From the NCBI RefSeq assembly GCF_013314975.1, contig NZ_JABTYH010000007.1:1-64000 (forward strand): a stretch of DNA of 64,000 bases, in the 5' to 3' direction. Numbering within the stretch: the first letter of the stretch is position 1; each line of letters starts with the position of its first letter. Position numbers and translations under genes: made by a program. The notes beneath the pieces are model-generated. The model saw only the letters and a list, made by a program, of their open reading frames with translations. It was not told the origin of the DNA and ran no database searches. Shown here piece by piece: positions 1-64,000 of this stretch. This stretch comes from Pseudarthrobacter oxydans (GTDB lineage Bacteria > Actinomycetota > Actinomycetes > Actinomycetales > Micrococcaceae).

Positions 1-23
1 TAGGGGCCCGCCGGGCGCGGGCC

Positions 24-29
24 TAGACT
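24..29 (+). promoter_or_regulatory. -10 box of a probable leaderless promoter for the GH4 gene
   Basis: TAGACT lies exactly 7 bases before the ATG at 37, the spacing expected when transcription begins at the start codon. No Shine-Dalgarno sequence precedes the ATG. The same TANNNT-N6/7-start layout recurs at several genes in this window. Inference only. Confidence 0.5.
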
Positions 30-36
30 GCTGGTT

Positions 37-1455
37 ATGCGGCTTCTCATTGCCGGCGGCGGGGGTTTCCGGGTGCCGCTGATATACCGGGCGCTGGCCT
101 CCGGACGCTTTGCGGGGATGGTCAGCGAGCTGGTGCTGTACGACGTCGACCCCGTCCGCCTCCAGGCCGTCACCGCCGTCCTGCACAGCATGCCGGGCGG
201 TCCGGGTGCCTGGGTTCCGGTGCACGCCACCACCAACCTGCCGCAGGCGCTGGCGGGCACCGGGATGGTGTTCGCGGCCATCCGGCCCGGCGGTACGGCA
301 GGGCGGGTGGCGGACGAAAGGGTGGCGCAGGACCTTGGCCTGCTGGGGCAGGAGACAACCGGCGCGGGCGGGATCTCCTACGCGCTGCGGACGATCCCGC
401 ACATGCTCAACCTGGCACGGCTGATGAAGGAGCACTGCCCGGAGGCCTGGCTGGTCAACTTCACCAACCCCGCAGGCATGGTCACCGAGGCGCTGCTCCC
501 CGTGATGGGCAGGAAGGTCGTCGGGATCTGCGACTCGGCCGGCGGCCTGGTGCAGCGGGCGGCGCGGGCGGCCGGGGCACCGCTGCCGGAGGGAAGGCTC
601 GACGGCGTGGGCTACTACGGCCTGAACCACCTGGGCTGGCTGTACCGGCTGGAGTACAACGGGCAGGACCTGCTGCCGCGGCTGCTCGCGGATCCTCTGG
701 CGCTGGCCACGTTCGAGGAGGGCCGTCTGTTCCCCCAGCCGTTCCTGGCGGAGCTCGGCGCGCTGCCCAACGAGTACCTCTATTACTACTACCAGCGGGA
801 CGCCGCCCGCGAGGCTATGCGCGCCATGGCCCGGACCCGCGGCGAGACCATCCACAGCCAGCAGGAGGAGCTGTACCCGCGGCTGGCAGGCGCGGGCGCC
901 GATGCGTTCCGGCTCTGGGAGGAAGCGCGCCGGTCCCGCGAGGAGGGCTACCTGGCCGAGGCACGCACCCAGGGCGGGCAGCGGGACGAGGCCGACCTCG
1001 CCGGCGGCGGCTACGAGCGGGTGGCCCTCGCGGCCATGCGTGCCCTGTCCGGAGCGGGTGGCACACAGCTGATCCTGAACACCCGCAACTCCCCCGCGCC
1101 CGTACCGGACACAGCCGCCGGCCAAACCACGGCCCGGCCGGCCGCCCCTGAACCGGCCATTCCGGGGCTGCCGGCGGACGCCATCGTCGAAGTTCCCTGC
1201 ACGGTAACGGCCGACGGCGCGCTGCCGCTGCCCCAGCAGGCTCCCCCGGAACCGCAGCTGGGACTGCTCCGGCAGGTCAAGGAGGTGGAGCGGCTGACCG
1301 TGCGGGCCGCCGTCGAGGGTGACCGCGAAGCCGCCCTTGCGGCGTTCGCCGGGCATCCGCTGGTGGACTCGGAGGCCCTGGCCCATGCCCTGCTGGGCGG
1401 CTACGAGCGGGAGTTCCCCGCGCTCCGGGACCTGTGGCGCCCAGGTGTCAGGTGA
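37..1455 (+). CDS. GH4 family glycosidase (6-phospho-beta-glucosidase type)
   Basis: Predicted NAD- and metal-dependent glycoside hydrolase of family 4, which cleaves (phospho)glucosides in the cytoplasm by an oxidation-elimination route. The 472-residue protein opens with a Rossmann glycine-rich turn (GGGGFRVPLI, residues 7-16), then shows NFTNPAG near residues 141-147 and CDSAGG near 165-170, where GH4 enzymes bind metal and substrate. The C-terminal half keeps the family ending (EVPC near the end of the catalytic part, GGYEREFP at the C-terminus). A Pro/Ala/Thr-rich stretch at about 352-373 interrupts the usual run between ILN and IPGLPADAIVEVPC and looks like an added linker. The exact sugar specificity cannot be read from sequence. 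No transport genes adjoin it; mshA follows 75 bases downstream in the same direction. Confidence 0.8.
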   Translation: MRLLIAGGGGFRVPLIYRALASGRFAGMVSELVLYDVDPVRLQAVTAVLHSMPGGPGAWVPVHATTNLPQALAGTGMVFAAIRPGGTAGRVADERVAQDLGLLGQETTGAGGISYALRTIPHMLNLARLMKEHCPEAWLVNFTNPAGMVTEALLPVMGRKVVGICDSAGGLVQRAARAAGAPLPEGRLDGVGYYGLNHLGWLYRLEYNGQDLLPRLLADPLALATFEEGRLFPQPFLAELGALPNEYLYYYYQRDAAREAMRAMARTRGETIHSQQEELYPRLAGAGADAFRLWEEARRSREEGYLAEARTQGGQRDEADLAGGGYERVALAAMRALSGAGGTQLILNTRNSPAPVPDTAAGQTTARPAAPEPAIPGLPADAIVEVPCTVTADGALPLPQQAPPEPQLGLLRQVKEVERLTVRAAVEGDREAALAAFAGHPLVDSEALAHALLGGYEREFPALRDLWRPGVR

Positions 1456-1530
1456 GGGAGGAGTAGTGTTTTATCGGATGCGCACTCTACCGGCGCTGCC
1501 CGTACACGCCGGTGGCCGGAAGGAGGTCCC

Positions 1531-2796
1531 GTGGCACTGATCCGCAGGGTTGCTTTGCTCTCCCTCCACACCTCCCCCATGGAGCAGCCCGGTTCCGGTG
1601 ACGCAGGCGGGATGAACGTGTACATCCGCGAACTGGCATCGGCGCTGGCGGAAGCGGGCGTCGAGGTGGAGATCTTCACCCGGTCCACCTCGGCCAACCA
1701 GCCCGCCGTCGAACACCCTGATCCGGGCGTCTGCGTGCACAACGTCCTGGCCGGGCCGCTGAAGAAGATTCCGAAGGAAGAGCTGCCGGGCCTGCTGCAC
1801 AGCATGGTGGCGGAGATCGAGCAGATCCGCCGCCGGCAGCCGCATGGCCGCTACGACGTCATCCATTCCCACTACTGGGTGTCCGGGATTGCCGGCCTGG
1901 AGCTGTCCGAGCTCTGGGGCGTGCCGCTGGTCCATACGATGCACACCATGGCCAAGGTCAAGAACCTGCTGCTGGAGTCCGGTGAACAGCCGGAGCCGCG
2001 GCGGCGTGAACTGGGCGAGCACCGCATTGTGGACGGCGCCGCCCGGCTCATCGCCAACACCAGTGCCGAGGCCGCCGAACTGGTCTCGCACTACGGCGCC
2101 ACGTACGACCGGATCGACATTGCCCCGCCCGGCGTGGACCTGGGCACCTTCACGCCTGCCTTCCGGGCACGGTCCAGGGCGGAGCGGGGCATCAATCCCG
2201 GGACGTTCCACCTGGTCTTCGCCGGGCGCATCCAGCGGCTGAAGGGGCCGCAGGTCCTGGTCAAGGCCGCGGCGCTGCTGCGGAAACGCCGCCCGGACAT
2301 CGATCTCCGGGTCACCATCCTGGGCTCGCTGAGCGGCAACAAGGAGTTCAACCTCCGGCGGCTGGTGTCGGAGGCGGAGATGGACGACGTCCTCACGCAG
2401 CTTCCCCCGGTCAAGGCACCTGAGCTTGCGGCCTGGTTCCGCGCGGCGGACGTGGTGGTGATGCCCTCCTTCAGCGAGTCCTTCGGGCTGGTGGCGCTCG
2501 AAGCCCAGGCCTGCGGCACGCCGGTGGTGGCCACGCGCGTTGGCGGGCTGTCGCGGGCCATCTTCCACGGCAGGACCGGCCTGCTGGTGGACGGCCACCA
2601 TGCCGCCGACTGGGCCGACGCGCTCGAGGCCCTGTACGACGACCCCGCCACCCGCGAGGACATGGGACGGGCCGCCGCCATCAGGGCCCAGAACTCGGGA
2701 TGGGCCCGCACTGCTGCGATCACGCTGGAAAGCTATCACGCCGCCGTCGACAACCATGTGGGGACCCGGCTGGTGCAGGCCTTTCCCGCGTCCTGA
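1531..2796 (+). CDS. mshA: GT4 glycosyltransferase, probable D-inositol-3-phosphate N-acetylglucosaminyltransferase MshA
   Basis: MshA joins GlcNAc from UDP-GlcNAc to inositol-3-phosphate, the first step of mycothiol synthesis in Actinobacteria. The 421-residue protein has the GT-B fold signature: N-terminal LSLHTSP followed by GSGDAGGMNVYI (residues 21-32), a central LVFAGRIQRLKGP nucleotide-domain strand, and the GT4 motif ESFGLVALEAQACG near residue 316. The GTG start at 1531 is supported by AAGGAGG 5-10 bases upstream. An inositol-1-phosphate synthase, which makes the acceptor precursor, sits 3 kb downstream at 5992-7077. The MshA family is closely related to sucrose-phosphate-synthase-like GT4 enzymes, so the acceptor is inferred rather than shown. 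Confidence 0.75.
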   Translation: MALIRRVALLSLHTSPMEQPGSGDAGGMNVYIRELASALAEAGVEVEIFTRSTSANQPAVEHPDPGVCVHNVLAGPLKKIPKEELPGLLHSMVAEIEQIRRRQPHGRYDVIHSHYWVSGIAGLELSELWGVPLVHTMHTMAKVKNLLLESGEQPEPRRRELGEHRIVDGAARLIANTSAEAAELVSHYGATYDRIDIAPPGVDLGTFTPAFRARSRAERGINPGTFHLVFAGRIQRLKGPQVLVKAAALLRKRRPDIDLRVTILGSLSGNKEFNLRRLVSEAEMDDVLTQLPPVKAPELAAWFRAADVVVMPSFSESFGLVALEAQACGTPVVATRVGGLSRAIFHGRTGLLVDGHHAADWADALEALYDDPATREDMGRAAAIRAQNSGWARTAAITLESYHAAVDNHVGTRLVQAFPAS

Positions 2797-2874
2797 CAGC
2801 CGGCCTGCCCAAATGACGAGAACCTGATCCGCCCACCAGTTCCGCCGAACCATTCCGCCCAGCGAAGGACAACG

Positions 2875-4551
2875 ATGTCTCCCACCCCCAGTGACCTTGA
2901 GATTGCCCGAGCGGCACGGATCCGGCCCATCGAGGAGGTTGCGGCGGCTGCGGGCATCAATGCGGACGCCCTCGAGCAGTATGGGCGGTACAAAGCCAAG
3001 ATCGATCCTGCCCGGCTGCAGGCTCCTGCCCCTGCCGGGAAGGTGGTGCTGGTCTCGGCAATGTCCCCCACGCCGGCCGGCGAGGGAAAGTCCACCACCA
3101 CCGTGGGGCTCGCCGATTCCCTGGCACGGGCGGGCCACAAGGTGATGATCGCCCTGCGTGAGCCCTCGCTGGGCCCGGTCCTGGGCATGAAGGGCGGCGC
3201 CACCGGCGGCGGCTACTCCCAGGTTCTGCCCATGGACGAGATCAACCTCCACTTCACCGGCGACTTCCACGCCGTCACAGCCGCCAACAACGCGCTGATG
3301 GCCCTGGTGGACAACCACATCTACCAGGGCAACCAGCTCAACATCGACCCTCGGCGCATGACGTTCAAGCGGGTGCTGGACATGAACGACCGCGCCCTGC
3401 GGGAGGTGGTCATCGGTTTGGGCGGGCCCACCCAGGGCGTCCCGCGGCAGGACGGCTTCGACATCACCGTCGCGTCGGAAATCATGGCGGTCTTCTGCCT
3501 GGCCATGGACCTGGCCGACCTCCGCTCCCGGCTCGGCCGGATCACGTTCGGCTACACCTTTGACCGGTCACCGGTGACCGTGGCGGACCTCGGTGTGCAG
3601 GGGGCGCTCACGCTGCTGCTGAAGGAGGCCGTCAAGCCCAACCTGGTGCAGACCATCGCCGGCACCCCGGCCCTGGTTCACGGCGGCCCGTTCGCCAACA
3701 TCGCCCACGGCTGCAATTCGCTCATTGCCACCCAGACGGCCCGGCGGCTGGCGGACATTGTGGTCACGGAGGCGGGCTTCGGCGCAGACCTCGGCGCCGA
3801 AAAGTTCATGGACATCAAGGCACGGACCGGCGGCCTGGCGCCCTCCGCGGTGGTGGTGGTGGCAACGGTACGGGCCCTGAAAATGCAGGGCGGAGTGGCC
3901 AAGGACCAGCTGACCGCACCGAACATCGCCGCGCTGGAAGCCGGCGTGGAGAACCTGCGCCGCCACGTCCGCAACGTCGAGAAGTTCGGGGTGCCGCCCG
4001 TGGTGGCCATCAACAGGTTCTCCTCCGACTCCGCCGAGGAGCTCGACTGGCTGCTGGCGTGGTGCGCGGCGGAGGGAGTGCCGGCCGCCGTCGCCGACGT
4101 GTGGGGACGCGGCGGCGGTGGTGACGGCGGGGATGACCTTGCGGCCCTTGTGGCGAAGACGGTGGCGGGGCCAAACAATTTCCGGCACCTGTACGCGCTG
4201 GGGCTGCCGGTGGAGGACAAGATCCGGACCATCGCCCAGGAAATCTACGGGGCGGACGGGGTGGACTTCTCCGTGCCGGCCCTGAAGCGGCTGGCCGATA
4301 TCGAGCGGAACGGCTGGGGCGGCCTCCCTGTGTGCATGGCCAAGACCCAGTACTCGTTCACCGACGACGCCTCACGCCTGGGCGCCCCGAAGGGATTCAC
4401 CATCCACGTCCGCGACCTCCTGCCCAAGACCGGTGCCGGCTTCATTGTGGCCCTGACCGGAGCGGTGATGACCATGCCCGGGCTGCCCGCTGCCCCGGCC
4501 GCGATGCGCATGGACGTGGACGGCGACGGCAACCCGGTGGGCCTCGCCTGA
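2875..4551 (+). CDS. fhs: Formate--tetrahydrofolate ligase
   Basis: ATP-dependent ligase that makes 10-formyl-tetrahydrofolate for one-carbon metabolism. At 558 residues it has the full family length. The P-loop-like [14 protein letters not shown] (about residues 65-78), [22 protein letters not shown] and the HFTGDFHAV block are all present, as are the conserved [18 protein letters not shown] and the C-terminal [14 protein letters not shown] lies 8-12 bases before the ATG. The gene stands alone; the downstream neighbour is convergent and separated only by the first repeat array. No defect seen. Confidence 0.95.
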
Positions 4552-4558
4552 CCCCTGC

Positions 4559-4640
4559 GACGCTCTCTCACTTGATGTCGGCTTTCCATCGACGCTCTCT
4601 CACCTGATGCGGGCTTTCCGGCGATCCTCTCGCACTTCCC
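4559..4640 (+). repeat. Left array of GCTCTCTCAC repeats (three units)
   Basis: Two adjacent 32-base units (4559-4590 and 4591-4622) share GACGCTCTCTCAC-(T/C)TGATG and end GGCTTTCC; a third, shortened unit starts at 4623 (GATCCTCTCGCACTT). A related three-unit array lies in opposite orientation at 5881-5968, so the two bracket the genes at 4600-5868. Both arrays sit where convergent genes meet. The 3' end of the membrane-protein gene at 4600-5157 runs into this array, so its last residues are encoded by repeat DNA. There is no variable spacer, so it is not a CRISPR. Confidence 0.7.
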
Positions 4641-5157
4641 GCGAGTCAGGGACCCGTGCTGAAGGCGCATTTACGGTCACAACGGTCCGCGGCCTCCCGC
4701 CCACGCGGCCTCCCCGCTTCACTGAAACAAAGATCACCGCCGTGCTCAGCACCACGAGTCCGCAGACGAACGCCACGGAGGAGGGGTCGGTGGCGAGCAG
4801 ATCAGGAATGGCACGGCCCGGCACAGTCACTGCGAAGATGAAGGCCACGGCGATGCCGACGTAGCTGCCAATCATGTTTCCCCTATGCGAGGCGATGTTG
4901 CCGCGAACGGCACTGACTAGGCCCAGGGTTACGGTCACGATGGTGAAGGCCGAGAGCCCGTGCAGCCAGCTGAAATGCCCGTCCGACACAATCCAGAAAC
5001 TGCTGAAGCAGACGTAGTACATGGCAGCCACCCAGAAGTAGCCCATGGTGCGGTGGATACGGTCTCGCTGTCGGCGCAGTATCTGCAAGGGCCCGATGGC
5101 CAGCACAAAAAGGGCGCCAACCACGTGGCTGGCAAGTAGAACATTCCCAAGCTCCAT
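4600..5157 (-). CDS. DUF2306-like small integral membrane protein
   Basis: A 185-residue protein with four to five hydrophobic segments between about residues 5 and 145, followed by an Arg-rich soluble tail. Histidines recur at segment ends (SHVVGALFVLAIGPLQ, RIHRTMGYFWVAAMYY, FSWLHGLSAFT, IASHRGNMIGSYVG), the layout of DUF2306 membrane proteins whose function is unknown. The gene is divergent from a MerR-like regulator, 93 bases apart, with shared inverted repeats between them, so it is probably that regulator's target. The last about 15 residues (RARIR end) come from the flanking repeat array. Its start is probably leaderless: TATCCT lies 6 bases upstream of the ATG. Confidence 0.65.
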   Translation of the reverse strand: MELGNVLLASHVVGALFVLAIGPLQILRRQRDRIHRTMGYFWVAAMYYVCFSSFWIVSDGHFSWLHGLSAFTIVTVTLGLVSAVRGNIASHRGNMIGSYVGIAVAFIFAVTVPGRAIPDLLATDPSSVAFVCGLVVLSTAVIFVSVKRGGRVGGRPRTVVTVNAPSARVPDSREVREDRRKARIR

Positions 5158-5163
5158 AGCCTT

Positions 5164-5169
5164 AGGATA
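5164..5169 (-). promoter_or_regulatory. -10 box of leaderless promoter for the DUF2306 gene
   Basis: On the minus strand TATCCT ends 6 bases before the ATG at 5157. It overlaps the left arm of the GGATAG-N5-CTATCC palindrome, so a protein bound there would cover the promoter. Confidence 0.5.
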
Positions 5170-5222
5170 GAGCCACTATCCATGCGTGTACATCAGGATA
5201 GCCGGGCCCGAATTTACTATCC
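5165..5222. promoter_or_regulatory. Paired GGATAG/CTATCC operator between divergent genes
   Basis: Four copies of one hexamer alternate in orientation: GGATAG at 5165-5170, CTATCC at 5176-5181, GGATAG at 5196-5201, CTATCC at 5217-5222. They form two inverted repeats with 5-base and 15-base spacers. The first overlaps the minus-strand -10 (TATCCT); the second overlaps a plausible plus-strand -10 (TACTAT, 5215-5220) for the regulator. This fits autoregulation plus control of the divergent gene. The motif arrangement is seen directly; the binding protein is inferred. Confidence 0.65.
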
Positions 5223-5250
5223 ATTGACACGGGCAGGTAAGGAGATCGGG

Positions 5251-5868
5251 ATGCAGCTCAATGAACTGAGTCAGCGGTCAGGAGTCACACCTGCAAGCAT
5301 CAAGTACTACCTGCGCGAGGGTCTGCTGCCGCCAGGTGAGGCCGTTCACGCAACCCGTGCCGAGTATTCAGCCAGGCATCTCGAGCGGCTCGAATTAATC
5401 CAGGCGCTCCGCCAGATCATGGGCCTTAACATCGGGCAGATTCGCGGCCTCGTGAAAATGGCCGACGACGGCGTGCCCCGCCTCGATCTCCTTGCTGCGG
5501 TCCAGCGGGTGGTTCTGGATCTTGGAAACTACACCACGTCGATCGGCGGGGAAGCGGCAGAGGCGACTGACGCCGTCGTGCGTCTCCGCGGTTGGCCGGA
5601 TTCCGCAAGTGACGCCCGGAACGCCCTCACTGCCCACCTGGAGCTGATGGCGGGCCTCAAGATTCCTGTATCTGAGACAGTGCTGGATGCGTACAGCAAG
5701 GCGATGGACGACGTGGCCGGACTCGACATTGCCGCAACGACCGCCCCGGAGAGCACCGACAGGCTCATCCTCACTGCCGCTGTCGGCATGCATATGCACA
5801 GCCAGCTTCTCCTTAAACTCCTGGCACTCGCCCAAGCCAGCCACGCCATCCGCCGTTACCAGCGTTAA
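5251..5868 (+). CDS. MerR-family transcriptional regulator
   Basis: A 205-residue DNA-binding protein. Residues 1-30 (LNELSQRSGVTPASIKYYLREGLLPP) are a classic MerR winged-helix start, and the GLNIGQIRGLVKM segment continues the domain. The C-terminal half is helical, ligand-binding or dimerising, with no recognisable metal-binding cysteines. A longer reading from 5182 is possible, but AAGGAG at 5239-5244 sits 6 bases before the ATG at 5251 and the MerR domain begins there, so 5251 is chosen. It is divergent from a membrane-protein gene and shares an inverted-repeat operator with it. Ligand unknown. Confidence 0.8.
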   Translation: MQLNELSQRSGVTPASIKYYLREGLLPPGEAVHATRAEYSARHLERLELIQALRQIMGLNIGQIRGLVKMADDGVPRLDLLAAVQRVVLDLGNYTTSIGGEAAEATDAVVRLRGWPDSASDARNALTAHLELMAGLKIPVSETVLDAYSKAMDDVAGLDIAATTAPESTDRLILTAAVGMHMHSQLLLKLLALAQASHAIRRYQR

Positions 5869-5880
5869 AGGAGCGGCGCT

Positions 5881-5968
5881 CCCCCACCGAAGTGAGAGAG
5901 CGCCGCGTGAAAACCTACATCTAGTGAGAGAGGATCGTCCGGAAACCGCAGTTAAGTGAGAGAGCGTC
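5881..5968 (-). repeat. Right array of GCTCTCTCAC repeats, inverted relative to the left array
   Basis: Read on the minus strand, three units occur: GACGCTCTCTCACTTAACTG (5968 downward), GACGATCCTCTCTCACTAG (5939 downward) and GGCGCTCTCTCACTTCGG (about 5904 downward). Each is followed by a GG-T-rich tail resembling the left array. Spacing is 29-34 bases. It lies between the convergent ends of the MerR and inositol-phosphate synthase genes, so a 3'-end or terminator-linked role is possible. Confidence 0.65.
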
Positions 5969-5991
5969 CCGGGGGCAACCGGACCGAAGGC

Positions 5992-7077
5992 TTAGCGCTC
6001 GAGGTCTCCGCGGATAAAGGCTTCCACCTTTTCGCGGGCGAGGTCGTCGTTGAACTGCTCCGGCGGGGACTTCATGAAGTAGCTCGATGCGGAGAGCAGC
6101 GGGCCGCCGATGCCGCGGTCCAGGCCGATCTTGGCGGCACGGATCGCGTCGATGATCACGCCGGCGGAGTTCGGGGAATCCCAGACTTCCAGCTTGTACT
6201 CAAGTGACACGGGGGCGTCGCCGAAGTTGCGGCCCTCGAGGCGGACGAAGGCCCACTTGCGGTCGTCGAGCCACTGGACGTAGTCGGACGGGCCGATGTG
6301 GACGTCCTTGGCGGCCAGTTCGGCCTCGACGTTGGAGGTGACGGCCTGGGTCTTTGAGATCTTCTTGGACTCCAGGCGGTCGCGCTCCAGCATGTTCTTG
6401 AAGTCCATGTTGCCGCCGACGTTCAGCTGGTACGTGCGGTCCAGGGTGACGCCGCGGTCTTCGAAGAGCTTAGCCATGACGCGGTGCGTGATAGTGGCGC
6501 CGATCTGGCTCTTGATGTCGTCGCCCACGATCGGGACGCCAGCGGCGGTGAACTTGTCAGCCCATTCCTTGGTACCGGCGATGAAGACAGGCAGGGCGTT
6601 CACGAAGGCCACGCCGGCGTCAATTGCTGCCTGGGCGTAGAACTCGGCTGCTTCCTGCGATCCGACGGGCAGGTAGCAGACCATCACGTCAACCTTGGCG
6701 TCCTTGAGCGCCTGCACAACGTCGACGGGCTCTTCGGTGGACTGCTCGATGGTCTCGAGGTAGTACTTGCCGAGCCCGTCGAGGGTGTGGCCGCGCTGGA
6801 CGGTGACACCGGTGGGCGGCACGTCGGCGATCTTGATGGTGTTGTTTTCGCTCGCCAGGATGGCATCGGAAAGGTCAACGCCGACCTTCTTGCCATCAAC
6901 GTCAAACGCGGCGACGAACTCAACGTCGCCCACGTGGTACTGGCCGAACTCAACGTGCATCAGGCCCGGGATCGTGGCCTTGGGGTCGGCATCCTTGTAG
7001 TAGTGGACGCCCTGGACCAGCGAAGCGGCGCAGTTGCCTACGCCGACGATTGCAACACGAATCGGATGTGAAGACAC
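5992..7077 (-). CDS. ino1: Inositol-1-phosphate synthase (actinobacterial type)
   Basis: Converts glucose-6-phosphate to inositol-1-phosphate with an internal NAD cycle; inositol feeds mycothiol and phosphatidylinositol synthesis. The 361-residue protein starts [22 protein letters not shown], a Rossmann motif typical of the family, and contains [16 protein letters not shown] and [11 protein letters not shown], conserved substrate-binding blocks. A longer reading from 7218 exists, but AAAGGAG just upstream and the Rossmann strand point to the GTG at 7077. Pairs functionally with the MshA-like gene at 1531-2796. Confidence 0.9.
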
Positions 7078-7173
7078 GGAACTCCTTTGAGGACAAACGT
7101 CAGCCCGCCGGCGTCGCGTCCGGGAGGGGACGACGGCGGCGCGGCAGGCTCTGCGCCAAAACGGCGCCTTTTC

Positions 7174-7179
7174 ATAGTA
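7174..7179 (-). promoter_or_regulatory. Possible -10 box upstream of ino1
   Basis: TACTAT on the minus strand, about 95 bases before the GTG at 7077 and just after the aldo/keto reductase terminator. No clear -35 box was found, so support is weak. Confidence 0.3.
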
Positions 7180-7184
7180 ACCAA

Positions 7185-7222
7185 CAGAGTGGGACGCGGG
7201 GTTGTTCCCTTGTCCCACTCTG
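7185..7222 (-). terminator. Terminator after the aldo/keto reductase gene
   Basis: Perfect 11-base stem CAGAGTGGGAC / GTCCCACTCTG at 7185-7195 and 7212-7222, loop 16 bases, followed on the minus strand by TTGGTTACT. Lies directly between the stop of the reductase gene and the ino1 promoter region. Confidence 0.6.
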
Positions 7223-7241
7223 CGGAATCACCGTAACCGAA

Positions 7242-8282
7242 TCAGGCCGGCTGCTTCCAAAGGTTGATGTCGGATTCCACCGCGAACTCGTCGATGGCGT
7301 TCAGCTCATCGGCGGTGAACGCCAGGTTGTTGATGGCGGACAGGGTGTCCTCCAGCTGGGTGACGCTGGACGCGCCCACCAGGGCCGACGTCACGGGCGA
7401 ACCCTTGGGCTGGTCCCGCAGGATCCATGCAATGGCCATCTGGGCGAGGGACTGTCCGCGCCCGGCGGCGATGGCGTGCAGGCCGCGGATCCGCTCCAGC
7501 TTCTCCTCGGTGATCGCATCCTCGGAGAGGAAGCGGGCCTTGGCTGCCCGGGAATCTGCGGGGATGCCGTTGAGGTACCGGTCGGTGAGCATGCCCTGTG
7601 CGAGCGGGGAGAAGGCGATGGAGCCTGCCCCCACCTGGTCCAGCGCTTCGTAGAGGTTGGGCGAACCGTTCTCCGTCCACCGGTTGAGCATCGAGTAGCT
7701 GGGCTGGTGGATGAGCAGCGGCGTCCCCAGGTCCTTCAGGATGCGCGCGGCCTCAATGGTCTGCTCCGGGGTGTAGGAGGAGATGCCCGCGTACAGTGCC
7801 TTGCCTGAACGGACGGCGTAGTCCAGGGCGCCCATGGTCTCTTCCATCGGCGTTTCCGGATCCGGCCTGTGGCTGTAGAAGATGTCCACGTAGTCCAGGC
7901 CCATTCGTTGCAGCGACTGGTCCAGGCTGGAGATGAGGTACTTGCGGGAGCCCCACTCACCATACGGGCCGGGCCACATGTAGTAGCCGGCCTTGGTGGA
8001 GATGACGAGTTCGTCCCGGTAGGGCCTGAAGTCGTCTTGGAGGTGCCGGCCGAAGTTCGTTTCGGCGGACCCGTCCGGCGGGCCGTAGTTGTTGGCGAGG
8101 TCGAAGTGGTTGACGCCGAGGTCGAACGCGCGGCGCAGGATGGCGCGCTGTTCGTCGAAGCGCTTGTCATCGCCGAAGTTGTGCCACAGGCCGAGCGAGA
8201 TGGCGGGGAGCTTGAGTCCGCTGCGGCCGACGCGGCGGTAGGGCATGGATTCGTAGCGGTCTTCCGCCGCGGAATAAGTCAT
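7242..8282 (-). CDS. Aldo/keto reductase, YghZ-like (L-glyceraldehyde-3-phosphate reductase type)
   Basis: NADPH-dependent cytoplasmic oxidoreductase of the AKR superfamily, 346 residues from the chosen ATG. The catalytic tetrad is visible: Asp and Tyr in FDLANNYGPP, Lys in ISTKAGYY, His in YSHRPDPETPMEE. The GPYGEWGSRKYL block after the Lys strand is typical of the YghZ/Gpr subgroup that reduces L-glyceraldehyde-3-phosphate and methylglyoxal. The reading frame extends to 8465, but the family N-terminus (YRRVGRSGLKLPAISLGLW) fits starts at 8282 or 8291. Physiological substrate is not shown. Confidence 0.85.
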   Translation of the reverse strand: MTYSAAEDRYESMPYRRVGRSGLKLPAISLGLWHNFGDDKRFDEQRAILRRAFDLGVNHFDLANNYGPPDGSAETNFGRHLQDDFRPYRDELVISTKAGYYMWPGPYGEWGSRKYLISSLDQSLQRMGLDYVDIFYSHRPDPETPMEETMGALDYAVRSGKALYAGISSYTPEQTIEAARILKDLGTPLLIHQPSYSMLNRWTENGSPNLYEALDQVGAGSIAFSPLAQGMLTDRYLNGIPADSRAAKARFLSEDAITEEKLERIRGLHAIAAGRGQSLAQMAIAWILRDQPKGSPVTSALVGASSVTQLEDTLSAINNLAFTADELNAIDEFAVESDINLWKQPA

Positions 8283-8335
8283 GTGTTCCATCCTGCCAGC
8301 TGTGACCCGCGCAACAGGCCAGGGCGGAAAAGTTA

Positions 8336-8363
8336 CGCCGCGGGCTGACATCAGCCCGCGGCG
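8336..8363 (-). terminator. Terminator after treZ
   Basis: GC-rich hairpin with arms GCCGCGGGCTGA (8337-8348) and TCAGCCCGCGGC (8351-8362), nearly no loop, followed on the minus strand by GTAACTTTTCC. It ends the glgX-treY-treZ operon. Confidence 0.65.
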
Positions 8364-8385
8364 CAACACTGGCCGAAATGGAGCG

Positions 8386-10155
8386 TCAGGATTTGACGAT
8401 TGCCGCACTCCAGGGCGCCAGGGCGAGGGCCTCGCCGTCAAGGCCGGTTCCCTCGTCCGTTGCAAGCAGCACCGTCCCGGAAACGTCCTCCAGCCGCACC
8501 TTGGCGTCTGAGAGGTTCAGCAGTACCTCAACGCTTCCGCGACGGAAACGCAGCCAGCCGGCGTCGTCGTCGAACGTCACGTCCGTCTCGGTGAAGCCGA
8601 GCCCGGCAAGCTCGGGGTGCCCGCGGCGCAGCGCCGTGAGGGAGCGGTAAAGCTCCAGGAGCCGTGCGTGGTCCCCGGCGGAGGCCTCGTTCCAGTCCAG
8701 CTTGGACCGGCGGAAGGTTTCCGGATCCTGGGGGTCGGGCACGACGGCGGGATCCCACCCCATGCGCTCGAACTCCTTGATCCGGCCTTCCGCGGTGGCC
8801 TTGCCCAGCTCCGGTTCCGGGTGGGAGGTGAAGAACTGCCAAGGGGTGCTGGCCGCAAACTCCTCGCCCATGAACAGCATGGGCGTGAACGGGGACGTCA
8901 GGGTGAGCACGGCGGCCACGGCCAGCTGCCCGTGGGACAGCGACTGCGAGAGCCTGTCCCCCGTGGCGCGGTTGCCGATCTGGTCGTGGTTCTGGTTGCA
9001 GACCACCAGCGCCGCAGGGTGCACCAGCGAGGCATTGATAGGCCGGCCGTGGTGCCGGCCGCGGAAGCTGGAGTAGCTGCCGTCGTGAAGGAAGCCGTCC
9101 TTCAGGACCTTTGCCAGCACCGCCAGGGACTGGAAGTCCTCGTAGTACCCGGTGGTCTCGCCGCTGACGCTGACATGGACCGCGTGGTGGAAGTCGTCGC
9201 TCCACTGCCCGGCCAGCCCGTACCCGTTGACGTCCCGCGGGTACAGCAGGCGGGGGTTGTTCAGGTCCGACTCGGCAATCAGGGTCTTCGGCAGCCCGGT
9301 CTCCGCCGAGACGGCGTCGCCCAGGGCGCCGAACTCCTCGAGGATGTGCACGGCGCGCTCGTCCTTCAGCGCGTGCACGGCGTCCAGGCGGAGGCCGTCC
9401 ACGTGGTAATCCCGGAGCCAGAGGACAAGGTTGTCCAAGATGTATTCCCGCACCACGTCGGAGCCGGGACCGTCCAGGTTCACGGAGTCGCCCCAAGTGT
9501 TGGCATCCCCCTGTTTCAGGTACGGGCCGAACTTGGACAGGTAGTTTCCGCTCGGGCCGAGGTGGTTGTACACCACGTCCTGGATGACGCCCAGGCCGGC
9601 GGCGTGGGCAGCGTCCACAAAGCGCTGGTAGGCCGCAGGCCCGCCGTAGCCTTCATGGACCGCGTACCACTGGACGCCGTCGTAGCCCCAGTTGTGGGTC
9701 CCGTTGAAGCCATTGACCGGGAGCAGCTCGACGAAGTCGATTCCCAGGTCCGCAAGGTAGCCGAGCTTTTCGGCTGCAGCGTCAAGGGTTCCCTCAGGGG
9801 TGAAGGTGCCGATGTGGAGTTCGTAGATTACCGAACCCTTCAGCTCCTTGCCCTTCCAGCCGGAGTCCTGCCAGGCGTGGGCTGCGGGGTCGAACGTCCT
9901 GGAGAGCTCATGGACGCCGGCGGGCAGGCGGCGCGACCGCGGATCGGGAACTGGGTGACTGTCCCCGTCCAGCAGGTAGCCGTAGTCCACCTCACCGCCA
10001 GCCGGAGCGTCCGGGGCTGTCCACCAGCCTTCAGAGCCAGGCGCCGTGTCCTTTCCCACCATGGGATACTGCTGGCCGCCGGCCAGCAGTACCACGGATT
10101 TAGCGTCGGGAGCCCAGACGTCGAAGCGCTCGGGCCCGCCATTGACGAGGGTCAT
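8386..10155 (-). CDS. treZ: Malto-oligosyltrehalose trehalohydrolase
   Basis: GH13_10 enzyme that releases trehalose from the malto-oligosyltrehalose ends made by TreY. The 589-residue protein begins with a CBM48-like beta domain ([17 protein letters not shown]), followed by the TIM barrel with [13 protein letters not shown], the nucleophile Asp in [11 protein letters not shown] and the acid Glu in [28 protein letters not shown] supplies the conserved His-Asp pair. Its start overlaps the treY stop by 4 bases, so the two are translationally coupled. Confidence 0.94.
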
Positions 10156-12479
10156 GCCTTTTCTCCATCCGCCGGTACGAGCAATGCCACGGGGTAGGTG
10201 CCCAGGACGTCGGCCACCGGAACGGAGCCGGGTCCGTAGGCGTTGCCGGTGAGTTCGTCACGCACCGCAACGGGAAGTTCGACGGCGGTGTCCCGCCATC
10301 CGCCGTCGGCCGCGAGTCCGGCGGGAAGCCGGGTGGCCAGGGTCAGGGCGCCCAGGGCGCCGTCACCCCCGCGGTGGAATGCGAGGACGTGATCCGCCGC
10401 CGGGCCCGTGGCTGTCACGGGGCTGTAGCCCTGGAACAGTTCGGGCCGGTCGCGGCGGAGCCGGAGCGCGCGGGACGTGGCCAGGAGCTTGCTGGGTTCC
10501 GTGCCGGCCGCGGGGAGGGTGCCGGCGTCGAGCTTGGCGAGCTCCTGCCGGCGGACTTCAAAGTCCACCGGCCGCCGGTTGTCGGGGTCGGTCAGGGACC
10601 GTTCCCAGAACTCGCTGCCCTGGTAAACATCCGGCACGCCGGGCATGGTCAGCTGGACCAGCTTGGCGGACACGGAGTTGGACGCGGCGTAGGAATCGAT
10701 CCGTGCCACGAAGTCCTCCACCGCTTTGGTGACGCGGCCGTCGTCGAACACTGCGTCCACCGCGGCCTTGACGGAGGATTCGAAGTCCTCGTCGGGGCTG
10801 GTCCAGGTGGTGGAGTTGCCGGCTTCCCGGGCAGCCTTCTCGGCGTAGCCCTGCAGGCGTTCCCTGCTTGCGGGCCACGCCCCCACCACAGCCTGCCACA
10901 GCAGGTTCTCGTAGGGGCCGTCCGGAATCGGGGCGAGTCCGCGGAGCGTGGCCAAGGTGTCCGCCCACTCCTCCGGCAGCTCGGCGATGACCGAGATCCG
11001 GGCCCGGGCGTCCTCGCTACGCTTGGTGTCATGCGTGGACATGGTGGTCATGGACAGGGGAAGTTCCTGTTGGCGCCGGACCATCCGCTGGTGGAACTCA
11101 GCCGCGGAAACAGAGAACTCTGTCGGTTCGGCCCCCACCTCTGTCAGGGTGCCCAGGCGGCTGTAGCGGTAGAACGCCGTATCCTCGACGCCCTTTGCCA
11201 TCACCATGCCGGAGGTCTGCTGGAAGCGGACCGCGATGGGGTTCCCGGGATCAAGGAGCAGCGGCAGCAGGGTGCCCACGGCAACCTCGAGGTCGGGCCG
11301 GTGGGCCGCCGCTGATTCGCACGCTTCCTTGAGGATCTCGGCGCCGGTGGGCAGGTATGTCCGGTAGACCGGGAACGCAGCGATGATCTCGGCAATGGCA
11401 TCTGCGGCCTGCTCCACCGGCAGCCCGTAGGACTCCGGTACCAGGCGGGCCAAGCGCAGGACCTCGGACCGCAGGATGCCGTCCGCAATCATCCGCTTGG
11501 TGCCCCTGATCATCTCCGCGTAGTCCGCAGGGGTGCTGGAGCCGCGAAGCTTCGCGTCCAACTCGTCCAGCGCCTGCTGGCCTGCGGGGTCCACGAACAC
11601 CCGGTCCACGTCCGCGAGGGCGTCGTACCCGGTGGTTCCCTCGGTGGCGAAGTCCTGCGGCAGGGTTTCGCCCGGCTCGAGGATCTTTTCCACCAGGACG
11701 TAGGCTCCGCCGCTGAGGTCCTTCAGCCAGCGCAGGTAGCCGGCGGGATCGGCCAGGCCGTCCGGGTGGTCAACCCGCAGGCCGTCCACCAGGCCTTCCT
11801 TGAACCAGCGGCCCACCTCGGCATGTGCTTCCTCGAAGACCTTGGGGGTTTCCACCCGGATCCCGGCCAACGTGGTCACTGCGAAGAAGCGCCGGTAGTT
11901 CAGTTCGGCGTCCGCCCGGCGCCAGTCCATCAGCTCATAGTGCTGCCGGCTGTGCACCTCCTGGGGGGAGTCGCCCTCTGAGTAGCTTCCCGAAGCGAGC
12001 GGGAACCGGTGGTCGTAGTAGCGGAGCTCGCCGTCCTTGATTTCCAGCTTGTCCAGGTCGTCGTCCGAGCCAAGCATGGGCAGCCGGATCTTCCCGCCTG
12101 CCAGGTCCCAGTCGACGTCGAAGGCTTCGGCGTAGGGCGAGCCCTGCCCTTCCTTCAGCAGGGACCACCACCAGGGGTTCTGCACGGGCGTCGCTACGCC
12201 CACGTGGTTGGGCACGATGTCCACCAGGACACCCATGCCGTGCTCGCGGGCAGCCTTGGACAGGGCCAGCAGGCCCTCGGGGCCGCCCCGCTCCGGGTCC
12301 ACCGCGGAGGGGTCGGTCACGTCGTAGCCGTGATCCGAGCCCTGCTCCGCGGTGAGGATGGGCGAGAGGTAGACCCAGTCAACGCCGAGGTCCTTGAGGT
12401 ACGGGACCTTGTCGGCGGCGTCGAACAGGGTGAAGCTGCGGCGGATCTGAAGTCGGTAGGTGGATGCCGGGACCCTCAC
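10152..12479 (-). CDS. treY: Malto-oligosyltrehalose synthase
   Basis: GH13_26 transglycosylase that turns the reducing end of a glucan into an alpha,alpha-1,1-linked trehalose unit. At 775 residues it is full length. It begins [19 protein letters not shown], the conserved TreY opening, then [12 protein letters not shown], the nucleophile Asp in [10 protein letters not shown] and the Glu in [26 protein letters not shown] is the family's late conserved block. Overlaps glgX upstream and treZ downstream by 4 bases each. Confidence 0.95.
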
Positions 12480-14731
12480 TTTGCTGTAGCCTTCCGTTCC
12501 CCGATCTTGGTGGTCTTGCCGGGCTCGGCCACCATGGGGGTGGTAAGCGATTCGGTCTCGCTGGTGGAGGTCTGCGTCAATGCCGCCAGGGAAGCCGCCA
12601 CGGAGTGGTCCGGTTCAACTTCCTCGACGGTGTGCGCACGGAGGACCACCAGGGACTTGGCCTCGACGGGCAGCGGCTGGCCGGCAGCGACCGGCTCCGT
12701 GTCCGCGTTCTGCCCGGCGGTGTCGATGATGACGTCCCAGGCCGGGGCGTACTCGTCCGAGGGCAGGGTGAACTTGACGGTGTCATCGTGGGCGTTGAAG
12801 TACAGCAGGAAGTTCACGTCGGTGATCCTCCGGCCGCGGCTGTCCTTGCCCTGGATGCCGTGCCCGTTCAGGAACACGCCCACGGACCGGCCGAACCCGC
12901 TGTCCCAGGCCTCGGGCTTCATGTTCTCGCCCTCCGGGTCCAGCCATACGATGTCCGGCAGCCGTTCGCCTTCCCCACGCAGTACCGGGCGTCCGTCGAA
13001 GAAGCGGCTGCGGCGGAAGGTGGGGTGCTTGGCGCGGAGCGCGTTGACGGCCGCGGTGAACTCGATCAGCGGCTGGTCAACGGTGTCCCAGTTGATCCAG
13101 GTCAGCTCGGAGTCCTGGCAGTAGCCGTTGTTGTTGCCCTGCTGGGTGCGTCCCATTTCGTCGCCGTGCAGCAGCATGGGTACGCCCTGGGAGAGCAGCA
13201 GCGAGGCGATGAAGTTCCGCTGCTGGCGGGCGCGGAGGCCAAGGACTTCGGGATCGTCCGTGGGACCTTCAATGCCGCAGTTCCAGGACCGGTTGTGGGA
13301 TTCGCCGTCGTTGTTGTCCTCGCCGTTGGCGTCGTTGTGCTTCTCGTTGTAGGACACCAGGTCCGCGAGGGTGAAGCCGTCGTGCGCGGTGACGAAGTTG
13401 ATGGATGCCACGGGGCGGCGGCCGGAGTGCTCGTACAGGTCCGCGGAACCGGTGATGCGGGAGGCGAATTCGCCCAGGGTGGCGGGCTCGCCGCGCCAGA
13501 AGTCGCGCACGGTGTCTCGGTACTTGCCGTTCCATTCGGTCCACTGCGGCGGGAAGTTGCCCACCTGGTAGCCGCCGGGTCCAACGTCCCACGGCTCGGC
13601 GATGAGCTTGACCTGGGACACGACCGGGTCCTGCTGGATGAGTTCGAAGAACGTTGACAGCTTGTCCACGTCATAGAACTCGCGGGCCAGGGTGGAGGCG
13701 AGGTCGAAGCGGAAGCCGTCCACGTGCATTTCGGACACCCAGTAGCGCAGCGAGTCCATGAGCAGCTGAAGGGAGTGCGGCTGGCGGACGTTCAGGGAGT
13801 TGCCGGTGCCGGTGTAGTCCATGTAGTGCTTCTCGTCGCCCTCCATCAACCGGTAGTAGGCGGCGTTGTCGATGCCCTTGAAGGACAGCGTGGGGCCCAG
13901 GTGGTTGCCTTCGGCGGTGTGGTTGTACACCACGTCCAGGATGACCTCGATGCCCGCTTTGTGCAGGGAACGGACCATGGCCTTGAAGTCCTGGACCTGC
14001 TGGCCGGTGTCCCCGGTGGAGCTGTAGGTGTTCTGCGGCGCAAAGAAGCCGATGGTGTTGTAGCCCCAGTAGTTGTTCAGGCCCTTGTCCTGCAGGGTGC
14101 CGTCATTGACGAACTGGTGCACGGGCATCAGCTCGATGGCGGTGACGCCGAGCTTCTGCAGGTGGGAAATGACGGCGGGGTGCGCCACGCCGGCGTAGGT
14201 GCCGCGCTGCTCCTCGGGGATTTCCGGGTGCAGCTGGGTGAGGCCCTTGACGTGCGCTTCGTAGATGACGGACTGGTGGTACGGGATCCGGAGGTTCTGG
14301 TCGCCGTCCCAGTCGAAGAACGGGTTGATGACCACGCCCATCATCATGTGGCTGGCGGAGTCCTCGTTGTTGATGGAGTCCGGCTCGCCGAGGTTGTACG
14401 TGAACAGTGAGGGATCCCAGTCAACCTGGCCGTGGACGGCCTTGGCGTAGGGGTCCAGCAGGAGCTTGTTGGGGTTGAAGCGGTTGCCGGACGCGGGGTC
14501 GTACGGTCCGTGGACCCGGTAGCCGTACTTTTGGCCGGGCTGGACCTGCGGGATGTAGCAGTGCCAGACGTAGCCGTCCACCTCGTCCAGCTCGATGCGG
14601 GTTTCCTTGCCGTCGTCATCGAAAAGGCAAAGCTCGACTTTTTCTGCTCGTTCGCTGAACAGCGCAAAGTTGGTGCCGGTTCCGTTGTAGGTGGCGCCAA
14701 GGGGATAAGCCGATCCAGGCCAGACTTCCAT
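12476..14731 (-). CDS. glgX: Glycogen debranching enzyme GlgX
   Basis: GH13_11 isoamylase-type enzyme that removes alpha-1,6 branches from glycogen, supplying linear glucans to TreY. It has an N-terminal CBM48 domain ([18 protein letters not shown]), [17 protein letters not shown], nucleophile Asp in DGFRFDLAS, acid Glu in [13 protein letters not shown] and [18 protein letters not shown]. The frame opens at 14743, but GAGGAG is placed correctly for the ATG at 14731 (MEVWPGS), giving 751 residues. First gene of the glgX-treY-treZ operon. Confidence 0.94.
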
Positions 14732-14797
14732 AATGCTCCTCATTGTGATTCGGCAGCAGAAGAGCAGGAGCGCCCTGCTGCCGGTGCGAACTAATGC

Positions 14798-16393
14798 CTA
14801 CCGTAACGGTTGGGTGTGACTATTACGTTTCCGCACCCCTGAGTTACTAAGCGTGCTTACTTTACCCCAGATCTGGGGTAGGGAGTCGGCGATACCTCCT
14901 GCGGTGACCGGTCCTCCGGCGTTCACGTCCGACGCCGACCGTCCGGCTTTGCCGTGCAGGGCGGCTCCCAGCGCGGCAATGGCGGCCCAGCGCACGTCCG
15001 GTTCCATGCCCTCCTTACTGAAGCGTCCGACGTCGTTCCCCGCCTGGGCGAGCAGGGCGCCGATGATGCCGGCCAGGACGTCCCCGCTACCGGCAGTCGC
15101 CAGCCAGGGGGTGCCGTCTGCCTGGCTGAACACGTCGCCCGAGGGCGCGGCGACCAGGGTGGTGGCGCCCTTGAGGAGCACGGTGGCGCCGGTCAGTTCC
15201 GAGGCGCGGCGTACCGCGGTCAGGGTTCCGGCTTCCACCAGGTCGCGGTCCTCTGATCTGCCCAGGCGTTGCAGCAGCGAGGCCAGCTCTCCGGCGTGGG
15301 GGGTAAGGACCACATGCGGGCCGAGGTTTTCGGGAAGAACGGGAAGGGCACCCGCGTCCGCGACGACGGGCAGGCCCGATCCCACGGCGTCGCGCGCCCG
15401 CTGGAGCTGCTCGTGGTGTTCGGGACCCATGCCGGAGCCCACCAGCCAGGCCTGCACGCGATTGTCCGCAACAGCTCCGGTACTGCAGACCACCTCAGGG
15501 CAGGCCTGCCTCACCAGGTCCGCGACTTGGGGCGGGCCAAGGTAGCGGACCATCCCCACGCCCGCTGCCAGGGCGCCCCGGCAGGCCAGGACGGCGGCAC
15601 CGGGATAGTCCACGGAGCCCGCAACCACGCCCAGCACGCCGCGGGAGTACTTGTGGGCACGCCGGGGAGGGTGTGGGAGCAGCAGGGCCAGGTCCCCGTC
15701 GTCGAGCCGGCGGAGCGAAGGCTGCGGCAGGTGCTCCTCGATACCGATGGGCACCACCAGCACCCGGCCGGCGTAGTCGGCGCCTGGGTCCGTGACCAGG
15801 CCGTTCTTGGCACCGCCGAAGGTGACGGTCAGGTCCGCCGGCAGCACCGGCTGGAAGACTTCCCCGGTATCGGCGTCCACACCGCTGGGAAGGTCGCACG
15901 CCACCACGAGCGCCTGTCCGCTGCCGCCTGCCAGAAGCTCGGAGACGGCGGCAACCAGCGCGGCAGCGCTCCCCCGCAGCCCGCCTTTGGCGCCTGTGCC
16001 CAGCACGGCATCAATGACGACGTCGGCGCGCGCCGCTTCTGCGGCGAGTGCAGCGGGTGCCGCCCCGTCGAGACGGTGCACCCGGCCGCCGGCGCGCTCA
16101 AAAGCAGCCAGCGCCTGCGGGTGGGCGCTGTCTCCGGTGAGCACCGCCGTCGTCCGCATGCCGCGTGCCGCCAGGAAGGAGGCGGCGTACAGCCCGTCGC
16201 CGCCGTTGTTGCCCTTGCCGGCAAGGACGGAAACACTTGCGCCGTAGATACCCAGGCCTCGGGAACGGCGTTCCCTGATGACGGCGTTGGCCAGGCCGTG
16301 GGCTGCGCGCTGCATGAGGACGTCACCCAGTCCGGAGGCGAGGAGTGGTTCCTCAGCCCGGCGGACCTGGGTTCCGGTGTAGGCGCTGATCAC
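14798..16393 (-). CDS. nnr: Bifunctional NAD(P)H-hydrate epimerase / ADP-dependent dehydratase
   Basis: Repairs damaged hydrated NAD(P)H. The N-terminal half (to about residue 215) is the epimerase, with AGKGNNGGDGLYAA and the catalytic-site VVIDAVLGTG and PSGVDADTGEV. The C-terminal half is the ribokinase-like dehydratase, with VLTPHAGELASLL, KGATTLVAAPSGDVF and TAGSGDVLAGIIGALL. Both halves look intact over 531 residues. It follows acpS by 31 bases on the same strand, the common actinobacterial pairing. Confidence 0.93.
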   Translation of the reverse strand: MISAYTGTQVRRAEEPLLASGLGDVLMQRAAHGLANAVIRERRSRGLGIYGASVSVLAGKGNNGGDGLYAASFLAARGMRTTAVLTGDSAHPQALAAFERAGGRVHRLDGAAPAALAAEAARADVVIDAVLGTGAKGGLRGSAAALVAAVSELLAGGSGQALVVACDLPSGVDADTGEVFQPVLPADLTVTFGGAKNGLVTDPGADYAGRVLVVPIGIEEHLPQPSLRRLDDGDLALLLPHPPRRAHKYSRGVLGVVAGSVDYPGAAVLACRGALAAGVGMVRYLGPPQVADLVRQACPEVVCSTGAVADNRVQAWLVGSGMGPEHHEQLQRARDAVGSGLPVVADAGALPVLPENLGPHVVLTPHAGELASLLQRLGRSEDRDLVEAGTLTAVRRASELTGATVLLKGATTLVAAPSGDVFSQADGTPWLATAGSGDVLAGIIGALLAQAGNDVGRFSKEGMEPDVRWAAIAALGAALHGKAGRSASDVNAGGPVTAGGIADSLPQIWGKVSTLSNSGVRKRNSHTQPLR

Positions 16394-16424
16394 GGCGTCA
16401 GTTCCCGAGGGGGCCCGGGCAGGT

Positions 16425-16772
16425 TCAGCCCTCGGCCAGGACGGTGGCCGTGGCGATCCCGCCGTCGTGGCTCATGGAGAGGTGCCAGCGCTTGACGCCT
16501 TTGGCCTCGGCCACTGCCAGCACGGTGCCCTTGACCTGCACGGTGGGTCCGTTCTGGTCCAGGCCGATCCAGCAGTCCTGCCAGTTCATGCCGGCGGGTG
16601 CACCGAGGACCTTGGCAACAGCTTCCTTGGCGGCAAACCGCGCAGCCAGTGACCGGGTGTTCAGCTCACGCTCGGCGGGAACGAACAGCCTGTCCCGGAG
16701 GCCGGGGGTGCGTTCAAGCTGGCGGCCGAACCGCTCGATGTCTACAACGTCTACGCCAATGCCAACAATCAT
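16425..16772 (-). CDS. acpS: Holo-[acyl-carrier-protein] synthase
   Basis: Transfers phosphopantetheine from CoA to acyl carrier protein. The 115-residue size is normal. The metal-binding start [14 protein letters not shown] (Asp near residue 8) and [14 protein letters not shown] (Glu near residue 50) are the two diagnostic motifs, and [13 protein letters not shown] closes the protein. No Shine-Dalgarno is present; TAGAGT sits 6 bases upstream of the ATG, so the mRNA is probably leaderless. CoA supply by CoaA is encoded nearby at 18929. Confidence 0.94.
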
Positions 16773-16778
16773 GGCACT

Positions 16779-16784
16779 ACTCTA
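16779..16784 (-). promoter_or_regulatory. -10 box of leaderless promoter for acpS
   Basis: TAGAGT on the minus strand ends 6 bases before the ATG at 16772. Implies acpS-nnr are transcribed apart from glmS, whose terminator lies just upstream. Confidence 0.5.
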
Positions 16785-16838
16785 CGTCGACGGTCCCGGC
16801 CGGCTGTGCGCAGCACGCGCGTGGCAGCCGGTTGAAAC

Positions 16839-16875
16839 GAAGGAAGCCCCGGGCGCAGGGCCCAGGGCTTCCTTC
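16839..16875 (-). terminator. Terminator-like hairpin after glmS
   Basis: Perfect 11-base stem GAAGGAAGCCC (16839-16849) / GGGCTTCCTTC (16865-16875) around a 15-base GC-rich loop, 24 bases after the glmS stop. The U-tract on the minus strand is weak (CGTTTC). Confidence 0.55.
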
Positions 16876-16899
16876 ATGAATCAGTACCAGATCAGGCCG

Positions 16900-18792
16900 T
16901 TACTCGACGGTGACGCTCTTGGCGAGGTTGCGGGGCTGGTCCACATCGTAGCCCTTGGCCTGGGCCAGTTCCGCGGCGAAGATCTGCAGCGGGACGGTGG
17001 TCAGCAGGGGCATGAGCAGCGTGGGGGTTTCCGGGACGTAGAAGACGTACTCGGCGTAGGCCTTGACTGCTTCGTCGCCTTCCTCGGCGATGACCAGGGT
17101 CCGGGCGCCGCGGGCGCGGACTTCCTGGATGTTGGAGACCACCTTGGCGTGCAGGGAATCCCGGCCGCGCGGGGACGGGACCACCACGAACACCGGCTGG
17201 CCTTCATCGATCAGGGCGATCGGGCCGTGCTTGAGCTCGCCGGCGGCGAAGCCCTCGGCGTGGATGTACGCGATTTCCTTCAGCTTCAGCGCACCCTCCA
17301 GCGCCACCGGGAATCCCACGTGCCGGCCCAGGAACAGCACCGACTTTTCGTTGGCCATGCTGCGGGCCAGTTCGCGCAAGGGTCCGGCGTTGTCCAGGAT
17401 TTTCTGGATCTTGGCCGGGATCTTGTTCAGGTCCGCGAGGACGTCCTTGATCTGGCCGGAGAAGATATTTCCGCGCAGCTGTGCCAAATACAGGCCCAGC
17501 AGGTACGCGGCGGTGATCTGCGCCAGGAACGCCTTGGTGGAGGCCACCGCGATCTCCGGGCCGGCGTGGGTGTAGAGCACGGCGTCGGATTCACGGGGGA
17601 TGGTGGAGCCGTTGGTGTTGCAGATGGAGATGGTCTTGGCGCCCTGTTCCCGGGCGTAGCGGACGGCCATCAGGGTGTCCATGGTCTCCCCCGACTGGCT
17701 GATGGACACCACCAGGGTGTTCGCGTCCAGGATCGGGTCCCGGTAGCGGAACTCGTGCGCCAGTTCCACCTCGGTGGGGATCCGGCACCAGTTCTCGATC
17801 GCGTACTTTGCCACCATGCCCGCGTACGCGGCGGTGCCGCAGGCCAGCACGATGATCTTGTTGACCTGCTTCAGCAGGGCGGGGTCGATCCGGAGCTCGT
17901 CCAGGGTCAGCTTGCCGTTGATGTCGGAGCGGCCCAGCAGGGTCTGCGCCACGGCGTCGGGCTGGTCATGGATTTCCTTCTCCATGAAGGAGCTGAAACC
18001 GCCCTTTTCCGCCGAGGCCGGGTCCCAGTCCACGTGGTATTCCTTGCCCGCAGCCGGGTTGCCGAAGAAGTCGGTGATCTCCACGGTCTCCGCGGTGATG
18101 GTGACGATCTGGTCCTGGCCCAGCTCCACGGCACGGCGGGTGTAGTCGATGAACCCGGACACGTCCGAGCCCAGGAAGTTCTCGCCCTCGCCCAGGCCCA
18201 CCACGAGGGGTGAGTTGCGGCGGGCGGCCACTACGACGTCGGGCTGGTCGGCGTGGACGGCCAGGAGCGTGAAGGCGCCCTCCAGGCGCTGGCAGGCCAG
18301 TTCCATGGCGCGGGTCAGCCGGCCCTCAGCGGTGTCCCCGGCGAGCTTGTTCCGGTAGATATCCGCCAGCAGCGCCGCGGCCACCTCGGTGTCCGTCTCG
18401 GACAGGAAGGTCACGCCCTTGTCCAGCAGCTCAAGCTTGAGCTCGGCGAAGTTTTCAATGATGCCGTTGTGGATCACGGCGAGCTTGCCGCCATCGGCCA
18501 GGTGCGGGTGCGCGTTGCGGTCCGTCGGCCCGCCGTGCGTGGCCCACCGGGTATGGCCGATCCCCGTCACCGTCTCCGGCAGCGGGTGCGCCTCGAGCTC
18601 GGCGATCAGGTTGCTCAGCTTCCCGGACTTCTTCCGCGACTCGATCGCGCCCTTGGACACGACGGCGACCCCGGCGGAGTCGTAGCCCCGGTACTCCAGG
18701 CGGCGAAGGCCTTCAAGAACAACATCCAGCGCGCTGTGACCGGCAATTCCACCGTCGACTGAACGGCCCACATATCCCACAATTCCACACAT
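16900..18792 (-). CDS. glmS: Glutamine--fructose-6-phosphate aminotransferase (isomerising)
   Basis: Makes glucosamine-6-phosphate for peptidoglycan precursors. The protein has 630 residues. The mature nucleophile Cys2 follows Met (MCGIVGYVG), GHTRWATHG is present in the glutaminase domain, and two SIS domains follow (VVSISQSGETMDTLMA and SVLFLGRHVGFPVALEGALKLKE). It ends with the conserved LAKSVTVE. TAGTCT lies 7 bases before the ATG, so it is probably leaderless. GlmM, which uses its product, is encoded at 21342-22703. Confidence 0.96.
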   Translation of the reverse strand: MCGIVGYVGRSVDGGIAGHSALDVVLEGLRRLEYRGYDSAGVAVVSKGAIESRKKSGKLSNLIAELEAHPLPETVTGIGHTRWATHGGPTDRNAHPHLADGGKLAVIHNGIIENFAELKLELLDKGVTFLSETDTEVAAALLADIYRNKLAGDTAEGRLTRAMELACQRLEGAFTLLAVHADQPDVVVAARRNSPLVVGLGEGENFLGSDVSGFIDYTRRAVELGQDQIVTITAETVEITDFFGNPAAGKEYHVDWDPASAEKGGFSSFMEKEIHDQPDAVAQTLLGRSDINGKLTLDELRIDPALLKQVNKIIVLACGTAAYAGMVAKYAIENWCRIPTEVELAHEFRYRDPILDANTLVVSISQSGETMDTLMAVRYAREQGAKTISICNTNGSTIPRESDAVLYTHAGPEIAVASTKAFLAQITAAYLLGLYLAQLRGNIFSGQIKDVLADLNKIPAKIQKILDNAGPLRELARSMANEKSVLFLGRHVGFPVALEGALKLKEIAYIHAEGFAAGELKHGPIALIDEGQPVFVVVPSPRGRDSLHAKVVSNIQEVRARGARTLVIAEEGDEAVKAYAEYVFYVPETPTLLMPLLTTVPLQIFAAELAQAKGYDVDQPRNLAKSVTVE

Positions 18793-18799
18793 AGGCTCA

Positions 18800-18805
18800 A
18801 GACTA
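18800..18805 (-). promoter_or_regulatory. -10 box of leaderless promoter for glmS
   Basis: TAGTCT on the minus strand, 7 bases before the ATG at 18792; no ribosome binding site in between. No glmS ribozyme-like leader can exist with this start, in contrast to Firmicutes. Confidence 0.5.
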
Positions 18806-18915
18806 TCGGCAGGGGCACCCCAGATCTAAACCGGCAGCGTCCCTGCAGGAGCAGAATATTGCGGCTGCCGCCGCGCGCAGGCCGTGCTCCATTTCGCTAT
18901 GTGCCGGGCGGGGGG

Positions 18916-18921
18916 CAGAAT
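18916..18921 (+). promoter_or_regulatory. Possible leaderless -10 box for coaA
   Basis: CAGAAT ends 7 bases before the GTG at 18929, matching the spacing of the other leaderless genes here, though its first base departs from TANNNT. Confidence 0.35.
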
Positions 18922-18928
18922 CTCTAGA

Positions 18929-19894
18929 GTGACTTTGCAACGCAACGAGGCGAACGGGGAGGGTGTCTCCCCGTTCGTCGAGCTGGACCGGCAGACCTGG
19001 TCCCGGCTCGCAGATGAGATGGAGCAGCCTCTCAACCAAGAGGACATCATCCGTCTCCGTGGCCTCGGGGACCCCCTGGACATGAGGGAGATCCGCGAGG
19101 TCTACCTTCCGCTTTCCAGGCTCCTGCACCTGTATGTGGAGGCTGCCGGGCAGCTGCACGCGGCCACCACCACGTTCCTGGGTGAACACACCCAGCGCAC
19201 GCCGTTCGTGATCGGCGTCGCGGGGTCTGTTGCCGTGGGCAAGTCCACCATTGCCCGTGTGCTGCGTGAAATGCTGCGGCGCTGGCCCGGAACCCCCAAT
19301 GTGGAACTCATCACCACGGACGGCTTCCTCTACCCCCTGGCTGAGCTCAAGCGGCGCCAGCTGCTGGAGCGCAAGGGTTTCCCGGAGTCCTATGACCGCA
19401 GGGCGCTGCTCCGTTTCGTGAGCGAGATCAAAAGCGGCGCCGAGGAAGTGCGCGCCCCCTGGTACTCCCACGTGACGTACGACATCGTTCCGGGCAAGGA
19501 GGTGGTGGTCCGCCGGCCTGACGTTTTGATCGTGGAGGGCCTGAACGTGCTGGCTCCGGCGCGTCCGCGGCACGACGGCCGGCAGGGCCTGGCGCTGAGC
19601 GACTTCTTCGATTTCTCCATCTACGTGGATGCCAAGACCTCCTACATCGAGGAATGGTACGTGGACCGGTTCCGCAAGCTGCGCAGCACTGCGTTCGCGC
19701 AGCCGGAGTCCTACTTCCACCGGTACGCCACCCTGTCCGACGAAGAGGCGGAGACTACGGCGCGGGACATCTGGAAGCGCATCAACGAGCCCAACCTTGA
19801 GGAGAACGTCCTTCCCACCCGGGGACGTGCGCAGCTGGTGCTCACCAAGGAGGCGGACCATTCGATCCGCCGCATGCTGCTCCGGAAGGTTTAA
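18929..19894 (+). CDS. coaA: Pantothenate kinase, type I
   Basis: Phosphorylates pantothenate, the committed step of CoA synthesis. The P-loop is [40 protein letters not shown] and VIVEGLNVL are type I (CoaA) signatures, and FDFSIYVDA plus [11 protein letters not shown] follow. The frame opens at 18884, but the conserved start ([17 protein letters not shown]) and a leaderless -10 layout favour the GTG at 18929, giving 321 residues. Divergent from glmS. Confidence 0.93.
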
Positions 19895-19899
19895 CACAG

Positions 19900-20778
19900 G
19901 TGTGCCAGGACTGCTCCCCTGTTTCCGGGCAGGCGGCGAGCCGGCGAAGTTTCACGCGCTTCCTCGCTGCGGGCGCCGGACTCACTGTCCTGGCAGCCTG
20001 CACACCGGAGGCACCCAGCGCCGTGCCGCCGTCGTCGGCCCCTGCCTCCGCTCCGGCACCTGCCACGGTGGCCGCCACGCCCACCCCGGAAATTACGACG
20101 GCGGCGCCCGCCACAGAGGCCGCGGCACCGGCCGCGCCGTCCCCCACGCCGTCGCCCTCGGCTGCGTTGCCGCGGCAGTTCTCCCTCACTGATCCGGCCA
20201 GCCCCTGGCTGATCGTGAACAAGCACCGGCCGCTGGTGCCGGCGGATTACCTCCCGGCTGACCTGGTGCGTCCCGCCGTTGCCATGACTGCTTCCGGTGA
20301 GGCGTCGTTGTTGAACAGCACGGCGGCGGCTGCTGCGGAAGCAATGTTCGCGGCGGCCGCGCGGGACGGTGTGGCGATGGTCCTGGCCAGCGGATACCGC
20401 TCATACACCACCCAGGTGGCCACGTACAACGGGTATGTTGCCGCCCGCGGCCAGGCCGATGCGGACACGGCCAGCGCCAGGCCCGGCTATTCGGAGCACC
20501 AGACGGGCTGGGCCTTCGACATTGCCGACGGCAACGGCGCCTGCGGGTTCCAGCCGTGCTTCGCGGACCAGCCCTCGGCCGTCTGGGCCAAGGCGAATGG
20601 GCACCGGTTCGGGTTCGTGGTGCGGTACCCGTGGATGTTCCACCGGATCACGGGCTACTACTACGAGCCGTGGCACCTGCGGTACATCGGGGTGGAGGCG
20701 GCCACGGACATGGTGAACCGGGGCATCAACACGGTGGAGGAGTATTTCGGCGTGGAGCCGGCTCCGGCGTATCCGTAG
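19900..20778 (+). CDS. D-alanyl-D-alanine carboxypeptidase, VanY/M15B lipoprotein
   Basis: Zinc peptidase predicted to trim D-Ala from peptidoglycan stem peptides outside the membrane. SRRSFTRFLAAGAGLTVLAAC is a Tat-like twin-arginine lipoprotein signal with the lipobox Cys near residue 34. A Ser/Ala/Pro/Thr-rich spacer runs to about residue 90. The M15 zinc site is intact: SEHQTGWAFDIAD (His and Asp) and EPWHLRYIG (His). The gene starts 5 bases after coaA, so they are probably cotranscribed. No van resistance genes adjoin it; a housekeeping wall role is more likely than glycopeptide resistance. Confidence 0.85.
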   Translation: MCQDCSPVSGQAASRRSFTRFLAAGAGLTVLAACTPEAPSAVPPSSAPASAPAPATVAATPTPEITTAAPATEAAAPAAPSPTPSPSAALPRQFSLTDPASPWLIVNKHRPLVPADYLPADLVRPAVAMTASGEASLLNSTAAAAAEAMFAAAARDGVAMVLASGYRSYTTQVATYNGYVAARGQADADTASARPGYSEHQTGWAFDIADGNGACGFQPCFADQPSAVWAKANGHRFGFVVRYPWMFHRITGYYYEPWHLRYIGVEAATDMVNRGINTVEEYFGVEPAPAYP

Positions 20779-20879
20779 GGCTGTGCGCACGCCCCGGCGG
20801 TACGATCGGCAGGCTGGCTTAGTTCGCGACACGGACAACTAATTTACTTGGCTGTCACGTTCGGCTCACCCGGGTGCGC

Positions 20880-20885
20880 TAGCTT
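20880..20885 (+). promoter_or_regulatory. -10 box of leaderless promoter for mscL
   Basis: TAGCTT ends 7 bases before the ATG at 20893, without a ribosome binding site. Confidence 0.45.
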
Positions 20886-20892
20886 GGTCCGT

Positions 20893-21279
20893 ATGTTGAC
20901 AGGATTCAAGAATTTCATCATGAAGGGCAACGTCGTAGACCTTGCCGTCGCCGTCGTGATGGGTGCCGCTTTTGGCGCTGTCGTGACCTCCATTGTCGAG
21001 GGCCTGCTCACACCCCTGATCGGGCTCCTTTTCCAGGCGAAAGGCATCGAGGAGATGCAGTGGGAGGGGTTCCTGTATGGACAGGTCATCTCCTCCATCA
21101 TCTCGTTCGTGCTGATCGCCGCCGCGATCTACTTCGTGGTCATCATGCCCATGAACCACATGATCGAACGCCGCAACCGCAGGCTGGGAATTAACACCGA
21201 CGTCAAGGAAGAAGCGGACGAGGATCCGCAGATCGCCCTGCTCACCGAGATCCGGGACGCGCTGAAGAGCCGTTCCTAA
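20893..21279 (+). CDS. mscL: Large-conductance mechanosensitive channel
   Basis: Pentameric membrane valve that opens under hypo-osmotic stress. The 128-residue protein has FKNFIMKGNVVDLAVAVVMG (amphipathic N-terminus and start of TM1), the GAAFGAVVTS pore segment, TM2 (ISFVLIAAAIYFVVIMPMN) and a charged C-terminal helix ending in IRDALKSRS. An upstream in-frame ATG at 20848 would add 15 residues not found in the family, so 20893 is chosen. Confidence 0.93.
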   Translation: MLTGFKNFIMKGNVVDLAVAVVMGAAFGAVVTSIVEGLLTPLIGLLFQAKGIEEMQWEGFLYGQVISSIISFVLIAAAIYFVVIMPMNHMIERRNRRLGINTDVKEEADEDPQIALLTEIRDALKSRS

Positions 21280-21292
21280 ACCTTCATCACCG

Positions 21293-21333
21293 AAAGTGGC
21301 CCGTTTCCTTCCCGGAAACGGGCCACTTTTTTG
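21293..21333. terminator. Bidirectional terminator between mscL and glmM
   Basis: Perfect 16-base stem AAAGTGGCCCGTTTCC (21293-21308) / GGAAACGGGCCACTTT (21314-21329), 5-base loop, followed on the plus strand by TTTTTTG and preceded by CGAAA. Serves both convergent genes. Confidence 0.9.
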
Positions 21334-21341
21334 TTTGCTGG

Positions 21342-22703
21342 TTACTCGCTGACCAGTTCCAGGGCGAGTTCGGCGCGGACCACTTGGGCCAGGTGCTCGG
21401 CGATGGAGTGGGCGGTTTCTTCGTCCGCGGCCTCCACCATTACGCGCACTACGGGTTCCGTGCCGGAAGGGCGGAGCAGGACACGACCGGTGTCGCCCAG
21501 TGCGGCTTCCGCTGCCGCCACGGCCTGGGCGAGGACCTCGTTGCTTCCCGCCCTGGTGCGGTCCACGCCCTTGACGTTGATGAGGACCTGGGGAAGCTTG
21601 GTCATCACCGTGGCGAGTTCCTTGAGCGGCTTTCCGGTCAGGGCGATCTGGGCGGCGAGCTGCAGTCCTGTGAGGACGCCATCGCCGGTGGTGGCGTAGT
21701 CGGCGAAGATCACGTGGCCGGACTGCTCGCCGCCAAGGTTGAAGCCGCCGTCGCGCATCTCTTCCAGCACGTAGCGGTCCCCCACTGCCGTTTCGCGGAT
21801 GGTGATACCGGCCTGGCGGAGGGCGATCTTCAGGCCGAGGTTGCTCATGACGGTGGCCACCAGGACGTCGTCCTTAAGCTTTCCGGACTTTTTCAGGGCA
21901 ACGGCGAGGATGGCCATGATCTGGTCGCCGTCCACCACGTTGCCCTCGTGGTCCACGGCGAGGCAGCGGTCGGCGTCGCCGTCGTGGGCAATTCCCAGGT
22001 TGGCGCCGTACTTCAGCACAGCCTCCTTGAGCGGGCCAAGGTGGGTGGAGCCGACGCCGTCGTTGATGTTGTGGCCGTCCGGTTCAGCCCCGATGACGAT
22101 GACGTCTGCGCCGGCGTCCTTGAACACCTGGGGCGAGCAGCCGCTGGCGGCACCGTGGGCGCAGTCCAGGACCACCCGGATGCCCTCCAGGTTGTGCGGG
22201 ATGGTGCCCAGGAGGTGGACGATGTAGCGGTCCTCGGCGTCGGAGAAGCGCTGGATGCGGCCCACGTCCGCGCCGACAGGGCGCACCGCCTCCTTGGACA
22301 TCTGGGCCTCGATGGCGTCCTCGACGTCATCCGGGAGTTTCTGGCCGCCGCGGGCGAAAAACTTGATGCCGTTGTCCGGCGCGGGGTTGTGGGAGGCGGA
22401 GATCATCACGCCGAAATCCGCGTCCAGGTCAGCAACCAGGTAGGCCGCCGCGGGTGTGGGGAGGACGCCGGCGTCGTAGACGTCAATGCCGGAACTGGAC
22501 AGCCCGGCCTCCACCGCAGCGGCGATGAACTCGCCGCTGGCGCGCGGGTCACGGGCCACCACGGCACGAGGCCGCGTTCCGTTGGAGTTGCGGTCGTGGC
22601 CGAGCACGACGGCGGCCGCCTGGGCCAGCTGCATCGCCAGCTCCGCAGTCAACAGACCGTTCGCCAGGCCCCGGACACCATCAGTTCCAAATAATCTAGA
22701 CAC
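21342..22703 (-). CDS. glmM: Phosphoglucosamine mutase
   Basis: Interconverts glucosamine-6- and -1-phosphate, the step after GlmS. The protein has 453 residues, starts [14 protein letters not shown], and carries the phospho-serine motif [16 protein letters not shown] near residue 100, the metal loop DGDADRC near 245 and [15 protein letters not shown] near the C-terminus. The start is GTG with TAGACT 6 bases upstream, so it is probably leaderless. In related genomes it usually directly follows rplM-rpsI; here a glycosyltransferase block intervenes. Confidence 0.95.
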
Positions 22704-22709
22704 CGGTCA

Positions 22710-22715
22710 AGTCTA
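22710..22715 (-). promoter_or_regulatory. -10 box of leaderless promoter for glmM
   Basis: TAGACT on the minus strand ends 6 bases before the GTG at 22703. Confidence 0.5.
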
Positions 22716-22874
22716 GAGGATGGGCAGCGCAGCACCTGCGTAGCCCGGCAGTCCAGACCGCTTCTACTTGGTGAGTACCTGCGTTCCAGCAAGGGCAATT
22801 ACTGGGACTACTTGGTTCTTTTCGTTGTTACCTGTCTTTCCCCAAAAGCCTCGCCATGGCTATTTCGGCACCCC

Positions 22875-22880
22875 TACGAT
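22875..22880 (+). promoter_or_regulatory. -10 box of leaderless promoter for the GT2-GtrA gene
   Basis: TACGAT ends 7 bases before the ATG at 22888, which also decides that start over the in-frame upstream start at 22768. Confidence 0.5.
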
Positions 22881-22887
22881 CCAATGC

Positions 22888-24132
22888 ATGACACCTAGCT
22901 ATGGGGGCTTGGCGCTCGAAATTGTTGTACCGGTCTTTAACGAGGAAGCGGTACTCGAAAACAGCATCACGAGGCTCGCCGAATACTTGACGCACGAAAT
23001 GCCGTCGACGTGGAAAATAACCATCGCCGATAATGCAAGCACCGATCGGACTCCGGTGATTGCCGCTCGACTCAGCGAGCACATGCCGAATGTTGAGTAT
23101 CGCCGCCTTGACGTCAAAGGGCGCGGATACGCCCTGAGGGATGCCTGGGGCGCTTCCGACGCGAAGGTCCTTGCCTATCTGGACGTGGACCTTTCCACAG
23201 ATCTGGCCGCGCTGCTGCCCTTGGTCGCTCCGTTGTTGTCCGGGCATTCCGACATTTCTATTGGCACTCGTCTGGGCCAAAGTTCCCGTGTAAGCAGGGG
23301 TCCCAAACGCGAATTCATTTCAAGGTCCTACAACTTCCTTCTCCGGCGGACCATGCAGGTGCGTTTCTCGGATGCCCAGTGCGGCTTCAAAGCGATCCGC
23401 GCTGACGTTGCGAAGCGCCTCCTCCCCCATGTGGAGGACAACGGGTGGTTCTTCGATACGGAGCTCCTGATCATTGCAGAGCGCTCCGGACTGCGCATAC
23501 ATGAAATTCCTGTCGATTGGGTGGATGACCCGGACAGCCGTGTTGACATTAAGCAGACCGCTCTCGACGATTTGCGGGGCATGGTGCGTGTCGCCGGTTC
23601 CCTGGTGAAAGGGGTAATTCCAGTAGCGGCGATATACGCCGAATTGGGTCGCCGTCCGATAGTGCCGTCGGGCCGACCCAGCTTCTTTGGCCAGGTTCTT
23701 CGTTTTGGACTGGTGGGGGCTGTCTCCACGCTTGCTTTCGCCTTGCTTTACCTCATTTTCCAAGGCCCCTTCGGGGCGCAGGAGGCAAACTTCCTGGCCC
23801 TGCTTCTGACGGCTGTCGGCAATACTGCCGCCAACCGCAGGTTCACCTTCGGGATAAGTGGCCCTGCGAAGTTGTTCACACAACAGTTTCAGGGCTTGAT
23901 CGTTTTTCTACTCGCTTGGACCATAACGTCCTCGTCGTTGCTGATTCTCCATGCAGCGAGCCCTGACGCGGCCCCAAATCTGGAACTTTTGACGCTGACA
24001 GCCGCCAATATCTTTGCCACTCTGATGCGGTTTGTCCTCCTCCGGCTCTGGGTGTTCCGGGTGCGGCGCATTGACGGTCGTTCCAGAATCTCGGTTTCGT
24101 CCAGCCTTGCGCCGACCGGACGCGTCCTGTGA
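22888..24132 (+). CDS. GT2 polyprenyl-phosphate glycosyltransferase fused to a GtrA-like membrane domain
   Basis: Predicted to load a sugar from a nucleotide donor onto polyprenyl phosphate and to help move it across the membrane. Residues 1-240 form a GT2 domain: EIVVPVFNEEAVLENSI, a DNAST nucleotide motif, the metal-binding DVDLSTD, and QCGFKAIRAD, as in DPM1/ArnC-like enzymes. From about residue 265 a GtrA-like domain follows with four hydrophobic segments (FGLVGAVSTLAFALLYL opening). The 414-residue protein is the first gene of an overlapping three-gene operon; the downstream ArnT-like enzymes would use its lipid-linked sugar. Base composition is less GC-rich than its neighbours. Sugar and acceptor unknown. 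Confidence 0.8.
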   Translation: MTPSYGGLALEIVVPVFNEEAVLENSITRLAEYLTHEMPSTWKITIADNASTDRTPVIAARLSEHMPNVEYRRLDVKGRGYALRDAWGASDAKVLAYLDVDLSTDLAALLPLVAPLLSGHSDISIGTRLGQSSRVSRGPKREFISRSYNFLLRRTMQVRFSDAQCGFKAIRADVAKRLLPHVEDNGWFFDTELLIIAERSGLRIHEIPVDWVDDPDSRVDIKQTALDDLRGMVRVAGSLVKGVIPVAAIYAELGRRPIVPSGRPSFFGQVLRFGLVGAVSTLAFALLYLIFQGPFGAQEANFLALLLTAVGNTAANRRFTFGISGPAKLFTQQFQGLIVFLLAWTITSSSLLILHAASPDAAPNLELLTLTAANIFATLMRFVLLRLWVFRVRRIDGRSRISVSSSLAPTGRVL

Positions 24133-26096
24133 GCGCGGTTCTCGACGGCCCCGCAGCGAAGGATGCAGAGCACCTGGGGGGCATAAGGCCAGGACGCGGG
24201 AAAGCAGCCACGCCAGCTCATTACATCTTCTCGCTGGTGTGCAGGTTCGTGCGCGGTCCGGAACAAGACGAACAGTGGGAGCGGCCCGCGCTCTTGGCCC
24301 TACTCGGCGGCACAGCCGTGCTGTTCCTGTGGGGACTGGACGCCAACGGATGGGCAAACCCTTACTACTCAGCTGCAGCGCAAGCCGGCTCACAGGATTG
24401 GAAGGCATTCTTCTTCGGGTCCTTTGAATGGGGCAACCTCATCACCGTTGACAAGACCCCTCTCAGCATCTGGGTCATGTCTCTCTCCGTGCGGCTCTTT
24501 GGCCTCAGCAGCTGGAGCATACTTGTGCCTCAGGCATTGATGGGTGTTACTACCAGCTACTTGATCTACAGGGTAATTCGACGTGGTTTTGGCCCACGAA
24601 CGGCTCTCTTCGGCGCCGCTGTTTATGCCACAACCCCTGTGGTGGTCCTAATGTCCCGTTTCAACAACCCAGAACCGCTGATGGGGCTTTTAACCGTGGC
24701 TTGCGTCCTTGTGACACTCAAAGCCATGGAGTCCGGCCGGCTGCGGACCTTCGCCTTGGCAGGGTTCCTCCTGGGGCTGGCATTCATGGCCAAGCAGGTT
24801 CAGGCCCTATTGGTGGTTCCAGCCCTCTGCGCGGCAGTGATGGTGTTCAGCAACGGTCGGCTCTGGCAGCGCACACACCAGCTCTTGATGTCAGCTGGCA
24901 TGTTCGTTGCAACAGGTGGCGCATGGTTGGTCGCAGCGGATCTAACTCCTGCCGCCGAGCGGCCTTTCATAGGGGGTTCAACAACTAACAGCGCCCTAGA
25001 ACTCACACTGAACTACAACGGGTTGGCTCGTTTCATTCACATTCCATTGAACGCCGAGGGGGGACGAGCCACGGCGGCGGACGAGACGGCCCCGTACGAC
25101 GGGGGCATTCGACGCATATTCAACGGCAACTTTGCGCCAGAGATTGGCTGGTTGCTGTTCACCGCTATCGTTTGCTGCCTCATTGTTGTGGTTCTGTTCA
25201 GGTCACTCGACTTCTCCAGTCAACAGCGAAATCTTGCAGTGGTTGCATCGGCTTGGTTCGCCACGGTTTTTTTGGTGCTCTGCTTTATGGGCACCATGAT
25301 TCATACCTATTACACGTACGCGTTGGGCGCGCCGATGGCTCTTATAGTGGCCATAGGATTGTCATGCCTGTGGCATCTTCGTCACCGTCCGGCACTCCGC
25401 CTACTTGGCGCTCTGCTTGTCGGCGCATCGACCTACATGGCTTTGAGGGTGATGCAGTATAGCGATCAGTGGCCGACGTGGGTTTACGCTGTCCTGGTGG
25501 GGTTGGGCCTGGTAGCAGCTCTCACTTGGTTCTTGCCGACCCGATCTGGTCTTCCCCGTTTCTTTTCTGCAGGTGCCGTCACGCTCTGCCTCCTGTTGGC
25601 ACCTCTTGCAGTCAATCTATACACCCTGGCTACCCCCCAAAAAGGGACCAATCCGCAGTCCGGGCCGTTGGGCAATGACGCGACCTCGATGTCTCAGCTC
25701 ATGGTTTCCGTCAAAGCAGGGCAACCTCCCTGGGCGCAGCAAACAGCCATGGGAGCACTGCCTTCTCCTGCGGTCGTTGATCTTCTCCGCAAAGACACCG
25801 CCGCCCAGAAGTGGGCGGCTGCCACCTATTCTGCACAGAACGCTGCCCTCTACCAGATCGATTCCGGCCGCCCTGTCATCCCTTTGGGTGGTTGGCTTGG
25901 GACCGATCCCGCACCCACTTTGGAACAGTTTCAGCGCCTGGTGTCAGAAGGCCAAATTGGGTACTTTATCTGGCAGCAGGACCTGCTGGACCGTGGAGAA
26001 CTAAGTTCGGAGACACTCAGCATTACCGAATGGGTCCGCAGCCACTTCAGGAAGCAGGTGGTCGACGGTGTCCAACTCTACGACCTCAGAAATTAG
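24129..26096 (+). CDS. GT39/ArnT-like membrane glycosyltransferase (YkcB-like), copy 1
   Basis: A 655-residue membrane protein with about 10-12 hydrophobic segments and a soluble C-terminal region. After TM1 it shows NPYYSAAAQAGSQDWKAFFFGS and TVDKTPLSIWVM, where the acidic residues match the catalytic loop of PMT/ArnT enzymes that use polyprenyl-phosphate sugars outside the membrane, then SRFNNPEPLMGL. The C-terminal region (about 530-655; GGWLGTDPAPTLEQFQRLV) resembles the extra domain of Bacillus YkcB-like proteins. GTG start overlaps the upstream stop by 4 bases. A paralog follows immediately. Acceptor unknown: wall polymer, protein or lipid are all possible. Confidence 0.78.
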   Translation: MSAVLDGPAAKDAEHLGGIRPGRGKAATPAHYIFSLVCRFVRGPEQDEQWERPALLALLGGTAVLFLWGLDANGWANPYYSAAAQAGSQDWKAFFFGSFEWGNLITVDKTPLSIWVMSLSVRLFGLSSWSILVPQALMGVTTSYLIYRVIRRGFGPRTALFGAAVYATTPVVVLMSRFNNPEPLMGLLTVACVLVTLKAMESGRLRTFALAGFLLGLAFMAKQVQALLVVPALCAAVMVFSNGRLWQRTHQLLMSAGMFVATGGAWLVAADLTPAAERPFIGGSTTNSALELTLNYNGLARFIHIPLNAEGGRATAADETAPYDGGIRRIFNGNFAPEIGWLLFTAIVCCLIVVVLFRSLDFSSQQRNLAVVASAWFATVFLVLCFMGTMIHTYYTYALGAPMALIVAIGLSCLWHLRHRPALRLLGALLVGASTYMALRVMQYSDQWPTWVYAVLVGLGLVAALTWFLPTRSGLPRFFSAGAVTLCLLLAPLAVNLYTLATPQKGTNPQSGPLGNDATSMSQLMVSVKAGQPPWAQQTAMGALPSPAVVDLLRKDTAAQKWAAATYSAQNAALYQIDSGRPVIPLGGWLGTDPAPTLEQFQRLVSEGQIGYFIWQQDLLDRGELSSETLSITEWVRSHFRKQVVDGVQLYDLRN

Positions 26097-28017
26097 GCGA
26101 CGGAGATCCCGATCACGAGCCTCTTTCACCGGCGTCGGCGCGGGCTATTGGACCCCCGTAATTAGCTTATGGCGGGGACATCGGCAGGATCCTGTCTGGG
26201 AACGTCCGACTTTACTTTCGTTATTAGCTCTTAATGCGGTGCTATACGGCTGGAACTTGGGTACAAACGGTTTCGCGAACAACTACTACAGTGCTGCCGT
26301 GCAATCCGGAATGATGGATCCCAAGGCGTTCTTTTTCGGATCCTCCGATTGGGGAAATTCGATTACGGTCGACAAGCCGCCACTAAGCCTCTGGGTCATG
26401 GGGCTATCTGTACGGCTATTCGGCTTCAGCCCTACGGCCATCTTGCTACCTCAAGTTGTCATGGGCGTTGGGACAACACTGCTGATCTACTTGATCCTAA
26501 GGCGACGCGTCTCGGCTGTGGCTTCACTCTTCGGAGCAGCCGTGTTCTTCACGACACCAATAATCACCCTCATGTCGCGCTACAACAATCCCGATCCCCT
26601 CATGTTGCTGCTCATGGTGTCCGCTTTTTGGTGCGTAATGCGCAGCATTGAATCCGGGCAGGGGCGGTTCTTCGTGATAGCTGGAGTCCTTTTAGGGTTG
26701 GCCTTCATGACTAAACAACTGCAAGGACTGCTGAATGTTCCCGCCTTGGGTTTGGCCTTTTTACTGTTGAGCCCTCAAATTTGGCCGAAGCGCTTAGCAA
26801 CGGCAGCGGCGGGCACGGGCGCATTGATAGTCACCGGCGGTTTGTGGATGACAATCGTGGATCAAATTCCCGCGGATGTCCGGCCCTATGTGGGAGGTTC
26901 CCCCTCAAACAGCGTGCTTGAACTCACCTTTGCTTATAACGGCGTGGAGAGGATCTCTGGAGGTGAGACAACTCCAAGAGTCATGCAAGCACCCAGCGAG
27001 TACAGCTCCGTTGCTAGTGATGCCGGCCTCTTCAGACTGCTGAACGTGAACTACAACCAGGAAGCTACTTGGTTCCTCTTCGTGGGAATTCTGGCGGTAT
27101 TCATGCTCGCCTTCCGCTGGAAAGACTTCTATAGAACACCTGTACTAAGTGCCTTGTCCTTGGCAGCCGTGGTCTGGATGTGTACTGCATTTGCTCTCCT
27201 CAGCTTTATGGGGAACCAAATCCACACTTACTACACAGCCGCGCTTGCACCGCCTCTAGCCATAGTCTTGAGCGTCACTTTGGACAACCTCATCGTCAAC
27301 CGCAAGTCGGTTCGGCTCCGCATAGTCGGGGCCACGTTAGCCCTCGTGGGCCTACTCACAACCTGGCTGATAATGTCAGGAACCAGTGGCTGGCCCGAGT
27401 GGCTTCCCTCTGCTGTCCTCGGAGTTGGAATCACGGCCACCGCCGCGTTGGTCATCGAGCCACCGGCACGCAAGATTGAATCAGCCGCAGCAGGCCTCCT
27501 TGCGGTGTCGTTGCTGTTTGGACCAACAGCTACCTCTATTCACAATGTAACGCTCGGATTCAGTGGCTCCAACCCACTCTCGGGGATGGTAACGAAAAAC
27601 CCAACTGGCATCAGTCACTTCTTGAAGAGGCTAAATGAAAACGATCCGGTGTGGGCCCACGACCTAGTTCTCGGGCGTTTACCAGACAGGCCACTTGTAG
27701 ATGCCCTGAACGGAACACAGGACTGCACTTGGGCTGCGGCTACTTACGCAGCCCAAACCGCTGCGCGCCTCCAGCTTGAGTCAGTACGGCCTGTCATGCC
27801 GATAGGCGGCTTTGCTGGGCACGACCCGTCCCCGACGCTTGAAGAATTTCAGGAAAAAGTCGCGGGCGGAGAAATATGCTACTTCGTCGAACAGGAAGCT
27901 TTGATCGAAGTCCAGGCGGCTGAGTGGACGTCCAGTGCCATCTCCCGCTGGGTGCACAGAAACTACTCCCCCGAACGCCTCGGGAACACTACCGTTTATC
28001 GGCTTCTCAAAGACTGA
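26068..28017 (+). CDS. GT39/ArnT-like membrane glycosyltransferase (YkcB-like), copy 2
   Basis: A 649-residue paralog of the preceding gene with the same order of blocks: NNYYSAAVQSGMMDPKAFFF, TVDKPPLSLWVM, SRYNNPDPLMLL, and a C-terminal GGFAGHDPSPTLEEFQEKV. The GTG start lies inside the previous gene, a 29-base overlap, so translation is coupled. The N-terminus (about 30 residues) is Arg/Ser-rich and cytoplasmic. The coding sequence is visibly poorer in GC at third positions than the ribosomal genes on either side, suggesting later acquisition. The two copies are far from identical, so they may transfer different sugars or act on different acceptors. Confidence 0.78.
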   Translation: MSNSTTSEIRRRRSRSRASFTGVGAGYWTPVISLWRGHRQDPVWERPTLLSLLALNAVLYGWNLGTNGFANNYYSAAVQSGMMDPKAFFFGSSDWGNSITVDKPPLSLWVMGLSVRLFGFSPTAILLPQVVMGVGTTLLIYLILRRRVSAVASLFGAAVFFTTPIITLMSRYNNPDPLMLLLMVSAFWCVMRSIESGQGRFFVIAGVLLGLAFMTKQLQGLLNVPALGLAFLLLSPQIWPKRLATAAAGTGALIVTGGLWMTIVDQIPADVRPYVGGSPSNSVLELTFAYNGVERISGGETTPRVMQAPSEYSSVASDAGLFRLLNVNYNQEATWFLFVGILAVFMLAFRWKDFYRTPVLSALSLAAVVWMCTAFALLSFMGNQIHTYYTAALAPPLAIVLSVTLDNLIVNRKSVRLRIVGATLALVGLLTTWLIMSGTSGWPEWLPSAVLGVGITATAALVIEPPARKIESAAAGLLAVSLLFGPTATSIHNVTLGFSGSNPLSGMVTKNPTGISHFLKRLNENDPVWAHDLVLGRLPDRPLVDALNGTQDCTWAAATYAAQTAARLQLESVRPVMPIGGFAGHDPSPTLEEFQEKVAGGEICYFVEQEALIEVQAAEWTSSAISRWVHRNYSPERLGNTTVYRLLKD

Positions 28018-28033
28018 CAGACAACACGCACAA

Positions 28034-28064
28034 AAGCCCGCCCCGCCAATGGCGGGACGGGCTT
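28034..28064. terminator. Terminator between the glycosyltransferase block and rpsI
   Basis: Hairpin with 14-base arms AAGCCCGCCCCGCC (28034-28047) and GGCGGGACGGGCTT (28051-28064), one mismatch, flanked by AAAA upstream and TTCTGTGT downstream. Serves two convergent transcripts. Confidence 0.8.
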
Positions 28065-28079
28065 CTGTGTAAGCGGGGG

Positions 28080-28586
28080 TTAGCGCTTGGAGTACTGCTG
28101 AGCCTTGCGGGCCTTCTTGAGACCGGCCTTCTTACGCTCGATAACGCGGGCGTCGCGAGACAGGTAACCGGCCTTCTTCAGGGTGGCGCGGTTGTTCTCG
28201 ACGTCGATCTCGTTCAGCGAACGGGCGATGCCGAGGCGCAGTGCGCCGGCCTGGCCGGAGATGCCGCCGCCGTGGATGCGGGCGATGACATCGTAGGCGC
28301 CTTCGAGATCAAGGATCTTGAAGGGCTCGTTGACGTCCTGCTGGTGCAGCTTGTTCGGGAAGTAGTTGTCCAGCGCACGGCCGTTGATGGTCCACTTACC
28401 GGAGCCGGGGACGACGCGAACACGTGCAACGGCTTCCTTGCGGCGGCCAACAGCTGCACCGGCAACGGTCAGGGCCGGGCGCTCCTTCTTCGGCGCAGCG
28501 GCGTCAGCAGCTGAGCTTTCAGACGTGTAGCTGGTCAGGGTTTCCTCAGCCTCAACGGCTTCGGTGGTCTCTTCGTTCTGAGCCAC
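28080..28586 (-). CDS. rpsI: Ribosomal protein uS9
   Basis: Small-subunit protein whose C-terminal tail ([12 protein letters not shown]) reaches the decoding site. The core [24 protein letters not shown] and [19 protein letters not shown] are intact. The 168-residue length includes an acidic, Ala/Glu-rich N-terminal extension of about 38 residues, usual in Actinobacteria. GTG start with AAGGAG 4-9 bases upstream. Cotranscribed with rplM. Confidence 0.97.
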
Positions 28587-28624
28587 GATTCTCCTTGTAT
28601 AGATAAGTTGTTTGGTGGCCAGGA

Positions 28625-29068
28625 CTACTGGGCGACCTGGGTGATTTCGAAAGTCTTGGGCTGCTGGGCGGCGTGCGGGTGCTCAGCACCGCGGTATACC
28701 TTCAGCTTGCCCAGCTGCTGGGCAGCGAGGGAGTTCTTCGGGAGCATGCCCTTGATGGCCTTCTCCACGGCGCGGACCGGGTTGGATTCCAGGAGTTCCG
28801 CGTAGTTGACGGAGGTCAGGCCGCCCGGGTAGCCGGAGTGGCGGTATGCGCGCTTCTGCTCCAGCTTGGCGCCGGTGAGGGCAACCTTTTCGGCGTTGAT
28901 GATGATGACGAAGTCGCCCATGTCCATGTGGGACGCAAAGGTGGCCTTGTGCTTGCCGCGCAGCAGGATTGCGGTCTGGCTCGCGAGACGACCAAGGACA
29001 ACGTCTGTGGCGTCAATGACGTGCCACTGGCGGTTGATATCGCCGGGCTTCGGGGTGTACGTACGCAC
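28625..29068 (-). CDS. rplM: Ribosomal protein uL13
   Basis: Early-assembling large-subunit protein. [29 protein letters not shown] is the actinobacterial N-terminus; [20 protein letters not shown] and [20 protein letters not shown] are conserved. The frame extends to 29125, but the GTG at 29068, preceded by a weak GAGG, yields the normal 147 residues. In most Actinobacteria truA lies directly upstream; here 19 kb of Tad pilus and signalling genes separate them. Confidence 0.96.
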
Positions 29069-29329
29069 GGTGTTTGCCTCGTTCTTGTTCTGGCGTTCTT
29101 GTTTAGGTGTCACTAGCTCGTGCACCTACTATCTGCGCGCTACCGGAACAGAGGTGAGGGCTCTATGTAACCAGTCATCCTGTGGTTCCGAATGTGCACG
29201 TTGAGTAGTTATCCTGCAACCGGATTCTCAAGCGGGCACGCACCATCGGAATAGGACACGCACAACGACTCCCAAGATTAGCGTGTTAAGGGCTTCAGGG
29301 TCAAAATGGGGTAGCCGGAGGTTGCCCAA

Positions 29330-30028
29330 GTGCCTGCCGGCCTGACGGACGCAGGGGGTCGCGTGGTTGCATCAGGAATGGACGGTTCCGCCGGGTTGCT
29401 CCTGGTCGTCTCAGCCACCCTCTTAGGTCTGGCCTTATCTCCTCTTACCGAAAGCGCTATTGCACGGCGGCTTCCGCGGCTGGCCTGTCGTAATACCGCA
29501 CCCATAAGGATTACGACGGCGGTACTTACCGGCATTCTGTGCGGCGCCTTTACTTGGCGGCTAGGAATGGATCTTTCTCTCCCCGCATTTATTTTTCTGG
29601 CGGTCATCGGCGTTCAGCTGTCGCGGATCGATATCGCGCTGCATCTGCTGCCCAACCCGCTCGTACTCATACTTCTCGCCGGCGGCTTCTTTCTCTTGCT
29701 AATGCCAGGGCTGCTTAACCTGCAGGCCGATAACCTGCTTCGCTCGGTACTAGGAGCCCTGATTTTGTTTGCCGGTTACCTTATCCTGGGCCTTATCTCC
29801 CCCGGCGCCATCGGAATGGGCGACGTAAAGCTCGCTGCGCCAGTGGGCCTGTACCTCGGGTACCTAGGCTGGGGCCAACTGCTGTACGGCGGTCTCCTCT
29901 GCTTCATCTTTAACGGCCTTGTTACAGTCGCAGTCCTGAGCAAAAAAGGCCGGAAAGAAGCCACGGAAGTAGCTCACGGGCCCTCCATGCTCGGCGCCTT
30001 GGCGGGCACCTTGCTCTTCCTCCGGTAA
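29330..30028 (+). CDS. Prepilin peptidase (A24, TadV/CpaA type)
   Basis: Membrane aspartyl protease that removes the leader from Flp pilins and TadE/F-type pseudopilins. The 232-residue protein has six or more hydrophobic segments. The two catalytic aspartates are visible: Asp in SRIDIALHLLPN (about residue 101) and the GxGD motif in GAIGMGDVKLAAP (about residue 165). There is no N-terminal methylase domain. GTG at 29330 is supported by GGAGG 9 bases upstream. It is the only prepilin peptidase in the window and precedes two complete Tad loci, so it probably serves both. Confidence 0.85.
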   Translation: MPAGLTDAGGRVVASGMDGSAGLLLVVSATLLGLALSPLTESAIARRLPRLACRNTAPIRITTAVLTGILCGAFTWRLGMDLSLPAFIFLAVIGVQLSRIDIALHLLPNPLVLILLAGGFFLLLMPGLLNLQADNLLRSVLGALILFAGYLILGLISPGAIGMGDVKLAAPVGLYLGYLGWGQLLYGGLLCFIFNGLVTVAVLSKKGRKEATEVAHGPSMLGALAGTLLFLR

Positions 30029-30095
30029 CCGGGCTCTGGGAACCTTTAGGCTTTGCCCCTCCTCACAAACACCGCCCTCCAAGTAGCGGACCCAT

Positions 30096-30172
30096 GTACT
30101 CGCATACCTGCCTGAGTACTGTCGCCCACTTTCGAGTACGTACTTTTGGCGCACCTTGAAAAAGTCGAGTAC
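30096..30172 (+). promoter_or_regulatory. Cluster of four GAGTAC motifs upstream of flp1
   Basis: GTACTC at 30096-30101 and GAGTAC at 30114-30119, 30134-30139 and 30167-30172; three of the four read CGAGTAC on their strand. A plausible promoter (TTGAAA 30156-30161, 18-base spacer, CATTGT 30180-30185) has the last copy inside its spacer, as expected for an operator. The rest of the gap at 30029-30308 holds nothing else recognisable. Confidence 0.45.
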
Positions 30173-30308
30173 CACTACGCATTGTTGCCCTCACCCCCCG
30201 AATGACAATCTCTTATTAGCGAAGTCCAGCCGCTAGGGAATTATGGGGGCAGCTGGAAATTCGTTGAAATCAAACAAATCCAATTTCACCGAATTTAAGG
30301 AAATTACA

Positions 30309-30509
30309 ATGACTTCTCTCATGGTCTCAATGACTGCTTTCATCGCCGGTATCAAGGAGCGCTTCGAATCCGAGAAGGGCGCAACTGCGACGGAGTACTC
30401 ACTGCTGGTAGGACTTATTGCCCTTGTCCTTGTCGCCGGCGTCGGATTCTTCGGCGGAGAGCTGGACAAGTGGTTCAGCACCCTGGGCACCACGGTCGGC
30501 ACCTGGTAG
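30309..30509 (+). CDS. flp1: Flp/Fap-type pilin 1
   Basis: Type IVb pilin subunit, 66 residues. The cleavage region ESEKG|ATATEYSLLVG has Glu at +5 and Tyr at +6 of the mature form, the hallmark of Flp pilins, followed by the hydrophobic helix LIALVLVAGVGFFGG. The frame opens at 30243, but AAGGA 8 bases before the ATG at 30309 and the short leader decide the start. A strong hairpin follows at 30521-30554. The gene heads Tad locus 1. Confidence 0.9.
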   Translation: MTSLMVSMTAFIAGIKERFESEKGATATEYSLLVGLIALVLVAGVGFFGGELDKWFSTLGTTVGTW

Positions 30510-30520
30510 TCCAAAAGTTC

Positions 30521-30554
30521 ACGGTGTGCCGCGCCATATTGCGCGGCACACCGT
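30521..30554 (+). terminator. Hairpin between flp1 and tadE1 (attenuator or mRNA-stabilising)
   Basis: Perfect 14-base stem ACGGTGTGCCGCGC (30521-30534) / GCGCGGCACACCGT (30541-30554), 6-base loop. No U-tract follows (ACTCATCTC), so partial termination or 3'-end protection of the pilin mRNA is more likely than full stop. Confidence 0.6.
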
Positions 30555-30589
30555 ACTCATCTCAGCCGAAATTAGTCCAAGGGGTTCCT

Positions 30590-30988
30590 TTGAAACGCAG
30601 GCACAGCAGTCCGCCGGATGAAGAACGAGGTGCGGTGGCCGTCGAATTCGCTCTCATTGCTCCGATCCTCCTCGCTTTGATCATCGCCATCGTTGAGTTC
30701 GCAAACGCCTACAACATTCAAGTGTCGGTGACGCAAGCGTCTCGCGAGGCAGCCAGGACTATGGCCATCACGAAGGACTCAGCGCAAGCAACGGCTGCCG
30801 GCAAAGCCGGTGCTCCTTCGATTAACACCGGCCTGCTGACGTTCGACTATTCCGCGGCAGGTTGCCCTGCCACCACGCCCGCTCCAAACGCGACTGTCAC
30901 CGTGACTTACACCGGTACCTCGCTCACGGGGTTTTTCGGGTCCTCATTGACCCTGACAGGTAAAGGAGCCATGCAATGCGGTGGCTAA
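30590..30988 (+). CDS. tadE: TadE-like pseudopilin 1
   Basis: Minor pilin-like protein of the Tad system. EERG|AVAVEFALIAPILLALIIAIVEF matches the TadE/F processing site and transmembrane helix, with Glu at +5. The soluble part ends in a Cys pair region (GCPAT and MQCGG). The frame opens at 30470 within flp1, but a TTG at 30590 with AAGGGG 5 bases upstream gives a 132-residue protein with a normal short leader. The stop overlaps the next gene by 13 bases. Confidence 0.8.
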   Translation: MKRRHSSPPDEERGAVAVEFALIAPILLALIIAIVEFANAYNIQVSVTQASREAARTMAITKDSAQATAAGKAGAPSINTGLLTFDYSAAGCPATTPAPNATVTVTYTGTSLTGFFGSSLTLTGKGAMQCGG

Positions 30989-31944
30989 CTTCAAAATATA
31001 AGTTTCCTGAGCCAGATGAACAGGGCGCCGCGGGAGTGACAGTTGCTGTCATGATGGTGGTGCTCATTGGAGTTGGTGCCGTAGCCGTCGATGTTGGCCA
31101 GATATATGCGGAACGGGCGCAACTTCAGAATGGCGCCGACGCCGGGGCGCTGGCTGTCGCAGAGAGTTGTGACCCCGGGCCTTGCACAACTTCGCTGGCT
31201 GGCCCTTTGGCCAACGCCAACTCCAACGACGGTCTAAGTGATGCCACAGTCGACCTTAGTGTCGCCGGGCAGGTGACTGTAACTACGTCAACCAAAAGCG
31301 GGTCCTCTAGCTTCCTGACAAAGATGTTTGCCAGTGCCCTCAACGCGGGGCCCGTGACGGTCGGAGCGACCTCAACGGCTGCTTGGGGTTCGCCAGGATC
31401 CGGTCCCGCAGCTCTGCCGCTGACCTTCGCGCCGTGTCAGTTCGACGTAGACGGAGCCATCCACACAATCCTCACGCACGGCAGCGAAAGCTGTGTGAGC
31501 GACAGTCCTTCGGGAGCGCCAATCCCGGGCGGCTTCGAATGGCTCATCCCGGATTCCGGCGAATGCGAGGCAACCGTGCATCCGGATGACACGACGACAG
31601 CCGGTGTTGTAGATCCGTACGCAATATCAAAAACGGGCCTAAGTTTCCCATCGGAATGCAAGGACCTCATACCTACGTACCTGAACCAGGTAATCCTGTT
31701 TCCTGTCTTCTCATCCGTCGTAGGAACGGGCGCTAACGCGAAGTATTACATCAAAGGCTATGCAGCCTTCCTGCTCTTGGGCTACAGCTTTCCTGGATCA
31801 ACTGGGGGCGATCAAACGGGCCTCGGGGGAACGAACCGCGGAGTTCGGGGAAAGTTTGTCAGCTGGGTCGCCGATCCGGCGTTATACGGCGGTGGCGGTT
31901 ATTCCGGCGGAGGCGCCGAACTGCCACCACACCTCGTGAAGTAG
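30976..31944 (+). CDS. tadG: TadG-like pilus assembly protein 1 (Tad domain, PF13400-like)
   Basis: Membrane-anchored, mostly extracellular protein of 322 residues. The N-terminal helix GVTVAVMMVVLIGVGAVAVDVG followed by QIYAERAQLQNGADAGALA is the diagnostic Tad/TadG motif; unlike the pseudopilins it lacks Glu +5. The extracellular part carries several Cys (ESCDPGPC, APCQFD, SGECEA, SECKD) that could form disulfides and ends in a Gly-rich tail. A paralog lies at 38395. Confidence 0.8.
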   Translation: MRWLTSKYKFPEPDEQGAAGVTVAVMMVVLIGVGAVAVDVGQIYAERAQLQNGADAGALAVAESCDPGPCTTSLAGPLANANSNDGLSDATVDLSVAGQVTVTTSTKSGSSSFLTKMFASALNAGPVTVGATSTAAWGSPGSGPAALPLTFAPCQFDVDGAIHTILTHGSESCVSDSPSGAPIPGGFEWLIPDSGECEATVHPDDTTTAGVVDPYAISKTGLSFPSECKDLIPTYLNQVILFPVFSSVVGTGANAKYYIKGYAAFLLLGYSFPGSTGGDQTGLGGTNRGVRGKFVSWVADPALYGGGGYSGGGAELPPHLVK

Positions 31945-31966
31945 AAATCCACAAAAGGGGAAAGTT

Positions 31967-32749
31967 ATGAAAGCACGCCTACTGGGAGGCATCGCCGCAT
32001 TGGTTGTCGCAATCATAGGCACTGTCCTTCTCTTCAACTACGTGCAAGGGGCCGATCGCCGGGCTCTTGCCAACACAGAAACGGACGACGTCCTAGTGGT
32101 AAAGCAGGAGGTGGCGGCTGGCACTCCGGCCAGCCAACTCGGCCAGTACCTCATCACGAAGACTGTTCCGCGGACAGCGGTGGCCGAAGGCGTTGTTGAC
32201 GACCTGGGATCTCTTGGCTCGAAAGTAACGGCCGTTGCCCTGCAGCCTGGAGAACAACTGCTCAACAGCCGCATGGTGGACGCAAACGCGTTCCTGGGAC
32301 CCGCCCGGGTGGAGGTTCCCGAAGGACTACAGGAAATCACAGTTCGCCTCAGCATCGACCGGGTCGTTGGCGGCAAGATACAAGCCGGCGACACAGTGGG
32401 GGTCTTCATTTCGCTCGGCGACGCTGGCGGAGCTGAAGCGGAGGGTGGCAGCGGGACTCAGCTGACTTTCCACAAAGTCCTTGTGACGGCGGTCCAGTTC
32501 AGCTCAGGCCAGGCAGCGCAGACCCAGGGGGAGGCGACGCAAGCCAGCTCGCAGGGCGCCCTCAATGCAGACAGCCAGGCTAAGCAGACTTCAAGCGACT
32601 CCTACCTGATCACATTCGCCAGGAACGCCGTTGATGCTGAAAAACTGGTGTACGCCGCGGAATTCGGGAAGATCTACCTCTCGAAAGAGCCGGCGAGCGC
32701 CACCGAGGGCACCAGCGGAGTCGTCAACCAGACAAAGGTATTCCGATGA
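31967..32749 (+). CDS. cpaB: Flp pilus assembly protein CpaB/RcpC, locus 1
   Basis: A 260-residue protein with one N-terminal membrane anchor (LLGGIAALVVAIIGTVLLFNYV) and a SAF/RcpC-like periplasmic domain (VVKQEVAAGTPASQLGQYL; QPGEQLLNSRMV). In diderms CpaB helps the outer secretin; in this monoderm it probably links the pilus to the wall. A Gln/Ala/Ser-rich insert lies near residues 178-205. Its stop overlaps the next start by 4 bases. Confidence 0.85.
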   Translation: MKARLLGGIAALVVAIIGTVLLFNYVQGADRRALANTETDDVLVVKQEVAAGTPASQLGQYLITKTVPRTAVAEGVVDDLGSLGSKVTAVALQPGEQLLNSRMVDANAFLGPARVEVPEGLQEITVRLSIDRVVGGKIQAGDTVGVFISLGDAGGAEAEGGSGTQLTFHKVLVTAVQFSSGQAAQTQGEATQASSQGALNADSQAKQTSSDSYLITFARNAVDAEKLVYAAEFGKIYLSKEPASATEGTSGVVNQTKVFR

Positions 32750-33945
32750 GCCGCTTCATTTTGATCTCACCCTCCGTAGATTATGAACGCAAAGTTCGGG
32801 CTTCCGTAGCCCCCTTGAGTGGATCGCTTCAGTACTTCCAGGCGGCTTACCTGCCCGAATCCCCGGAGGACATCCTTCGGCAGCAAGCCGGCGAACCGCC
32901 CGAGGTCCTGATCCTTGGCCCCGGGCTGCCCCAGGATGAGGCACTGAAGTTCGCAGCCATCTTGGACCTGCAGTACCCCGAAATTAGCATTGTTTTGGCT
33001 GCGGACGACGACGGCGAGCTGGCACTGAACGCCATGCGTTCCGGCATCCGGGATCTCCTTCCGCCCTCGGCCGACATGGACCAGGTGAGGGCGTTGGTGG
33101 AACGCGCAAGCCTTGCTGCGGCTGGTCGTCGACGCGGACTGAGTCCCAACACGGCGGAACGTCCCACTACCGAGGGAGGCCGGGTTATCGCCGTCATGTC
33201 GCCCAAGGGTGGCGTTGGCAAAACAACGATCGCCAGCAACCTTGCCATCGGTCTGGGACAAATCGCTCCCATGAGCGTCGTTGTGGTGGATCTGGATCTC
33301 CAGTTCGGTGACATCGGCAGTGGTCTCATGTTGGAGCCCGACTTCACTATTACGGACGCAGTTGTTGGCGCGGCGAGCCAAGATGCCATGGTCCTCAAGA
33401 CTTACCTGACGCTGCACGCCGGCAACATCTACGTCCTCTGTGCCCCCCGCAACCCCATTGATATGGACAGGATTAGCGGCGAACACATCAGTCACCTCTT
33501 GCGCCAGCTCCGCGCCGAATTCCAGTACGTAGTGGTGGATACGGCTCCAGGGCTTGGTGAACACGTCCTCGCAACCCTGGAACAAGCAACAGATGCTGTT
33601 TGGGTTTGCGGCATGGACATTCCGAGCATTCGGGGTTTGCGAACGGGGTTCCAGATTCTTTCGGAGCTTGACCTGCTCCCAGATCACCGACACGTGATCC
33701 TCAACATGGCCGATCGCAAGACCGGCCTCACGGTTCAGGACGTAGAAGCGACAATCGGTGCTCCGGTAGACATAGTCCTTCCCCGTTCCAGGAATGTCCC
33801 CTTCTCCACTAACAAAGGCGTTCCCCTACTGCAGGACGGGAGTAGGGACCCGGCAGCGAAAGGCCTCAGGCAGCTGGTGGAGCGCTTCAAACCGAACTGG
33901 GAGGCTCCACGCAAGAAGCTGCACAGAAGGGCGGTAGTCCAGTGA
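32746..33945 (+). CDS. cpaE: CpaE/TadZ-like ATPase, locus 1
   Basis: MinD/ParA-type ATPase that positions the Tad machine. Residues 1-120 resemble a response-regulator receiver domain without the phospho-acceptor Asp (VLILGPGLP), as known for CpaE/TadZ. From residue 146 the ATPase domain follows: deviant Walker A SPKGGVGKTTIASN (about 152-165), VVVDLDLQFGDI, and YVVVDTAPGLGEH. ATGA overlaps join it to cpaB and cpaF. The protein has 399 residues. Confidence 0.88.
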   Translation: MSRFILISPSVDYERKVRASVAPLSGSLQYFQAAYLPESPEDILRQQAGEPPEVLILGPGLPQDEALKFAAILDLQYPEISIVLAADDDGELALNAMRSGIRDLLPPSADMDQVRALVERASLAAAGRRRGLSPNTAERPTTEGGRVIAVMSPKGGVGKTTIASNLAIGLGQIAPMSVVVVDLDLQFGDIGSGLMLEPDFTITDAVVGAASQDAMVLKTYLTLHAGNIYVLCAPRNPIDMDRISGEHISHLLRQLRAEFQYVVVDTAPGLGEHVLATLEQATDAVWVCGMDIPSIRGLRTGFQILSELDLLPDHRHVILNMADRKTGLTVQDVEATIGAPVDIVLPRSRNVPFSTNKGVPLLQDGSRDPAAKGLRQLVERFKPNWEAPRKKLHRRAVVQ

Positions 33946-35399
33946 CTCTCTCACATCGATTCGCGAAGTTGCGCGGCGACGAAATCGGCGGCCTTGAGGT
34001 GCCGGCCTCTTCCCCATCACAGCCACAGCCAGCTACACTCGGCGCCATCCAGCAGGCGCAGGCGACGCAGCAGGCTCAGGCCCCCGCTGTGATGGAGGTG
34101 ACCACCGGAAACGCCAGCGAAGCCTTGTCGGGTTTGAAAGAGCGTGCCAGCCAAGCACTGTACGAACGGCTGGGATCGCGAATCACCGACTCCTCCTTGG
34201 ACGAAACAGAGCTTCACCAGTTCGTCAAAGACGAACTGAAAGCCGTCGTCGATGAAGAGCAGGTCCCCCTGTCACAGGGCGAGCGCCAGCGGCTAACCCG
34301 GGAAATCATCGACGATGTCTTGGGCCATGGGCCGATGCAGCGTTATCTGGACGACCCTACAGTCACGGAAATCATGGTCAATCGGGCTGACCAAATCTAT
34401 GTGGAGCGTAACGGCCACTTGTTCCTCACGGATACCAAGTTCAGTTCCGAAGAGGCGCTGCGGCGAGTGATCGAACGCATCGTGACGCGCATCGGCCGGC
34501 GGATCGACGAGTCGTCGCCGCTCGTGGACGCCCGCCTGCCAGATGGTTCACGCGTGAACGCCATCATTCCGCCCCTGGCCGTCAATGGCGCGTCCCTCAC
34601 CATCCGAAAATTTGGCAGGGAGGCGCTGACTGTTCAAAAGCTGATCAGCTTTGGCAGCTTGTCCCCTGAGATGGCAGAGCTCTTGCAGGCATGCGTCCTC
34701 GCCAAGATGAACATCATCGTGTCAGGCGGTACGGGTACCGGAAAGACGACGATGCTGAACGTTCTCTCATCCTTCATTCCGGCCACGGACCGCATCGTCA
34801 CCATTGAGGACGCGGTTGAACTGCAACTCCAACAGGACCACGTCGTCAGGTTGGAGAGCCGGCCGGCAAACATCGAAGGCAAGGGCGAAGTTTCCATCCG
34901 TGATTTGGTGCGCAACTCTCTTCGCATGAGGCCAGACCGGATCGTTGTTGGTGAAGTCCGCGGTGGTGAGTCTTTGGACATGCTCCAGGCAATGAATACG
35001 GGCCACGATGGCTCGATCTCAACCGTCCACGCGAACTCCCCCAGGGATGCAGTGGCCCGGTTGGAGACCTTGGTCCTCATGGCGGGTATGGACCTTCCGC
35101 TTCGAGCCATCCGGGAGCAGATCGCATCAGCCGTAAACCTCATCGTGCATATTTCGCGGCTTCGTGACGGATCCCGGCGGGTAACGCACATCACGGAGGT
35201 CCAGGGAATGGAGGGAGACATCGTCACGCTTCAGGACGCCTTTGTCTTCGACTACTCGGCCGGCATAGATGCCAACGGACGTTTCCTGGGGAAGCCGATT
35301 CCCACGGGGGTGCGGCCACGCTTCACGGACCGTTTTGAGGAGCTCGGCATTAAGATCTCTCCCGCTGTATTCGGCGCTCAAGCGGTCAGGGGACGGTGA
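33942..35399 (+). CDS. cpaF: Tad secretion ATPase CpaF/TadA, locus 1
   Basis: Hexameric ATPase that powers pilin polymerisation. The 485-residue protein has a variable N-terminus, PTVTEIMVNRADQIYVERNG, Walker A SGGTGTGKTTMLN (about residues 261-273), an Asp box TIEDAVELQLQQ, Walker B DRIVVGEVRGGESLDML and the His box GHDGSISTVHANSPRDA. All motor motifs are intact. A closely related copy lies at 41404-42924. Confidence 0.93.
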   Translation: MTLSHRFAKLRGDEIGGLEVPASSPSQPQPATLGAIQQAQATQQAQAPAVMEVTTGNASEALSGLKERASQALYERLGSRITDSSLDETELHQFVKDELKAVVDEEQVPLSQGERQRLTREIIDDVLGHGPMQRYLDDPTVTEIMVNRADQIYVERNGHLFLTDTKFSSEEALRRVIERIVTRIGRRIDESSPLVDARLPDGSRVNAIIPPLAVNGASLTIRKFGREALTVQKLISFGSLSPEMAELLQACVLAKMNIIVSGGTGTGKTTMLNVLSSFIPATDRIVTIEDAVELQLQQDHVVRLESRPANIEGKGEVSIRDLVRNSLRMRPDRIVVGEVRGGESLDMLQAMNTGHDGSISTVHANSPRDAVARLETLVLMAGMDLPLRAIREQIASAVNLIVHISRLRDGSRRVTHITEVQGMEGDIVTLQDAFVFDYSAGIDANGRFLGKPIPTGVRPRFTDRFEELGIKISPAVFGAQAVRGR

Positions 35400-36352
35400 T
35401 GGAAGCTCCCGAAGCCCCAATGCTGATGTTCTTAGTGGGCGTGCTGATGATCCTTACTGCGATGACAGTTCTGTTCGTCGTCGTCCTCAAGCCCGGAAAC
35501 GCGATCCCCCTCTCGCGGCGTCGGCCGGACGTCGTCTCCGCCAGCTCAAGGCTGACCGTCCTAACCGATTCGGCGGTGGGGGCAATTAACAAGCAGCTGA
35601 AGGGAAAAAACGACTTCCTGGTAAGCCGGGAGAAACTCGAGCGGGCAGGCCTCAAAACCCAACCCGCCGACTTCCTGCTCATGATGGGTGCAGGCACGGT
35701 CGCTGGCAGCGTCTTCGGATTCCTTTTGGGTGGGCTGTTCTTCGCGATTCTGATGATCGCAGTCGTACCTGCCGGCATGATGGCTTACCTTTCCGTATTG
35801 ACCTCGCGCCGCAAGAGCAAGTTCGACGAGCAACTCCCCGACACACTGCAAATGCTGACGGGGAGCATGCGGGCAGGGCACAGCCTCATGCGGGCAATTG
35901 ATGCTTCGGCTCGGGAGACGGATGCTCCAATGTCCGAGGAGCTTAGCCGAATCGTCAACGAAACCAGGATCGGGCGGGACCTTCGGGAGTCCATGATCGA
36001 CGTCTCCGCACGTACGGGCAGTGAGGACTTTGCATGGATCTCCCAGGCCATCGAGATACATCGGGAAGTGGGCGGTGACCTTGCTGAAGTGCTTGACCAC
36101 GTGGGTGAGACCATCCGGGATCGGAATCAGATCAGACGCCAGGTCAAAGCCCTCAGCGCAGAAGGAAAGATGTCGGCGGCGGTTCTCATGGGACTCCCGG
36201 TGGTGCTTTTCTTCGCTCTGATCCTGATCAACGCGCAGTACGCCAAGACGTTCACTAGCACGGTCCCAGGATTCCTCATGCTTGGCGCCGCAGCTGTGAT
36301 GCTTACAGCCGGCGGCTTCTGGCTCAGCCGCTTGATCAAACCGAAGTACTAG
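35396..36352 (+). CDS. tadB: Tad platform protein TadB, locus 1
   Basis: Inner-membrane protein of the T2SSF/GspF family, 318 residues; with TadC it forms the platform that couples CpaF to the pilus. N-terminal TM (MFLVGVLMILTAMTVLFVVVL), two central TMs, then the cytoplasmic F domain FDEQLPDTLQMLTGSMRAGHSLMRAID and ALSAEGKMSA, and two C-terminal TMs. The start is GTG at 35396 or ATG at 35399, both overlapping the cpaF stop. Confidence 0.88.
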   Translation: MMEAPEAPMLMFLVGVLMILTAMTVLFVVVLKPGNAIPLSRRRPDVVSASSRLTVLTDSAVGAINKQLKGKNDFLVSREKLERAGLKTQPADFLLMMGAGTVAGSVFGFLLGGLFFAILMIAVVPAGMMAYLSVLTSRRKSKFDEQLPDTLQMLTGSMRAGHSLMRAIDASARETDAPMSEELSRIVNETRIGRDLRESMIDVSARTGSEDFAWISQAIEIHREVGGDLAEVLDHVGETIRDRNQIRRQVKALSAEGKMSAAVLMGLPVVLFFALILINAQYAKTFTSTVPGFLMLGAAAVMLTAGGFWLSRLIKPKY

Positions 36353-36362
36353 GAGGGTCGAC

Positions 36363-37235
36363 ATGTCACCCATGGCGCTTGGGGCAATTCTGGCCATAAT
36401 TCTGCCCATCACGTACCTGGTATGGTCCGTCGCGGCAACTGACAGGGTTGCCTTGCGAAACATCCAAGCCAATCTTGGTCAGCGCGCAAGGAATGCGGCG
36501 CCGCAGAACCTCGCGGCAGAGTTCGGCGCTATTGCACGCAAAGCCACGCCAGTAGGCTACGTTGCCTGGCTCGACAAGCAGCTGGCGGCCGTAGGCCGAC
36601 CAAAGGATTGGCCGCTGGAGCGGCTACTGATTGTGAAGCCAACGCTGGCGCTCGGCGCCGGCGTCCTTGGGCTCCTCAACTTCCTCGCCTCACCGGCACC
36701 CGCACGCTTTGCAGTTCTTGTCGCGGCGCTGGCGTTCGGGTACTTCGCACCGGACCTACTGGTACGCACCAATGCTGAGAAGCGGAGGGCGAAAATTCGC
36801 CAGGAGCTGCCGAATACCCTGGACCAGATGCTGATCTCGGTGCAGGCGGGCCTGGGATTCGAGGCTGCGATGGCCCGCACCGCCCAAAATGGCAGCGGAC
36901 CGCTGGCGGATGAGATGACCCGCACTTTGCAGGATATGCAGGTGGGACGTTCCCGCAAGGAGGCCTACCTGGCAATGTCTGATCGCGTCGACGTACCCGA
37001 CCTTCGTTCCTTCATTCGGGCCATTGTCCAAGCCGATGCGTACGGCATTGCCATCGCAAAGGTATTGAAGGTTCAGGCCCACGAGATGAGGCTTAAGCGC
37101 CGGCAACGGGCCGAGGAACACGCGATGAAGATTCCAGTGAAGATCCTCTTTCCTCTTATCTTCTTTATTTTTCCGACCCTCTTCATCATCCTGCTGGGGC
37201 CGGCCGTCATGAACATCGTCGCCGCCTTTTCCTAG
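36363..37235 (+). CDS. tadC: Tad platform protein TadC, locus 1
   Basis: Second GspF-type platform protein, 290 residues: N-terminal TM, a central TM pair around residues 90-125, the F domain ELPNTLDQMLISVQAGLGFEAAM with QDMQVGRSRKEAYLAM, and C-terminal hydrophobic segment LFPLIFFIFPTLFIILLGP. AGGAGG lies 7 bases before the ATG. Followed after 8 bases by a second Flp pilin. Confidence 0.88.
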   Translation: MSPMALGAILAIILPITYLVWSVAATDRVALRNIQANLGQRARNAAPQNLAAEFGAIARKATPVGYVAWLDKQLAAVGRPKDWPLERLLIVKPTLALGAGVLGLLNFLASPAPARFAVLVAALAFGYFAPDLLVRTNAEKRRAKIRQELPNTLDQMLISVQAGLGFEAAMARTAQNGSGPLADEMTRTLQDMQVGRSRKEAYLAMSDRVDVPDLRSFIRAIVQADAYGIAIAKVLKVQAHEMRLKRRQRAEEHAMKIPVKILFPLIFFIFPTLFIILLGPAVMNIVAAFS

Positions 37236-37243
37236 GAGGAATT

Positions 37244-37456
37244 ATGAATCGTCTGACTGTGATCGTGCTCCGGGTGGCCGCGTGGTTCACCCGCCTGAGC
37301 GACCAGGAACGCGGCGCCACCGCGACGGAGTACAGCATCCTCACTGGGTTCATAGCAATGGTGATTGTCGCCGGTGTGGGTCTGTTCGGGACCTCACTCA
37401 ACTTGTTTTTCGGCTTCCTCACCACTGGCGTGAAGACTGCTCTCGGTATCCCATAG
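37244..37456 (+). CDS. flp2: Flp/Fap-type pilin 2
   Basis: Short type IVb pilin, 70 residues: QERG|ATATEYSILTGFIAMVIVAGVG with Glu +5 and Tyr +6. The leader is longer than that of flp1 (about 26 residues). TAGGAGGAATT precedes the ATG. Placement at the end of locus 1, just before a strong terminator, differs from flp1 and flp3, which head their loci; it may be a minor or alternative subunit. Confidence 0.85.
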   Translation: MNRLTVIVLRVAAWFTRLSDQERGATATEYSILTGFIAMVIVAGVGLFGTSLNLFFGFLTTGVKTALGIP

Positions 37457-37493
37457 TCTTCCCGCCGCAGCGCCGCCAGGCGCCCCACATACC

Positions 37494-37530
37494 GGACCCC
37501 CTCGGCACCCAGAACCGAGGGGGTCCGCTT
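37494..37530 (+). terminator. Terminator of Tad locus 1
   Basis: Perfect 12-base stem GGACCCCCTCGG (37494-37505) / CCGAGGGGGTCC (37515-37526), 9-base loop, followed by GCTTGTGTGTT. It separates the two Tad loci. The remainder of the gap to 37718 should hold the locus 2 promoter, but no clear boxes stand out. Confidence 0.8.
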
Positions 37531-37718
37531 GTGTGTTCACGGACTTGAGAAATCCAGCGTTAGCGCAGCAAGGACCCAGCAAAAACGCAGGAGAAATACA
37601 CCGTGTAAAGCCTTTGCGCAGGATGCTCCAAGATCCGGGATTAGTGGCAGATCTGCTTGCTAACTTCGTTTCAGTGCTGGTGCAGGGCCAGCCATCCCCG
37701 TCTCGCTCAGGAGTACAA

Positions 37719-37937
37719 ATGCTTTCTCTCATCGCTACCCTTCAGACCCTCGGTTTCAACCTCAAGAACCGACTCAACGAAGAAAAGGGTGCCACCGCCG
37801 TTGAATACGGCATCATGGTCGGCCTCATCGCAGTCGTCATCATCGTTGCTGTCAGCACCCTGGGCGGCACCCTCGACGGCTTCTTCGACTCCGTCAACAA
37901 TGAGCTCGCCCCTGCCGCCCCGGTTGTAGGCGGCTAA
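37719..37937 (+). CDS. flp3: Flp/Fap-type pilin 3
   Basis: Type IVb pilin of 72 residues heading Tad locus 2. EEKG|ATAVEYGIMVGLIAVVIIVAV has Glu +5 and Tyr +6; the mature tail ends in an Ala/Pro-rich segment. The frame opens at 37533, but CAGGAG 5 bases before the ATG at 37719 and the short leader set the start. Its closest parallel in layout is flp1: pilin, hairpin, tadE. Confidence 0.9.
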   Translation: MLSLIATLQTLGFNLKNRLNEEKGATAVEYGIMVGLIAVVIIVAVSTLGGTLDGFFDSVNNELAPAAPVVGG

Positions 37938-37949
37938 ATCTTTCGACCC

Positions 37950-37976
37950 CGGTTCCGGCCCCCCATATCGGAACCG
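37950..37976 (+). terminator. Hairpin between flp3 and tadE2
   Basis: Perfect 8-base stem CGGTTCCG (37950-37957) / CGGAACCG (37969-37976), 11-base loop, no U-tract. Same position as the hairpin after flp1 though shorter and unrelated in sequence. Confidence 0.45.
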
Positions 37977-38032
37977 CACCGCCTCAAAGAAGCAGGCACA
38001 GAACACGAGTCATCCTAGAGGAGGTGCAGCAG

Positions 38033-38407
38033 GTGTCACACGATTCGGAACGCGGTGCAGCCGCCGTCGAATTCGCGATCCTGCTGCCCCTCCTCTTGAT
38101 GCTTGTCCTGGGCACCATCGAATTCGGCCGCGCCTACAACGCCCAGATCACCCTCACCAACGCAGCCCGCGACGGCGTCCGGGTCATGGCCATTGGCAAC
38201 GATCCCGCTGGAGCCAAGACCGCCGCCCAGAACGCGGCAGCATCCGTCAGCAGCACCATCCCCACCTCGGACATCACGCTCAGCACCAGCGCGTGCAGCA
38301 CGGGCGCCCAGGTGACCCTCACCATCAAGTACAACCTGGCCACCATCACCGGCATCGCCGGCCCGTTCCCGATGACCGGCAAAGGGGTCATGCTGTGCGG
38401 CGGCTGA
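38033..38407 (+). CDS. tadE: TadE-like pseudopilin 2
   Basis: A 124-residue minor pilin-like protein. SERG|AAAVEFAILLPLLLMLVLGTIEFGRAYN is the standard TadE site and helix, with Glu +5. Two in-frame GTGs are possible; GAGGAGG at 38018-38024 is 8 bases before the GTG at 38033, which is chosen over 38024. The C-terminal MLCGG mirrors the MQCGG of copy 1. Its end overlaps the next gene. Confidence 0.82.
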   Translation: MSHDSERGAAAVEFAILLPLLLMLVLGTIEFGRAYNAQITLTNAARDGVRVMAIGNDPAGAKTAAQNAAASVSSTIPTSDITLSTSACSTGAQVTLTIKYNLATITGIAGPFPMTGKGVMLCGG

Positions 38408-39432
38408 CCCTGGACAAAGCGAACGAAAATGGCGCCGTCAGCGTCATCGTCGCCATCCTCATGGTGACCCTCCTCGGCTTCGTGGCCATCGCCGTGGACG
38501 TCGGGGTGATCTACTCGGAGCGCGCACAGCTGCAGAATGGGGCCGACGCCTCCGCTATTGCCCTGGCGCAGAAGTGCGCGCGGAATGCAGCGGATCCGGC
38601 GTGTTCCACAACCTCCACTCTCGCCACCAGCCTGGCCAACCAGAACGCGCTGGACGGCATGAGTAAGGTGCACACCATCGAGCTCGATACAACCGCCCGG
38701 AAAGTCAGCGTCACCACCTCCGCCAAGGAAGCAGGCGGCCCGGACAACTCCGTCTCCCTCTTCTTCGCGGACGTCCTCGGCGTTCCCACCAAGGAAGTGG
38801 GTGCCCGGGGATCGGCCATCTGGGGAAGCCCCCGGGCCGGCCGCACCGCTTTCCCCCTGGCATTCTCCATCTGCCAGGTCAAGGACAACATCGGCGGCGG
38901 TCTCCAGCGCCTCCAGGAACACGGAAAGAACGCCAACGCCGACTGCAACTACGGCCCGTCCGGCGCGGCAGTGCAGGGCGGTTTCGGCTGGCTGGTCCAG
39001 GACGCCGGAAAGTGCGGCGGCACCATCGACCTCGCCGTCAGCGAGGGCGGCAGCGACCCCGGCAACAACGCGCCGGGCAACTGCGCTACCGAACTCAACC
39101 GCTGGGCCAGTGACATCACCGCCGGCCGGGACGTCATCGTGCTCCTCCCGGTGTTCAACAAGGTCACCGGGGCCGGCGCCGGCGCCATCTACGGGCTTGT
39201 CTCCTTCGCCGCTTTCAAAGTCACCGGCTGGAAATTCAGCGGAGATTCGTCCCTTCCTTACACCTTCCAGAACAGGGCGTCGACGACGACGGGCGTCACC
39301 ACCGCCACGGAATGCCGCGGCGAGTGCCGCGGCATCATCGGCAGCTTCGTCAAGTACGTCTCCCTCGCCGACGGCTACACCCTCGGGCCCGTGGACGAAT
39401 ACGGCGCCACCATCGCCCGCCCCACCCTCTAG
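38395..39432 (+). CDS. tadG: TadG-like pilus assembly protein 2 (Tad domain)
   Basis: A 345-residue membrane-anchored extracellular protein: N-terminal helix GAVSVIVAILMVTLLGFVAIAVDVG, then VIYSERAQLQNGADASAIALAQ. The extracellular part is Cys-containing (KCARNAADPAC, CQVKDN, DCNYG, KCGGT, NCATE, ECRGECRG). A GTG at 38395 with AAAGGGG 7 bases upstream overlaps the tadE2 stop by 13 bases, exactly the overlap seen in locus 1; longer readings upstream are not pilin-like. Confidence 0.82.
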   Translation: MRRLTLDKANENGAVSVIVAILMVTLLGFVAIAVDVGVIYSERAQLQNGADASAIALAQKCARNAADPACSTTSTLATSLANQNALDGMSKVHTIELDTTARKVSVTTSAKEAGGPDNSVSLFFADVLGVPTKEVGARGSAIWGSPRAGRTAFPLAFSICQVKDNIGGGLQRLQEHGKNANADCNYGPSGAAVQGGFGWLVQDAGKCGGTIDLAVSEGGSDPGNNAPGNCATELNRWASDITAGRDVIVLLPVFNKVTGAGAGAIYGLVSFAAFKVTGWKFSGDSSLPYTFQNRASTTTGVTTATECRGECRGIIGSFVKYVSLADGYTLGPVDEYGATIARPTL

Positions 39433-39461
39433 CCACCACCCCAAATATTCAGGAGCTGAAA

Positions 39462-40211
39462 GTGAAGTCTCGCCTGCTCGCCGGAACGGCCGCGGTTGCC
39501 CTGGCGCTCGTGGGAGCCCTCCTCATCATCTTCTACGCGAACGGCGCCGACCAGCGCGCCCTCGCCTCCACCGAACCCGTGGACGTCCTGGTGGTCAAGA
39601 CCGCCATTCCGGCAGGCACCCCGGTCAACGACATGGCCGCTTCCCTGGTCATCGAGAAGGTCCCGGCAGCAGGAAAGTCCGACAGCGCCCTCAGCACCCT
39701 GGAGGGAAAAGCCAACACCGTCAGCGCAGTGGACCTTGTCCCCGGCGAACAGCTCCTGGCCGAGCGCCTCGTGGCCCCCGAAGTGGTGGAGGACAAGAGC
39801 ACTACGACCGTCCCGGCAGGTTTTCAGGAGGTCTCGTTCCAGCTGGAGCCGCAAAGGCTAGCGGGAGGACGCATCACCGTCGGCGACCACGTCGGCATTT
39901 TCTTGTCCTTTGAAGAGGGTGCTTACAAACCAAAGCTTGAGGATGCAACAACCCAGCTCACACTACGCAAGGTCCTCGTAACTGCGGTTCAGAGGGCAGC
40001 GGTCGTAGAAGAACCTGCCGAGGGCGAGGTCAACCCCCAAGACACAACACTCCCTGCAGGCTCGCTCATGTTGACCGTCGCAGTCAACGATGTCGACGCC
40101 GGCAAGATCGTTTTCGCCTCCGAGTTCGGCAGGCTGTGGCTCACCAAGGAACCCCTGGACGCCCAGGACAACGGACCCCGGATCGAACGCAAGGAAGTGG
40201 TCTACAAGTGA
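39462..40211 (+). CDS. cpaB: Flp pilus assembly protein CpaB/RcpC, locus 2
   Basis: A 249-residue protein: N-terminal anchor LLAGTAAVALALVGALLIIFYA, then ADQRALASTEPVDVLVVK and PGEQLLAERLV of the SAF-type domain. The GTG at 39462 follows AGGAG by 6 bases; readings from upstream would add an Arg/His-rich tail not seen in the family. It lacks most of the Gln-rich insert of copy 1. Base use changes partway: the region near 39900-40030 is less GC-biased than the rest. Confidence 0.85.
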   Translation: MKSRLLAGTAAVALALVGALLIIFYANGADQRALASTEPVDVLVVKTAIPAGTPVNDMAASLVIEKVPAAGKSDSALSTLEGKANTVSAVDLVPGEQLLAERLVAPEVVEDKSTTTVPAGFQEVSFQLEPQRLAGGRITVGDHVGIFLSFEEGAYKPKLEDATTQLTLRKVLVTAVQRAAVVEEPAEGEVNPQDTTLPAGSLMLTVAVNDVDAGKIVFASEFGRLWLTKEPLDAQDNGPRIERKEVVYK

Positions 40212-41404
40212 GCCGGTTCGTCCTCCTCTCCCCCAGCGGCGAGTTCGACCAGAAGCTGCGCGCCGCCGTCGCCCACGGCCTCCGCGGCTCCGTCCAGACC
40301 ATCGCCTCGGACATCCTCCCCGCGGGCCCCGCCGAACTGTTCGCGCTCCTCAACCAGGAGCAGCCCGAAGTCCTGATCATCGGCCCGGATGTTCCCTACG
40401 AGGAGGCCCTGCGGTTCGCCAAGGTCTTCGACGTCCAGCTCCCCGGCCTCAGCCTGGTGCTGGTCAGCGACATCGACCCGTCGTTCCTGGTCCACGCCAT
40501 GCGCGCCGGCATCAGGGACATCCTCAGCCCGCAGGCGGACGCCGCCGAGATCCGTGTGCTGCTGGAGCGCGCCTGCCAGTCTTTCGCCACCCGGCACCGG
40601 AGCCCCGAAACACAGGCGGCGGACAACGGCGGCAAGGGCCTGGTCATCGGCGTCTTCTCGCCCAAGGGCGGCGTCGGCAAAACCACACTCGCCACGAACA
40701 TCGCCATCGGCCTGGGCCAGATCGCCCCCATGAGCGTGGTCATTGTGGACCTGGACCTGCAGTTCGGCGACGTCGCCTCCGGCCTGTACCTCAACCCCGA
40801 GCACACGGTCACGGATGCCGTCACCCCCGCCGCTGCCCAGGACTCCCTGGTCCTCAAGGCCTTCCTCACGGTGCACCCCGCCGGGATCTACGCCCTGTGC
40901 GCGCCGCCGAACCCGGTGGACGCGGACCACATCACGCCCGACCAGATCACCCACCTGCTGGAACAGCTTGCCCAGGAATTCCAGTACGTCGTCCTGGACA
41001 CGGCCCCCGGCATGCCCGAAATCGGCCTCGCCGCCATGGAACAGTGCACCGACGTCGTGTGGGTCAGCGCCATGGACATCCCCAGCCTCCGCGGCCTGCG
41101 TTCGGGCCTCGAGGTGCTCCGCCAGCTGGAAATCATGCCCGAATCCCGGCACGTGGTCCTGAACATGGCCGACGCCAAGGCCGGCCTCAACGTCCGGGAT
41201 GTCGAGTCCACCATCGGCGCCCCGGTGGACGTCAGCGTTCCCCGGTCCCGCGCCGTGGCCCTGTCCACCAACCGTGGCATCCCCGTCCTCCAGGAATCCA
41301 AAAAGGACCCCGCCGTCAAAAGCCTCCGCCAGCTGGTGGAGCGCTTCAACCCGGCGTGGCGTACCCAGACCCAGCGGAAGCTGCACCGAAGGGTGGTCAT
41401 CTGA
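40208..41404 (+). CDS. cpaE: CpaE/TadZ-like ATPase, locus 2
   Basis: A 398-residue paralog of the locus 1 protein. It has a receiver-like N-terminus lacking the Asp (VLIIGPDVPYEEAL), then SPKGGVGKTTLATNIAIGLGQ and VIVDLDLQFGDVASGLYL, and YVVLDTAPGMPEI. GTG start overlaps the cpaB stop by 4 bases. The C-terminal RKLHRRVVI matches the KKLHRRAVVQ end of copy 1. Confidence 0.88.
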   Translation: MSRFVLLSPSGEFDQKLRAAVAHGLRGSVQTIASDILPAGPAELFALLNQEQPEVLIIGPDVPYEEALRFAKVFDVQLPGLSLVLVSDIDPSFLVHAMRAGIRDILSPQADAAEIRVLLERACQSFATRHRSPETQAADNGGKGLVIGVFSPKGGVGKTTLATNIAIGLGQIAPMSVVIVDLDLQFGDVASGLYLNPEHTVTDAVTPAAAQDSLVLKAFLTVHPAGIYALCAPPNPVDADHITPDQITHLLEQLAQEFQYVVLDTAPGMPEIGLAAMEQCTDVVWVSAMDIPSLRGLRSGLEVLRQLEIMPESRHVVLNMADAKAGLNVRDVESTIGAPVDVSVPRSRAVALSTNRGIPVLQESKKDPAVKSLRQLVERFNPAWRTQTQRKLHRRVVI

Positions 41405-42924
41405 TGAAACTCTCCGAACGGATCAGCGCGGTCCAGGACCGCAACCAGTCCGCCGCCAGCAGCGTTGCCGTGCTCGAACCACCGCGTCCCGCGGCGGCCC
41501 CGGCCAGAACCCGGGAGGGCGAGCCGCGGCACCTGCCCGCCGCTCCCGCCGTCGTGGTTCCAACGTCCGACGCCGGTGCCTCCCCTGTGCCTTCAGCTCC
41601 CTCAGTGCCCAAGGCACAGTCCGTGGATGTCTTCGCCGCCATGAAGCACCGTGCGGCTACCGCGCTTTTTGAGCGGATGGGCGCGCGCTTCAACGACGCA
41701 ACGGCCACAGAGCACGAGTTGCGGAGCACGGCCAAGGAGGAACTGAGCCGGATCATCGACGCCGAACAGGTTCCGCTGACGCCCGAGGAACGCACCCGGC
41801 TTGTCCAGGATATTTCTGACGACGTCCTGGGCTTCGGGCCCCTCCAGCGCCTGCTGGACGATCCCGCCGTCACCGAAATCATGGTCAACCGGATGGACCA
41901 GATCTACGTTGAACGCAAGGGCAAGCTGACCCTGACGGAGTCCCGCTTCAGCTCGGAGGACCACCTGCGCAAGGTCATCGAGCGGATCGTCTCCAAGGTG
42001 GGCCGCCGCATCGACGAGTCCTCCCCGCTGGTGGACGCCCGCCTCGAGGACGGCTCACGCGTCAACGCGGTCATCCCTCCGCTGGCCGTGGGCGGCTCCT
42101 CACTGACCATCCGTAAATTCAGCAAGGTCCCCCTCACTGTCCGCAACCTGATCGACTTCGGCACCCTCACCCCCGAGATGGCCGAGCTGCTCAACGCCTG
42201 CGTCAAGGCCAAGCTCAACATCATCGTCTCCGGCGGTACAGGCACCGGCAAGACCACCCTCCTGAACGTCCTGTCCTCCTTCCTGCCCGCGGACGAACGG
42301 ATCGTGACCATCGAGGACGCCGTGGAACTGCAGATCCAGCAGCAGCACGTGGTCCGGCTCGAAAGCCGCCCGCCGAACACCGAGGGCAAGGGCGAAGTGA
42401 CCATCCGCGAACTGCTGCGGAACTCGCTGCGCATGCGCCCGGACCGGATTGTGGTGGGCGAGGTCCGCGGCGGGGAATCGCTGGACATGCTCCAGGCCAT
42501 GAACACCGGCCACGACGGCTCCCTCTCAACGGTCCACTCCAACTCGCCCCGGGACGCGGTGGCCAGGCTCGAAACCCTGGTGCTGATGGCCGGCATGGAC
42601 CTGCCGCTGCGCGCCATCCGCGAACAGATCGCCTCCGCCGTCAACCTCATCGTCCAGATCTCCCGGCTCCGTGACGGCTCCCGCCGCATCACCCACGTCA
42701 CCGAAGTCCAGGGCATGGAAGGGGACATCGTCACCCTCCAGGACGCCTTCGTCTTCGACTACTCCGCCGGAGTGGACGCCCACGGCCGCTTCCTCGGCAA
42801 GCCCGTGGCCACCGGCATCCGGCCACGCTTCATCGACCGGTTCGAGGACCTGGGCATCCACGTCTCCCCCGGCGTCTTCGCCGGACCCCAGGCGGCGGCG
42901 GTCCAGAACCACGGCGGACGGTGA
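41404..42924 (+). CDS. cpaF: Tad secretion ATPase CpaF/TadA, locus 2
   Basis: A 506-residue traffic ATPase with intact motor motifs: SGGTGTGKTTLLN (about residues 276-288), TIEDAVELQIQQ, DRIVVGEVRGGESLDML and GHDGSLSTVHSNSPRDA. The first about 80 residues are Pro/Ala-rich and unlike copy 1; the rest is very similar to copy 1. The ATG overlaps the cpaE stop (TGATG). Confidence 0.93.
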   Translation: MKLSERISAVQDRNQSAASSVAVLEPPRPAAAPARTREGEPRHLPAAPAVVVPTSDAGASPVPSAPSVPKAQSVDVFAAMKHRAATALFERMGARFNDATATEHELRSTAKEELSRIIDAEQVPLTPEERTRLVQDISDDVLGFGPLQRLLDDPAVTEIMVNRMDQIYVERKGKLTLTESRFSSEDHLRKVIERIVSKVGRRIDESSPLVDARLEDGSRVNAVIPPLAVGGSSLTIRKFSKVPLTVRNLIDFGTLTPEMAELLNACVKAKLNIIVSGGTGTGKTTLLNVLSSFLPADERIVTIEDAVELQIQQQHVVRLESRPPNTEGKGEVTIRELLRNSLRMRPDRIVVGEVRGGESLDMLQAMNTGHDGSLSTVHSNSPRDAVARLETLVLMAGMDLPLRAIREQIASAVNLIVQISRLRDGSRRITHVTEVQGMEGDIVTLQDAFVFDYSAGVDAHGRFLGKPVATGIRPRFIDRFEDLGIHVSPGVFAGPQAAAVQNHGGR

Positions 42925-43865
42925 CAGACGCCATGATTCTCGCTGCCGGAACCGCCATCCTCCTCACAGCCGTGGCCCTGTTCGGCGCCGCGGTGCTGCT
43001 GCCAAGCGCGCCGGACGTGCCCCTGGACCGCCGTCGTCCCTTCGATCCCGAACCTCCCTCTTCCCTGTCGCGTTTGGCGCTCTCCGCCGTCCGGTCCTTC
43101 GAGCGGCTCCTCGCCGGCCGGAACATCCCCCTCTTTGCCCGGCCCGAGCTTGAGAACGCCGGGCTCCGGCTCAGCCAGGCCGAGTTCTTCCTGCTGGTGG
43201 GAATCGGCGCGGGCGTAGGGATGCTGGTAGGCACCGTCACCGTGGGACCCCTGGTGGGGCTCCTCCTGGCACTGCTGGCACCGATGGCCGGCAAACTCGT
43301 CCTGGGATTCCTTGCCGGTAAAAGGCGGGCCACCTTCGACGGCCAGCTGGGCGACACCCTCCAGCTGCTGTCCGGCGGCCTCCGCGCCGGGCACAGCATC
43401 CTGCGCGCCATCGATGCTGCGGCGGCAGAATCACAGAAGCCAACGTCGGAGGAAATGCGGCGCGTGATCACGGAGACCAGCCTGGGCAGGGACCTGCTGG
43501 CCGCCCTCAACGACACCGCGGACCGGATGAAGAACGAGGATTTCGTCTGGATCTCCCAGGCCATCCAAATCAACCGCGAGGTGGGCGGCAACCTGGCCGA
43601 CGTCCTGGACCAGGTCAACGAAACCATCCGGGAGCGCGCCGAGATCAAGGGCCACATCAAAGCCCTGGCGGCCGAAGGCAAGTTCTCCGCCTACATCCTC
43701 ATCGCCATGCCGTTCGGCATCGTGGCCATGCTGCTGGCGGTGAGCCCGAACTACATGAACTCCATGTTCACCCATCCCCTGGGCTGGGCCATGATCGGGG
43801 CTTCGTTTGTGCTCATGACCATCGGTGCGCTGTGGATGCGCAAGATCATCGACCTGAAGTTCTGA
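42921..43865 (+). CDS. tadB: Tad platform protein TadB, locus 2
   Basis: A 314-residue GspF-type protein: N-terminal TM, two central TMs (LLVGIGAGVGMLVGTVTVGPLVG), F domain FDGQLGDTLQLLSGGLRAGHSILRAID, ALAAEGKFSAYILIAMPFGI and a final TM. GTG start, 4-base overlap with cpaF. Confidence 0.88.
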   Translation: MTDAMILAAGTAILLTAVALFGAAVLLPSAPDVPLDRRRPFDPEPPSSLSRLALSAVRSFERLLAGRNIPLFARPELENAGLRLSQAEFFLLVGIGAGVGMLVGTVTVGPLVGLLLALLAPMAGKLVLGFLAGKRRATFDGQLGDTLQLLSGGLRAGHSILRAIDAAAAESQKPTSEEMRRVITETSLGRDLLAALNDTADRMKNEDFVWISQAIQINREVGGNLADVLDQVNETIRERAEIKGHIKALAAEGKFSAYILIAMPFGIVAMLLAVSPNYMNSMFTHPLGWAMIGASFVLMTIGALWMRKIIDLKF

Positions 43866-43872
43866 GGACGCC

Positions 43873-44757
43873 ATGAACCTGACAGTTCTTCTCTCCATCC
43901 TGCTGGTCTGCGTCCCCCTGGCCGGGCTGGCATGGTCCGTCCTGACGGTGGACAAGCAGGGCCGCCTGGCAGCCACCGAGCTCCTGGCCCGCGGCGCCGC
44001 GACGGTCACTGTCGCAGCCACCGGCAAACCCGGAATGCTTGAAGGCGTCGGCAGGCGCCTCACTCCCCCCGCGTATGTCGCCTTCCTTGACCGGCTGCTT
44101 GCCCTCGCCGGCCGGCCGGCCTCAATGCCGCTGGGCAAGGTCCTCGGCTCCAAGCTGGCGATAGGCCTGGCGGGCATCACGGTGGGCATCTACCTGACGG
44201 CCATCGGAAGCACACCGCTGATGAAGCTCGCCGGCCTCTTTGTCCTGTTCCTGGGCTACTTCATCCCGGACCTCCTGCTCTACAGCAAGGGGCAGGAACG
44301 CCAGAAGGTCATGCAGCTGGAACTGGCCAACACCCTGGACCAGATGCTGATTTCCGTGGAAGCGGGACTCGGCTTCGAAGGCGCCATGGCCCGTGCAGGG
44401 GAAAACGGCAAGGGGCCGCTGGCTGAAGAACTGGTCCGGACCCTGCAGGACATGCAGGTGGGCCGCAGCCGGCGTGAGTCCTATACCGCCCTGGCCGAAC
44501 GGACCAGCATTCCGGAGCTGCGCAGCTTTGTGCAGGCTGTGGTCCAGGCGGACACCTACGGCATTGCCATCAGCCGGGTTCTGCGGGTGCAGGCCAAGGT
44601 GATGCGGGTAAAGCGGCGCCAGCGGGCCGAGGAGAAGGCGATGAAACTCCCGGTGATGATCCTGTTTCCGCTGCTTTTCTTCATATTCCCGGTTCTCTTT
44701 ATCGCCATTCTTGGACCGGCCGTCATTAATACCGTGGTGACTTTCAGCGGACAGTAA
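43873..44757 (+). CDS. tadC: Tad platform protein TadC, locus 2
   Basis: A 294-residue second platform protein. ELANTLDQMLISVEAGLGFEGAM, QDMQVGRSRRESYTAL and LFPLLFFIFPVLFIAILGP align with the locus 1 copy. Unlike locus 1, no pilin gene follows; the next gene is an Hpt-like protein with its own promoter. Confidence 0.88.
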   Translation: MNLTVLLSILLVCVPLAGLAWSVLTVDKQGRLAATELLARGAATVTVAATGKPGMLEGVGRRLTPPAYVAFLDRLLALAGRPASMPLGKVLGSKLAIGLAGITVGIYLTAIGSTPLMKLAGLFVLFLGYFIPDLLLYSKGQERQKVMQLELANTLDQMLISVEAGLGFEGAMARAGENGKGPLAEELVRTLQDMQVGRSRRESYTALAERTSIPELRSFVQAVVQADTYGIAISRVLRVQAKVMRVKRRQRAEEKAMKLPVMILFPLLFFIFPVLFIAILGPAVINTVVTFSGQ

Positions 44758-44839
44758 AGCCAACGCAGTCCCGGCTGAAAGATCGCTCAAGGTTTCCACA
44801 GGATCCCCCGAAATAGGACAACGGAAGAATTTCAGGAAG

Positions 44840-44845
44840 TAGCCT
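44840..44845 (+). promoter_or_regulatory. -10 box of leaderless promoter for the Hpt-like gene
   Basis: TAGCCT ends 6 bases before the ATG at 44852, and GGACA lies about 19 bases upstream of it. Suggests the Hpt-like gene is not merely read through from tadC2. Confidence 0.45.
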
Positions 44846-44851
44846 TGAACA

Positions 44852-45316
44852 ATGCACAGTCAAGATCCCGGCACCAGCCGCGAGGCCGCCGCTGCGGGCT
44901 CCCTGCAGCCAGGGATCTCTTCAGCCGCCGGGACTGCGCTGCCACAGGAAGCGGCCGGTCTCTTGCCGCTCGTTGACGCAGCCGTCCTCGAAGAGCTGGA
45001 GGACGAGCTGGCCGGCTCCGGCCTCGCCCAGCGGTTCGCCCGCGACTACGCCGCCATGTGGGACCAGCGCTACGCCCGGCTGGCTGCAGCGGTGGACGGA
45101 CAGGACAGAGCCTCCGCCCTGGACGCCGTCATCAGCCTCAAGATCACGTCCGCCATGGTGGGCGGCCTGCGGCTGGCGAAACTCGCGGAACTGCTGGAGT
45201 CCGTGATCCGCCTGGGCGACTTCGGCCAGGGCCGGGCGCTTATGGAACGCGTGGCCCAGGACGGCGGGCAGACGGTCACCGAACTCCAGGCCACCTACAT
45301 CCTGGAAAACGACTGA
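44852..45316 (+). CDS. Hpt-domain-like protein lacking the phospho-histidine
   Basis: A 154-residue protein whose residues about 45-150 follow the Hpt four-helix pattern: VLEELEDELAGSGLAQRFARDY, then a helix ending LDAVISLKITSAMVGGLRLAKLAELLESV, then LMERVAQDGGQTVTELQATY. In active Hpt proteins the third block reads H-x-L-K-(G/S)-S-(A/S); here Ile (codon ATC) replaces the His. It therefore cannot relay phosphate at that site and may bind a receiver domain without transfer. The first about 40 residues are Ala/Gly/Ser-rich. It sits between tadC2 and a convergent response regulator, 6 bases away. Confidence 0.65.
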   Translation: MHSQDPGTSREAAAAGSLQPGISSAAGTALPQEAAGLLPLVDAAVLEELEDELAGSGLAQRFARDYAAMWDQRYARLAAAVDGQDRASALDAVISLKITSAMVGGLRLAKLAELLESVIRLGDFGQGRALMERVAQDGGQTVTELQATYILEND

Positions 45317-45322
45317 CCCCGC

Positions 45323-46111
45323 CTAGTCCTCGAATGGCCTGCTGGGGGCCAGCCGGTAGCCCACGCCGCGGACCGTCTGGAGCCAGCGCGGGGACAGCTG
45401 GTCCTCCTTGAGCTTGCGGCGCAGGTTCCCCACATGGACTTCGACGGCGCGCTCGTCCGCTTCGCTGATGTACGTGTCATGCTCGTAGAACTCGCCGCGC
45501 ACCGCCCGCACCAGGTCAGCCCGGGTGCACACCGCACCGCCGCCCCTTAGCAGCACGTGGAGCAGGTCGAATTCGCTGCGGGTCAGCCCGAGCGGTTCGC
45601 CTTTGATCTCCACTGTCCGGGTGCGGTGGTTCAGGGTCAGGCCGTTATGCTGCAGGACGGCCGAATCGTGGCTCCCCGGCGCTGCGGCCGCCGTGGCAGG
45701 TACTCCCCATGCCGGCGCGGGCCTCTGGCCGTTGATCTCATGCCTCGGCCGCCGCATCATGGCGGCCACCCGCGCCCGCAGCTCCCTGGGCCGGAAAGGT
45801 TTGGCGATGTAATCGTCAGCTCCGGCGTTAAGCGCAGACAACAGGTCCGGCTCCTCTGTCCGGCCGGTCAGCATCACCACGTAGGCGTTGCTGAAGTGGC
45901 GGATCCGCCGCAACACTTCAAACCCGTCAATGTCCGGAAGCCCGATATCCAGCGTGACGACGTTGGCCTGCTTGCTGCGGACCACTTCCACGCCGGCACG
46001 TCCGTCCACCGCTGTATGCACTTCGAATCCTGCCTGGGTCAGCACTCCCTCAAGGAGGTTGCGTACGTCGGCATCGTCTTCAATTACTACAGCCACACCA
46101 AGTTCATCCAT
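45323..46111 (-). CDS. OmpR-family response regulator
   Basis: A 262-residue DNA-binding regulator. The receiver domain has the acidic pocket IEDDAD (residues 10-15), phospho-acceptor Asp55 in LDIGLPDIDG, Thr in VMLTGRT and Lys in AKPFRP. The C-terminal winged helix spans about 160-255 (LTRSEFDLLHVLLRGGGAVCTRADLV; AVEVHVGNLRRKL; TVRGVGYRL). An Ala/Pro-rich linker joins them. The frame opens at 46177, but the receiver begins at the ATG at 46111. It is divergent from the histidine kinase and convergent with the Hpt-like gene, and is likely to control the adjacent Tad genes, though no target is shown. Confidence 0.85.
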   Translation of the reverse strand: MDELGVAVVIEDDADVRNLLEGVLTQAGFEVHTAVDGRAGVEVVRSKQANVVTLDIGLPDIDGFEVLRRIRHFSNAYVVMLTGRTEEPDLLSALNAGADDYIAKPFRPRELRARVAAMMRRPRHEINGQRPAPAWGVPATAAAAPGSHDSAVLQHNGLTLNHRTRTVEIKGEPLGLTRSEFDLLHVLLRGGGAVCTRADLVRAVRGEFYEHDTYISEADERAVEVHVGNLRRKLKEDQLSPRWLQTVRGVGYRLAPSRPFED

Positions 46112-46292
46112 TGATATCCCTGTGCCAGGCGGACATGGCCCCCCATCAGCCCAGCGCCAATGCCATACCCGCTCCAACCATTTATACGCTACTAGTAAGC
46201 CCGGCTGATCACATCCTTTTCAGCAGTCATTCTGGAAAGTCAATTACTATGACAAGACATGTGGATTATGCGACGAAAGGATGTGCCAAAGA

Positions 46293-48032
46293 GTGGCCAG
46301 CAGGAATTCGAGCGCACGCGCGGACCGGCTGTCCGGTCCAGGCCGCGGGACCCGAATCCAACCGGTGGCTGAGCACCTGTTCCAGCGCGGACCTGCCCGC
46401 TTCTTCCGTGGCCTCGGACCACGGGCGCAGGTGGCCCTGTGCCAACTGCCGCTGACGTTGATCGTGGCGGCGCTGGCCGTGGCCACTCCCTTCGCCTGGC
46501 CAACCCTGCTGCACAGCCCCGTCTACCTGTCCGGCATCCTCCTTCACGGCGCACTGTTCCTCGGCTGCCTCCTGGTGCCCTGGGAACGCCTGGCCCACCG
46601 GCCCTACCTGCTGGTCCCGATCCTGGATTTCCTGGCCATCGGGCTGCTCCGGAACGGCGCCGCGCCGCTGCTCCCGGGACTGGCAGTCCTGGCGGTCTTC
46701 CCGGTGATCTGGCTCTCGGCCTCGGGCATGCTGGCCCGGAGCAGCCTGGTCCTGAGTTTCTTCGGCACCATGCTCATCATGGTCCCGTCACTGGCCGGCC
46801 GTTTCCCCGCTCTGACCGCCTCAGACATCACCACCGTGATCCTCTTCCCCCTCATGATGCTGTCCGTCTCCCTCGCCATCCGCTTCGCCAGCGTGCACCT
46901 TCGGCTCCAGCAGCAGGAACTGGCGCAGAAGGACAGGGAACTGCGGACGCTGCTGCACGAAAGCCGGGAGCGGGAAAAGCTTCTCCAGACGGTCCTGGAC
47001 GCCACAGACGTGGGCATTGCCGCCGTCGACCGTTCCGGGCAGCTGCTGGTATCCAACAACCGGCAGCGGCATTTCCGCCAGGCAACGGGCGCGGACGACG
47101 CCCTGCCGGGACAGGGCCACCAACTGATCTTCGGGCAGGACCGGCGCACCCTGCTGCCGCCCGGGAAACGCCCGATCAGCCGGGCCATCGCCGGGGAGTC
47201 CTTCGCGGACTACCTGGTCTGGGCCGGAGAGGGAGCGGACCAGCGCGCCGTGTCCACGGCCGCCAGGCCCCTGGTGGGCGAGGACGGCAGCTTCAACGGC
47301 GCGGTAGTGGTGTACACCGACGTCACCGGCTGGGTGGAGGCGCTGGCCGCGAACCAGGAGCTCGTCTCGAATGTGTCCCACGAGTTCAAGACGCCACTCA
47401 ACTCCATCATCGGCAACATAGACCTCGTGCTGGACGACGCCGGCGCCCTGCCGACGCAGGTGGCCCACCGCCTGCGGGTGGTCCAGCGGAACGCGGAACG
47501 GCTGCTGGCCCTCGTGGCGGACCTGACGGCGTCGGCGTCGACTGCCCTGAATGTGCATCCGAAAAGGACGGACCTCGCCAGCCTGGTGGAGACGAGCCTG
47601 GGGTCGGCGCAGGCGCAGGCAGAGCGGGCCCACATTCGGCTCAGCGCGGACGTGCCCTCGCCCCTGTGGGCCTACGCGGATCCGCTCCGGATCGGCCAGG
47701 CGCTGGACAACCTGGTGTCCAACGCCATCAAGTACTCCCCCGACGGCGGCACGGTGAGCATCAGCGCCCGCGCGGGCAAGGACTGGGTCCAGCTCAGCGT
47801 CAGCGATACCGGAATGGGAATGTCCCGGGAGGACAGCGCCCGGGTGTTCAAACGCTTCTTCCGCTCGGAATCCGCCCAGCGCGCTTCAATCTCGGGGGCC
47901 GGGCTGGGACTTTCCATCACCAAGATGATCGTGGAGGGACACGGCGGGACCATCAGCTGCGAGAGCGGCCAGGGAAAGGGCAGCACGTTCACGGTGACCC
48001 TGCCCGCGGACGGCCCTCCGCCGTCGTTCTAG
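46293..48032 (+). CDS. Membrane PAS histidine kinase
   Basis: Sensor kinase of about 579 residues. Five to six hydrophobic segments lie in residues 46-195, a coiled-coil-like helix follows (LRLQQQELAQKDRELRTLL), then a PAS domain (about 232-340; VLDATDVGIAAVDRSGQLLVSN), the H box VSHEFKTPLNSIIG (His about 363), N box NLVSNAIKYSPDGG, G1 DTGMGMS and G2 GAGLGLSITKM. ATG at 46281 lies directly on the AAAGGA sequence, so the GTG at 46293, 11 bases after it, is the better start. Partner of the divergent response regulator. Confidence 0.87.
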   Translation: MASRNSSARADRLSGPGRGTRIQPVAEHLFQRGPARFFRGLGPRAQVALCQLPLTLIVAALAVATPFAWPTLLHSPVYLSGILLHGALFLGCLLVPWERLAHRPYLLVPILDFLAIGLLRNGAAPLLPGLAVLAVFPVIWLSASGMLARSSLVLSFFGTMLIMVPSLAGRFPALTASDITTVILFPLMMLSVSLAIRFASVHLRLQQQELAQKDRELRTLLHESREREKLLQTVLDATDVGIAAVDRSGQLLVSNNRQRHFRQATGADDALPGQGHQLIFGQDRRTLLPPGKRPISRAIAGESFADYLVWAGEGADQRAVSTAARPLVGEDGSFNGAVVVYTDVTGWVEALAANQELVSNVSHEFKTPLNSIIGNIDLVLDDAGALPTQVAHRLRVVQRNAERLLALVADLTASASTALNVHPKRTDLASLVETSLGSAQAQAERAHIRLSADVPSPLWAYADPLRIGQALDNLVSNAIKYSPDGGTVSISARAGKDWVQLSVSDTGMGMSREDSARVFKRFFRSESAQRASISGAGLGLSITKMIVEGHGGTISCESGQGKGSTFTVTLPADGPPPSF

Positions 48033-48922
48033 TTTTCGCGCAGCGCCCTGGTCAGCTCTGCCCGGGCCAGCAACTCGTCGTCGGACGGGTAGGCGACCTC
48101 TTCCAGCACCAGCGGGTGCGGCGCGGCGAGGACCGACTTAGCGTCCCGCTTTTTCGCCAGGAGCCGCTCGTGCAGCCAGCCGGGTTCCTCGACGCCCTCC
48201 CCCACGTACAGCGCAGACCCGATCAGGGCCCGGACCATGTTGTGGCAGAACGCGTCGGCCTGCACCGTGGCAACAATGACGCCGTCCTCCCCCCGCGCAA
48301 ACTCAAAACGCTGCAGCTCACGGATGGTGGTGGCGCCCTCCCGGGGCTTGCAGAAGGACAGGAAGTTCTGGAGCCCCAGCAGCTTGGACGCGCCCTCGTT
48401 GAGCAGCACAACGTCCAGCGGGTTCTTGTGCCAAAGGGTGAAGTAGCGTTCCAGCGGGTCCCACAGGGCGGGCCCGTCCGCGATTCGGTAGCTGTACCGG
48501 CGCCAGAGGGCGGAGAAGCGGGCGTCAAAGCCCGCGGGCGCCAGCGAAATCCGGTGCACCTCAACGGCGCCTGTCAGGTCGCCGAGGATCCGGCTCAAGG
48601 CACCCCGGACGCGGCGCAGCATGGCGACGGCGGGATCGAGTTCGTGCCCCCGCGGCAATCCCTGCCACTCGGCTTCCGTCAGGTCCAGGTGGACCACCTG
48701 CCCGCGGGCGTGAACGCCGGCGTCCGTGCGCCCGGCCACGGTCACGCGGACAGGGCGCCGGACCAGCAGGTGCAGGGCTTCCTCCAGGACGCCCTGGACG
48801 GTCTTCCGGCCCGGCTGCAGCGCCCACCCGCTGAAGGGGCCGCCGTCGTACGACACATCAAGCCGGACACGCAAAAACCCGCCGCCCCCCAATACGGGGG
48901 CCGCGGGTTTTTGGTCGTTCAT
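48029..48922 (-). CDS. truA: tRNA pseudouridine(38-40) synthase
   Basis: Modifies the tRNA anticodon arm. The 297-residue protein shows RLDVSYDGGPFSGWA, VAGRTDAGVHARGQV with the catalytic Asp, and RRYSYRIADG. The ATG at 48922 gives a 16-residue lead-in (NDQKPAAPVLGGGGF) encoded entirely by a terminator hairpin at 48874-48913. A TTG at 48874 (LRVRLDV) is an alternative start just after the hairpin. Stop overlaps the end of the convergent kinase gene by 4 bases. Confidence 0.9.
   Translation of the reverse strand: MNDQKPAAPVLGGGGFLRVRLDVSYDGGPFSGWALQPGRKTVQGVLEEALHLLVRRPVRVTVAGRTDAGVHARGQVVHLDLTEAEWQGLPRGHELDPAVAMLRRVRGALSRILGDLTGAVEVHRISLAPAGFDARFSALWRRYSYRIADGPALWDPLERYFTLWHKNPLDVVLLNEGASKLLGLQNFLSFCKPREGATTIRELQRFEFARGEDGVIVATVQADAFCHNMVRALIGSALYVGEGVEEPGWLHERLLAKKRDAKSVLAAPHPLVLEEVAYPSDDELLARAELTRALREN
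48874..48913 (-). terminator. Terminator hairpin inside the truA 5' coding region
   Basis: Arms AAAAACCCGC (48874-48883) and GCGGGTTTTT (48904-48913) form a 10-base stem; GCCCCC / GGGGGC extends it past one mismatch to a 6-base loop. On the minus strand a TTTTT tract completes an intrinsic terminator 40-80 bases after the rplQ stop. Read-through is needed to make truA mRNA. Confidence 0.7.
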
Positions 48923-48954
48923 AGACCCAAGTCTATGCGAAGAACATCAGCGAA

Positions 48955-49551
48955 TTACTTCGCGTCCTTTTCCTCGGCTGCGGGAGCCTCGGGTGCTTCC
49001 TCGGCGGCCGGAGCCTCTTCGGTTGCAGCTTCTTCAGCGGCAGGTGCCTCAGCAGCTTCTTCAGCGGCGGGAGCCTCAGCGGCCTCAGCCTCGGGAGCCT
49101 CTTCTGCAACGGGAGCAGCAGCGGCTTCCTTCTTGTCGGCGTCGCGCTTCGCAGCGGAAGTAGCCTCGGCTACAACGGCCTGCTTGGCGGAAACCGGCTC
49201 AAGAACCAGCTCGATGACAGCCATGGGAGCGTTGTCGCCCTTGCGGTTGCCGATCTTGGTGATGCGGGTGTAGCCGCCGTCGCGGTTCTCCACTGCCTGG
49301 GCGATGTCGGTGAACAGCTCGTGGACGACGCCCTTGTTGCTGATCAGGCCGAGGACCCGGCGGCGGGAAGCGAGGTCGCCACGCTTGGCGAAGGTGACCA
49401 GGCGCTCTGCGTACGGCTTCAGGCGCTTGGCCTTGGTCACCGTGGTGGTGATCCGCTTGTGCTCGAACAGGGATGCTGCCAGGTTCGCGAGCATGAGGCG
49501 CTCGTGAGCCGGGCCGCCTCCGAGGCGCGGACCCTTAGTGGGGGTAGGCAT
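48955..49551 (-). CDS. rplQ: Ribosomal protein bL17
   Basis: Large-subunit protein. The N-terminal about 125 residues are the conserved core ([59 protein letters not shown]). The remaining about 70 residues are an acidic Ala/Glu/Pro repeat tail, as in other Micrococcaceae. GAGGAG precedes the ATG. Confidence 0.96.
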
Positions 49552-49622
49552 AATTGTTTCTCCTCAAATGGAAGCCGTGGGCTGTGCACACCATGGTGCC
49601 TGCCCGCCGGCCAAGGTCTGGT

Positions 49623-50633
49623 TTAGAGTTCGTCGTCGCCGAAGGCGGCGTCGTCCTCTTCGATTGCTGCGGCGCGTGCTGCGAGGTCAAAACCGGGAGG
49701 CGAGTCCTTGAGGGACAGGCCCAGTTCAACCAGCTTTGCCTTGACCTCGTCAATGGACTTGGCACCGAAGTTGCGGATGTCCATCAGGTCAGCCTCGGAG
49801 CGGGCAACGAGTTCACCCACGGTGTGGATGCCCTCACGCTTGAGGCAGTTGTAGGAACGGACGGTGAGGTCCAGATCCTCGATCGGCAGTGCCATGTCGG
49901 CTGCCAGGGCAGCGTCGGTGGGCGACGGGCCGATCTCGATACCTTCAGCTGCGGTGTTCAGCTCACGGGCCAGACCGAACAGTTCCACCAGGGTGGTGCC
50001 TGCGGAAGCGACGGCATCGCGCGGGGCGATGGCCTGCTTGGTCTCGACGTCGACAATCAGCTTGTCGAAGTCGGTGCGCTGCTCAACACGGGTTGCTTCC
50101 ACGCGGAAAGTAACCTTCAGCACCGGCGAGTAGATGGAGTCGACCGGGATACGGCCGATCTCTGCGTCGCCGGACTTGTTCTGAGCTGCCGAAACGTAGC
50201 CGCGGCCGCGCTCGATGGTCAGTTCGAGTTCGAACTTGCCCTTCGAGTTCAGCGTGGCGATGTGCAGATCCGGGTTGTGGAATTCGACGCCGGCCGGCGG
50301 AGCGATGTCCGCGGCGGTGACGACTCCGGGTCCCTGCTTGCGCAGGTACGCAACAACCGGCTCATCGTGCTCGGAGGAAACCGAGAGGCTCTTGATGTTC
50401 AGGATGATCTCAGTGACATCTTCCTTGACACCCGGAACCGTGGTGAACTCGTGCAGCACGCCATCGATCCGGATGCTGGTTACAGCAGCACCGGGGATGG
50501 AGGAGAGCAGGGTACGGCGGAGGGAGTTTCCGAGGGTGTAGCCGAAGCCCGGTTCCAGCGGTTCAATGATGAAACGCGAACGGTTTTCGGAGACTACCTC
50601 TTCGGAGAGGGTGGGGCGCTGTGCAATGAGCAC
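49623..50633 (-). CDS. rpoA: RNA polymerase alpha subunit
   Basis: Alpha subunit, 336 residues, which nucleates core polymerase assembly. The N-terminal domain has [29 protein letters not shown]; the C-terminal domain has [20 protein letters not shown] and [14 protein letters not shown], which contact UP elements and activators. GTG start with AAAGGA upstream. Ends in an acidic tail. Confidence 0.97.
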
Positions 50634-50713
50634 TTAGGTTTCCTTTCGGCGAGCATCCGCTATATGACGCAACACAGGTGGTGGAAATTCGGTCTGAAGA
50701 CTTAACGCGCTGG

Positions 50714-50745
50714 GCTTGCCCGGACCATCAACGGTCCGGGCAAGC
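50714..50745 (-). terminator. Hairpin between rpsK and rpoA
   Basis: Perfect 13-base stem GCTTGCCCGGACC (50714-50726) / GGTCCGGGCAAGC (50733-50745), 6-base loop, no U-tract on the minus strand. Likely a processing or attenuation site inside the operon. Confidence 0.5.
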
Positions 50746-50764
50746 TCATGCGGCGTCGGAAGCC

Positions 50765-51166
50765 TTAGACGCGGCGGCGCTTCGGCGGGCGGCAGCCGTT
50801 GTGCGCAGCGGGGGTGACGTCCTGGATGGAGCCAACCTCGAGGCCTGCGGCCTGCAGCGAACGGATCGCGGTCTCGCGTCCGGAACCCGGTCCCTTGACG
50901 AAAACGTCAACCTTGCGCATGCCGTGCTCCTGGGCACGCTTGGCAGCAGCTTCGGCAGCCATCTGGGCTGCGAACGGGGTGGACTTACGCGAGCCCTTGA
51001 AGCCAACCTCACCTGAGGAGGCCCAAGAGATAACAGCGCCGCTCGGATCCGTGATGGAAACGATGGTGTTGTTGAACGTGCTCTTGATGTGCGCCTGGCC
51101 AAGCGCGATATTCTTCTTGTCCTTCTTACGCGGCTTGCGAACCGCGCCACGAGTCTTCGGGGGCAT
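50765..51166 (-). CDS. rpsK: Ribosomal protein uS11
   Basis: Small-subunit platform protein, 133 residues: [42 protein letters not shown] and the C-terminal [18 protein letters not shown] are all conserved. ATG preceded by AGGAG. Part of the infA-rpmJ-rpsM-rpsK-rpoA-rplQ run. Confidence 0.97.
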
Positions 51167-51199
51167 TATTTCTCCTACAGAAAGTTATTGGGGAAAAGT

Positions 51200-51227
51200 C
51201 CGTTAATCCCGAGCGGGATTTTAACGG
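51200..51227 (-). other. Small hairpin overlapping the rpsM stop
   Basis: CCGTTAATCCC (51200-51210) pairs with GGGATTTTAACGG (51215-51227) apart from two extra bases. It spans the end of rpsM and the leader of rpsK and could affect coupling; no U-tract. Confidence 0.35.
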
Positions 51228-51595
51228 GCCTTCTTCTTGCCGGCGACGGTGCGCTTCGGGCCCTTGCGGGTACGGGCGTTGGTCTTCGTACGCTGTCCGC
51301 GTACGGGCAGGCCCTTGCGGTGGCGCAGGCCTTCGTAGCTGCCGATTTCAACCTTGCGGCGGATATCTGCTGCTACTTCGCGGCGAAGGTCACCCTCAAC
51401 CTTGTAGTTGCCTTCAATGTAGTCACGCAGCTCAACCAGCTGTGCATCAGTCAGGTCCTTGACGCGAACGTCGGCGCTGATGCCAGTGGCAGCCAGGGTT
51501 TCGTGTGCACGGGTCTTGCCCACGCCGTAGATGTAAGTAAGCGCAATTTCCAGCCGCTTTTCGCGGGGAATGTCTACGCCAGCGAGACGAGCCAT
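51221..51595 (-). CDS. rpsM: Ribosomal protein uS13
   Basis: Small-subunit head protein, 124 residues: [58 protein letters not shown]. The frame opens at 51646, but the ATG at 51595 with AAGGAG upstream gives the normal N-terminus. A 183-base leader separates it from rpmJ. Confidence 0.97.
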
Positions 51596-51640
51596 AGTGG
51601 CAGTACTCCTTGAATAAACCGGAGGTCGTAGGCAGTACAC

Positions 51641-51657
51641 CCGCACGTTCCGTGCGG
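51641..51657 (-). other. Hairpin in the rpsM leader
   Basis: CCGCAC / GTGCGG with a 5-base loop, within the 183-base gap between rpmJ and rpsM. Possible ribosomal-protein autoregulatory structure; nothing else recognisable in the gap. Confidence 0.3.
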
Positions 51658-51778
51658 CCCCAGCCTCCGACCGGGGGTTAGCTGTCCGGACTCTTTCGAG
51701 CTAAATGTTCCAGATCAGCTTGTGCTGCCTTTATTTACTTGCGTGGGTTAGCAACCCAGGATTTCCCGATGAAGGGAA

Positions 51779-51892
51779 TTAGCCCTGGCGCTGCTTGTGG
51801 CGCGGGTTCTCGCAGATCACCATGACCCGGCCATTACGGCGGATCACTTTGCACTTTTCGCAGATCTGCTTGACGCTCGGCTTGACCTTCAT
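51779..51892 (-). CDS. rpmJ: Ribosomal protein bL36
   Basis: A 37-residue zinc-ribbon large-subunit protein: [36 protein letters not shown]. The C+ form is kept (two Cys in CEKC, then CENPRH). The ATG at 51892 gives the canonical length. Follows infA by 70 bases. Confidence 0.97.
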
Positions 51893-51962
51893 GGCATTCC
51901 TTTGCGTGTAACAGTTGGTCAACTGGAGCGGCAGCCAGCTCGCACTGGAGCCGCCCAGCAAT

Positions 51963-52184
51963 TTACTTGTAGCGGTAGACGATACGACCACGGGTGAGGT
52001 CGTACGGGCTCAGCTCCACCACTACGCGGTCCTCAGGGAGGATTCGGATGTAGTGCTGACGCATCTTTCCAGAGATGTGTGCCAGAACGATGTGCTTGTT
52101 GGTGAGCTCAACGCGAAACATCGCGTTAGGCAGCGCCTCGGTCACAACGCCTTCGATCTCAATGACCCCGTCCTTCTTGGCCAT
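51963..52184 (-). CDS. infA: Translation initiation factor IF-1
   Basis: A 73-residue OB-fold protein that blocks the ribosomal A site during initiation: [58 protein letters not shown]. The ATG at 52184 with GGAGGG upstream is the canonical start. Confidence 0.97.
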
Positions 52185-52311
52185 ACCCTCCGCTAACTGT
52201 TGTTGCCGCAGCCCCGCCGGATTGCACCGGACATGGCCACGAACGTTTTGGTTGGATCGATTGCCGGCTCCAGACCCAAAAGGGCGTGGCAGTCCAGACA
52301 ACCAACAAACA

Positions 52312-52341
52312 ACACTACTCTGTATCGCTGAAAAAGTTAAA
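52312..52341 (-). promoter_or_regulatory. Probable promoter of the infA operon
   Basis: On the minus strand TTTAAC (52341-52336), an 18-base spacer and TAGTGT (52317-52312), just after the P1 peptidase stop at 52356 and about 130 bases before the infA start. Confidence 0.4.
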
Positions 52342-52355
52342 TCGGCAATGGTAAC

Positions 52356-53414
52356 CTACCGGGCGCCAAACACACCATAATCACCGGCCGGAGTGCTGAC
52401 GGCTTCCGCGCTGGCCACGCCGTCAAGGATGGCCGAACGTACGACGTCGGCTGCCGCACTCTGGAGGGTAATAAGGCTGATCTGCCGGGCGGCTTCGTCC
52501 GAGCGGTCGAGTGCCACGGCCTGGGTAGACAGACAGAAAACCGTGTCTCCGTCAGCCAACGTGTGCGAAGGATTCAGAGCCCTCGCAATACCAGCATGTG
52601 ATGCAGCTGCAGTCCGCTTGCACTCGGCCACATCAAGGACAGCATTGGTAGCCACCACAACAAGGGTGGTATTGAGGGGTGGCGGGGCCGCACCCCCTGA
52701 AGGGGAATCGGGAACCCGGAAGCGCGCGTCTAAGGTGGGCCCACGCGAGCCGGGTTCCCTGGCCGAGCTTGCGAGGTTAGGGGGCTCGTGGGGCGGAACG
52801 ACCGAGCGCGCGGAGGGTTCGCGATTTCCCGGCGGAGTCAATGGCAGTCCGAGAGCATTGACGACTGCGATCGCCCCTACCACCACGCCGTTCTCCAGCG
52901 TCACAGAGGCAGTCCCGACGCCGCCCTTGTACGTGCGGGCCATGACGGCGCCGGTGCCGGCACCCACGTTGCCGCGTCCGACGTCGTGCCCTTCCGTTTG
53001 CGCCGCAGCGGCGGCGGTTGCCGCGTACCCCATGTCCGCCGTCGGACGTGCCGAGAAGTCCCCGCCCCTGCCGAGGTCGAAGATTGCGGCTGCCGGCACG
53101 ATAGGAACCACTCCCCCGGGCACGGCGAACCCGCGGCCGTTCTCCTCGCACCAGCGCTGGGCACCGGCGGCGGAGGCAAGGCCGTAGGCGCTGCCTCCGG
53201 TGAGGACAACGGCGTCCACGGCGCTCACGAGCGTGGTGGGATCCAAGGCATCTGTTTCATGGGTGGCAGGTCCGCCGCCCTGGACATCCACGGACCCGCA
53301 GGTCCCCGGTGGCGGCAGGACAACCGTGACGCCAGTCAGCCAGCCGTCACCGGACTTCTGCTGGTGCCCCACCCGGACTCCCGGCACGTCAGTGATTGCT
53401 CCCATGGCACCCAT
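52356..53414 (-). CDS. P1-family peptidase (DmpA/BapA-like, L-aminopeptidase/D-esterase)
   Basis: N-terminal-nucleophile hydrolase that cleaves itself to become active, 352 residues from the chosen ATG. GAITDVPGVRVGH, VVLTGGSAYGLASAAGAQRWCEE, VPIVPAAAIFDLGRGGD, VGAGTGAVMART and LNTTLVVVATNAVLD (nucleophile region) match the family. About residues 190-243 are a Pro/Arg/Ser-rich stretch, encoded by palindromic DNA, between NALG and LNTT, which looks like an inserted repeat. AAAGGG sits 4 bases before the ATG at 53414; the frame opens at 53471. Confidence 0.82.
   Translation of the reverse strand: MGAMGAITDVPGVRVGHQQKSGDGWLTGVTVVLPPPGTCGSVDVQGGGPATHETDALDPTTLVSAVDAVVLTGGSAYGLASAAGAQRWCEENGRGFAVPGGVVPIVPAAAIFDLGRGGDFSARPTADMGYAATAAAAAQTEGHDVGRGNVGAGTGAVMARTYKGGVGTASVTLENGVVVGAIAVVNALGLPLTPPGNREPSARSVVPPHEPPNLASSAREPGSRGPTLDARFRVPDSPSGGAAPPPLNTTLVVVATNAVLDVAECKRTAAASHAGIARALNPSHTLADGDTVFCLSTQAVALDRSDEAARQISLITLQSAAADVVRSAILDGVASAEAVSTPAGDYGVFGAR
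52690..52840. repeat. Palindromic element inserted in frame in the P1 peptidase gene
   Basis: GGGAACCCGG (52710-52719) is the exact inverse of CCGGGTTCCC (52750-52759), and GTGGGCCCAC (52735-52744) is a palindrome inside the loop. Flanking DNA is dense in GCGCGC and encodes only a low-complexity Pro/Arg/Ser tract. Boundaries are approximate. Confidence 0.5.
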
Positions 53415-53564
53415 TCTGCCCTTTTGACCAGCAAACGGATGAATACGGGCGGGTCCCTGCCTTTCAAACAAACTTTGTGCAAGACTGCAGGCAACACAGC
53501 GTTAACGGGCAACGAAGCCTCGGATAACAGTCCTTTGGCGAGGACACTTGCGGCTTTCTGCCTA

Positions 53565-53594
53565 CTGACCATGTGGTGAAGTAATGGCTAGACT
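53565..53594 (+). promoter_or_regulatory. Probable promoter of the sugar ABC transporter operon
   Basis: CTGACC (53565-53570), 18-base spacer, TAGACT (53589-53594), about 50 bases upstream of the first permease start. Confidence 0.45.
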
Positions 53595-53644
53595 CCCCCG
53601 ACCACGGCCGGCCACGAGCAGGCACGAATCCCGTGAGAGACCGC

Positions 53645-54601
53645 ATGACCCGTCAACTCGCACCCCATCCGTCCACCAAGCCCACGAAGCCCGGACCGGC
53701 CGCCGCCCCAAAACGCCGGCGCTGGACGCAGAGAACCCGGCGGGACTTTTTCGTGTTCCTTGCCCTCGCTCTGCCCAACCTGGTGCTGATCGCCGTCTTC
53801 ACGTACCGGCCGCTGGTCAGCAACATCTACTACTCCACGCTGGACTGGACCCTGGGGTCACCGTCAGCCACGGTGGTGGGCATCAACAACTACGTCACCT
53901 TCTTCACCAGCGACGACGCCTCCAAGGTACTGGGCACCACGGCGATCTTCACGGTGGTCACCGTGGGTGGATCCATGATCCTGGGACTGCTCATCGCCCT
54001 GGCGCTGAATGCGAAAGTCCGGGGAACCACGTTCGCCCGCTCGGCGGTGTTCGCCCCCTACGTCCTGTCCGGCGTCGGCGTGGGCCTGGTGTGGCTCTTC
54101 ATCTTCGATCCCGGCTACGGCGTCCTCGCCTGGCTGCTCCGGGGCATCGGCCAGCAAAGCCCGCAGTGGATCAACGACCCCCAGCTTTCCCTGGTCATGG
54201 TCATCCTGGTGTACGTCTGGAAAAACCTGGGGTACTGCGCGGTGGTGTACCTGGCAGGGCTCCAGTCCCTGCCGCAGGATGTCATGGAGGCAGCCTCCCT
54301 GGACGGCGCCAACGGATTCCGGCGGTTCATCACCATGTCCCTGCCGCTCCTGTCCCCCACCACGTTCTTCCTGCTGATCACCAGCTTGCTCAGTTCACTG
54401 CAGGCCTTTGACCTGATCAGGATCATGACGCCGCTGGGAACCGGCACCAGCACCCTGATCTACGAGGCCTACCTCCAGGCCTTCGGCGCCTTCAACCGGG
54501 CCGGCTATTCCGCGGCCATCTCGGTGATCCTGTTCGCGATCCTCCTGGTGATCACCGTGTTCCAACTTCGGTTCGTGGAACGGAAGGTGCACTACTCGTG
54601 A
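53645..54601 (+). CDS. Sugar ABC transporter permease (MalF/UgpA type)
   Basis: Membrane subunit of a carbohydrate importer. About 318 residues with six hydrophobic segments; FVFLALALPNLVLIAVFTYRPL is TM1, and the EAA loop reads EAASLDGANGFRRFITMSLPLL. The N-terminus is basic and cytoplasmic. Start is uncertain: ATG at 53645 (GAGAGA just upstream) or GTG at 53633. The stop overlaps the next gene by 4 bases. Confidence 0.88.
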   Translation: MTRQLAPHPSTKPTKPGPAAAPKRRRWTQRTRRDFFVFLALALPNLVLIAVFTYRPLVSNIYYSTLDWTLGSPSATVVGINNYVTFFTSDDASKVLGTTAIFTVVTVGGSMILGLLIALALNAKVRGTTFARSAVFAPYVLSGVGVGLVWLFIFDPGYGVLAWLLRGIGQQSPQWINDPQLSLVMVILVYVWKNLGYCAVVYLAGLQSLPQDVMEAASLDGANGFRRFITMSLPLLSPTTFFLLITSLLSSLQAFDLIRIMTPLGTGTSTLIYEAYLQAFGAFNRAGYSAAISVILFAILLVITVFQLRFVERKVHYS

Positions 54602-55518
54602 GCTCCCTGTCACCGGTCAACCCGGACCCCACAGCCCCGCCCACGCAGGCCCCGGACCCCGTGATCCCGCGGGACCGGCCATTCTCCCGGCGGAACCTGG
54701 TGCAGGCCGTCCTGGGCGGGTACGTCCCCCTGATCCTGGCAACCCTGGTGGTGTTCCTGCCGCTGCTGTGGATGGTGCTCAGCTCGTTCAAGCAGCCCGG
54801 TGAAATCATCACCATGGATCTGGAGATCCTGCCGGAAGGCCTCAACCTGCAGAACTACCAGATCGCCATGACCACCGTGCCCTTCGGCCAGTTCTTCCTT
54901 AACAGCGCGATCGTCACGGCCGCGGGCGCCAGCGTCAAGGTGGTCCTTGCCATCCTCACGGCCTATGCCCTGGTGTTCGTCCGGTTCCCGTTCAAGAACG
55001 TCATTTTCATGCTCATCCTGGTGGCCCTGATGGTGCCGCCCCAAGTGTCCATCCTGCCCAACTACATCCTGATTTCGGGGATGGGCGGGAAAAACACCCT
55101 GTGGGGCATCATCCTGCCGGGCCTCGGAACCGCCTTCGGCACCTTCCTCCTGCGGCAGCACTTCCTCACCCTGCCCAACTCCATCCTCGAGTCCGCGGAA
55201 ATCGATGGCGCAGGCCACTGGCGACGGCTGTGGCGCATCGTGGTTCCCATCTCCGTTCCCTCCATCGCCACGGTGGCGCTGGTGACCATCGTCAGCGAGT
55301 GGAACGAGTACATCTGGCCGCTGATCATCACGGACCGTCCCGACACCATGACCCTGCCGGTGGGCCTGACGCTGCTCCAGAACTCCGAGAGCAACGCCTC
55401 CGGTTGGGGCATCCTCATGGCCGGTGCCGTCCTGGTGATCGTCCCCATCCTGATCGTCTTCGCAGCCCTCCAGCGTTACATCGTCGCCGGGCTCACCCAG
55501 GGCAGCGTCACCGGGTAA
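54598..55518 (+). CDS. Sugar ABC transporter permease (MalG/UgpE type)
   Basis: Second membrane subunit, 306 residues, six TMs. ESAEIDGAGHWRRLWRIVVPIS is the EAA loop contacting the ATPase, and SEWNEYIWPLIIT is typical of MalG-type proteins. GTG start overlaps the first permease. No ATPase gene is present; such actinobacterial importers often use a shared MsiK-type ATPase. Confidence 0.88.
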   Translation: MSSLSPVNPDPTAPPTQAPDPVIPRDRPFSRRNLVQAVLGGYVPLILATLVVFLPLLWMVLSSFKQPGEIITMDLEILPEGLNLQNYQIAMTTVPFGQFFLNSAIVTAAGASVKVVLAILTAYALVFVRFPFKNVIFMLILVALMVPPQVSILPNYILISGMGGKNTLWGIILPGLGTAFGTFLLRQHFLTLPNSILESAEIDGAGHWRRLWRIVVPISVPSIATVALVTIVSEWNEYIWPLIITDRPDTMTLPVGLTLLQNSESNASGWGILMAGAVLVIVPILIVFAALQRYIVAGLTQGSVTG

Positions 55519-55591
55519 GCCCGTGCCGCCGTCGTTCATCACAGAAGAAGCACCCAACTCCTCAATGTGGTACCCAACGAAAGGACCTGCA

Positions 55592-56935
55592 ATGACACAG
55601 CACCTCGATCGGAGGCACTTCCTGGGACTCGCCGGGGTCACGGCGTCGGCCGCTGCCCTGGCAGCCTGCGGCGGCCCGTCAACGAGCGGCACCCCCGTGG
55701 CCAGCGAAGCGGCGGAACTCGACTTCAGTGGAGTGAAGCCGGCCGCGAAAATCGATTTCTGGTCAAACCACCCCGGCAAGTCGCAGGACGTCGAAAAGGC
55801 CATTATCGAGAAGTTCCACGCCAAGTTCCCGGACATCCGGGTCAACCTGGTCACGGCCGGCGCGAACTACGAGGAAATCGCGCAGAAGTTCCAGACCTCG
55901 CAGGCGGCCAAATCGGGCCTCCCGGGCGTCGTGGTCCTCTCCGATGTGTGGTGGTTCCGCTACTTCACCAACGGCAGCATCATCCCGGTGGACGCCCTCG
56001 TGAAGCAGCTGGACATCAAGCTGGACGATTTCCGGAAGTCACTCGTGGACGACTACAAGTACAAGGACAAGCAATGGGCCCTGCCCTACGGGCGCTCAAC
56101 TCCCCTGTTCTACTACAACAAGGACCACTTCCAGGCCGCCGGGCTGCCGGACCGGGCACCCAAGACCTGGCAGGAGTTCGGCGAGTGGGCGCCCAAGCTG
56201 AAGGCCAGCTCAGGCGCGCAGTATGCCTACATCTACCCGGCGTTGGCGGGCTACGCGGGCTGGACCCTGCAAAACAACCTGTGGGGCTGGGGCGGCTCCT
56301 GGTCCAAGGAGTGGGAGATCACCTGCGATTCGCCCGAATCCATTGAGGCGCTGCAGTGGGCCCAGGACTCGATCTACAAGAACGGCTGGGCCGGCGTCTC
56401 CTCCAAGGAAGCTGCCGACGACTTCTCCGCCGGGCTGACCTCTTCCACGATCTCCTCCACCGGGTCCCTCCTGGGCGTGCTGAAGTCCGCACCGTTCAAC
56501 GTGGGCGTGGGCTTCCTGCCCGGCGGACCGAAGGCCGAGACCAACGTCTGCCCCACCGGCGGCGCCGGACTGGGCATCCCCAGCGGCATCACCAAGGAGG
56601 AGCAGCTGGCGGCCGGCACGTTCCTGAAGTTCATGACCGAGCCGGAAAACAGCGCAGCCTTCTCGGCTGCCACCGGCTACATGCCCACCCGCGAGTCGGC
56701 GGACATGAAAGCGGTCCTGGCCCAGACCCCACAGATCCAGACCGCCGTGGACCAGCTGGCCGTGACGCGGGTCCAGGACAATGCCCGGGTGTTCCTCCCG
56801 GGCGCCGACCAGGAACTGGCCAAGGCCGCCGCGGCCATCCTCACCCAGCAGGCGGACGTGAAGTCCACCATGACCAGCCTGAAGAAAACGCTGGAGGGCA
56901 TTTACGAAAAGGACGTCAAGCCGAAGCTCGGCTGA
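55592..56935 (+). CDS. Sugar ABC transporter substrate-binding lipoprotein (UgpB-like)
   Basis: A 447-residue extracellular binding protein. DRRHFLGLAGVTASAAALAACGG combines a twin-arginine-like start with a lipobox Cys near residue 27. The mature part is family 1 (FWSNHPGKSQDVEKAIIEKFHAK; ALPYGRSTPLFYYNKD; WGWGGSWSKEW). The RSTPLFYYNKD run resembles UgpB-type proteins for glycerol-3-phosphate or its diesters, but this does not establish the ligand. AAAGGA lies 6 bases before the ATG at 55592. Confidence 0.85.
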   Translation: MTQHLDRRHFLGLAGVTASAAALAACGGPSTSGTPVASEAAELDFSGVKPAAKIDFWSNHPGKSQDVEKAIIEKFHAKFPDIRVNLVTAGANYEEIAQKFQTSQAAKSGLPGVVVLSDVWWFRYFTNGSIIPVDALVKQLDIKLDDFRKSLVDDYKYKDKQWALPYGRSTPLFYYNKDHFQAAGLPDRAPKTWQEFGEWAPKLKASSGAQYAYIYPALAGYAGWTLQNNLWGWGGSWSKEWEITCDSPESIEALQWAQDSIYKNGWAGVSSKEAADDFSAGLTSSTISSTGSLLGVLKSAPFNVGVGFLPGGPKAETNVCPTGGAGLGIPSGITKEEQLAAGTFLKFMTEPENSAAFSAATGYMPTRESADMKAVLAQTPQIQTAVDQLAVTRVQDNARVFLPGADQELAKAAAAILTQQADVKSTMTSLKKTLEGIYEKDVKPKLG

Positions 56936-56950
56936 GTGTCTCCTTAAGGA

Positions 56951-56999
56951 AGAAGCGCCGGCTGCCGTGGTTGGGATGACAACGGCAGCCGGCGCTTCT
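56951..56999. terminator. Bidirectional terminator between the ABC transporter and map
   Basis: Perfect 18-base stem: AGAAGCGCCGGCTGCCGT (56951-56968) pairs with its exact complement at 56982-56999; 13-base loop. Confidence 0.8.
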
Positions 57000-57043
57000 G
57001 CGTGGGCTGGCAGTCCACGGACTGGAGGTCCGTGGGCCCGGGG

Positions 57044-57871
57044 CTACGGGACGGGTACTGGCGTCACGCCCAGAGGCACCAGGTGCTCCGCGCCGCCGTC
57101 GGGCGCTGACAGCACCCAGATGCCCTTCTCGTGGACCGCAACGGAGTGCTCCCACTGGCAGGACCGCTTGCCGTCGGTGGTGACCACGGTCCAGTCGTCT
57201 TCCAGGACCGCGGTTTCGATGCCGCCGCGGACCAGCATGGGCTCGATCGCCAGGCACAGTCCCGGCTTGATCTTGGGGCCACGGTGGGTGGTGCGGTAGT
57301 TCAGCACGTCGGGGGCCATATGCATTTCGGAACCGATGCCGTGGCCCACATAGTCCTCGAGGATCCCGAGCGGTTTGCCGGGAACGGACGAGACGTAGTC
57401 GTCGATTGCAGCCCCTATGTCGCCCACGTGCTTTCCGGTGGCCAGCGCGGCAATGCCGTGCCACATCGCCGCGCGCGTCACGTCCGAGAGTCGCTGGTCC
57501 TCCGGGTCGGCCGTGCCTACAATAACGGTCCTCGCTGAATCGGAGTGCCAGCCGTCCACGATCGCGCCGCCGTCGATCGAGATGATGTCCCCGTCGTTGA
57601 GGACCCGGCTGCCCGGGATGCCGTGGACCACTTCCTCGTTGACCGAGGTGCAGATGGTGGCCGGAAAGCCGTGGTAGCCAAGGAAGTTGGACTTTGCGCC
57701 CGCTTCGCTCAGGACAGCGGCAAAGACGTCGTCGAGGTGCTTGGTGGTGGCTCCGGGCACTGCTGCGGCGACGGCTGCGTCCAGTGCACGGCTCAGGACC
57801 AGTCCTGCCTCGTGCATGGTGCGCATCTGGGCGTTGGTCTTGTATTCGATGCGGGGCTGGCCAAAGGCCAT
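57044..57871 (-). CDS. map: Methionine aminopeptidase, type I
   Basis: Removes the initiator Met. All metal ligands are visible over 275 residues: Asp in SIDGGAIVDGW and SDSARTVIVG, His in GHGIGSEMH, Glu in LAIEPMLVRGG and in WEHSVAVHEKG. HGIPG supplies the substrate-side His. AAGGA precedes the ATG. In related genomes infA follows; here the peptidase and ABC transporter genes intervene. Confidence 0.95.
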   Translation of the reverse strand: MAFGQPRIEYKTNAQMRTMHEAGLVLSRALDAAVAAAVPGATTKHLDDVFAAVLSEAGAKSNFLGYHGFPATICTSVNEEVVHGIPGSRVLNDGDIISIDGGAIVDGWHSDSARTVIVGTADPEDQRLSDVTRAAMWHGIAALATGKHVGDIGAAIDDYVSSVPGKPLGILEDYVGHGIGSEMHMAPDVLNYRTTHRGPKIKPGLCLAIEPMLVRGGIETAVLEDDWTVVTTDGKRSCQWEHSVAVHEKGIWVLSAPDGGAEHLVPLGVTPVPVP

Positions 57872-57894
57872 GGGGTTCCTTCTTTCAAATGGCT

Positions 57895-57925
57895 GAGGCT
57901 CCTCCCGGTTGCCGGGAGGAGCCTC
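57895..57925 (-). other. Strong hairpin between adk and map
   Basis: Perfect 14-base stem GAGGCTCCTCCCGG (57895-57908) / CCGGGAGGAGCCTC (57912-57925), 3-base loop; no U-tract on the minus strand. Possible attenuator or processing site. Confidence 0.5.
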
Positions 57926-57943
57926 GGAATACGTTCGCCTGGA

Positions 57944-58522
57944 TCAGGCTGCCTGTGCCGCCTTGATGGCCTGCATGACGCGGTCGGTGACTTCGTCGAT
58001 GCCGCCGATACCGTCAACCTGGGTCAGGATGCCGCGTTCGGCATACTTCGCCACCACGGCTTCGGTCTGCTCGTGGTAGAGGTCAAGGCGGTGGCGGATG
58101 ACGGCTTCGTTGTCGTCGCTCCGGCCCGTTTCCTTGGCCCGGCCGAGCAGGCGGTGGACCAGCTCCTCATCGTCGGCAGTCAGCTGCAGGACGACGTCGA
58201 GCTTTTCCTCACCCTTGGCGAGGATCTCGTCCAGGTAGTCCACCTGGGCGGTGGTGCGGGGGTAGCCGTCCAGCAGGAAGCCGGTTTCGACGTCGGACTC
58301 GCTGAGCCGGTCCCGCACCATCTTGTTGGTGACGCTGTCCGGAACGAAGTCGCCGTTGTCCATGTACTTCTTGGCCTCGATGCCAAGCGGCGTCTCGCCC
58401 TTCACGTTGGCGCGGAAGATGTCGCCGGTGGAGATCGCCACAACGCCGAGGCGCTCTGAAATCCGCTCCGCCTGCGTTCCTTTTCCGGAACCGGGAGGTC
58501 CAATAATCAGCATTCTCGTCAT
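57944..58522 (-). CDS. adk: Adenylate kinase (short, LID-less form)
   Basis: Balances adenine nucleotides. P-loop GPPGSGKGTQAERI (residues 8-21), STGDIFR, GFLLDGYPRTTAQ and GRAKETGRSDDNEAVIRHR are present. At 192 residues it is the short form with a reduced LID, usual in Actinobacteria. Its ATG overlaps the secY stop by 4 bases. Confidence 0.96.
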   Translation of the reverse strand: MTRMLIIGPPGSGKGTQAERISERLGVVAISTGDIFRANVKGETPLGIEAKKYMDNGDFVPDSVTNKMVRDRLSESDVETGFLLDGYPRTTAQVDYLDEILAKGEEKLDVVLQLTADDEELVHRLLGRAKETGRSDDNEAVIRHRLDLYHEQTEAVVAKYAERGILTQVDGIGGIDEVTDRVMQAIKAAQAA

Positions 58523-59829
58523 CGCAAAAGCCCTTCGTAGTGACGTTGTTGTAGCTGCGCATCAATCTGCTTGACGGTCTCCAGGCCAACGCCCACCATG
58601 ATCAGGATCGAGGTGCCACCGAACGGGAAGTTCTGGTTTGCGTTGATCAGCACCAGTGCAACCAGCGGGATCAGCGCCACGAAGCCCAGGTACAGGGCTC
58701 CGGGAAGGGTGATCCTGGAGAGCACGTACTGCAGATAGTCAGCGGTCGGCTTGCCCGCGCGGATACCCGGGATGAAGCCGCCGTACTTCTTCATGTTGTC
58801 CGAGACCTCTTCAGGGTTGAAGGTGATCGCGACATAGAAGTAGGTAAAGAACACGATCATGGCGAAGTACAGCACCATATAGATCGGCTGGTCGCCGCGG
58901 ACCAGGTTGTTGTTGATCCATTCGACCCACGGCTGGAGCTGCTCGCCCTGCCTGGGCTGGTTGAACTGCGCAATCAGGCCCGGGAGGTAGAGCATTGAGG
59001 AAGCGAAGATCACCGGGATAACACCGGCCATGTTCACCTTGATGGGGATGTAGGTGCTGGTGCCGCCCACGGTGCGGCGGCCAATCATCCGCTTGGCGTA
59101 CTGCACCGGGACCCTGCGCTGCGACTGCTCAACGAAGACAACCAGTGCCACGGTGAGCAGGCCGACCGCGAGGACAATGAAGAAGGTTCCGGGACCCTGC
59201 GAGCTCCAGATGGCGCCCAGGGAGGTGGGGAACGTGGCGGCGATGGACGTGAAGATGAGTAGGGACATACCGTTGCCCACGCCCTTCTCCGTCACGAGCT
59301 CGCCCATCCACATGATCAAGCCGGTGCCGGCCGTCAGGGTGATGATGAGCAGGATGGTGGTGATAACGCTGCTGTCAGGAATGATCGGCAGGTTACAGCC
59401 CGGCAGCAGCTGCCCGGAACGGGCAAGCGATACCAGGGTGGTGGCGTTGAGCAGGCCCAGCGCAATGGTGAGGTAGCGGGTGTACTGGGTCAGTTTGGAC
59501 TGCCCCGAAGCGCCCTCTTCGTAGAGCTGCTGGAACCGGGGAATGACCACCCGGAGCAGCTGGACGATGATGCTGGCCGTGATGTACGGCATGATGCCCA
59601 GCGCGAAGATGGACACCTGGAGCAACGCGCCGCCGCTGAACAGGTTAACGAGCTGGTACAGCCCCTCTGCCGTCTGACCGTTCTGCAAGCATTGCTGGAC
59701 ATTCTGGTAGTTCACACCAGGCGAGGGAATGAAAGCACCCAAGCGGAAAATGGTGATGATTCCCAGCGTGAACAACAACTTGCGTCGCAGATCAGGCGTG
59801 CGAAAGGCCCGGCCAAATGCGCTAAGCAA
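58519..59829 (-). CDS. secY: Preprotein translocase subunit SecY
   Basis: Channel of the Sec translocase; 436 residues with ten hydrophobic segments. RRKLLFTLGIITIFRLGAFIPSPG, IMPYITASIIVQLL, and SQRRVPVQYAKRM are conserved. The frame opens at 59886, but GGAGG 4 bases before the TTG at 59829 and the normal N-terminus (LSAFGRAFRTPDLRRK) give a TTG start. A terminator lies between rplO and this gene, so it probably has its own promoter. Confidence 0.95.
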   Translation of the reverse strand: MLSAFGRAFRTPDLRRKLLFTLGIITIFRLGAFIPSPGVNYQNVQQCLQNGQTAEGLYQLVNLFSGGALLQVSIFALGIMPYITASIIVQLLRVVIPRFQQLYEEGASGQSKLTQYTRYLTIALGLLNATTLVSLARSGQLLPGCNLPIIPDSSVITTILLIITLTAGTGLIMWMGELVTEKGVGNGMSLLIFTSIAATFPTSLGAIWSSQGPGTFFIVLAVGLLTVALVVFVEQSQRRVPVQYAKRMIGRRTVGGTSTYIPIKVNMAGVIPVIFASSMLYLPGLIAQFNQPRQGEQLQPWVEWINNNLVRGDQPIYMVLYFAMIVFFTYFYVAITFNPEEVSDNMKKYGGFIPGIRAGKPTADYLQYVLSRITLPGALYLGFVALIPLVALVLINANQNFPFGGTSILIMVGVGLETVKQIDAQLQQRHYEGLLR

Positions 59830-59976
59830 GCGTCCTCCTGTGGTGTGAATAAGAGTGGTGTGATGGGGATCTATAAATCCCGACAACCGAGTCTAACGGG
59901 TGTATGCGCCCTGCGAACAATCCGCGGTGGCGCCGCTGCGCCGGATGGCGGCGAAAAAACGGCGGGCGGATGGAAA

Positions 59977-60016
59977 AACTCCCGGTCCCGGGGCGGTAGC
60001 CCCAGGACCGGGAGTT
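59977..60016 (-). terminator. Terminator after rplO
   Basis: 12-base stem AACTCCCGGTCC (59977-59988) / GGACCGGGAGTT (60005-60016), with an inner GGGGC/GCCCC helix, followed on the minus strand by TTTTTCC. Separates the spc ribosomal genes from secY-adk-map. Confidence 0.8.
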
Positions 60017-60043
60017 CAACAACGGGCTTGGCGCCCACCGGCT

Positions 60044-60532
60044 CTAGAGAGCGGTGGTGCTTCCGCCTGCTGCGGCAATCTTCTCAGCGGCGCTGGCCGA
60101 GAATGCGTGGGCGGTGACGTCTACCTTGACGGTGATGTCGCCGGTGCCCAGCACCTTGACGGGCTGGTTCTTGCGAACGGCACCCTTTTCGACCAGGTTC
60201 TCCACGGTGACTGCGCCACCTTCGGGGAACAGCTCGTTGAGCTTGTCCAGGTTTACAACCTGGAACTCAACCCGGAACGGGTTCTTGAAGCCGCGCAGCT
60301 TCGGCAGGCGCATGTGCAGCGGCAGCTGGCCGCCGGCAAAGCCAGCCTTGATCTGGTAGCGGGCTGCAGTACCCTTCGTGCCACGGCCAGCGGTCTTACC
60401 CTTGGATGCTTCACCACGACCAACACGGGTCTTGGCGGTCTTGGCACCCGGGGCGGGACGCAGGTGGTGAACCTTCAGGGCGTTCTGCTTCTCAGCAGCC
60501 TGTGCCTTGTCAGCAGTTTTCTTCTCTGCCAT
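60044..60532 (-). CDS. rplO: Ribosomal protein uL15
   Basis: Large-subunit protein: [36 protein letters not shown] and [18 protein letters not shown] are conserved; 162 residues with a short N-terminal Ala/Lys lead. Starts directly after the rpmD stop. Confidence 0.96.
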
Positions 60533-60739
60533 TTACTTCGCCTCCTCTACCTTTACCAGGTGCGGAACCGTGTTGAGCATTCCCACGGTCACGGCATCAG
60601 CGGTGCGGACAACGGTCTGTCCGATACGCTTCAGGCCGAGGGACCGCAGGGTGTCGCGCTGGTTCTGCTTGCCGCCAATGGCGGACTTGATCTGAGTGAT
60701 CTCCAACTGAACGTCGGAGGGAACCAGGTTCTTAGCCAT
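60533..60739 (-). CDS. rpmD: Ribosomal protein uL30
   Basis: A 68-residue large-subunit protein: [34 protein letters not shown]. Two bases from rpsE upstream, abuts rplO downstream. Actinobacteria keep this gene, unlike some lineages. Confidence 0.95.
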
Positions 60740-60741
60740 AA

Positions 60742-61464
60742 CTAGGCACCTGCCTTCGGGTTCAGGAGTGCCTTCACCAGAGCCGCCGGAGCGATCTCGT
60801 CGAGGGGCAGGCCGCGGCGTGCTGCCACTGCTGCCGGCTCTTCGAGGCGCTTCAGGGCATCAACGGTCGCGTGAACGATGTTGATGGCGTTCGAGGAACC
60901 GAGCGACTTGGAGAGGATGTCGTGGATGCCCACGCACTCCAGTACTGCACGGACCGGGCCACCGGCGATAACACCGGTACCGGCGGATGCCGGACGCAGC
61001 ATTACGACGCCGGCAGCAGCCTCACCCTGAACGCGGTGCGGGATGGTGCTGCCAACGCGGGGAACGCGGAAGAAGGACTTCTTAGCTTCTTCAACGCCCT
61101 TCGCGATTGCGGCAGGAACTTCCTTAGCCTTGCCGTAGCCAACGCCGACCATGCCGTTACCGTCACCGACGACGACCAGGGCGGTGAAGCTGAAGCGACG
61201 ACCACCCTTGACCACCTTGGAAACGCGGTTGATGGTGACGACGCGCTCTACGAACTGGCTCTTCTCGGCTTCACGGCCGCCGTCGCGGCCGCCACGGCCA
61301 CCACGGTCGCCGCGGCCCTGGCCACGGTCGCCACGCTCGCCGCGACGAGCGCCGCCACGGCGGTCGTCGGCAGCTGCGGGGGCAGTGGTCTCAGCGGCAG
61401 CTGTGGCTTCAGTAGCCTTCTGATCTGCAGACACAGTGTCCTTTTCCTTGTTTGCTTCCGTCAC
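60742..61464 (-). CDS. rpsE: Ribosomal protein uS5
   Basis: Small-subunit protein, 240 residues: core [31 protein letters not shown] and [23 protein letters not shown]. An N-terminal extension of about 70 residues is Ala/Thr-rich, then Arg/Gly/Asp-rich ([18 protein letters not shown]), common in Micrococcaceae. GTG start overlaps rplR by 4 bases. Confidence 0.96.
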
Positions 61465-61844
61465 AGTGACAGCCCACCTTCACGTGCACCGTCAGCGACG
61501 GCGGCGATCCGGCCGTGGTACTTGTTACCACCGCGGTCGAAGACAACGGCTTCGATACCGGCAGCCTTGGCACGCTCGGCAACCAGTTCGCCAACGCGCT
61601 TGGCCTTGGCGGTCTTGTCACCGTCGAATGCACGAAGGTCGGCTTCCAGAGTGGAGGCGCTCGCTACGGTCAGGCCCTTGGTGTCATCGACAACCTGGAC
61701 GAATACGTGGCGTGCGGAACGGTTGACGACCAGACGCGGACGTACAGCCGTACCGGAGATGCGCTTACGGATACGAAGCTGGCGGCGGCTGCGCGAAGCA
61801 GACTTGCTCTTGTTCGTACGCTTCTTGTTAATTGAGATGGCCAT
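61461..61844 (-). CDS. rplR: Ribosomal protein uL18
   Basis: 5S rRNA-binding protein, 127 residues: [35 protein letters not shown] and [26 protein letters not shown]. Two bases after rplF. Confidence 0.96.
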
Positions 61845-61846
61845 GG

Positions 61847-62383
61847 TTACTTACCAGCCTTTCCGACCTTGCGGCGGATGACTTCGCCGGCGTAACGGAT
61901 GCCCTTGCCCTTGTAGGGGTCCGGCTTCCGCAGCTTGCGAATGTTGGCAGCAACCTCGCCGACCTGCTGCTTGTTGATACCTGAAACAGAGAGCTTGGTC
62001 GGGGTCTCAACTGCAAAGGTGATGCCGTCCGGGGCGGTGACGCTGACCGGGTGGCTGTAACCAAGAGCGAACTCCAGGTCGGATCCCTTGGCCTGAACGC
62101 GGTAACCGGTACCGACGATTTCAAGCTTCTTCTCGTAGCCCTTGGTGACGCCCTCGATCATGTTGGAGATCAGAGTGCGGGTCAGGCCGTGGAGTGAACG
62201 GGAGGCGCGCTCGTCGTTCGGGCGGGCGACAGTCAGGGTGTCTGCATCCAGGGTGACCTCGATCGGGCTGGCCACAGTGTGGTTCAGCTCGCCCTTGGTG
62301 CCCTTGACGCTGACGACAGAGCCGTCAACCTTGACCTCAACGCCGGCAGGAACGGTGATGGGGAGACGTCCAATACGTGACAT
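61847..62383 (-). CDS. rplF: Ribosomal protein uL6
   Basis: Large-subunit protein, 178 residues: [43 protein letters not shown], and [25 protein letters not shown]. Confidence 0.97.
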
Positions 62384-62401
62384 TATTCTCTTCCTTTCCC
62401 G

Positions 62402-62800
62402 TTACCAGACGTACGCGAGGACTTCGCCGCCCACGCCCTTCTTGCCGGCCTGCTTGTCAGTCAGGAGGCCGGAAGAGGTGGACAGGATTGCGACACCCAG
62501 GCCACCGAGCACGTGCGGCAGGTTGGTGGACTTTGCGTAAACACGCAGGCCCGGCTTGGAGATACGGCGAACACCAGCGATTGAACGCTCGCGGTTCGGT
62601 CCGAACTTGAGCTCGATGGTCAGCTTCTTGCCAACCTCAGCGTCCTCTTCCTTCCAGCCGGCAATGAAGCCTTCAGCCTTGAGGATGTCGGCAACGCGTG
62701 CCTTGAGCTTGCTGTACGGCATGGTCACGGTGTCGTGGTATGCCGAGTTTGCATTGCGCAGACGCGTAAGCATGTCTGCGACAGGATCTGTCATTGTCAT
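62402..62800 (-). CDS. rpsH: Ribosomal protein uS8
   Basis: Small-subunit 16S-binding protein, 132 residues: [55 protein letters not shown]. Start at 62800 or the ATG two codons later. The 94-base gap upstream to rplE contains no rpsN. Confidence 0.96.
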
Positions 62801-62894
62801 GGTGGGCTCGTGCCCTTCCTCGTAACGGTTTCCGCGGTGCTGCTTTCCTGACCGGAGTCAGAAGCCATGCCGCCGGACCTTTTACGTAGTTAGA

Positions 62895-63476
62895 TTAGTC
62901 TTCGGCCTTGAACGGGAAACCAAGCGCCTTGAGCAGCGCGCGGCCTTCGTCATCGGTCTTGGCAGTGGTAACAACCGTGATGTCCATACCGCGGACGCGG
63001 TCGATCTTGTCCTGGTCGATTTCGTGGAACATAACCTGCTCGGTCAGACCGAAGGTGTAGTTGCCGTTGCCATCGAACTGCTTGCCGGAGAGTCCGCGGA
63101 AGTCGCGGATACGGGGCAGTGCCAGGGTGACAAGACGATCCAGGAATTCCCACATGCGGTCGCCACGCAGGGTAGCGTGTGCACCGATGGGCATGCCTTC
63201 GCGCAGCTTGAACTGTGCGATCGACTTGCGGGCCTTGGTTACCTGCGGCTTCTGGCCGGTGATCTGGGTGAGGTCGCGGACAGCGCCGTCGATCAGCTTG
63301 GAGTCCTTGGCGGCATCTCCAACACCCATGTTCACAACGACCTTCACGAGGCGGGGAACCTGGTTGACGTTCTGGTACTTGAATTCCTCAATGAGCGTGC
63401 TCTTGATGGATTCTGCGTACTTGGTCTTCAGACGAGGAACGATCTTCGTTGCCGGAGTCTCGAGAGTCTCAGTCAT
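62895..63476 (-). CDS. rplE: Ribosomal protein uL5
   Basis: 5S rRNA-binding protein, 193 residues: [52 protein letters not shown], and [26 protein letters not shown]. Its ATG overlaps the rplX stop by one base. Confidence 0.97.
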
Positions 63477-63838
63477 TAGATGTCCTTCCCTGAGCTCTTG
63501 GCCACGCGGATGCGGACTTCGCGCTGCTTGCCGTTACGCTCAACGGTTTCAGTGCGGAAGCCAACGCGGGTGGGCTTCTTGGTGGACGGGTCAACCAGGG
63601 CCACGTTGGAGATGTGGATCGGGGCTTCAACAACCTCGATGCCACCGGTCTTGGTGCCGCGCTGCGACTGACCGACCTTCGTGTGCTTGGTTACGCGGTT
63701 GACGCCTTCAACCAACACGCGGTTGGTGTCGGTGAACACGCGCAGGACCTTGCCCTGCTTGCCGCGGTCGCCGCCGCGCTCAGCCTTGGCACCAGTGATG
63801 ACCTGAACGAGGTCACCCTTCTTGATCTTAGAAGCCAT
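63476..63838 (-). CDS. rplX: Ribosomal protein uL24
   Basis: Large-subunit assembly protein, 120 residues: [31 protein letters not shown] with the KOW motif, then [25 protein letters not shown]. Follows rplN by three bases. Confidence 0.96.
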
Positions 63839-63841
63839 GGA

Positions 63842-64000
63842 CTAGAGCACCTCCGGAGCCAGAGAAACGATCTTCATGAACTTCTTGTCACGGAGTTCAC
63901 GACCAACCGGTCCGAAGATACGGGTACCGCGGGGGTCACCGTCGCCCTTCAGGATCACAGCTGCGTTCTCGTCAAACTTGATGTAGGAACCATCCGCACG
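63842..64000 (-). CDS. rplN: Ribosomal protein uL14, partial (C-terminal part only)
   Basis: Translating the minus strand from the window edge gives a conserved uL14 ending: [17 protein letters not shown], then [14 protein letters not shown] and [14 protein letters not shown] before the TAG at 63844-63842. The 5' part lies beyond the window. Confidence 0.95.

Follow-up and report, generated by a model that had tools for sequence, protein, structure and literature searches.

Two adjacent Tad pilus gene sets between rplM and truA in Arthrobacter: the first appears replaced between species, the second mostly stays

Two complete Tad/Flp pilus loci adjoin, with a single prepilin peptidase gene beside them, in the window, by which we mean the whole 64,000-nucleotide stretch of Pseudarthrobacter oxydans DNA that was analysed. 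The whole island, with both loci inside, is sited between rplM and truA (Table 1), and comparison across genomes suggests that this interval, in Arthrobacter, is a pilus island divided into two places: the first gene set appears to have been replaced wholesale between species, and the second set, together with the sensor genes, appears mostly to stay. It is probable, judging from the comparisons below, that the two sets specify two separate pili that share a peptidase, one mostly resident and the other exchanged.

Results

Each locus carries flp, tadE, tadG, cpaB, cpaE, cpaF, tadB and tadC in this common order, as the preliminary description of the DNA had it, and every gene has a Pfam match; the description was equally right about the intact nucleotide-binding motifs of both CpaF proteins (read from the translations), about the extra pilin of locus 1 and its lower GC relative to locus 2, and about the 13-base overlap of tadE and tadG, which is seen in both loci, with GTG as the overlapping start codon in locus 2. 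Both are Tad/Flp (type IVc) systems, encoding a CpaF/TadA ATPase with separate TadB and TadC proteins (PF00437 and two PF00482 matches) as well as TadZ/CpaE, RcpC/CpaB, TadE and TadG; the CpaB scores against TIGR03177, 48 and 60 bits, lie under the curated cut-off of 71. According to one report (PMC4322843), Flp pilins are processed at G/XXXXEY, and the translations contain such a site, GATATEY in flp1a and flp1b and GATAVEY in flp2.

Table 1. Features of the pilus island and its edges (positions in the window)
Feature	Position	Strand	Match or remark
rpsI, next after rplM	28080-28586		
rplM (ribosomal protein L13), left island edge	28625..29125	-	PF00572 (rplM) and PF00380 (rpsI)
A24 prepilin peptidase (TadV-like)	29330..30028	+	PF01478
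flp1a, locus 1 pilin	30309..30509	+	PF04964; start picked from sequence
tadE1, minor pilin	30590..30988	+	PF07811
tadG1	30976..31944	+	PF13400
cpaB1/rcpC	31967..32749	+	PF16976
cpaE1/tadZ	32746..33945	+	PF13614; N-terminal weak receiver-like match, below its cut-off
cpaF1/tadA motor ATPase	33942..35399	+	PF00437
tadB1	35396..36352	+	PF00482
tadC1	36363..37235	+	PF00482
flp1b, second pilin of locus 1	37244..37456	+	PF04964
Hairpin of 33 bases, terminator-like junction between loci	37494..37526	+	12-base stems, 9-base loop
flp2, locus 2 pilin	37719..37937	+	PF04964; start picked from sequence
tadE2	38033..38407	+	PF07811
tadG2	38395..39432	+	PF13400
cpaB2	39462..40211	+	PF16976
cpaE2	40208..41404	+	PF13614
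cpaF2 motor ATPase	41461..42924	+	PF00437
tadB2	42921..43865	+	PF00482
tadC2	43873..44757	+	PF00482
HPt-fold protein without phospho-accepting His (pseudo-HPt), linked to locus 2	44852..45316	+	weak Hpt match below cut-off
OmpR-type response regulator	45323..46177	-	PF00072 + PF00486
Sensor histidine kinase	46281..48032	+	HisKA + HATPase_c
truA, right island edge	48029..48922	-	PF01416

The identical gene order and overlap might be taken as traces of a recent tandem duplication within the lineage, with the copies now redundant. The overlap is uninformative on this point because it is a trait of the family, 84 of 87 tadE hits from 60 fetched regions having a start codon in this position. Between the loci, protein identity is 71% for CpaF and only 39–57% for the other six of the seven pairs compared, and locus 2 groups with loci of other genera, not with locus 1. 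The CpaF and TadB+TadC trees, together with the family-wide overlap, led us to reject a recent duplication, to which we give next to no credence; the two loci are old paralogues.

The phylogenies of CpaF, TadB and TadC, which had been proposed as a check, were run and separate one lineage from many. Locus 2 forms a single clade in the TadB+TadC tree, which holds 83 of 87 units; the clade has support 1.00 and includes units from other genera, and units at the first place (slot 1) are spread over several other clades. Support for the locus-2 clade is 0.77 in the CpaF tree (85 of 87 units), where the slot-1 CpaF of two genomes, G006 and G017, adjoins this clade while their TadB and TadC do not, a discord suggesting that motors can be mixed. 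Both trees were built without the two units of G053 (79% complete, with broken frames), and the TadB+TadC tree also without the locus-2 unit of G009, which the border of the fetched region truncates, and without that of G026 in slot 1, whose TadB reading is cut down to 88 residues; this G026 unit was placed by CpaF alone. Slot 1 is filled by at least five Tad lineages, its types being called by eye from the two trees and its counts taken without L082, the third unit of G055, which is sited elsewhere.

Slot-1 types are distributed like shuffled labels over the species marker tree, which, like the correlations below, covers 31 of the 37 fetched genus genomes (all except G031, G034, G039, G047, G053 and G058). 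On the helicase+GlgX tree of these 31 genomes the slot type changes 16 times, the least possible number being 5 and the mean for shuffled labels 15.7, and shuffled labels gave as few changes as the observed 16 in 143 of 200 runs. Single-marker trees gave 15 changes (helicase) and 16 (GlgX), and slot types differ in 8 of 11 sister pairs. Diversity of this kind could also stem from differential loss, with no transfer, from an ancestor that had many operons, and some genomes do carry up to five CpaF-like matches at E 1e-60. Such an account requires at least five operons at one site, lost differently in those eight sister pairs, and in every fetched region the island contains two operons at most; we regard it as quite improbable. 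Our preferred reading is that divergent operons have on many occasions taken the place of the whole Tad operon in slot 1, most likely through homologous recombination within conserved flanks.

Comparison with G021, the nearest sampled relative of the window's genome, fits replacement of the first set. DNA identity is 99% in rplM, 91–96% in six of the eight locus-2 genes (84% in cpaB2 and 76% in flp2) and 91–92% in the pseudo-HPt, regulator and kinase genes, and just 55–69% from tadE1 to tadC1, with 72% in flp1a and 77% in the island peptidase. When protein distances are correlated with marker distances, seven slot-1 genes in 30 genomes give coefficients between -0.01 and 0.16, cpaB and cpaF among them correlating weakly (0.15 and 0.16, p 0.016 and 0.042); the coefficient is 0.43–0.55 for cpaB2 to tadC2, 0.39 for the island peptidase and 0.53–0.64 for the pseudo-HPt, regulator and kinase, the helicase and GlgX distances themselves agreeing only moderately (0.58). 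In both loci tadE and tadG track species least, tadE2 and tadG2 showing no significant tracking of the markers (rho 0.12 and 0.14), and selection may act on the TadE/TadG tip. In G064, seven locus-2 genes are 53–81% identical in protein, yet CpaF2 is 93% and the regulators 85–93% identical. Because tadE2 and tadG2 depart from the markers and G064 is divergent, locus 2 is not purely vertical; it would be a mostly resident Tad machine, the motor and platform genes of which are largely inherited with the species.

Both loci lie at most 15 kb apart in 44 of 71 sampled genomes and at separate places in eight; one locus is present in 16 (one strong CpaF each, including G053, which has two broken cpaF copies) and none in three, one of the latter being a contig break. 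In G048 the contig ends inside cpaF. Locus 2 is 271–305 kb from locus 1 in three of the eight separate genomes and on a different contig in the other five, for which a contig break is a possible explanation. The preliminary description had named fixation of the dual arrangement throughout the genus as an observation against its view; the arrangement is widespread, but not fixed, which bears this out in part. Ten single-locus genomes were fetched, nine with a locus of the slot-1 kind and one (G018) with the locus-2 kind; G137 has only fragments of the island Tad genes left, and in four island-less genomes the gap from rplM to truA is about 220–255 bases. Elsewhere in the window's genome there are two further Tad-type loci, on contigs C40 and C89.

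The prepilin peptidase is single inside the cluster, as first described, but not genome-wide: the search proposed at that time found a second one on contig C23. A second enzyme dedicated to locus 2 had been named as an observation that would tell against the initial view; the C23 enzyme seems not to be so dedicated, because G033, the rplM-truA site of which is empty, also has a peptidase of this type. Two peptidases were counted in 65 genomes, and wherever locus 2 is sited apart from locus 1 (eight of eight genomes) a single peptidase stands beside locus 1, with none listed near locus 2. The island enzyme has both catalytic Asp residues; in an alignment of 43 copies the first is conserved in 42, the remaining copy having a gap, and the second in all 43. 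An NCBIfam search yielded a name for neither of the two peptidases, nor for the pseudo-HPt. We suppose that the island peptidase cleaves the pilins of both loci, and the C23 enzyme could process those of either set.

The preliminary description had offered two pili, a hybrid machine or switching between pili, and among these two separate pili are best supported, switching being without support. Each operon would supply the motor and platform for a pilus of its own, a reading favoured because single-locus genomes hold either kind, because locus 2 is unlinked in eight genomes, and because locus 2 is retained when locus 1 is replaced; the presence of two complete gene sets parted by a terminator-like hairpin also speaks for it. 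For a hybrid, in which products of both loci are jointly needed for one pilus, there is a precedent in Micrococcus luteus, which belongs to the same bacterial family as the window's host. The M. luteus report describes two distant tad loci, both required for one Flp pilus, and the likeness extends to the two Tad clusters (tad-1 and tad-2) and to a peptidase of the TadV type that lacks a methyltransferase domain; by the same report about 1.2 Mb separates the clusters and the peptidase is unlinked (PMC4322843), whereas in the window the loci are adjacent and the peptidase is beside them, and the genome has a further two Tad-type loci at other sites. The side-by-side position in 44 of 71 genomes and the likeness of the CpaF proteins, seemingly mixed between types, also suit a hybrid. 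It is made unlikely by the 16 genomes with one strong CpaF only (again counting G053 and its two broken copies), by the nine-to-one division of the ten fetched single-locus genomes between the two kinds, and by the exchange of locus 1 with no matching change in locus 2; moreover, going by gene content alone, the M. luteus pair may have its closer counterparts in the loci on C40 and C89.

The two-component system suspected next door was identified from Pfam matches as a kinase/regulator pair. The pseudo-HPt beside it has the four-helix HPt fold in an AlphaFold model (pLDDT 84), the top PDB match of which is HptB (TM by target 0.84, with a Foldseek E of only 1.9e-3). The phospho-accepting His is absent, in all 39 aligned sequences including that of the window, from the place at which the HPt motif puts it, and no column is mostly His; Ile or Leu occupies this place in 37 of 37 aligned. 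The regulator Asp is kept in 38 of 38 aligned sequences and the kinase His in 34 of 35 (one gap). Among locus-2 units of the genus, 27 of 28 have the pseudo-HPt and regulator and 26 of 28 the kinase, and these three proteins probably control locus 2. Since the pseudo-HPt and regulator stand beside the slot-1 operon in three of nine fetched genomes that have no locus 2, and G137 retains all three genes despite its fragmented Tad genes, the control may extend beyond locus 2.

The hairpin between the loci (fold z -3.6) is nearly invariant, 16 of the 21 dual-locus genomes that were compared having the identical sequence, and the DNA beyond about ten bases from it shows no conservation. It occurs once in the window's genome, two mismatches being allowed. 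Rfam gave no credible match to it (three matches at E up to 1 in 21–49 kb, far below gathering scores), an exact scan of viral contigs with one loop base free found no copy, and no plasmid matched the stretch. A palindromic element in this position might suggest that the two pili are phase-switched within the cell by DNA inversion or cassette shuffling. The 28–49 kb region has just four weak, imperfect inverted pairs (73–82% complementary), the hairpin is in single copy, and the exchange observed is between species. With no good flanking inverted repeats and no recombinase match (Pfam) among the island's called genes, phase inversion was rejected, and switching as a whole seems extremely improbable. 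More tentatively, and as a possibility on the doubtful side, rplM-truA might be an interspecies pilus-exchange site at which slot-1 operons are swapped beside a resident machine and peptidase, the palindrome at the right border of the slot being part of an exchange or insulation device.

Discussion

Capsule loci such as the pneumococcal cps locus are exchanged between conserved flanks. The island resembles them in that a cassette for a surface structure is swapped between conserved flanking genes, and differs in that the cassette is a pilus machine, lies in a ribosomal-protein gene cluster and appears to be replaced across species. That a genome may have several Tad loci is already known: Vibrio vulnificus has three (PMC6748444) and Sinorhizobium meliloti two, on the chromosome and pSymA (PMC10934763), and these bacteria are alike in having several Tad systems per cell, although the opening lines of the two abstracts mention neither side-by-side slots nor interspecies replacement (PMC6748444, PMC10934763). 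The Myxococcus Kil pilus is reported to have interchangeable minor-pilin tips, and a TadE/F/G-like functional tip has been proposed for Tad machines generally (PMC12075869), to which the weak species tracking of tadE and tadG in both loci may be likened; there, as reported, one pilus has several tips (PMC12075869), whereas here the variation is between species and in two operons.

One machine that mostly resides and one that appears exchanged share a site in many species, which offers a natural comparison; versions of the island with one locus or with unlinked loci, as well as empty and relic ones, are also available. The pseudo-HPt is a candidate regulator for which the usual phosphotransfer is impossible. 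The set of islands permits testing of whether a cell with two Tad systems keeps them separate and whether a single peptidase serves both, and through its versions the determinants of specificity (the TadE/TadG tip, the pilin and the platform) are open to test.

Two Tad loci in one island

The two complete Tad/Flp pilus loci reported side by side in the preliminary description are real: all eight genes are present in both, in an identical order and with Pfam matches throughout, and the extra pilin of locus 1 is an Flp pilin at the locus end. One A24 peptidase gene lies upstream of both loci, and downstream of locus 2 come genes for an HPt-like protein, an OmpR-type regulator and a histidine kinase. 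This island is flanked by rplM and truA, in a ribosomal-protein gene cluster. In another genome, G009, the two tad loci are separated by relatives of the first two low-GC genes listed in the table (79% and 39%; about 7266-9200 of its fetched region, L054), hinting at a link to pili. The names glmM, GlgX, helicase, prfB and ftsE come from our reading of translations, with no database result behind them.

Features of the window discussed in the text
Feature	Position	Content	Support
Low-GC genes	22768-28017	Between rpsI and glmM: a GtrA/DPMS-type glycosyltransferase and two genes resembling PMT_2/YkcB	
Locus 1	30309-37456	flp, tadE, tadG, cpaB, cpaE, cpaF, tadB, tadC and a terminal extra Flp pilin	Pfam match for every gene
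Hairpin	37494-37526	33 bases, palindromic, between the loci	z -3.6
Locus 2	37719-44757	flp, tadE, tadG, cpaB, cpaE, cpaF, tadB, tadC	Pfam match for every gene
Conserved word	43833	33 bases, 3' end of tadB2	
Pseudo-HPt	44852-45316	HPt-like gene	

The pseudo-HPt and the regulator accompany 27, and the kinase 26, of the 28 locus-2 units in the genus. The exceptions are the G009 unit, truncated at the edge of the fetched region, and the G055 unit, which lacks a kinase match. Among nine fetched genomes without locus 2, three have the pseudo-HPt and regulator, two of these with the kinase. The predicted model of the pseudo-HPt resembles HPt proteins. The phospho-accepting histidine was absent from its expected place in all 39 HPt-like sequences, and the 37 that were aligned all have Ile or Leu there. 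The regulator aspartate is kept in 38 of 38 sequences and the kinase histidine in 34 of 35, the remaining one being a gap.

Distribution in the genus

Searching 71 Arthrobacter genomes with CpaF2 (E up to 1e-120) gave two strong matches at most 15 kb apart in 44, two at separate places in 8, one in 16 (including G053, with two broken copies in its fetched region) and none in three: G027 (68% completeness), G033 and G048, whose contig ends inside cpaF, so that its lack of a match reflects a contig break. The dual arrangement is therefore an ordinary feature of the genus, yet not fixed, and the possibility that dual loci occur throughout the genus is borne out in part. A family-level sample had CpaF matches in 46 of 149 genomes. 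When seven genomes with absent or weak matches were inspected at the island site, the truA-rplM gap in G033, G092, G107 and G281 measured about 220-255 bases and held nothing of the island. Relics were seen in G137 (region L260), where a peptidase fragment leads into the last part of tadC2 and is followed by the pseudo-HPt, regulator, kinase and truA, and in G109 (L259), which retains peptidase and tadC2 fragments and a kinase, with no truA inside the 15 kb fetched.

Peptidases and further Tad loci

The claim of a single prepilin peptidase stands for the cluster and fails for the genome, where a PF01478 profile search found a second member, of 182 residues, on contig C23; open frames for this enzyme span about 185-196 codons in many other genomes of the genus. 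Two PF01478 copies occur in 65 of the 71 genomes, three in 3 and one in 3. The second peptidase is not specific to locus 2, because in G033, with its empty island site, it persists as the sole peptidase. All eight genomes with locus 2 at a separate place (271-305 kb off on the same contig in three, on other contigs in five) have one peptidase beside locus 1, and none has a PF01478 peptidase listed near locus 2. The A. agilis L77 genome paper (PMC5000428) lists two genes as "Flp pilus assembly protein, protease CpaA", one coding for 207 residues and the other for 168, in line with two peptidases in the present genome.

Four PF00437 ATPases exceed the cut-off in this genome, two in the window and one each on contigs C89 and C40. 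These contigs carry two further Tad-type loci, one next to a DEAD-box-like helicase gene and the other next to prfB- and ftsE-like genes, all named from translations. The C40 locus comprises TadA, TadB, TadC, TadE and a pair of TadG-like genes, one under the cut-off, a content that recalls M. luteus tad-1 as described in PMC4322843. A separate site in G055 (L082) carries a third Tad operon, with a CpaF 72% identical to CpaF2. Many Gram-positive species have several type IV pilus operons, according to PMC3244431. That the products of both loci in the window are jointly needed for one pilus, as a hybrid machine, seems to us unlikely.

Lineages and replacement

Sixty fetched regions were mapped, and trees were built from CpaF (85 of 87 units) and from TadB and TadC combined (83 of 87). 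Locus 2 forms one clade that includes loci of other genera (support 1.00 for TadB+TadC, 0.77 for CpaF). The slot-1 operons fall into at least five lineages, Ia to Ie, assigned by eye; in G018 the slot holds the locus-2 kind alone. In G006 and G017, CpaF falls beside the locus-2 clade and TadB/TadC elsewhere, as in a putative chimeric operon.

On a DNA tree of two species markers, helicase and GlgX, of which one lies roughly 15 kb from the island, slot type requires 16 changes across 31 genomes, picked non-randomly from the CpaF2 survey so that dual, separate and single cases were all represented (minimum 5; shuffled mean 15.7; 143 of 200 shuffles as low). With helicase alone the number was 15 (81 of 200) and with GlgX alone 16 (137 of 200), and slot type differs within 8 of 11 sister pairs. 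Comparison of the window with its nearest sampled relative, G021, shows replacement of slot 1 directly. DNA identity is 99% in rplM, 93% in tadE2, 91% in tadG2, 91-96% from cpaE2 to tadC2 and 91-92% from the pseudo-HPt to the kinase; from tadE1 to tadC1 it is only 55-69%, climbing again near 37.6 kb. Intermediate values are found in the peptidase (77%), flp1a (72%), cpaB2 (84%) and flp2 (76%).

Spearman correlations between protein distance and marker distance, calculated per gene, were -0.01 to 0.16 across seven genes of slot 1 in 30 genomes (p 0.016 for cpaB, 0.042 for cpaF, 0.052 for cpaE), 0.43-0.55 from cpaB2 to tadC2, 0.39 for the island peptidase, 0.53-0.64 for the pseudo-HPt, regulator and kinase, and 0.43-0.67 for truA, rplM and rpsI; the two markers gave 0.58 against each other. 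tadE2 and tadG2 reached 0.12 and 0.14 (p 0.10 and 0.12; 27 genomes). By itself, saturation does not account for these two low values, since cpaB2 tracks the markers although its median distance of 0.36 is close to theirs (0.32 and 0.37). Differential loss from an ancestor with many operons, with no transfer, is to our mind a distinctly improbable source of the slot-1 diversity.

A hairpin at the junction

The hairpin between the loci occurs, with up to two mismatches, in 31 of the 71 genomes, as a single copy in 30 and as two tandem copies in G061. It accompanies slot-1 types Ia to Id and is also present in G047 and G058, both without locus 2. In an in-register alignment of 24 genomes, 21 copies are identical, and column identity averages 0.99 across the hairpin, falls to 0.77 and 0.61 over the ten bases on each flank and lies at 0.26-0.39 further out. 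Of the 33-base words from the island and its rplM side, the only ones shared as widely come from within or close to rplM and rpsI; the hairpin word is found in 16 of 21 genomes, and the best tad gene word, that of tadB2, is identical in 13. The simplest reading is a terminator, because a run of T often follows. That reading does not account for the near-fixed sequence of stem and loop. The strongest inter-locus hairpin in six fetched regions (L054, L060-L063, L083) is a different, unrelated one, and L054, L060, L061 and L083 carry the 33-base hairpin too, with up to two mismatches.

Implications

In the open-licence literature searched, we came across no description of neighbouring Tad loci in Arthrobacter, nor of slot exchange there. 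We consider it probable that the two loci serve two separate pili sharing the island peptidase, with locus 2 mostly resident and slot 1 exchanged; our confidence is slightly lower because G137 keeps the regulators without locus 2. Whatever is said here of filaments, regulation and processing, we infer. The setting is more ordinary than it first seemed, being common in the genus and accompanied elsewhere in the genome by a second peptidase and two additional Tad-type loci; it is also more interesting, as a single site would bring together a machine that mostly stays in place and another that is exchanged.
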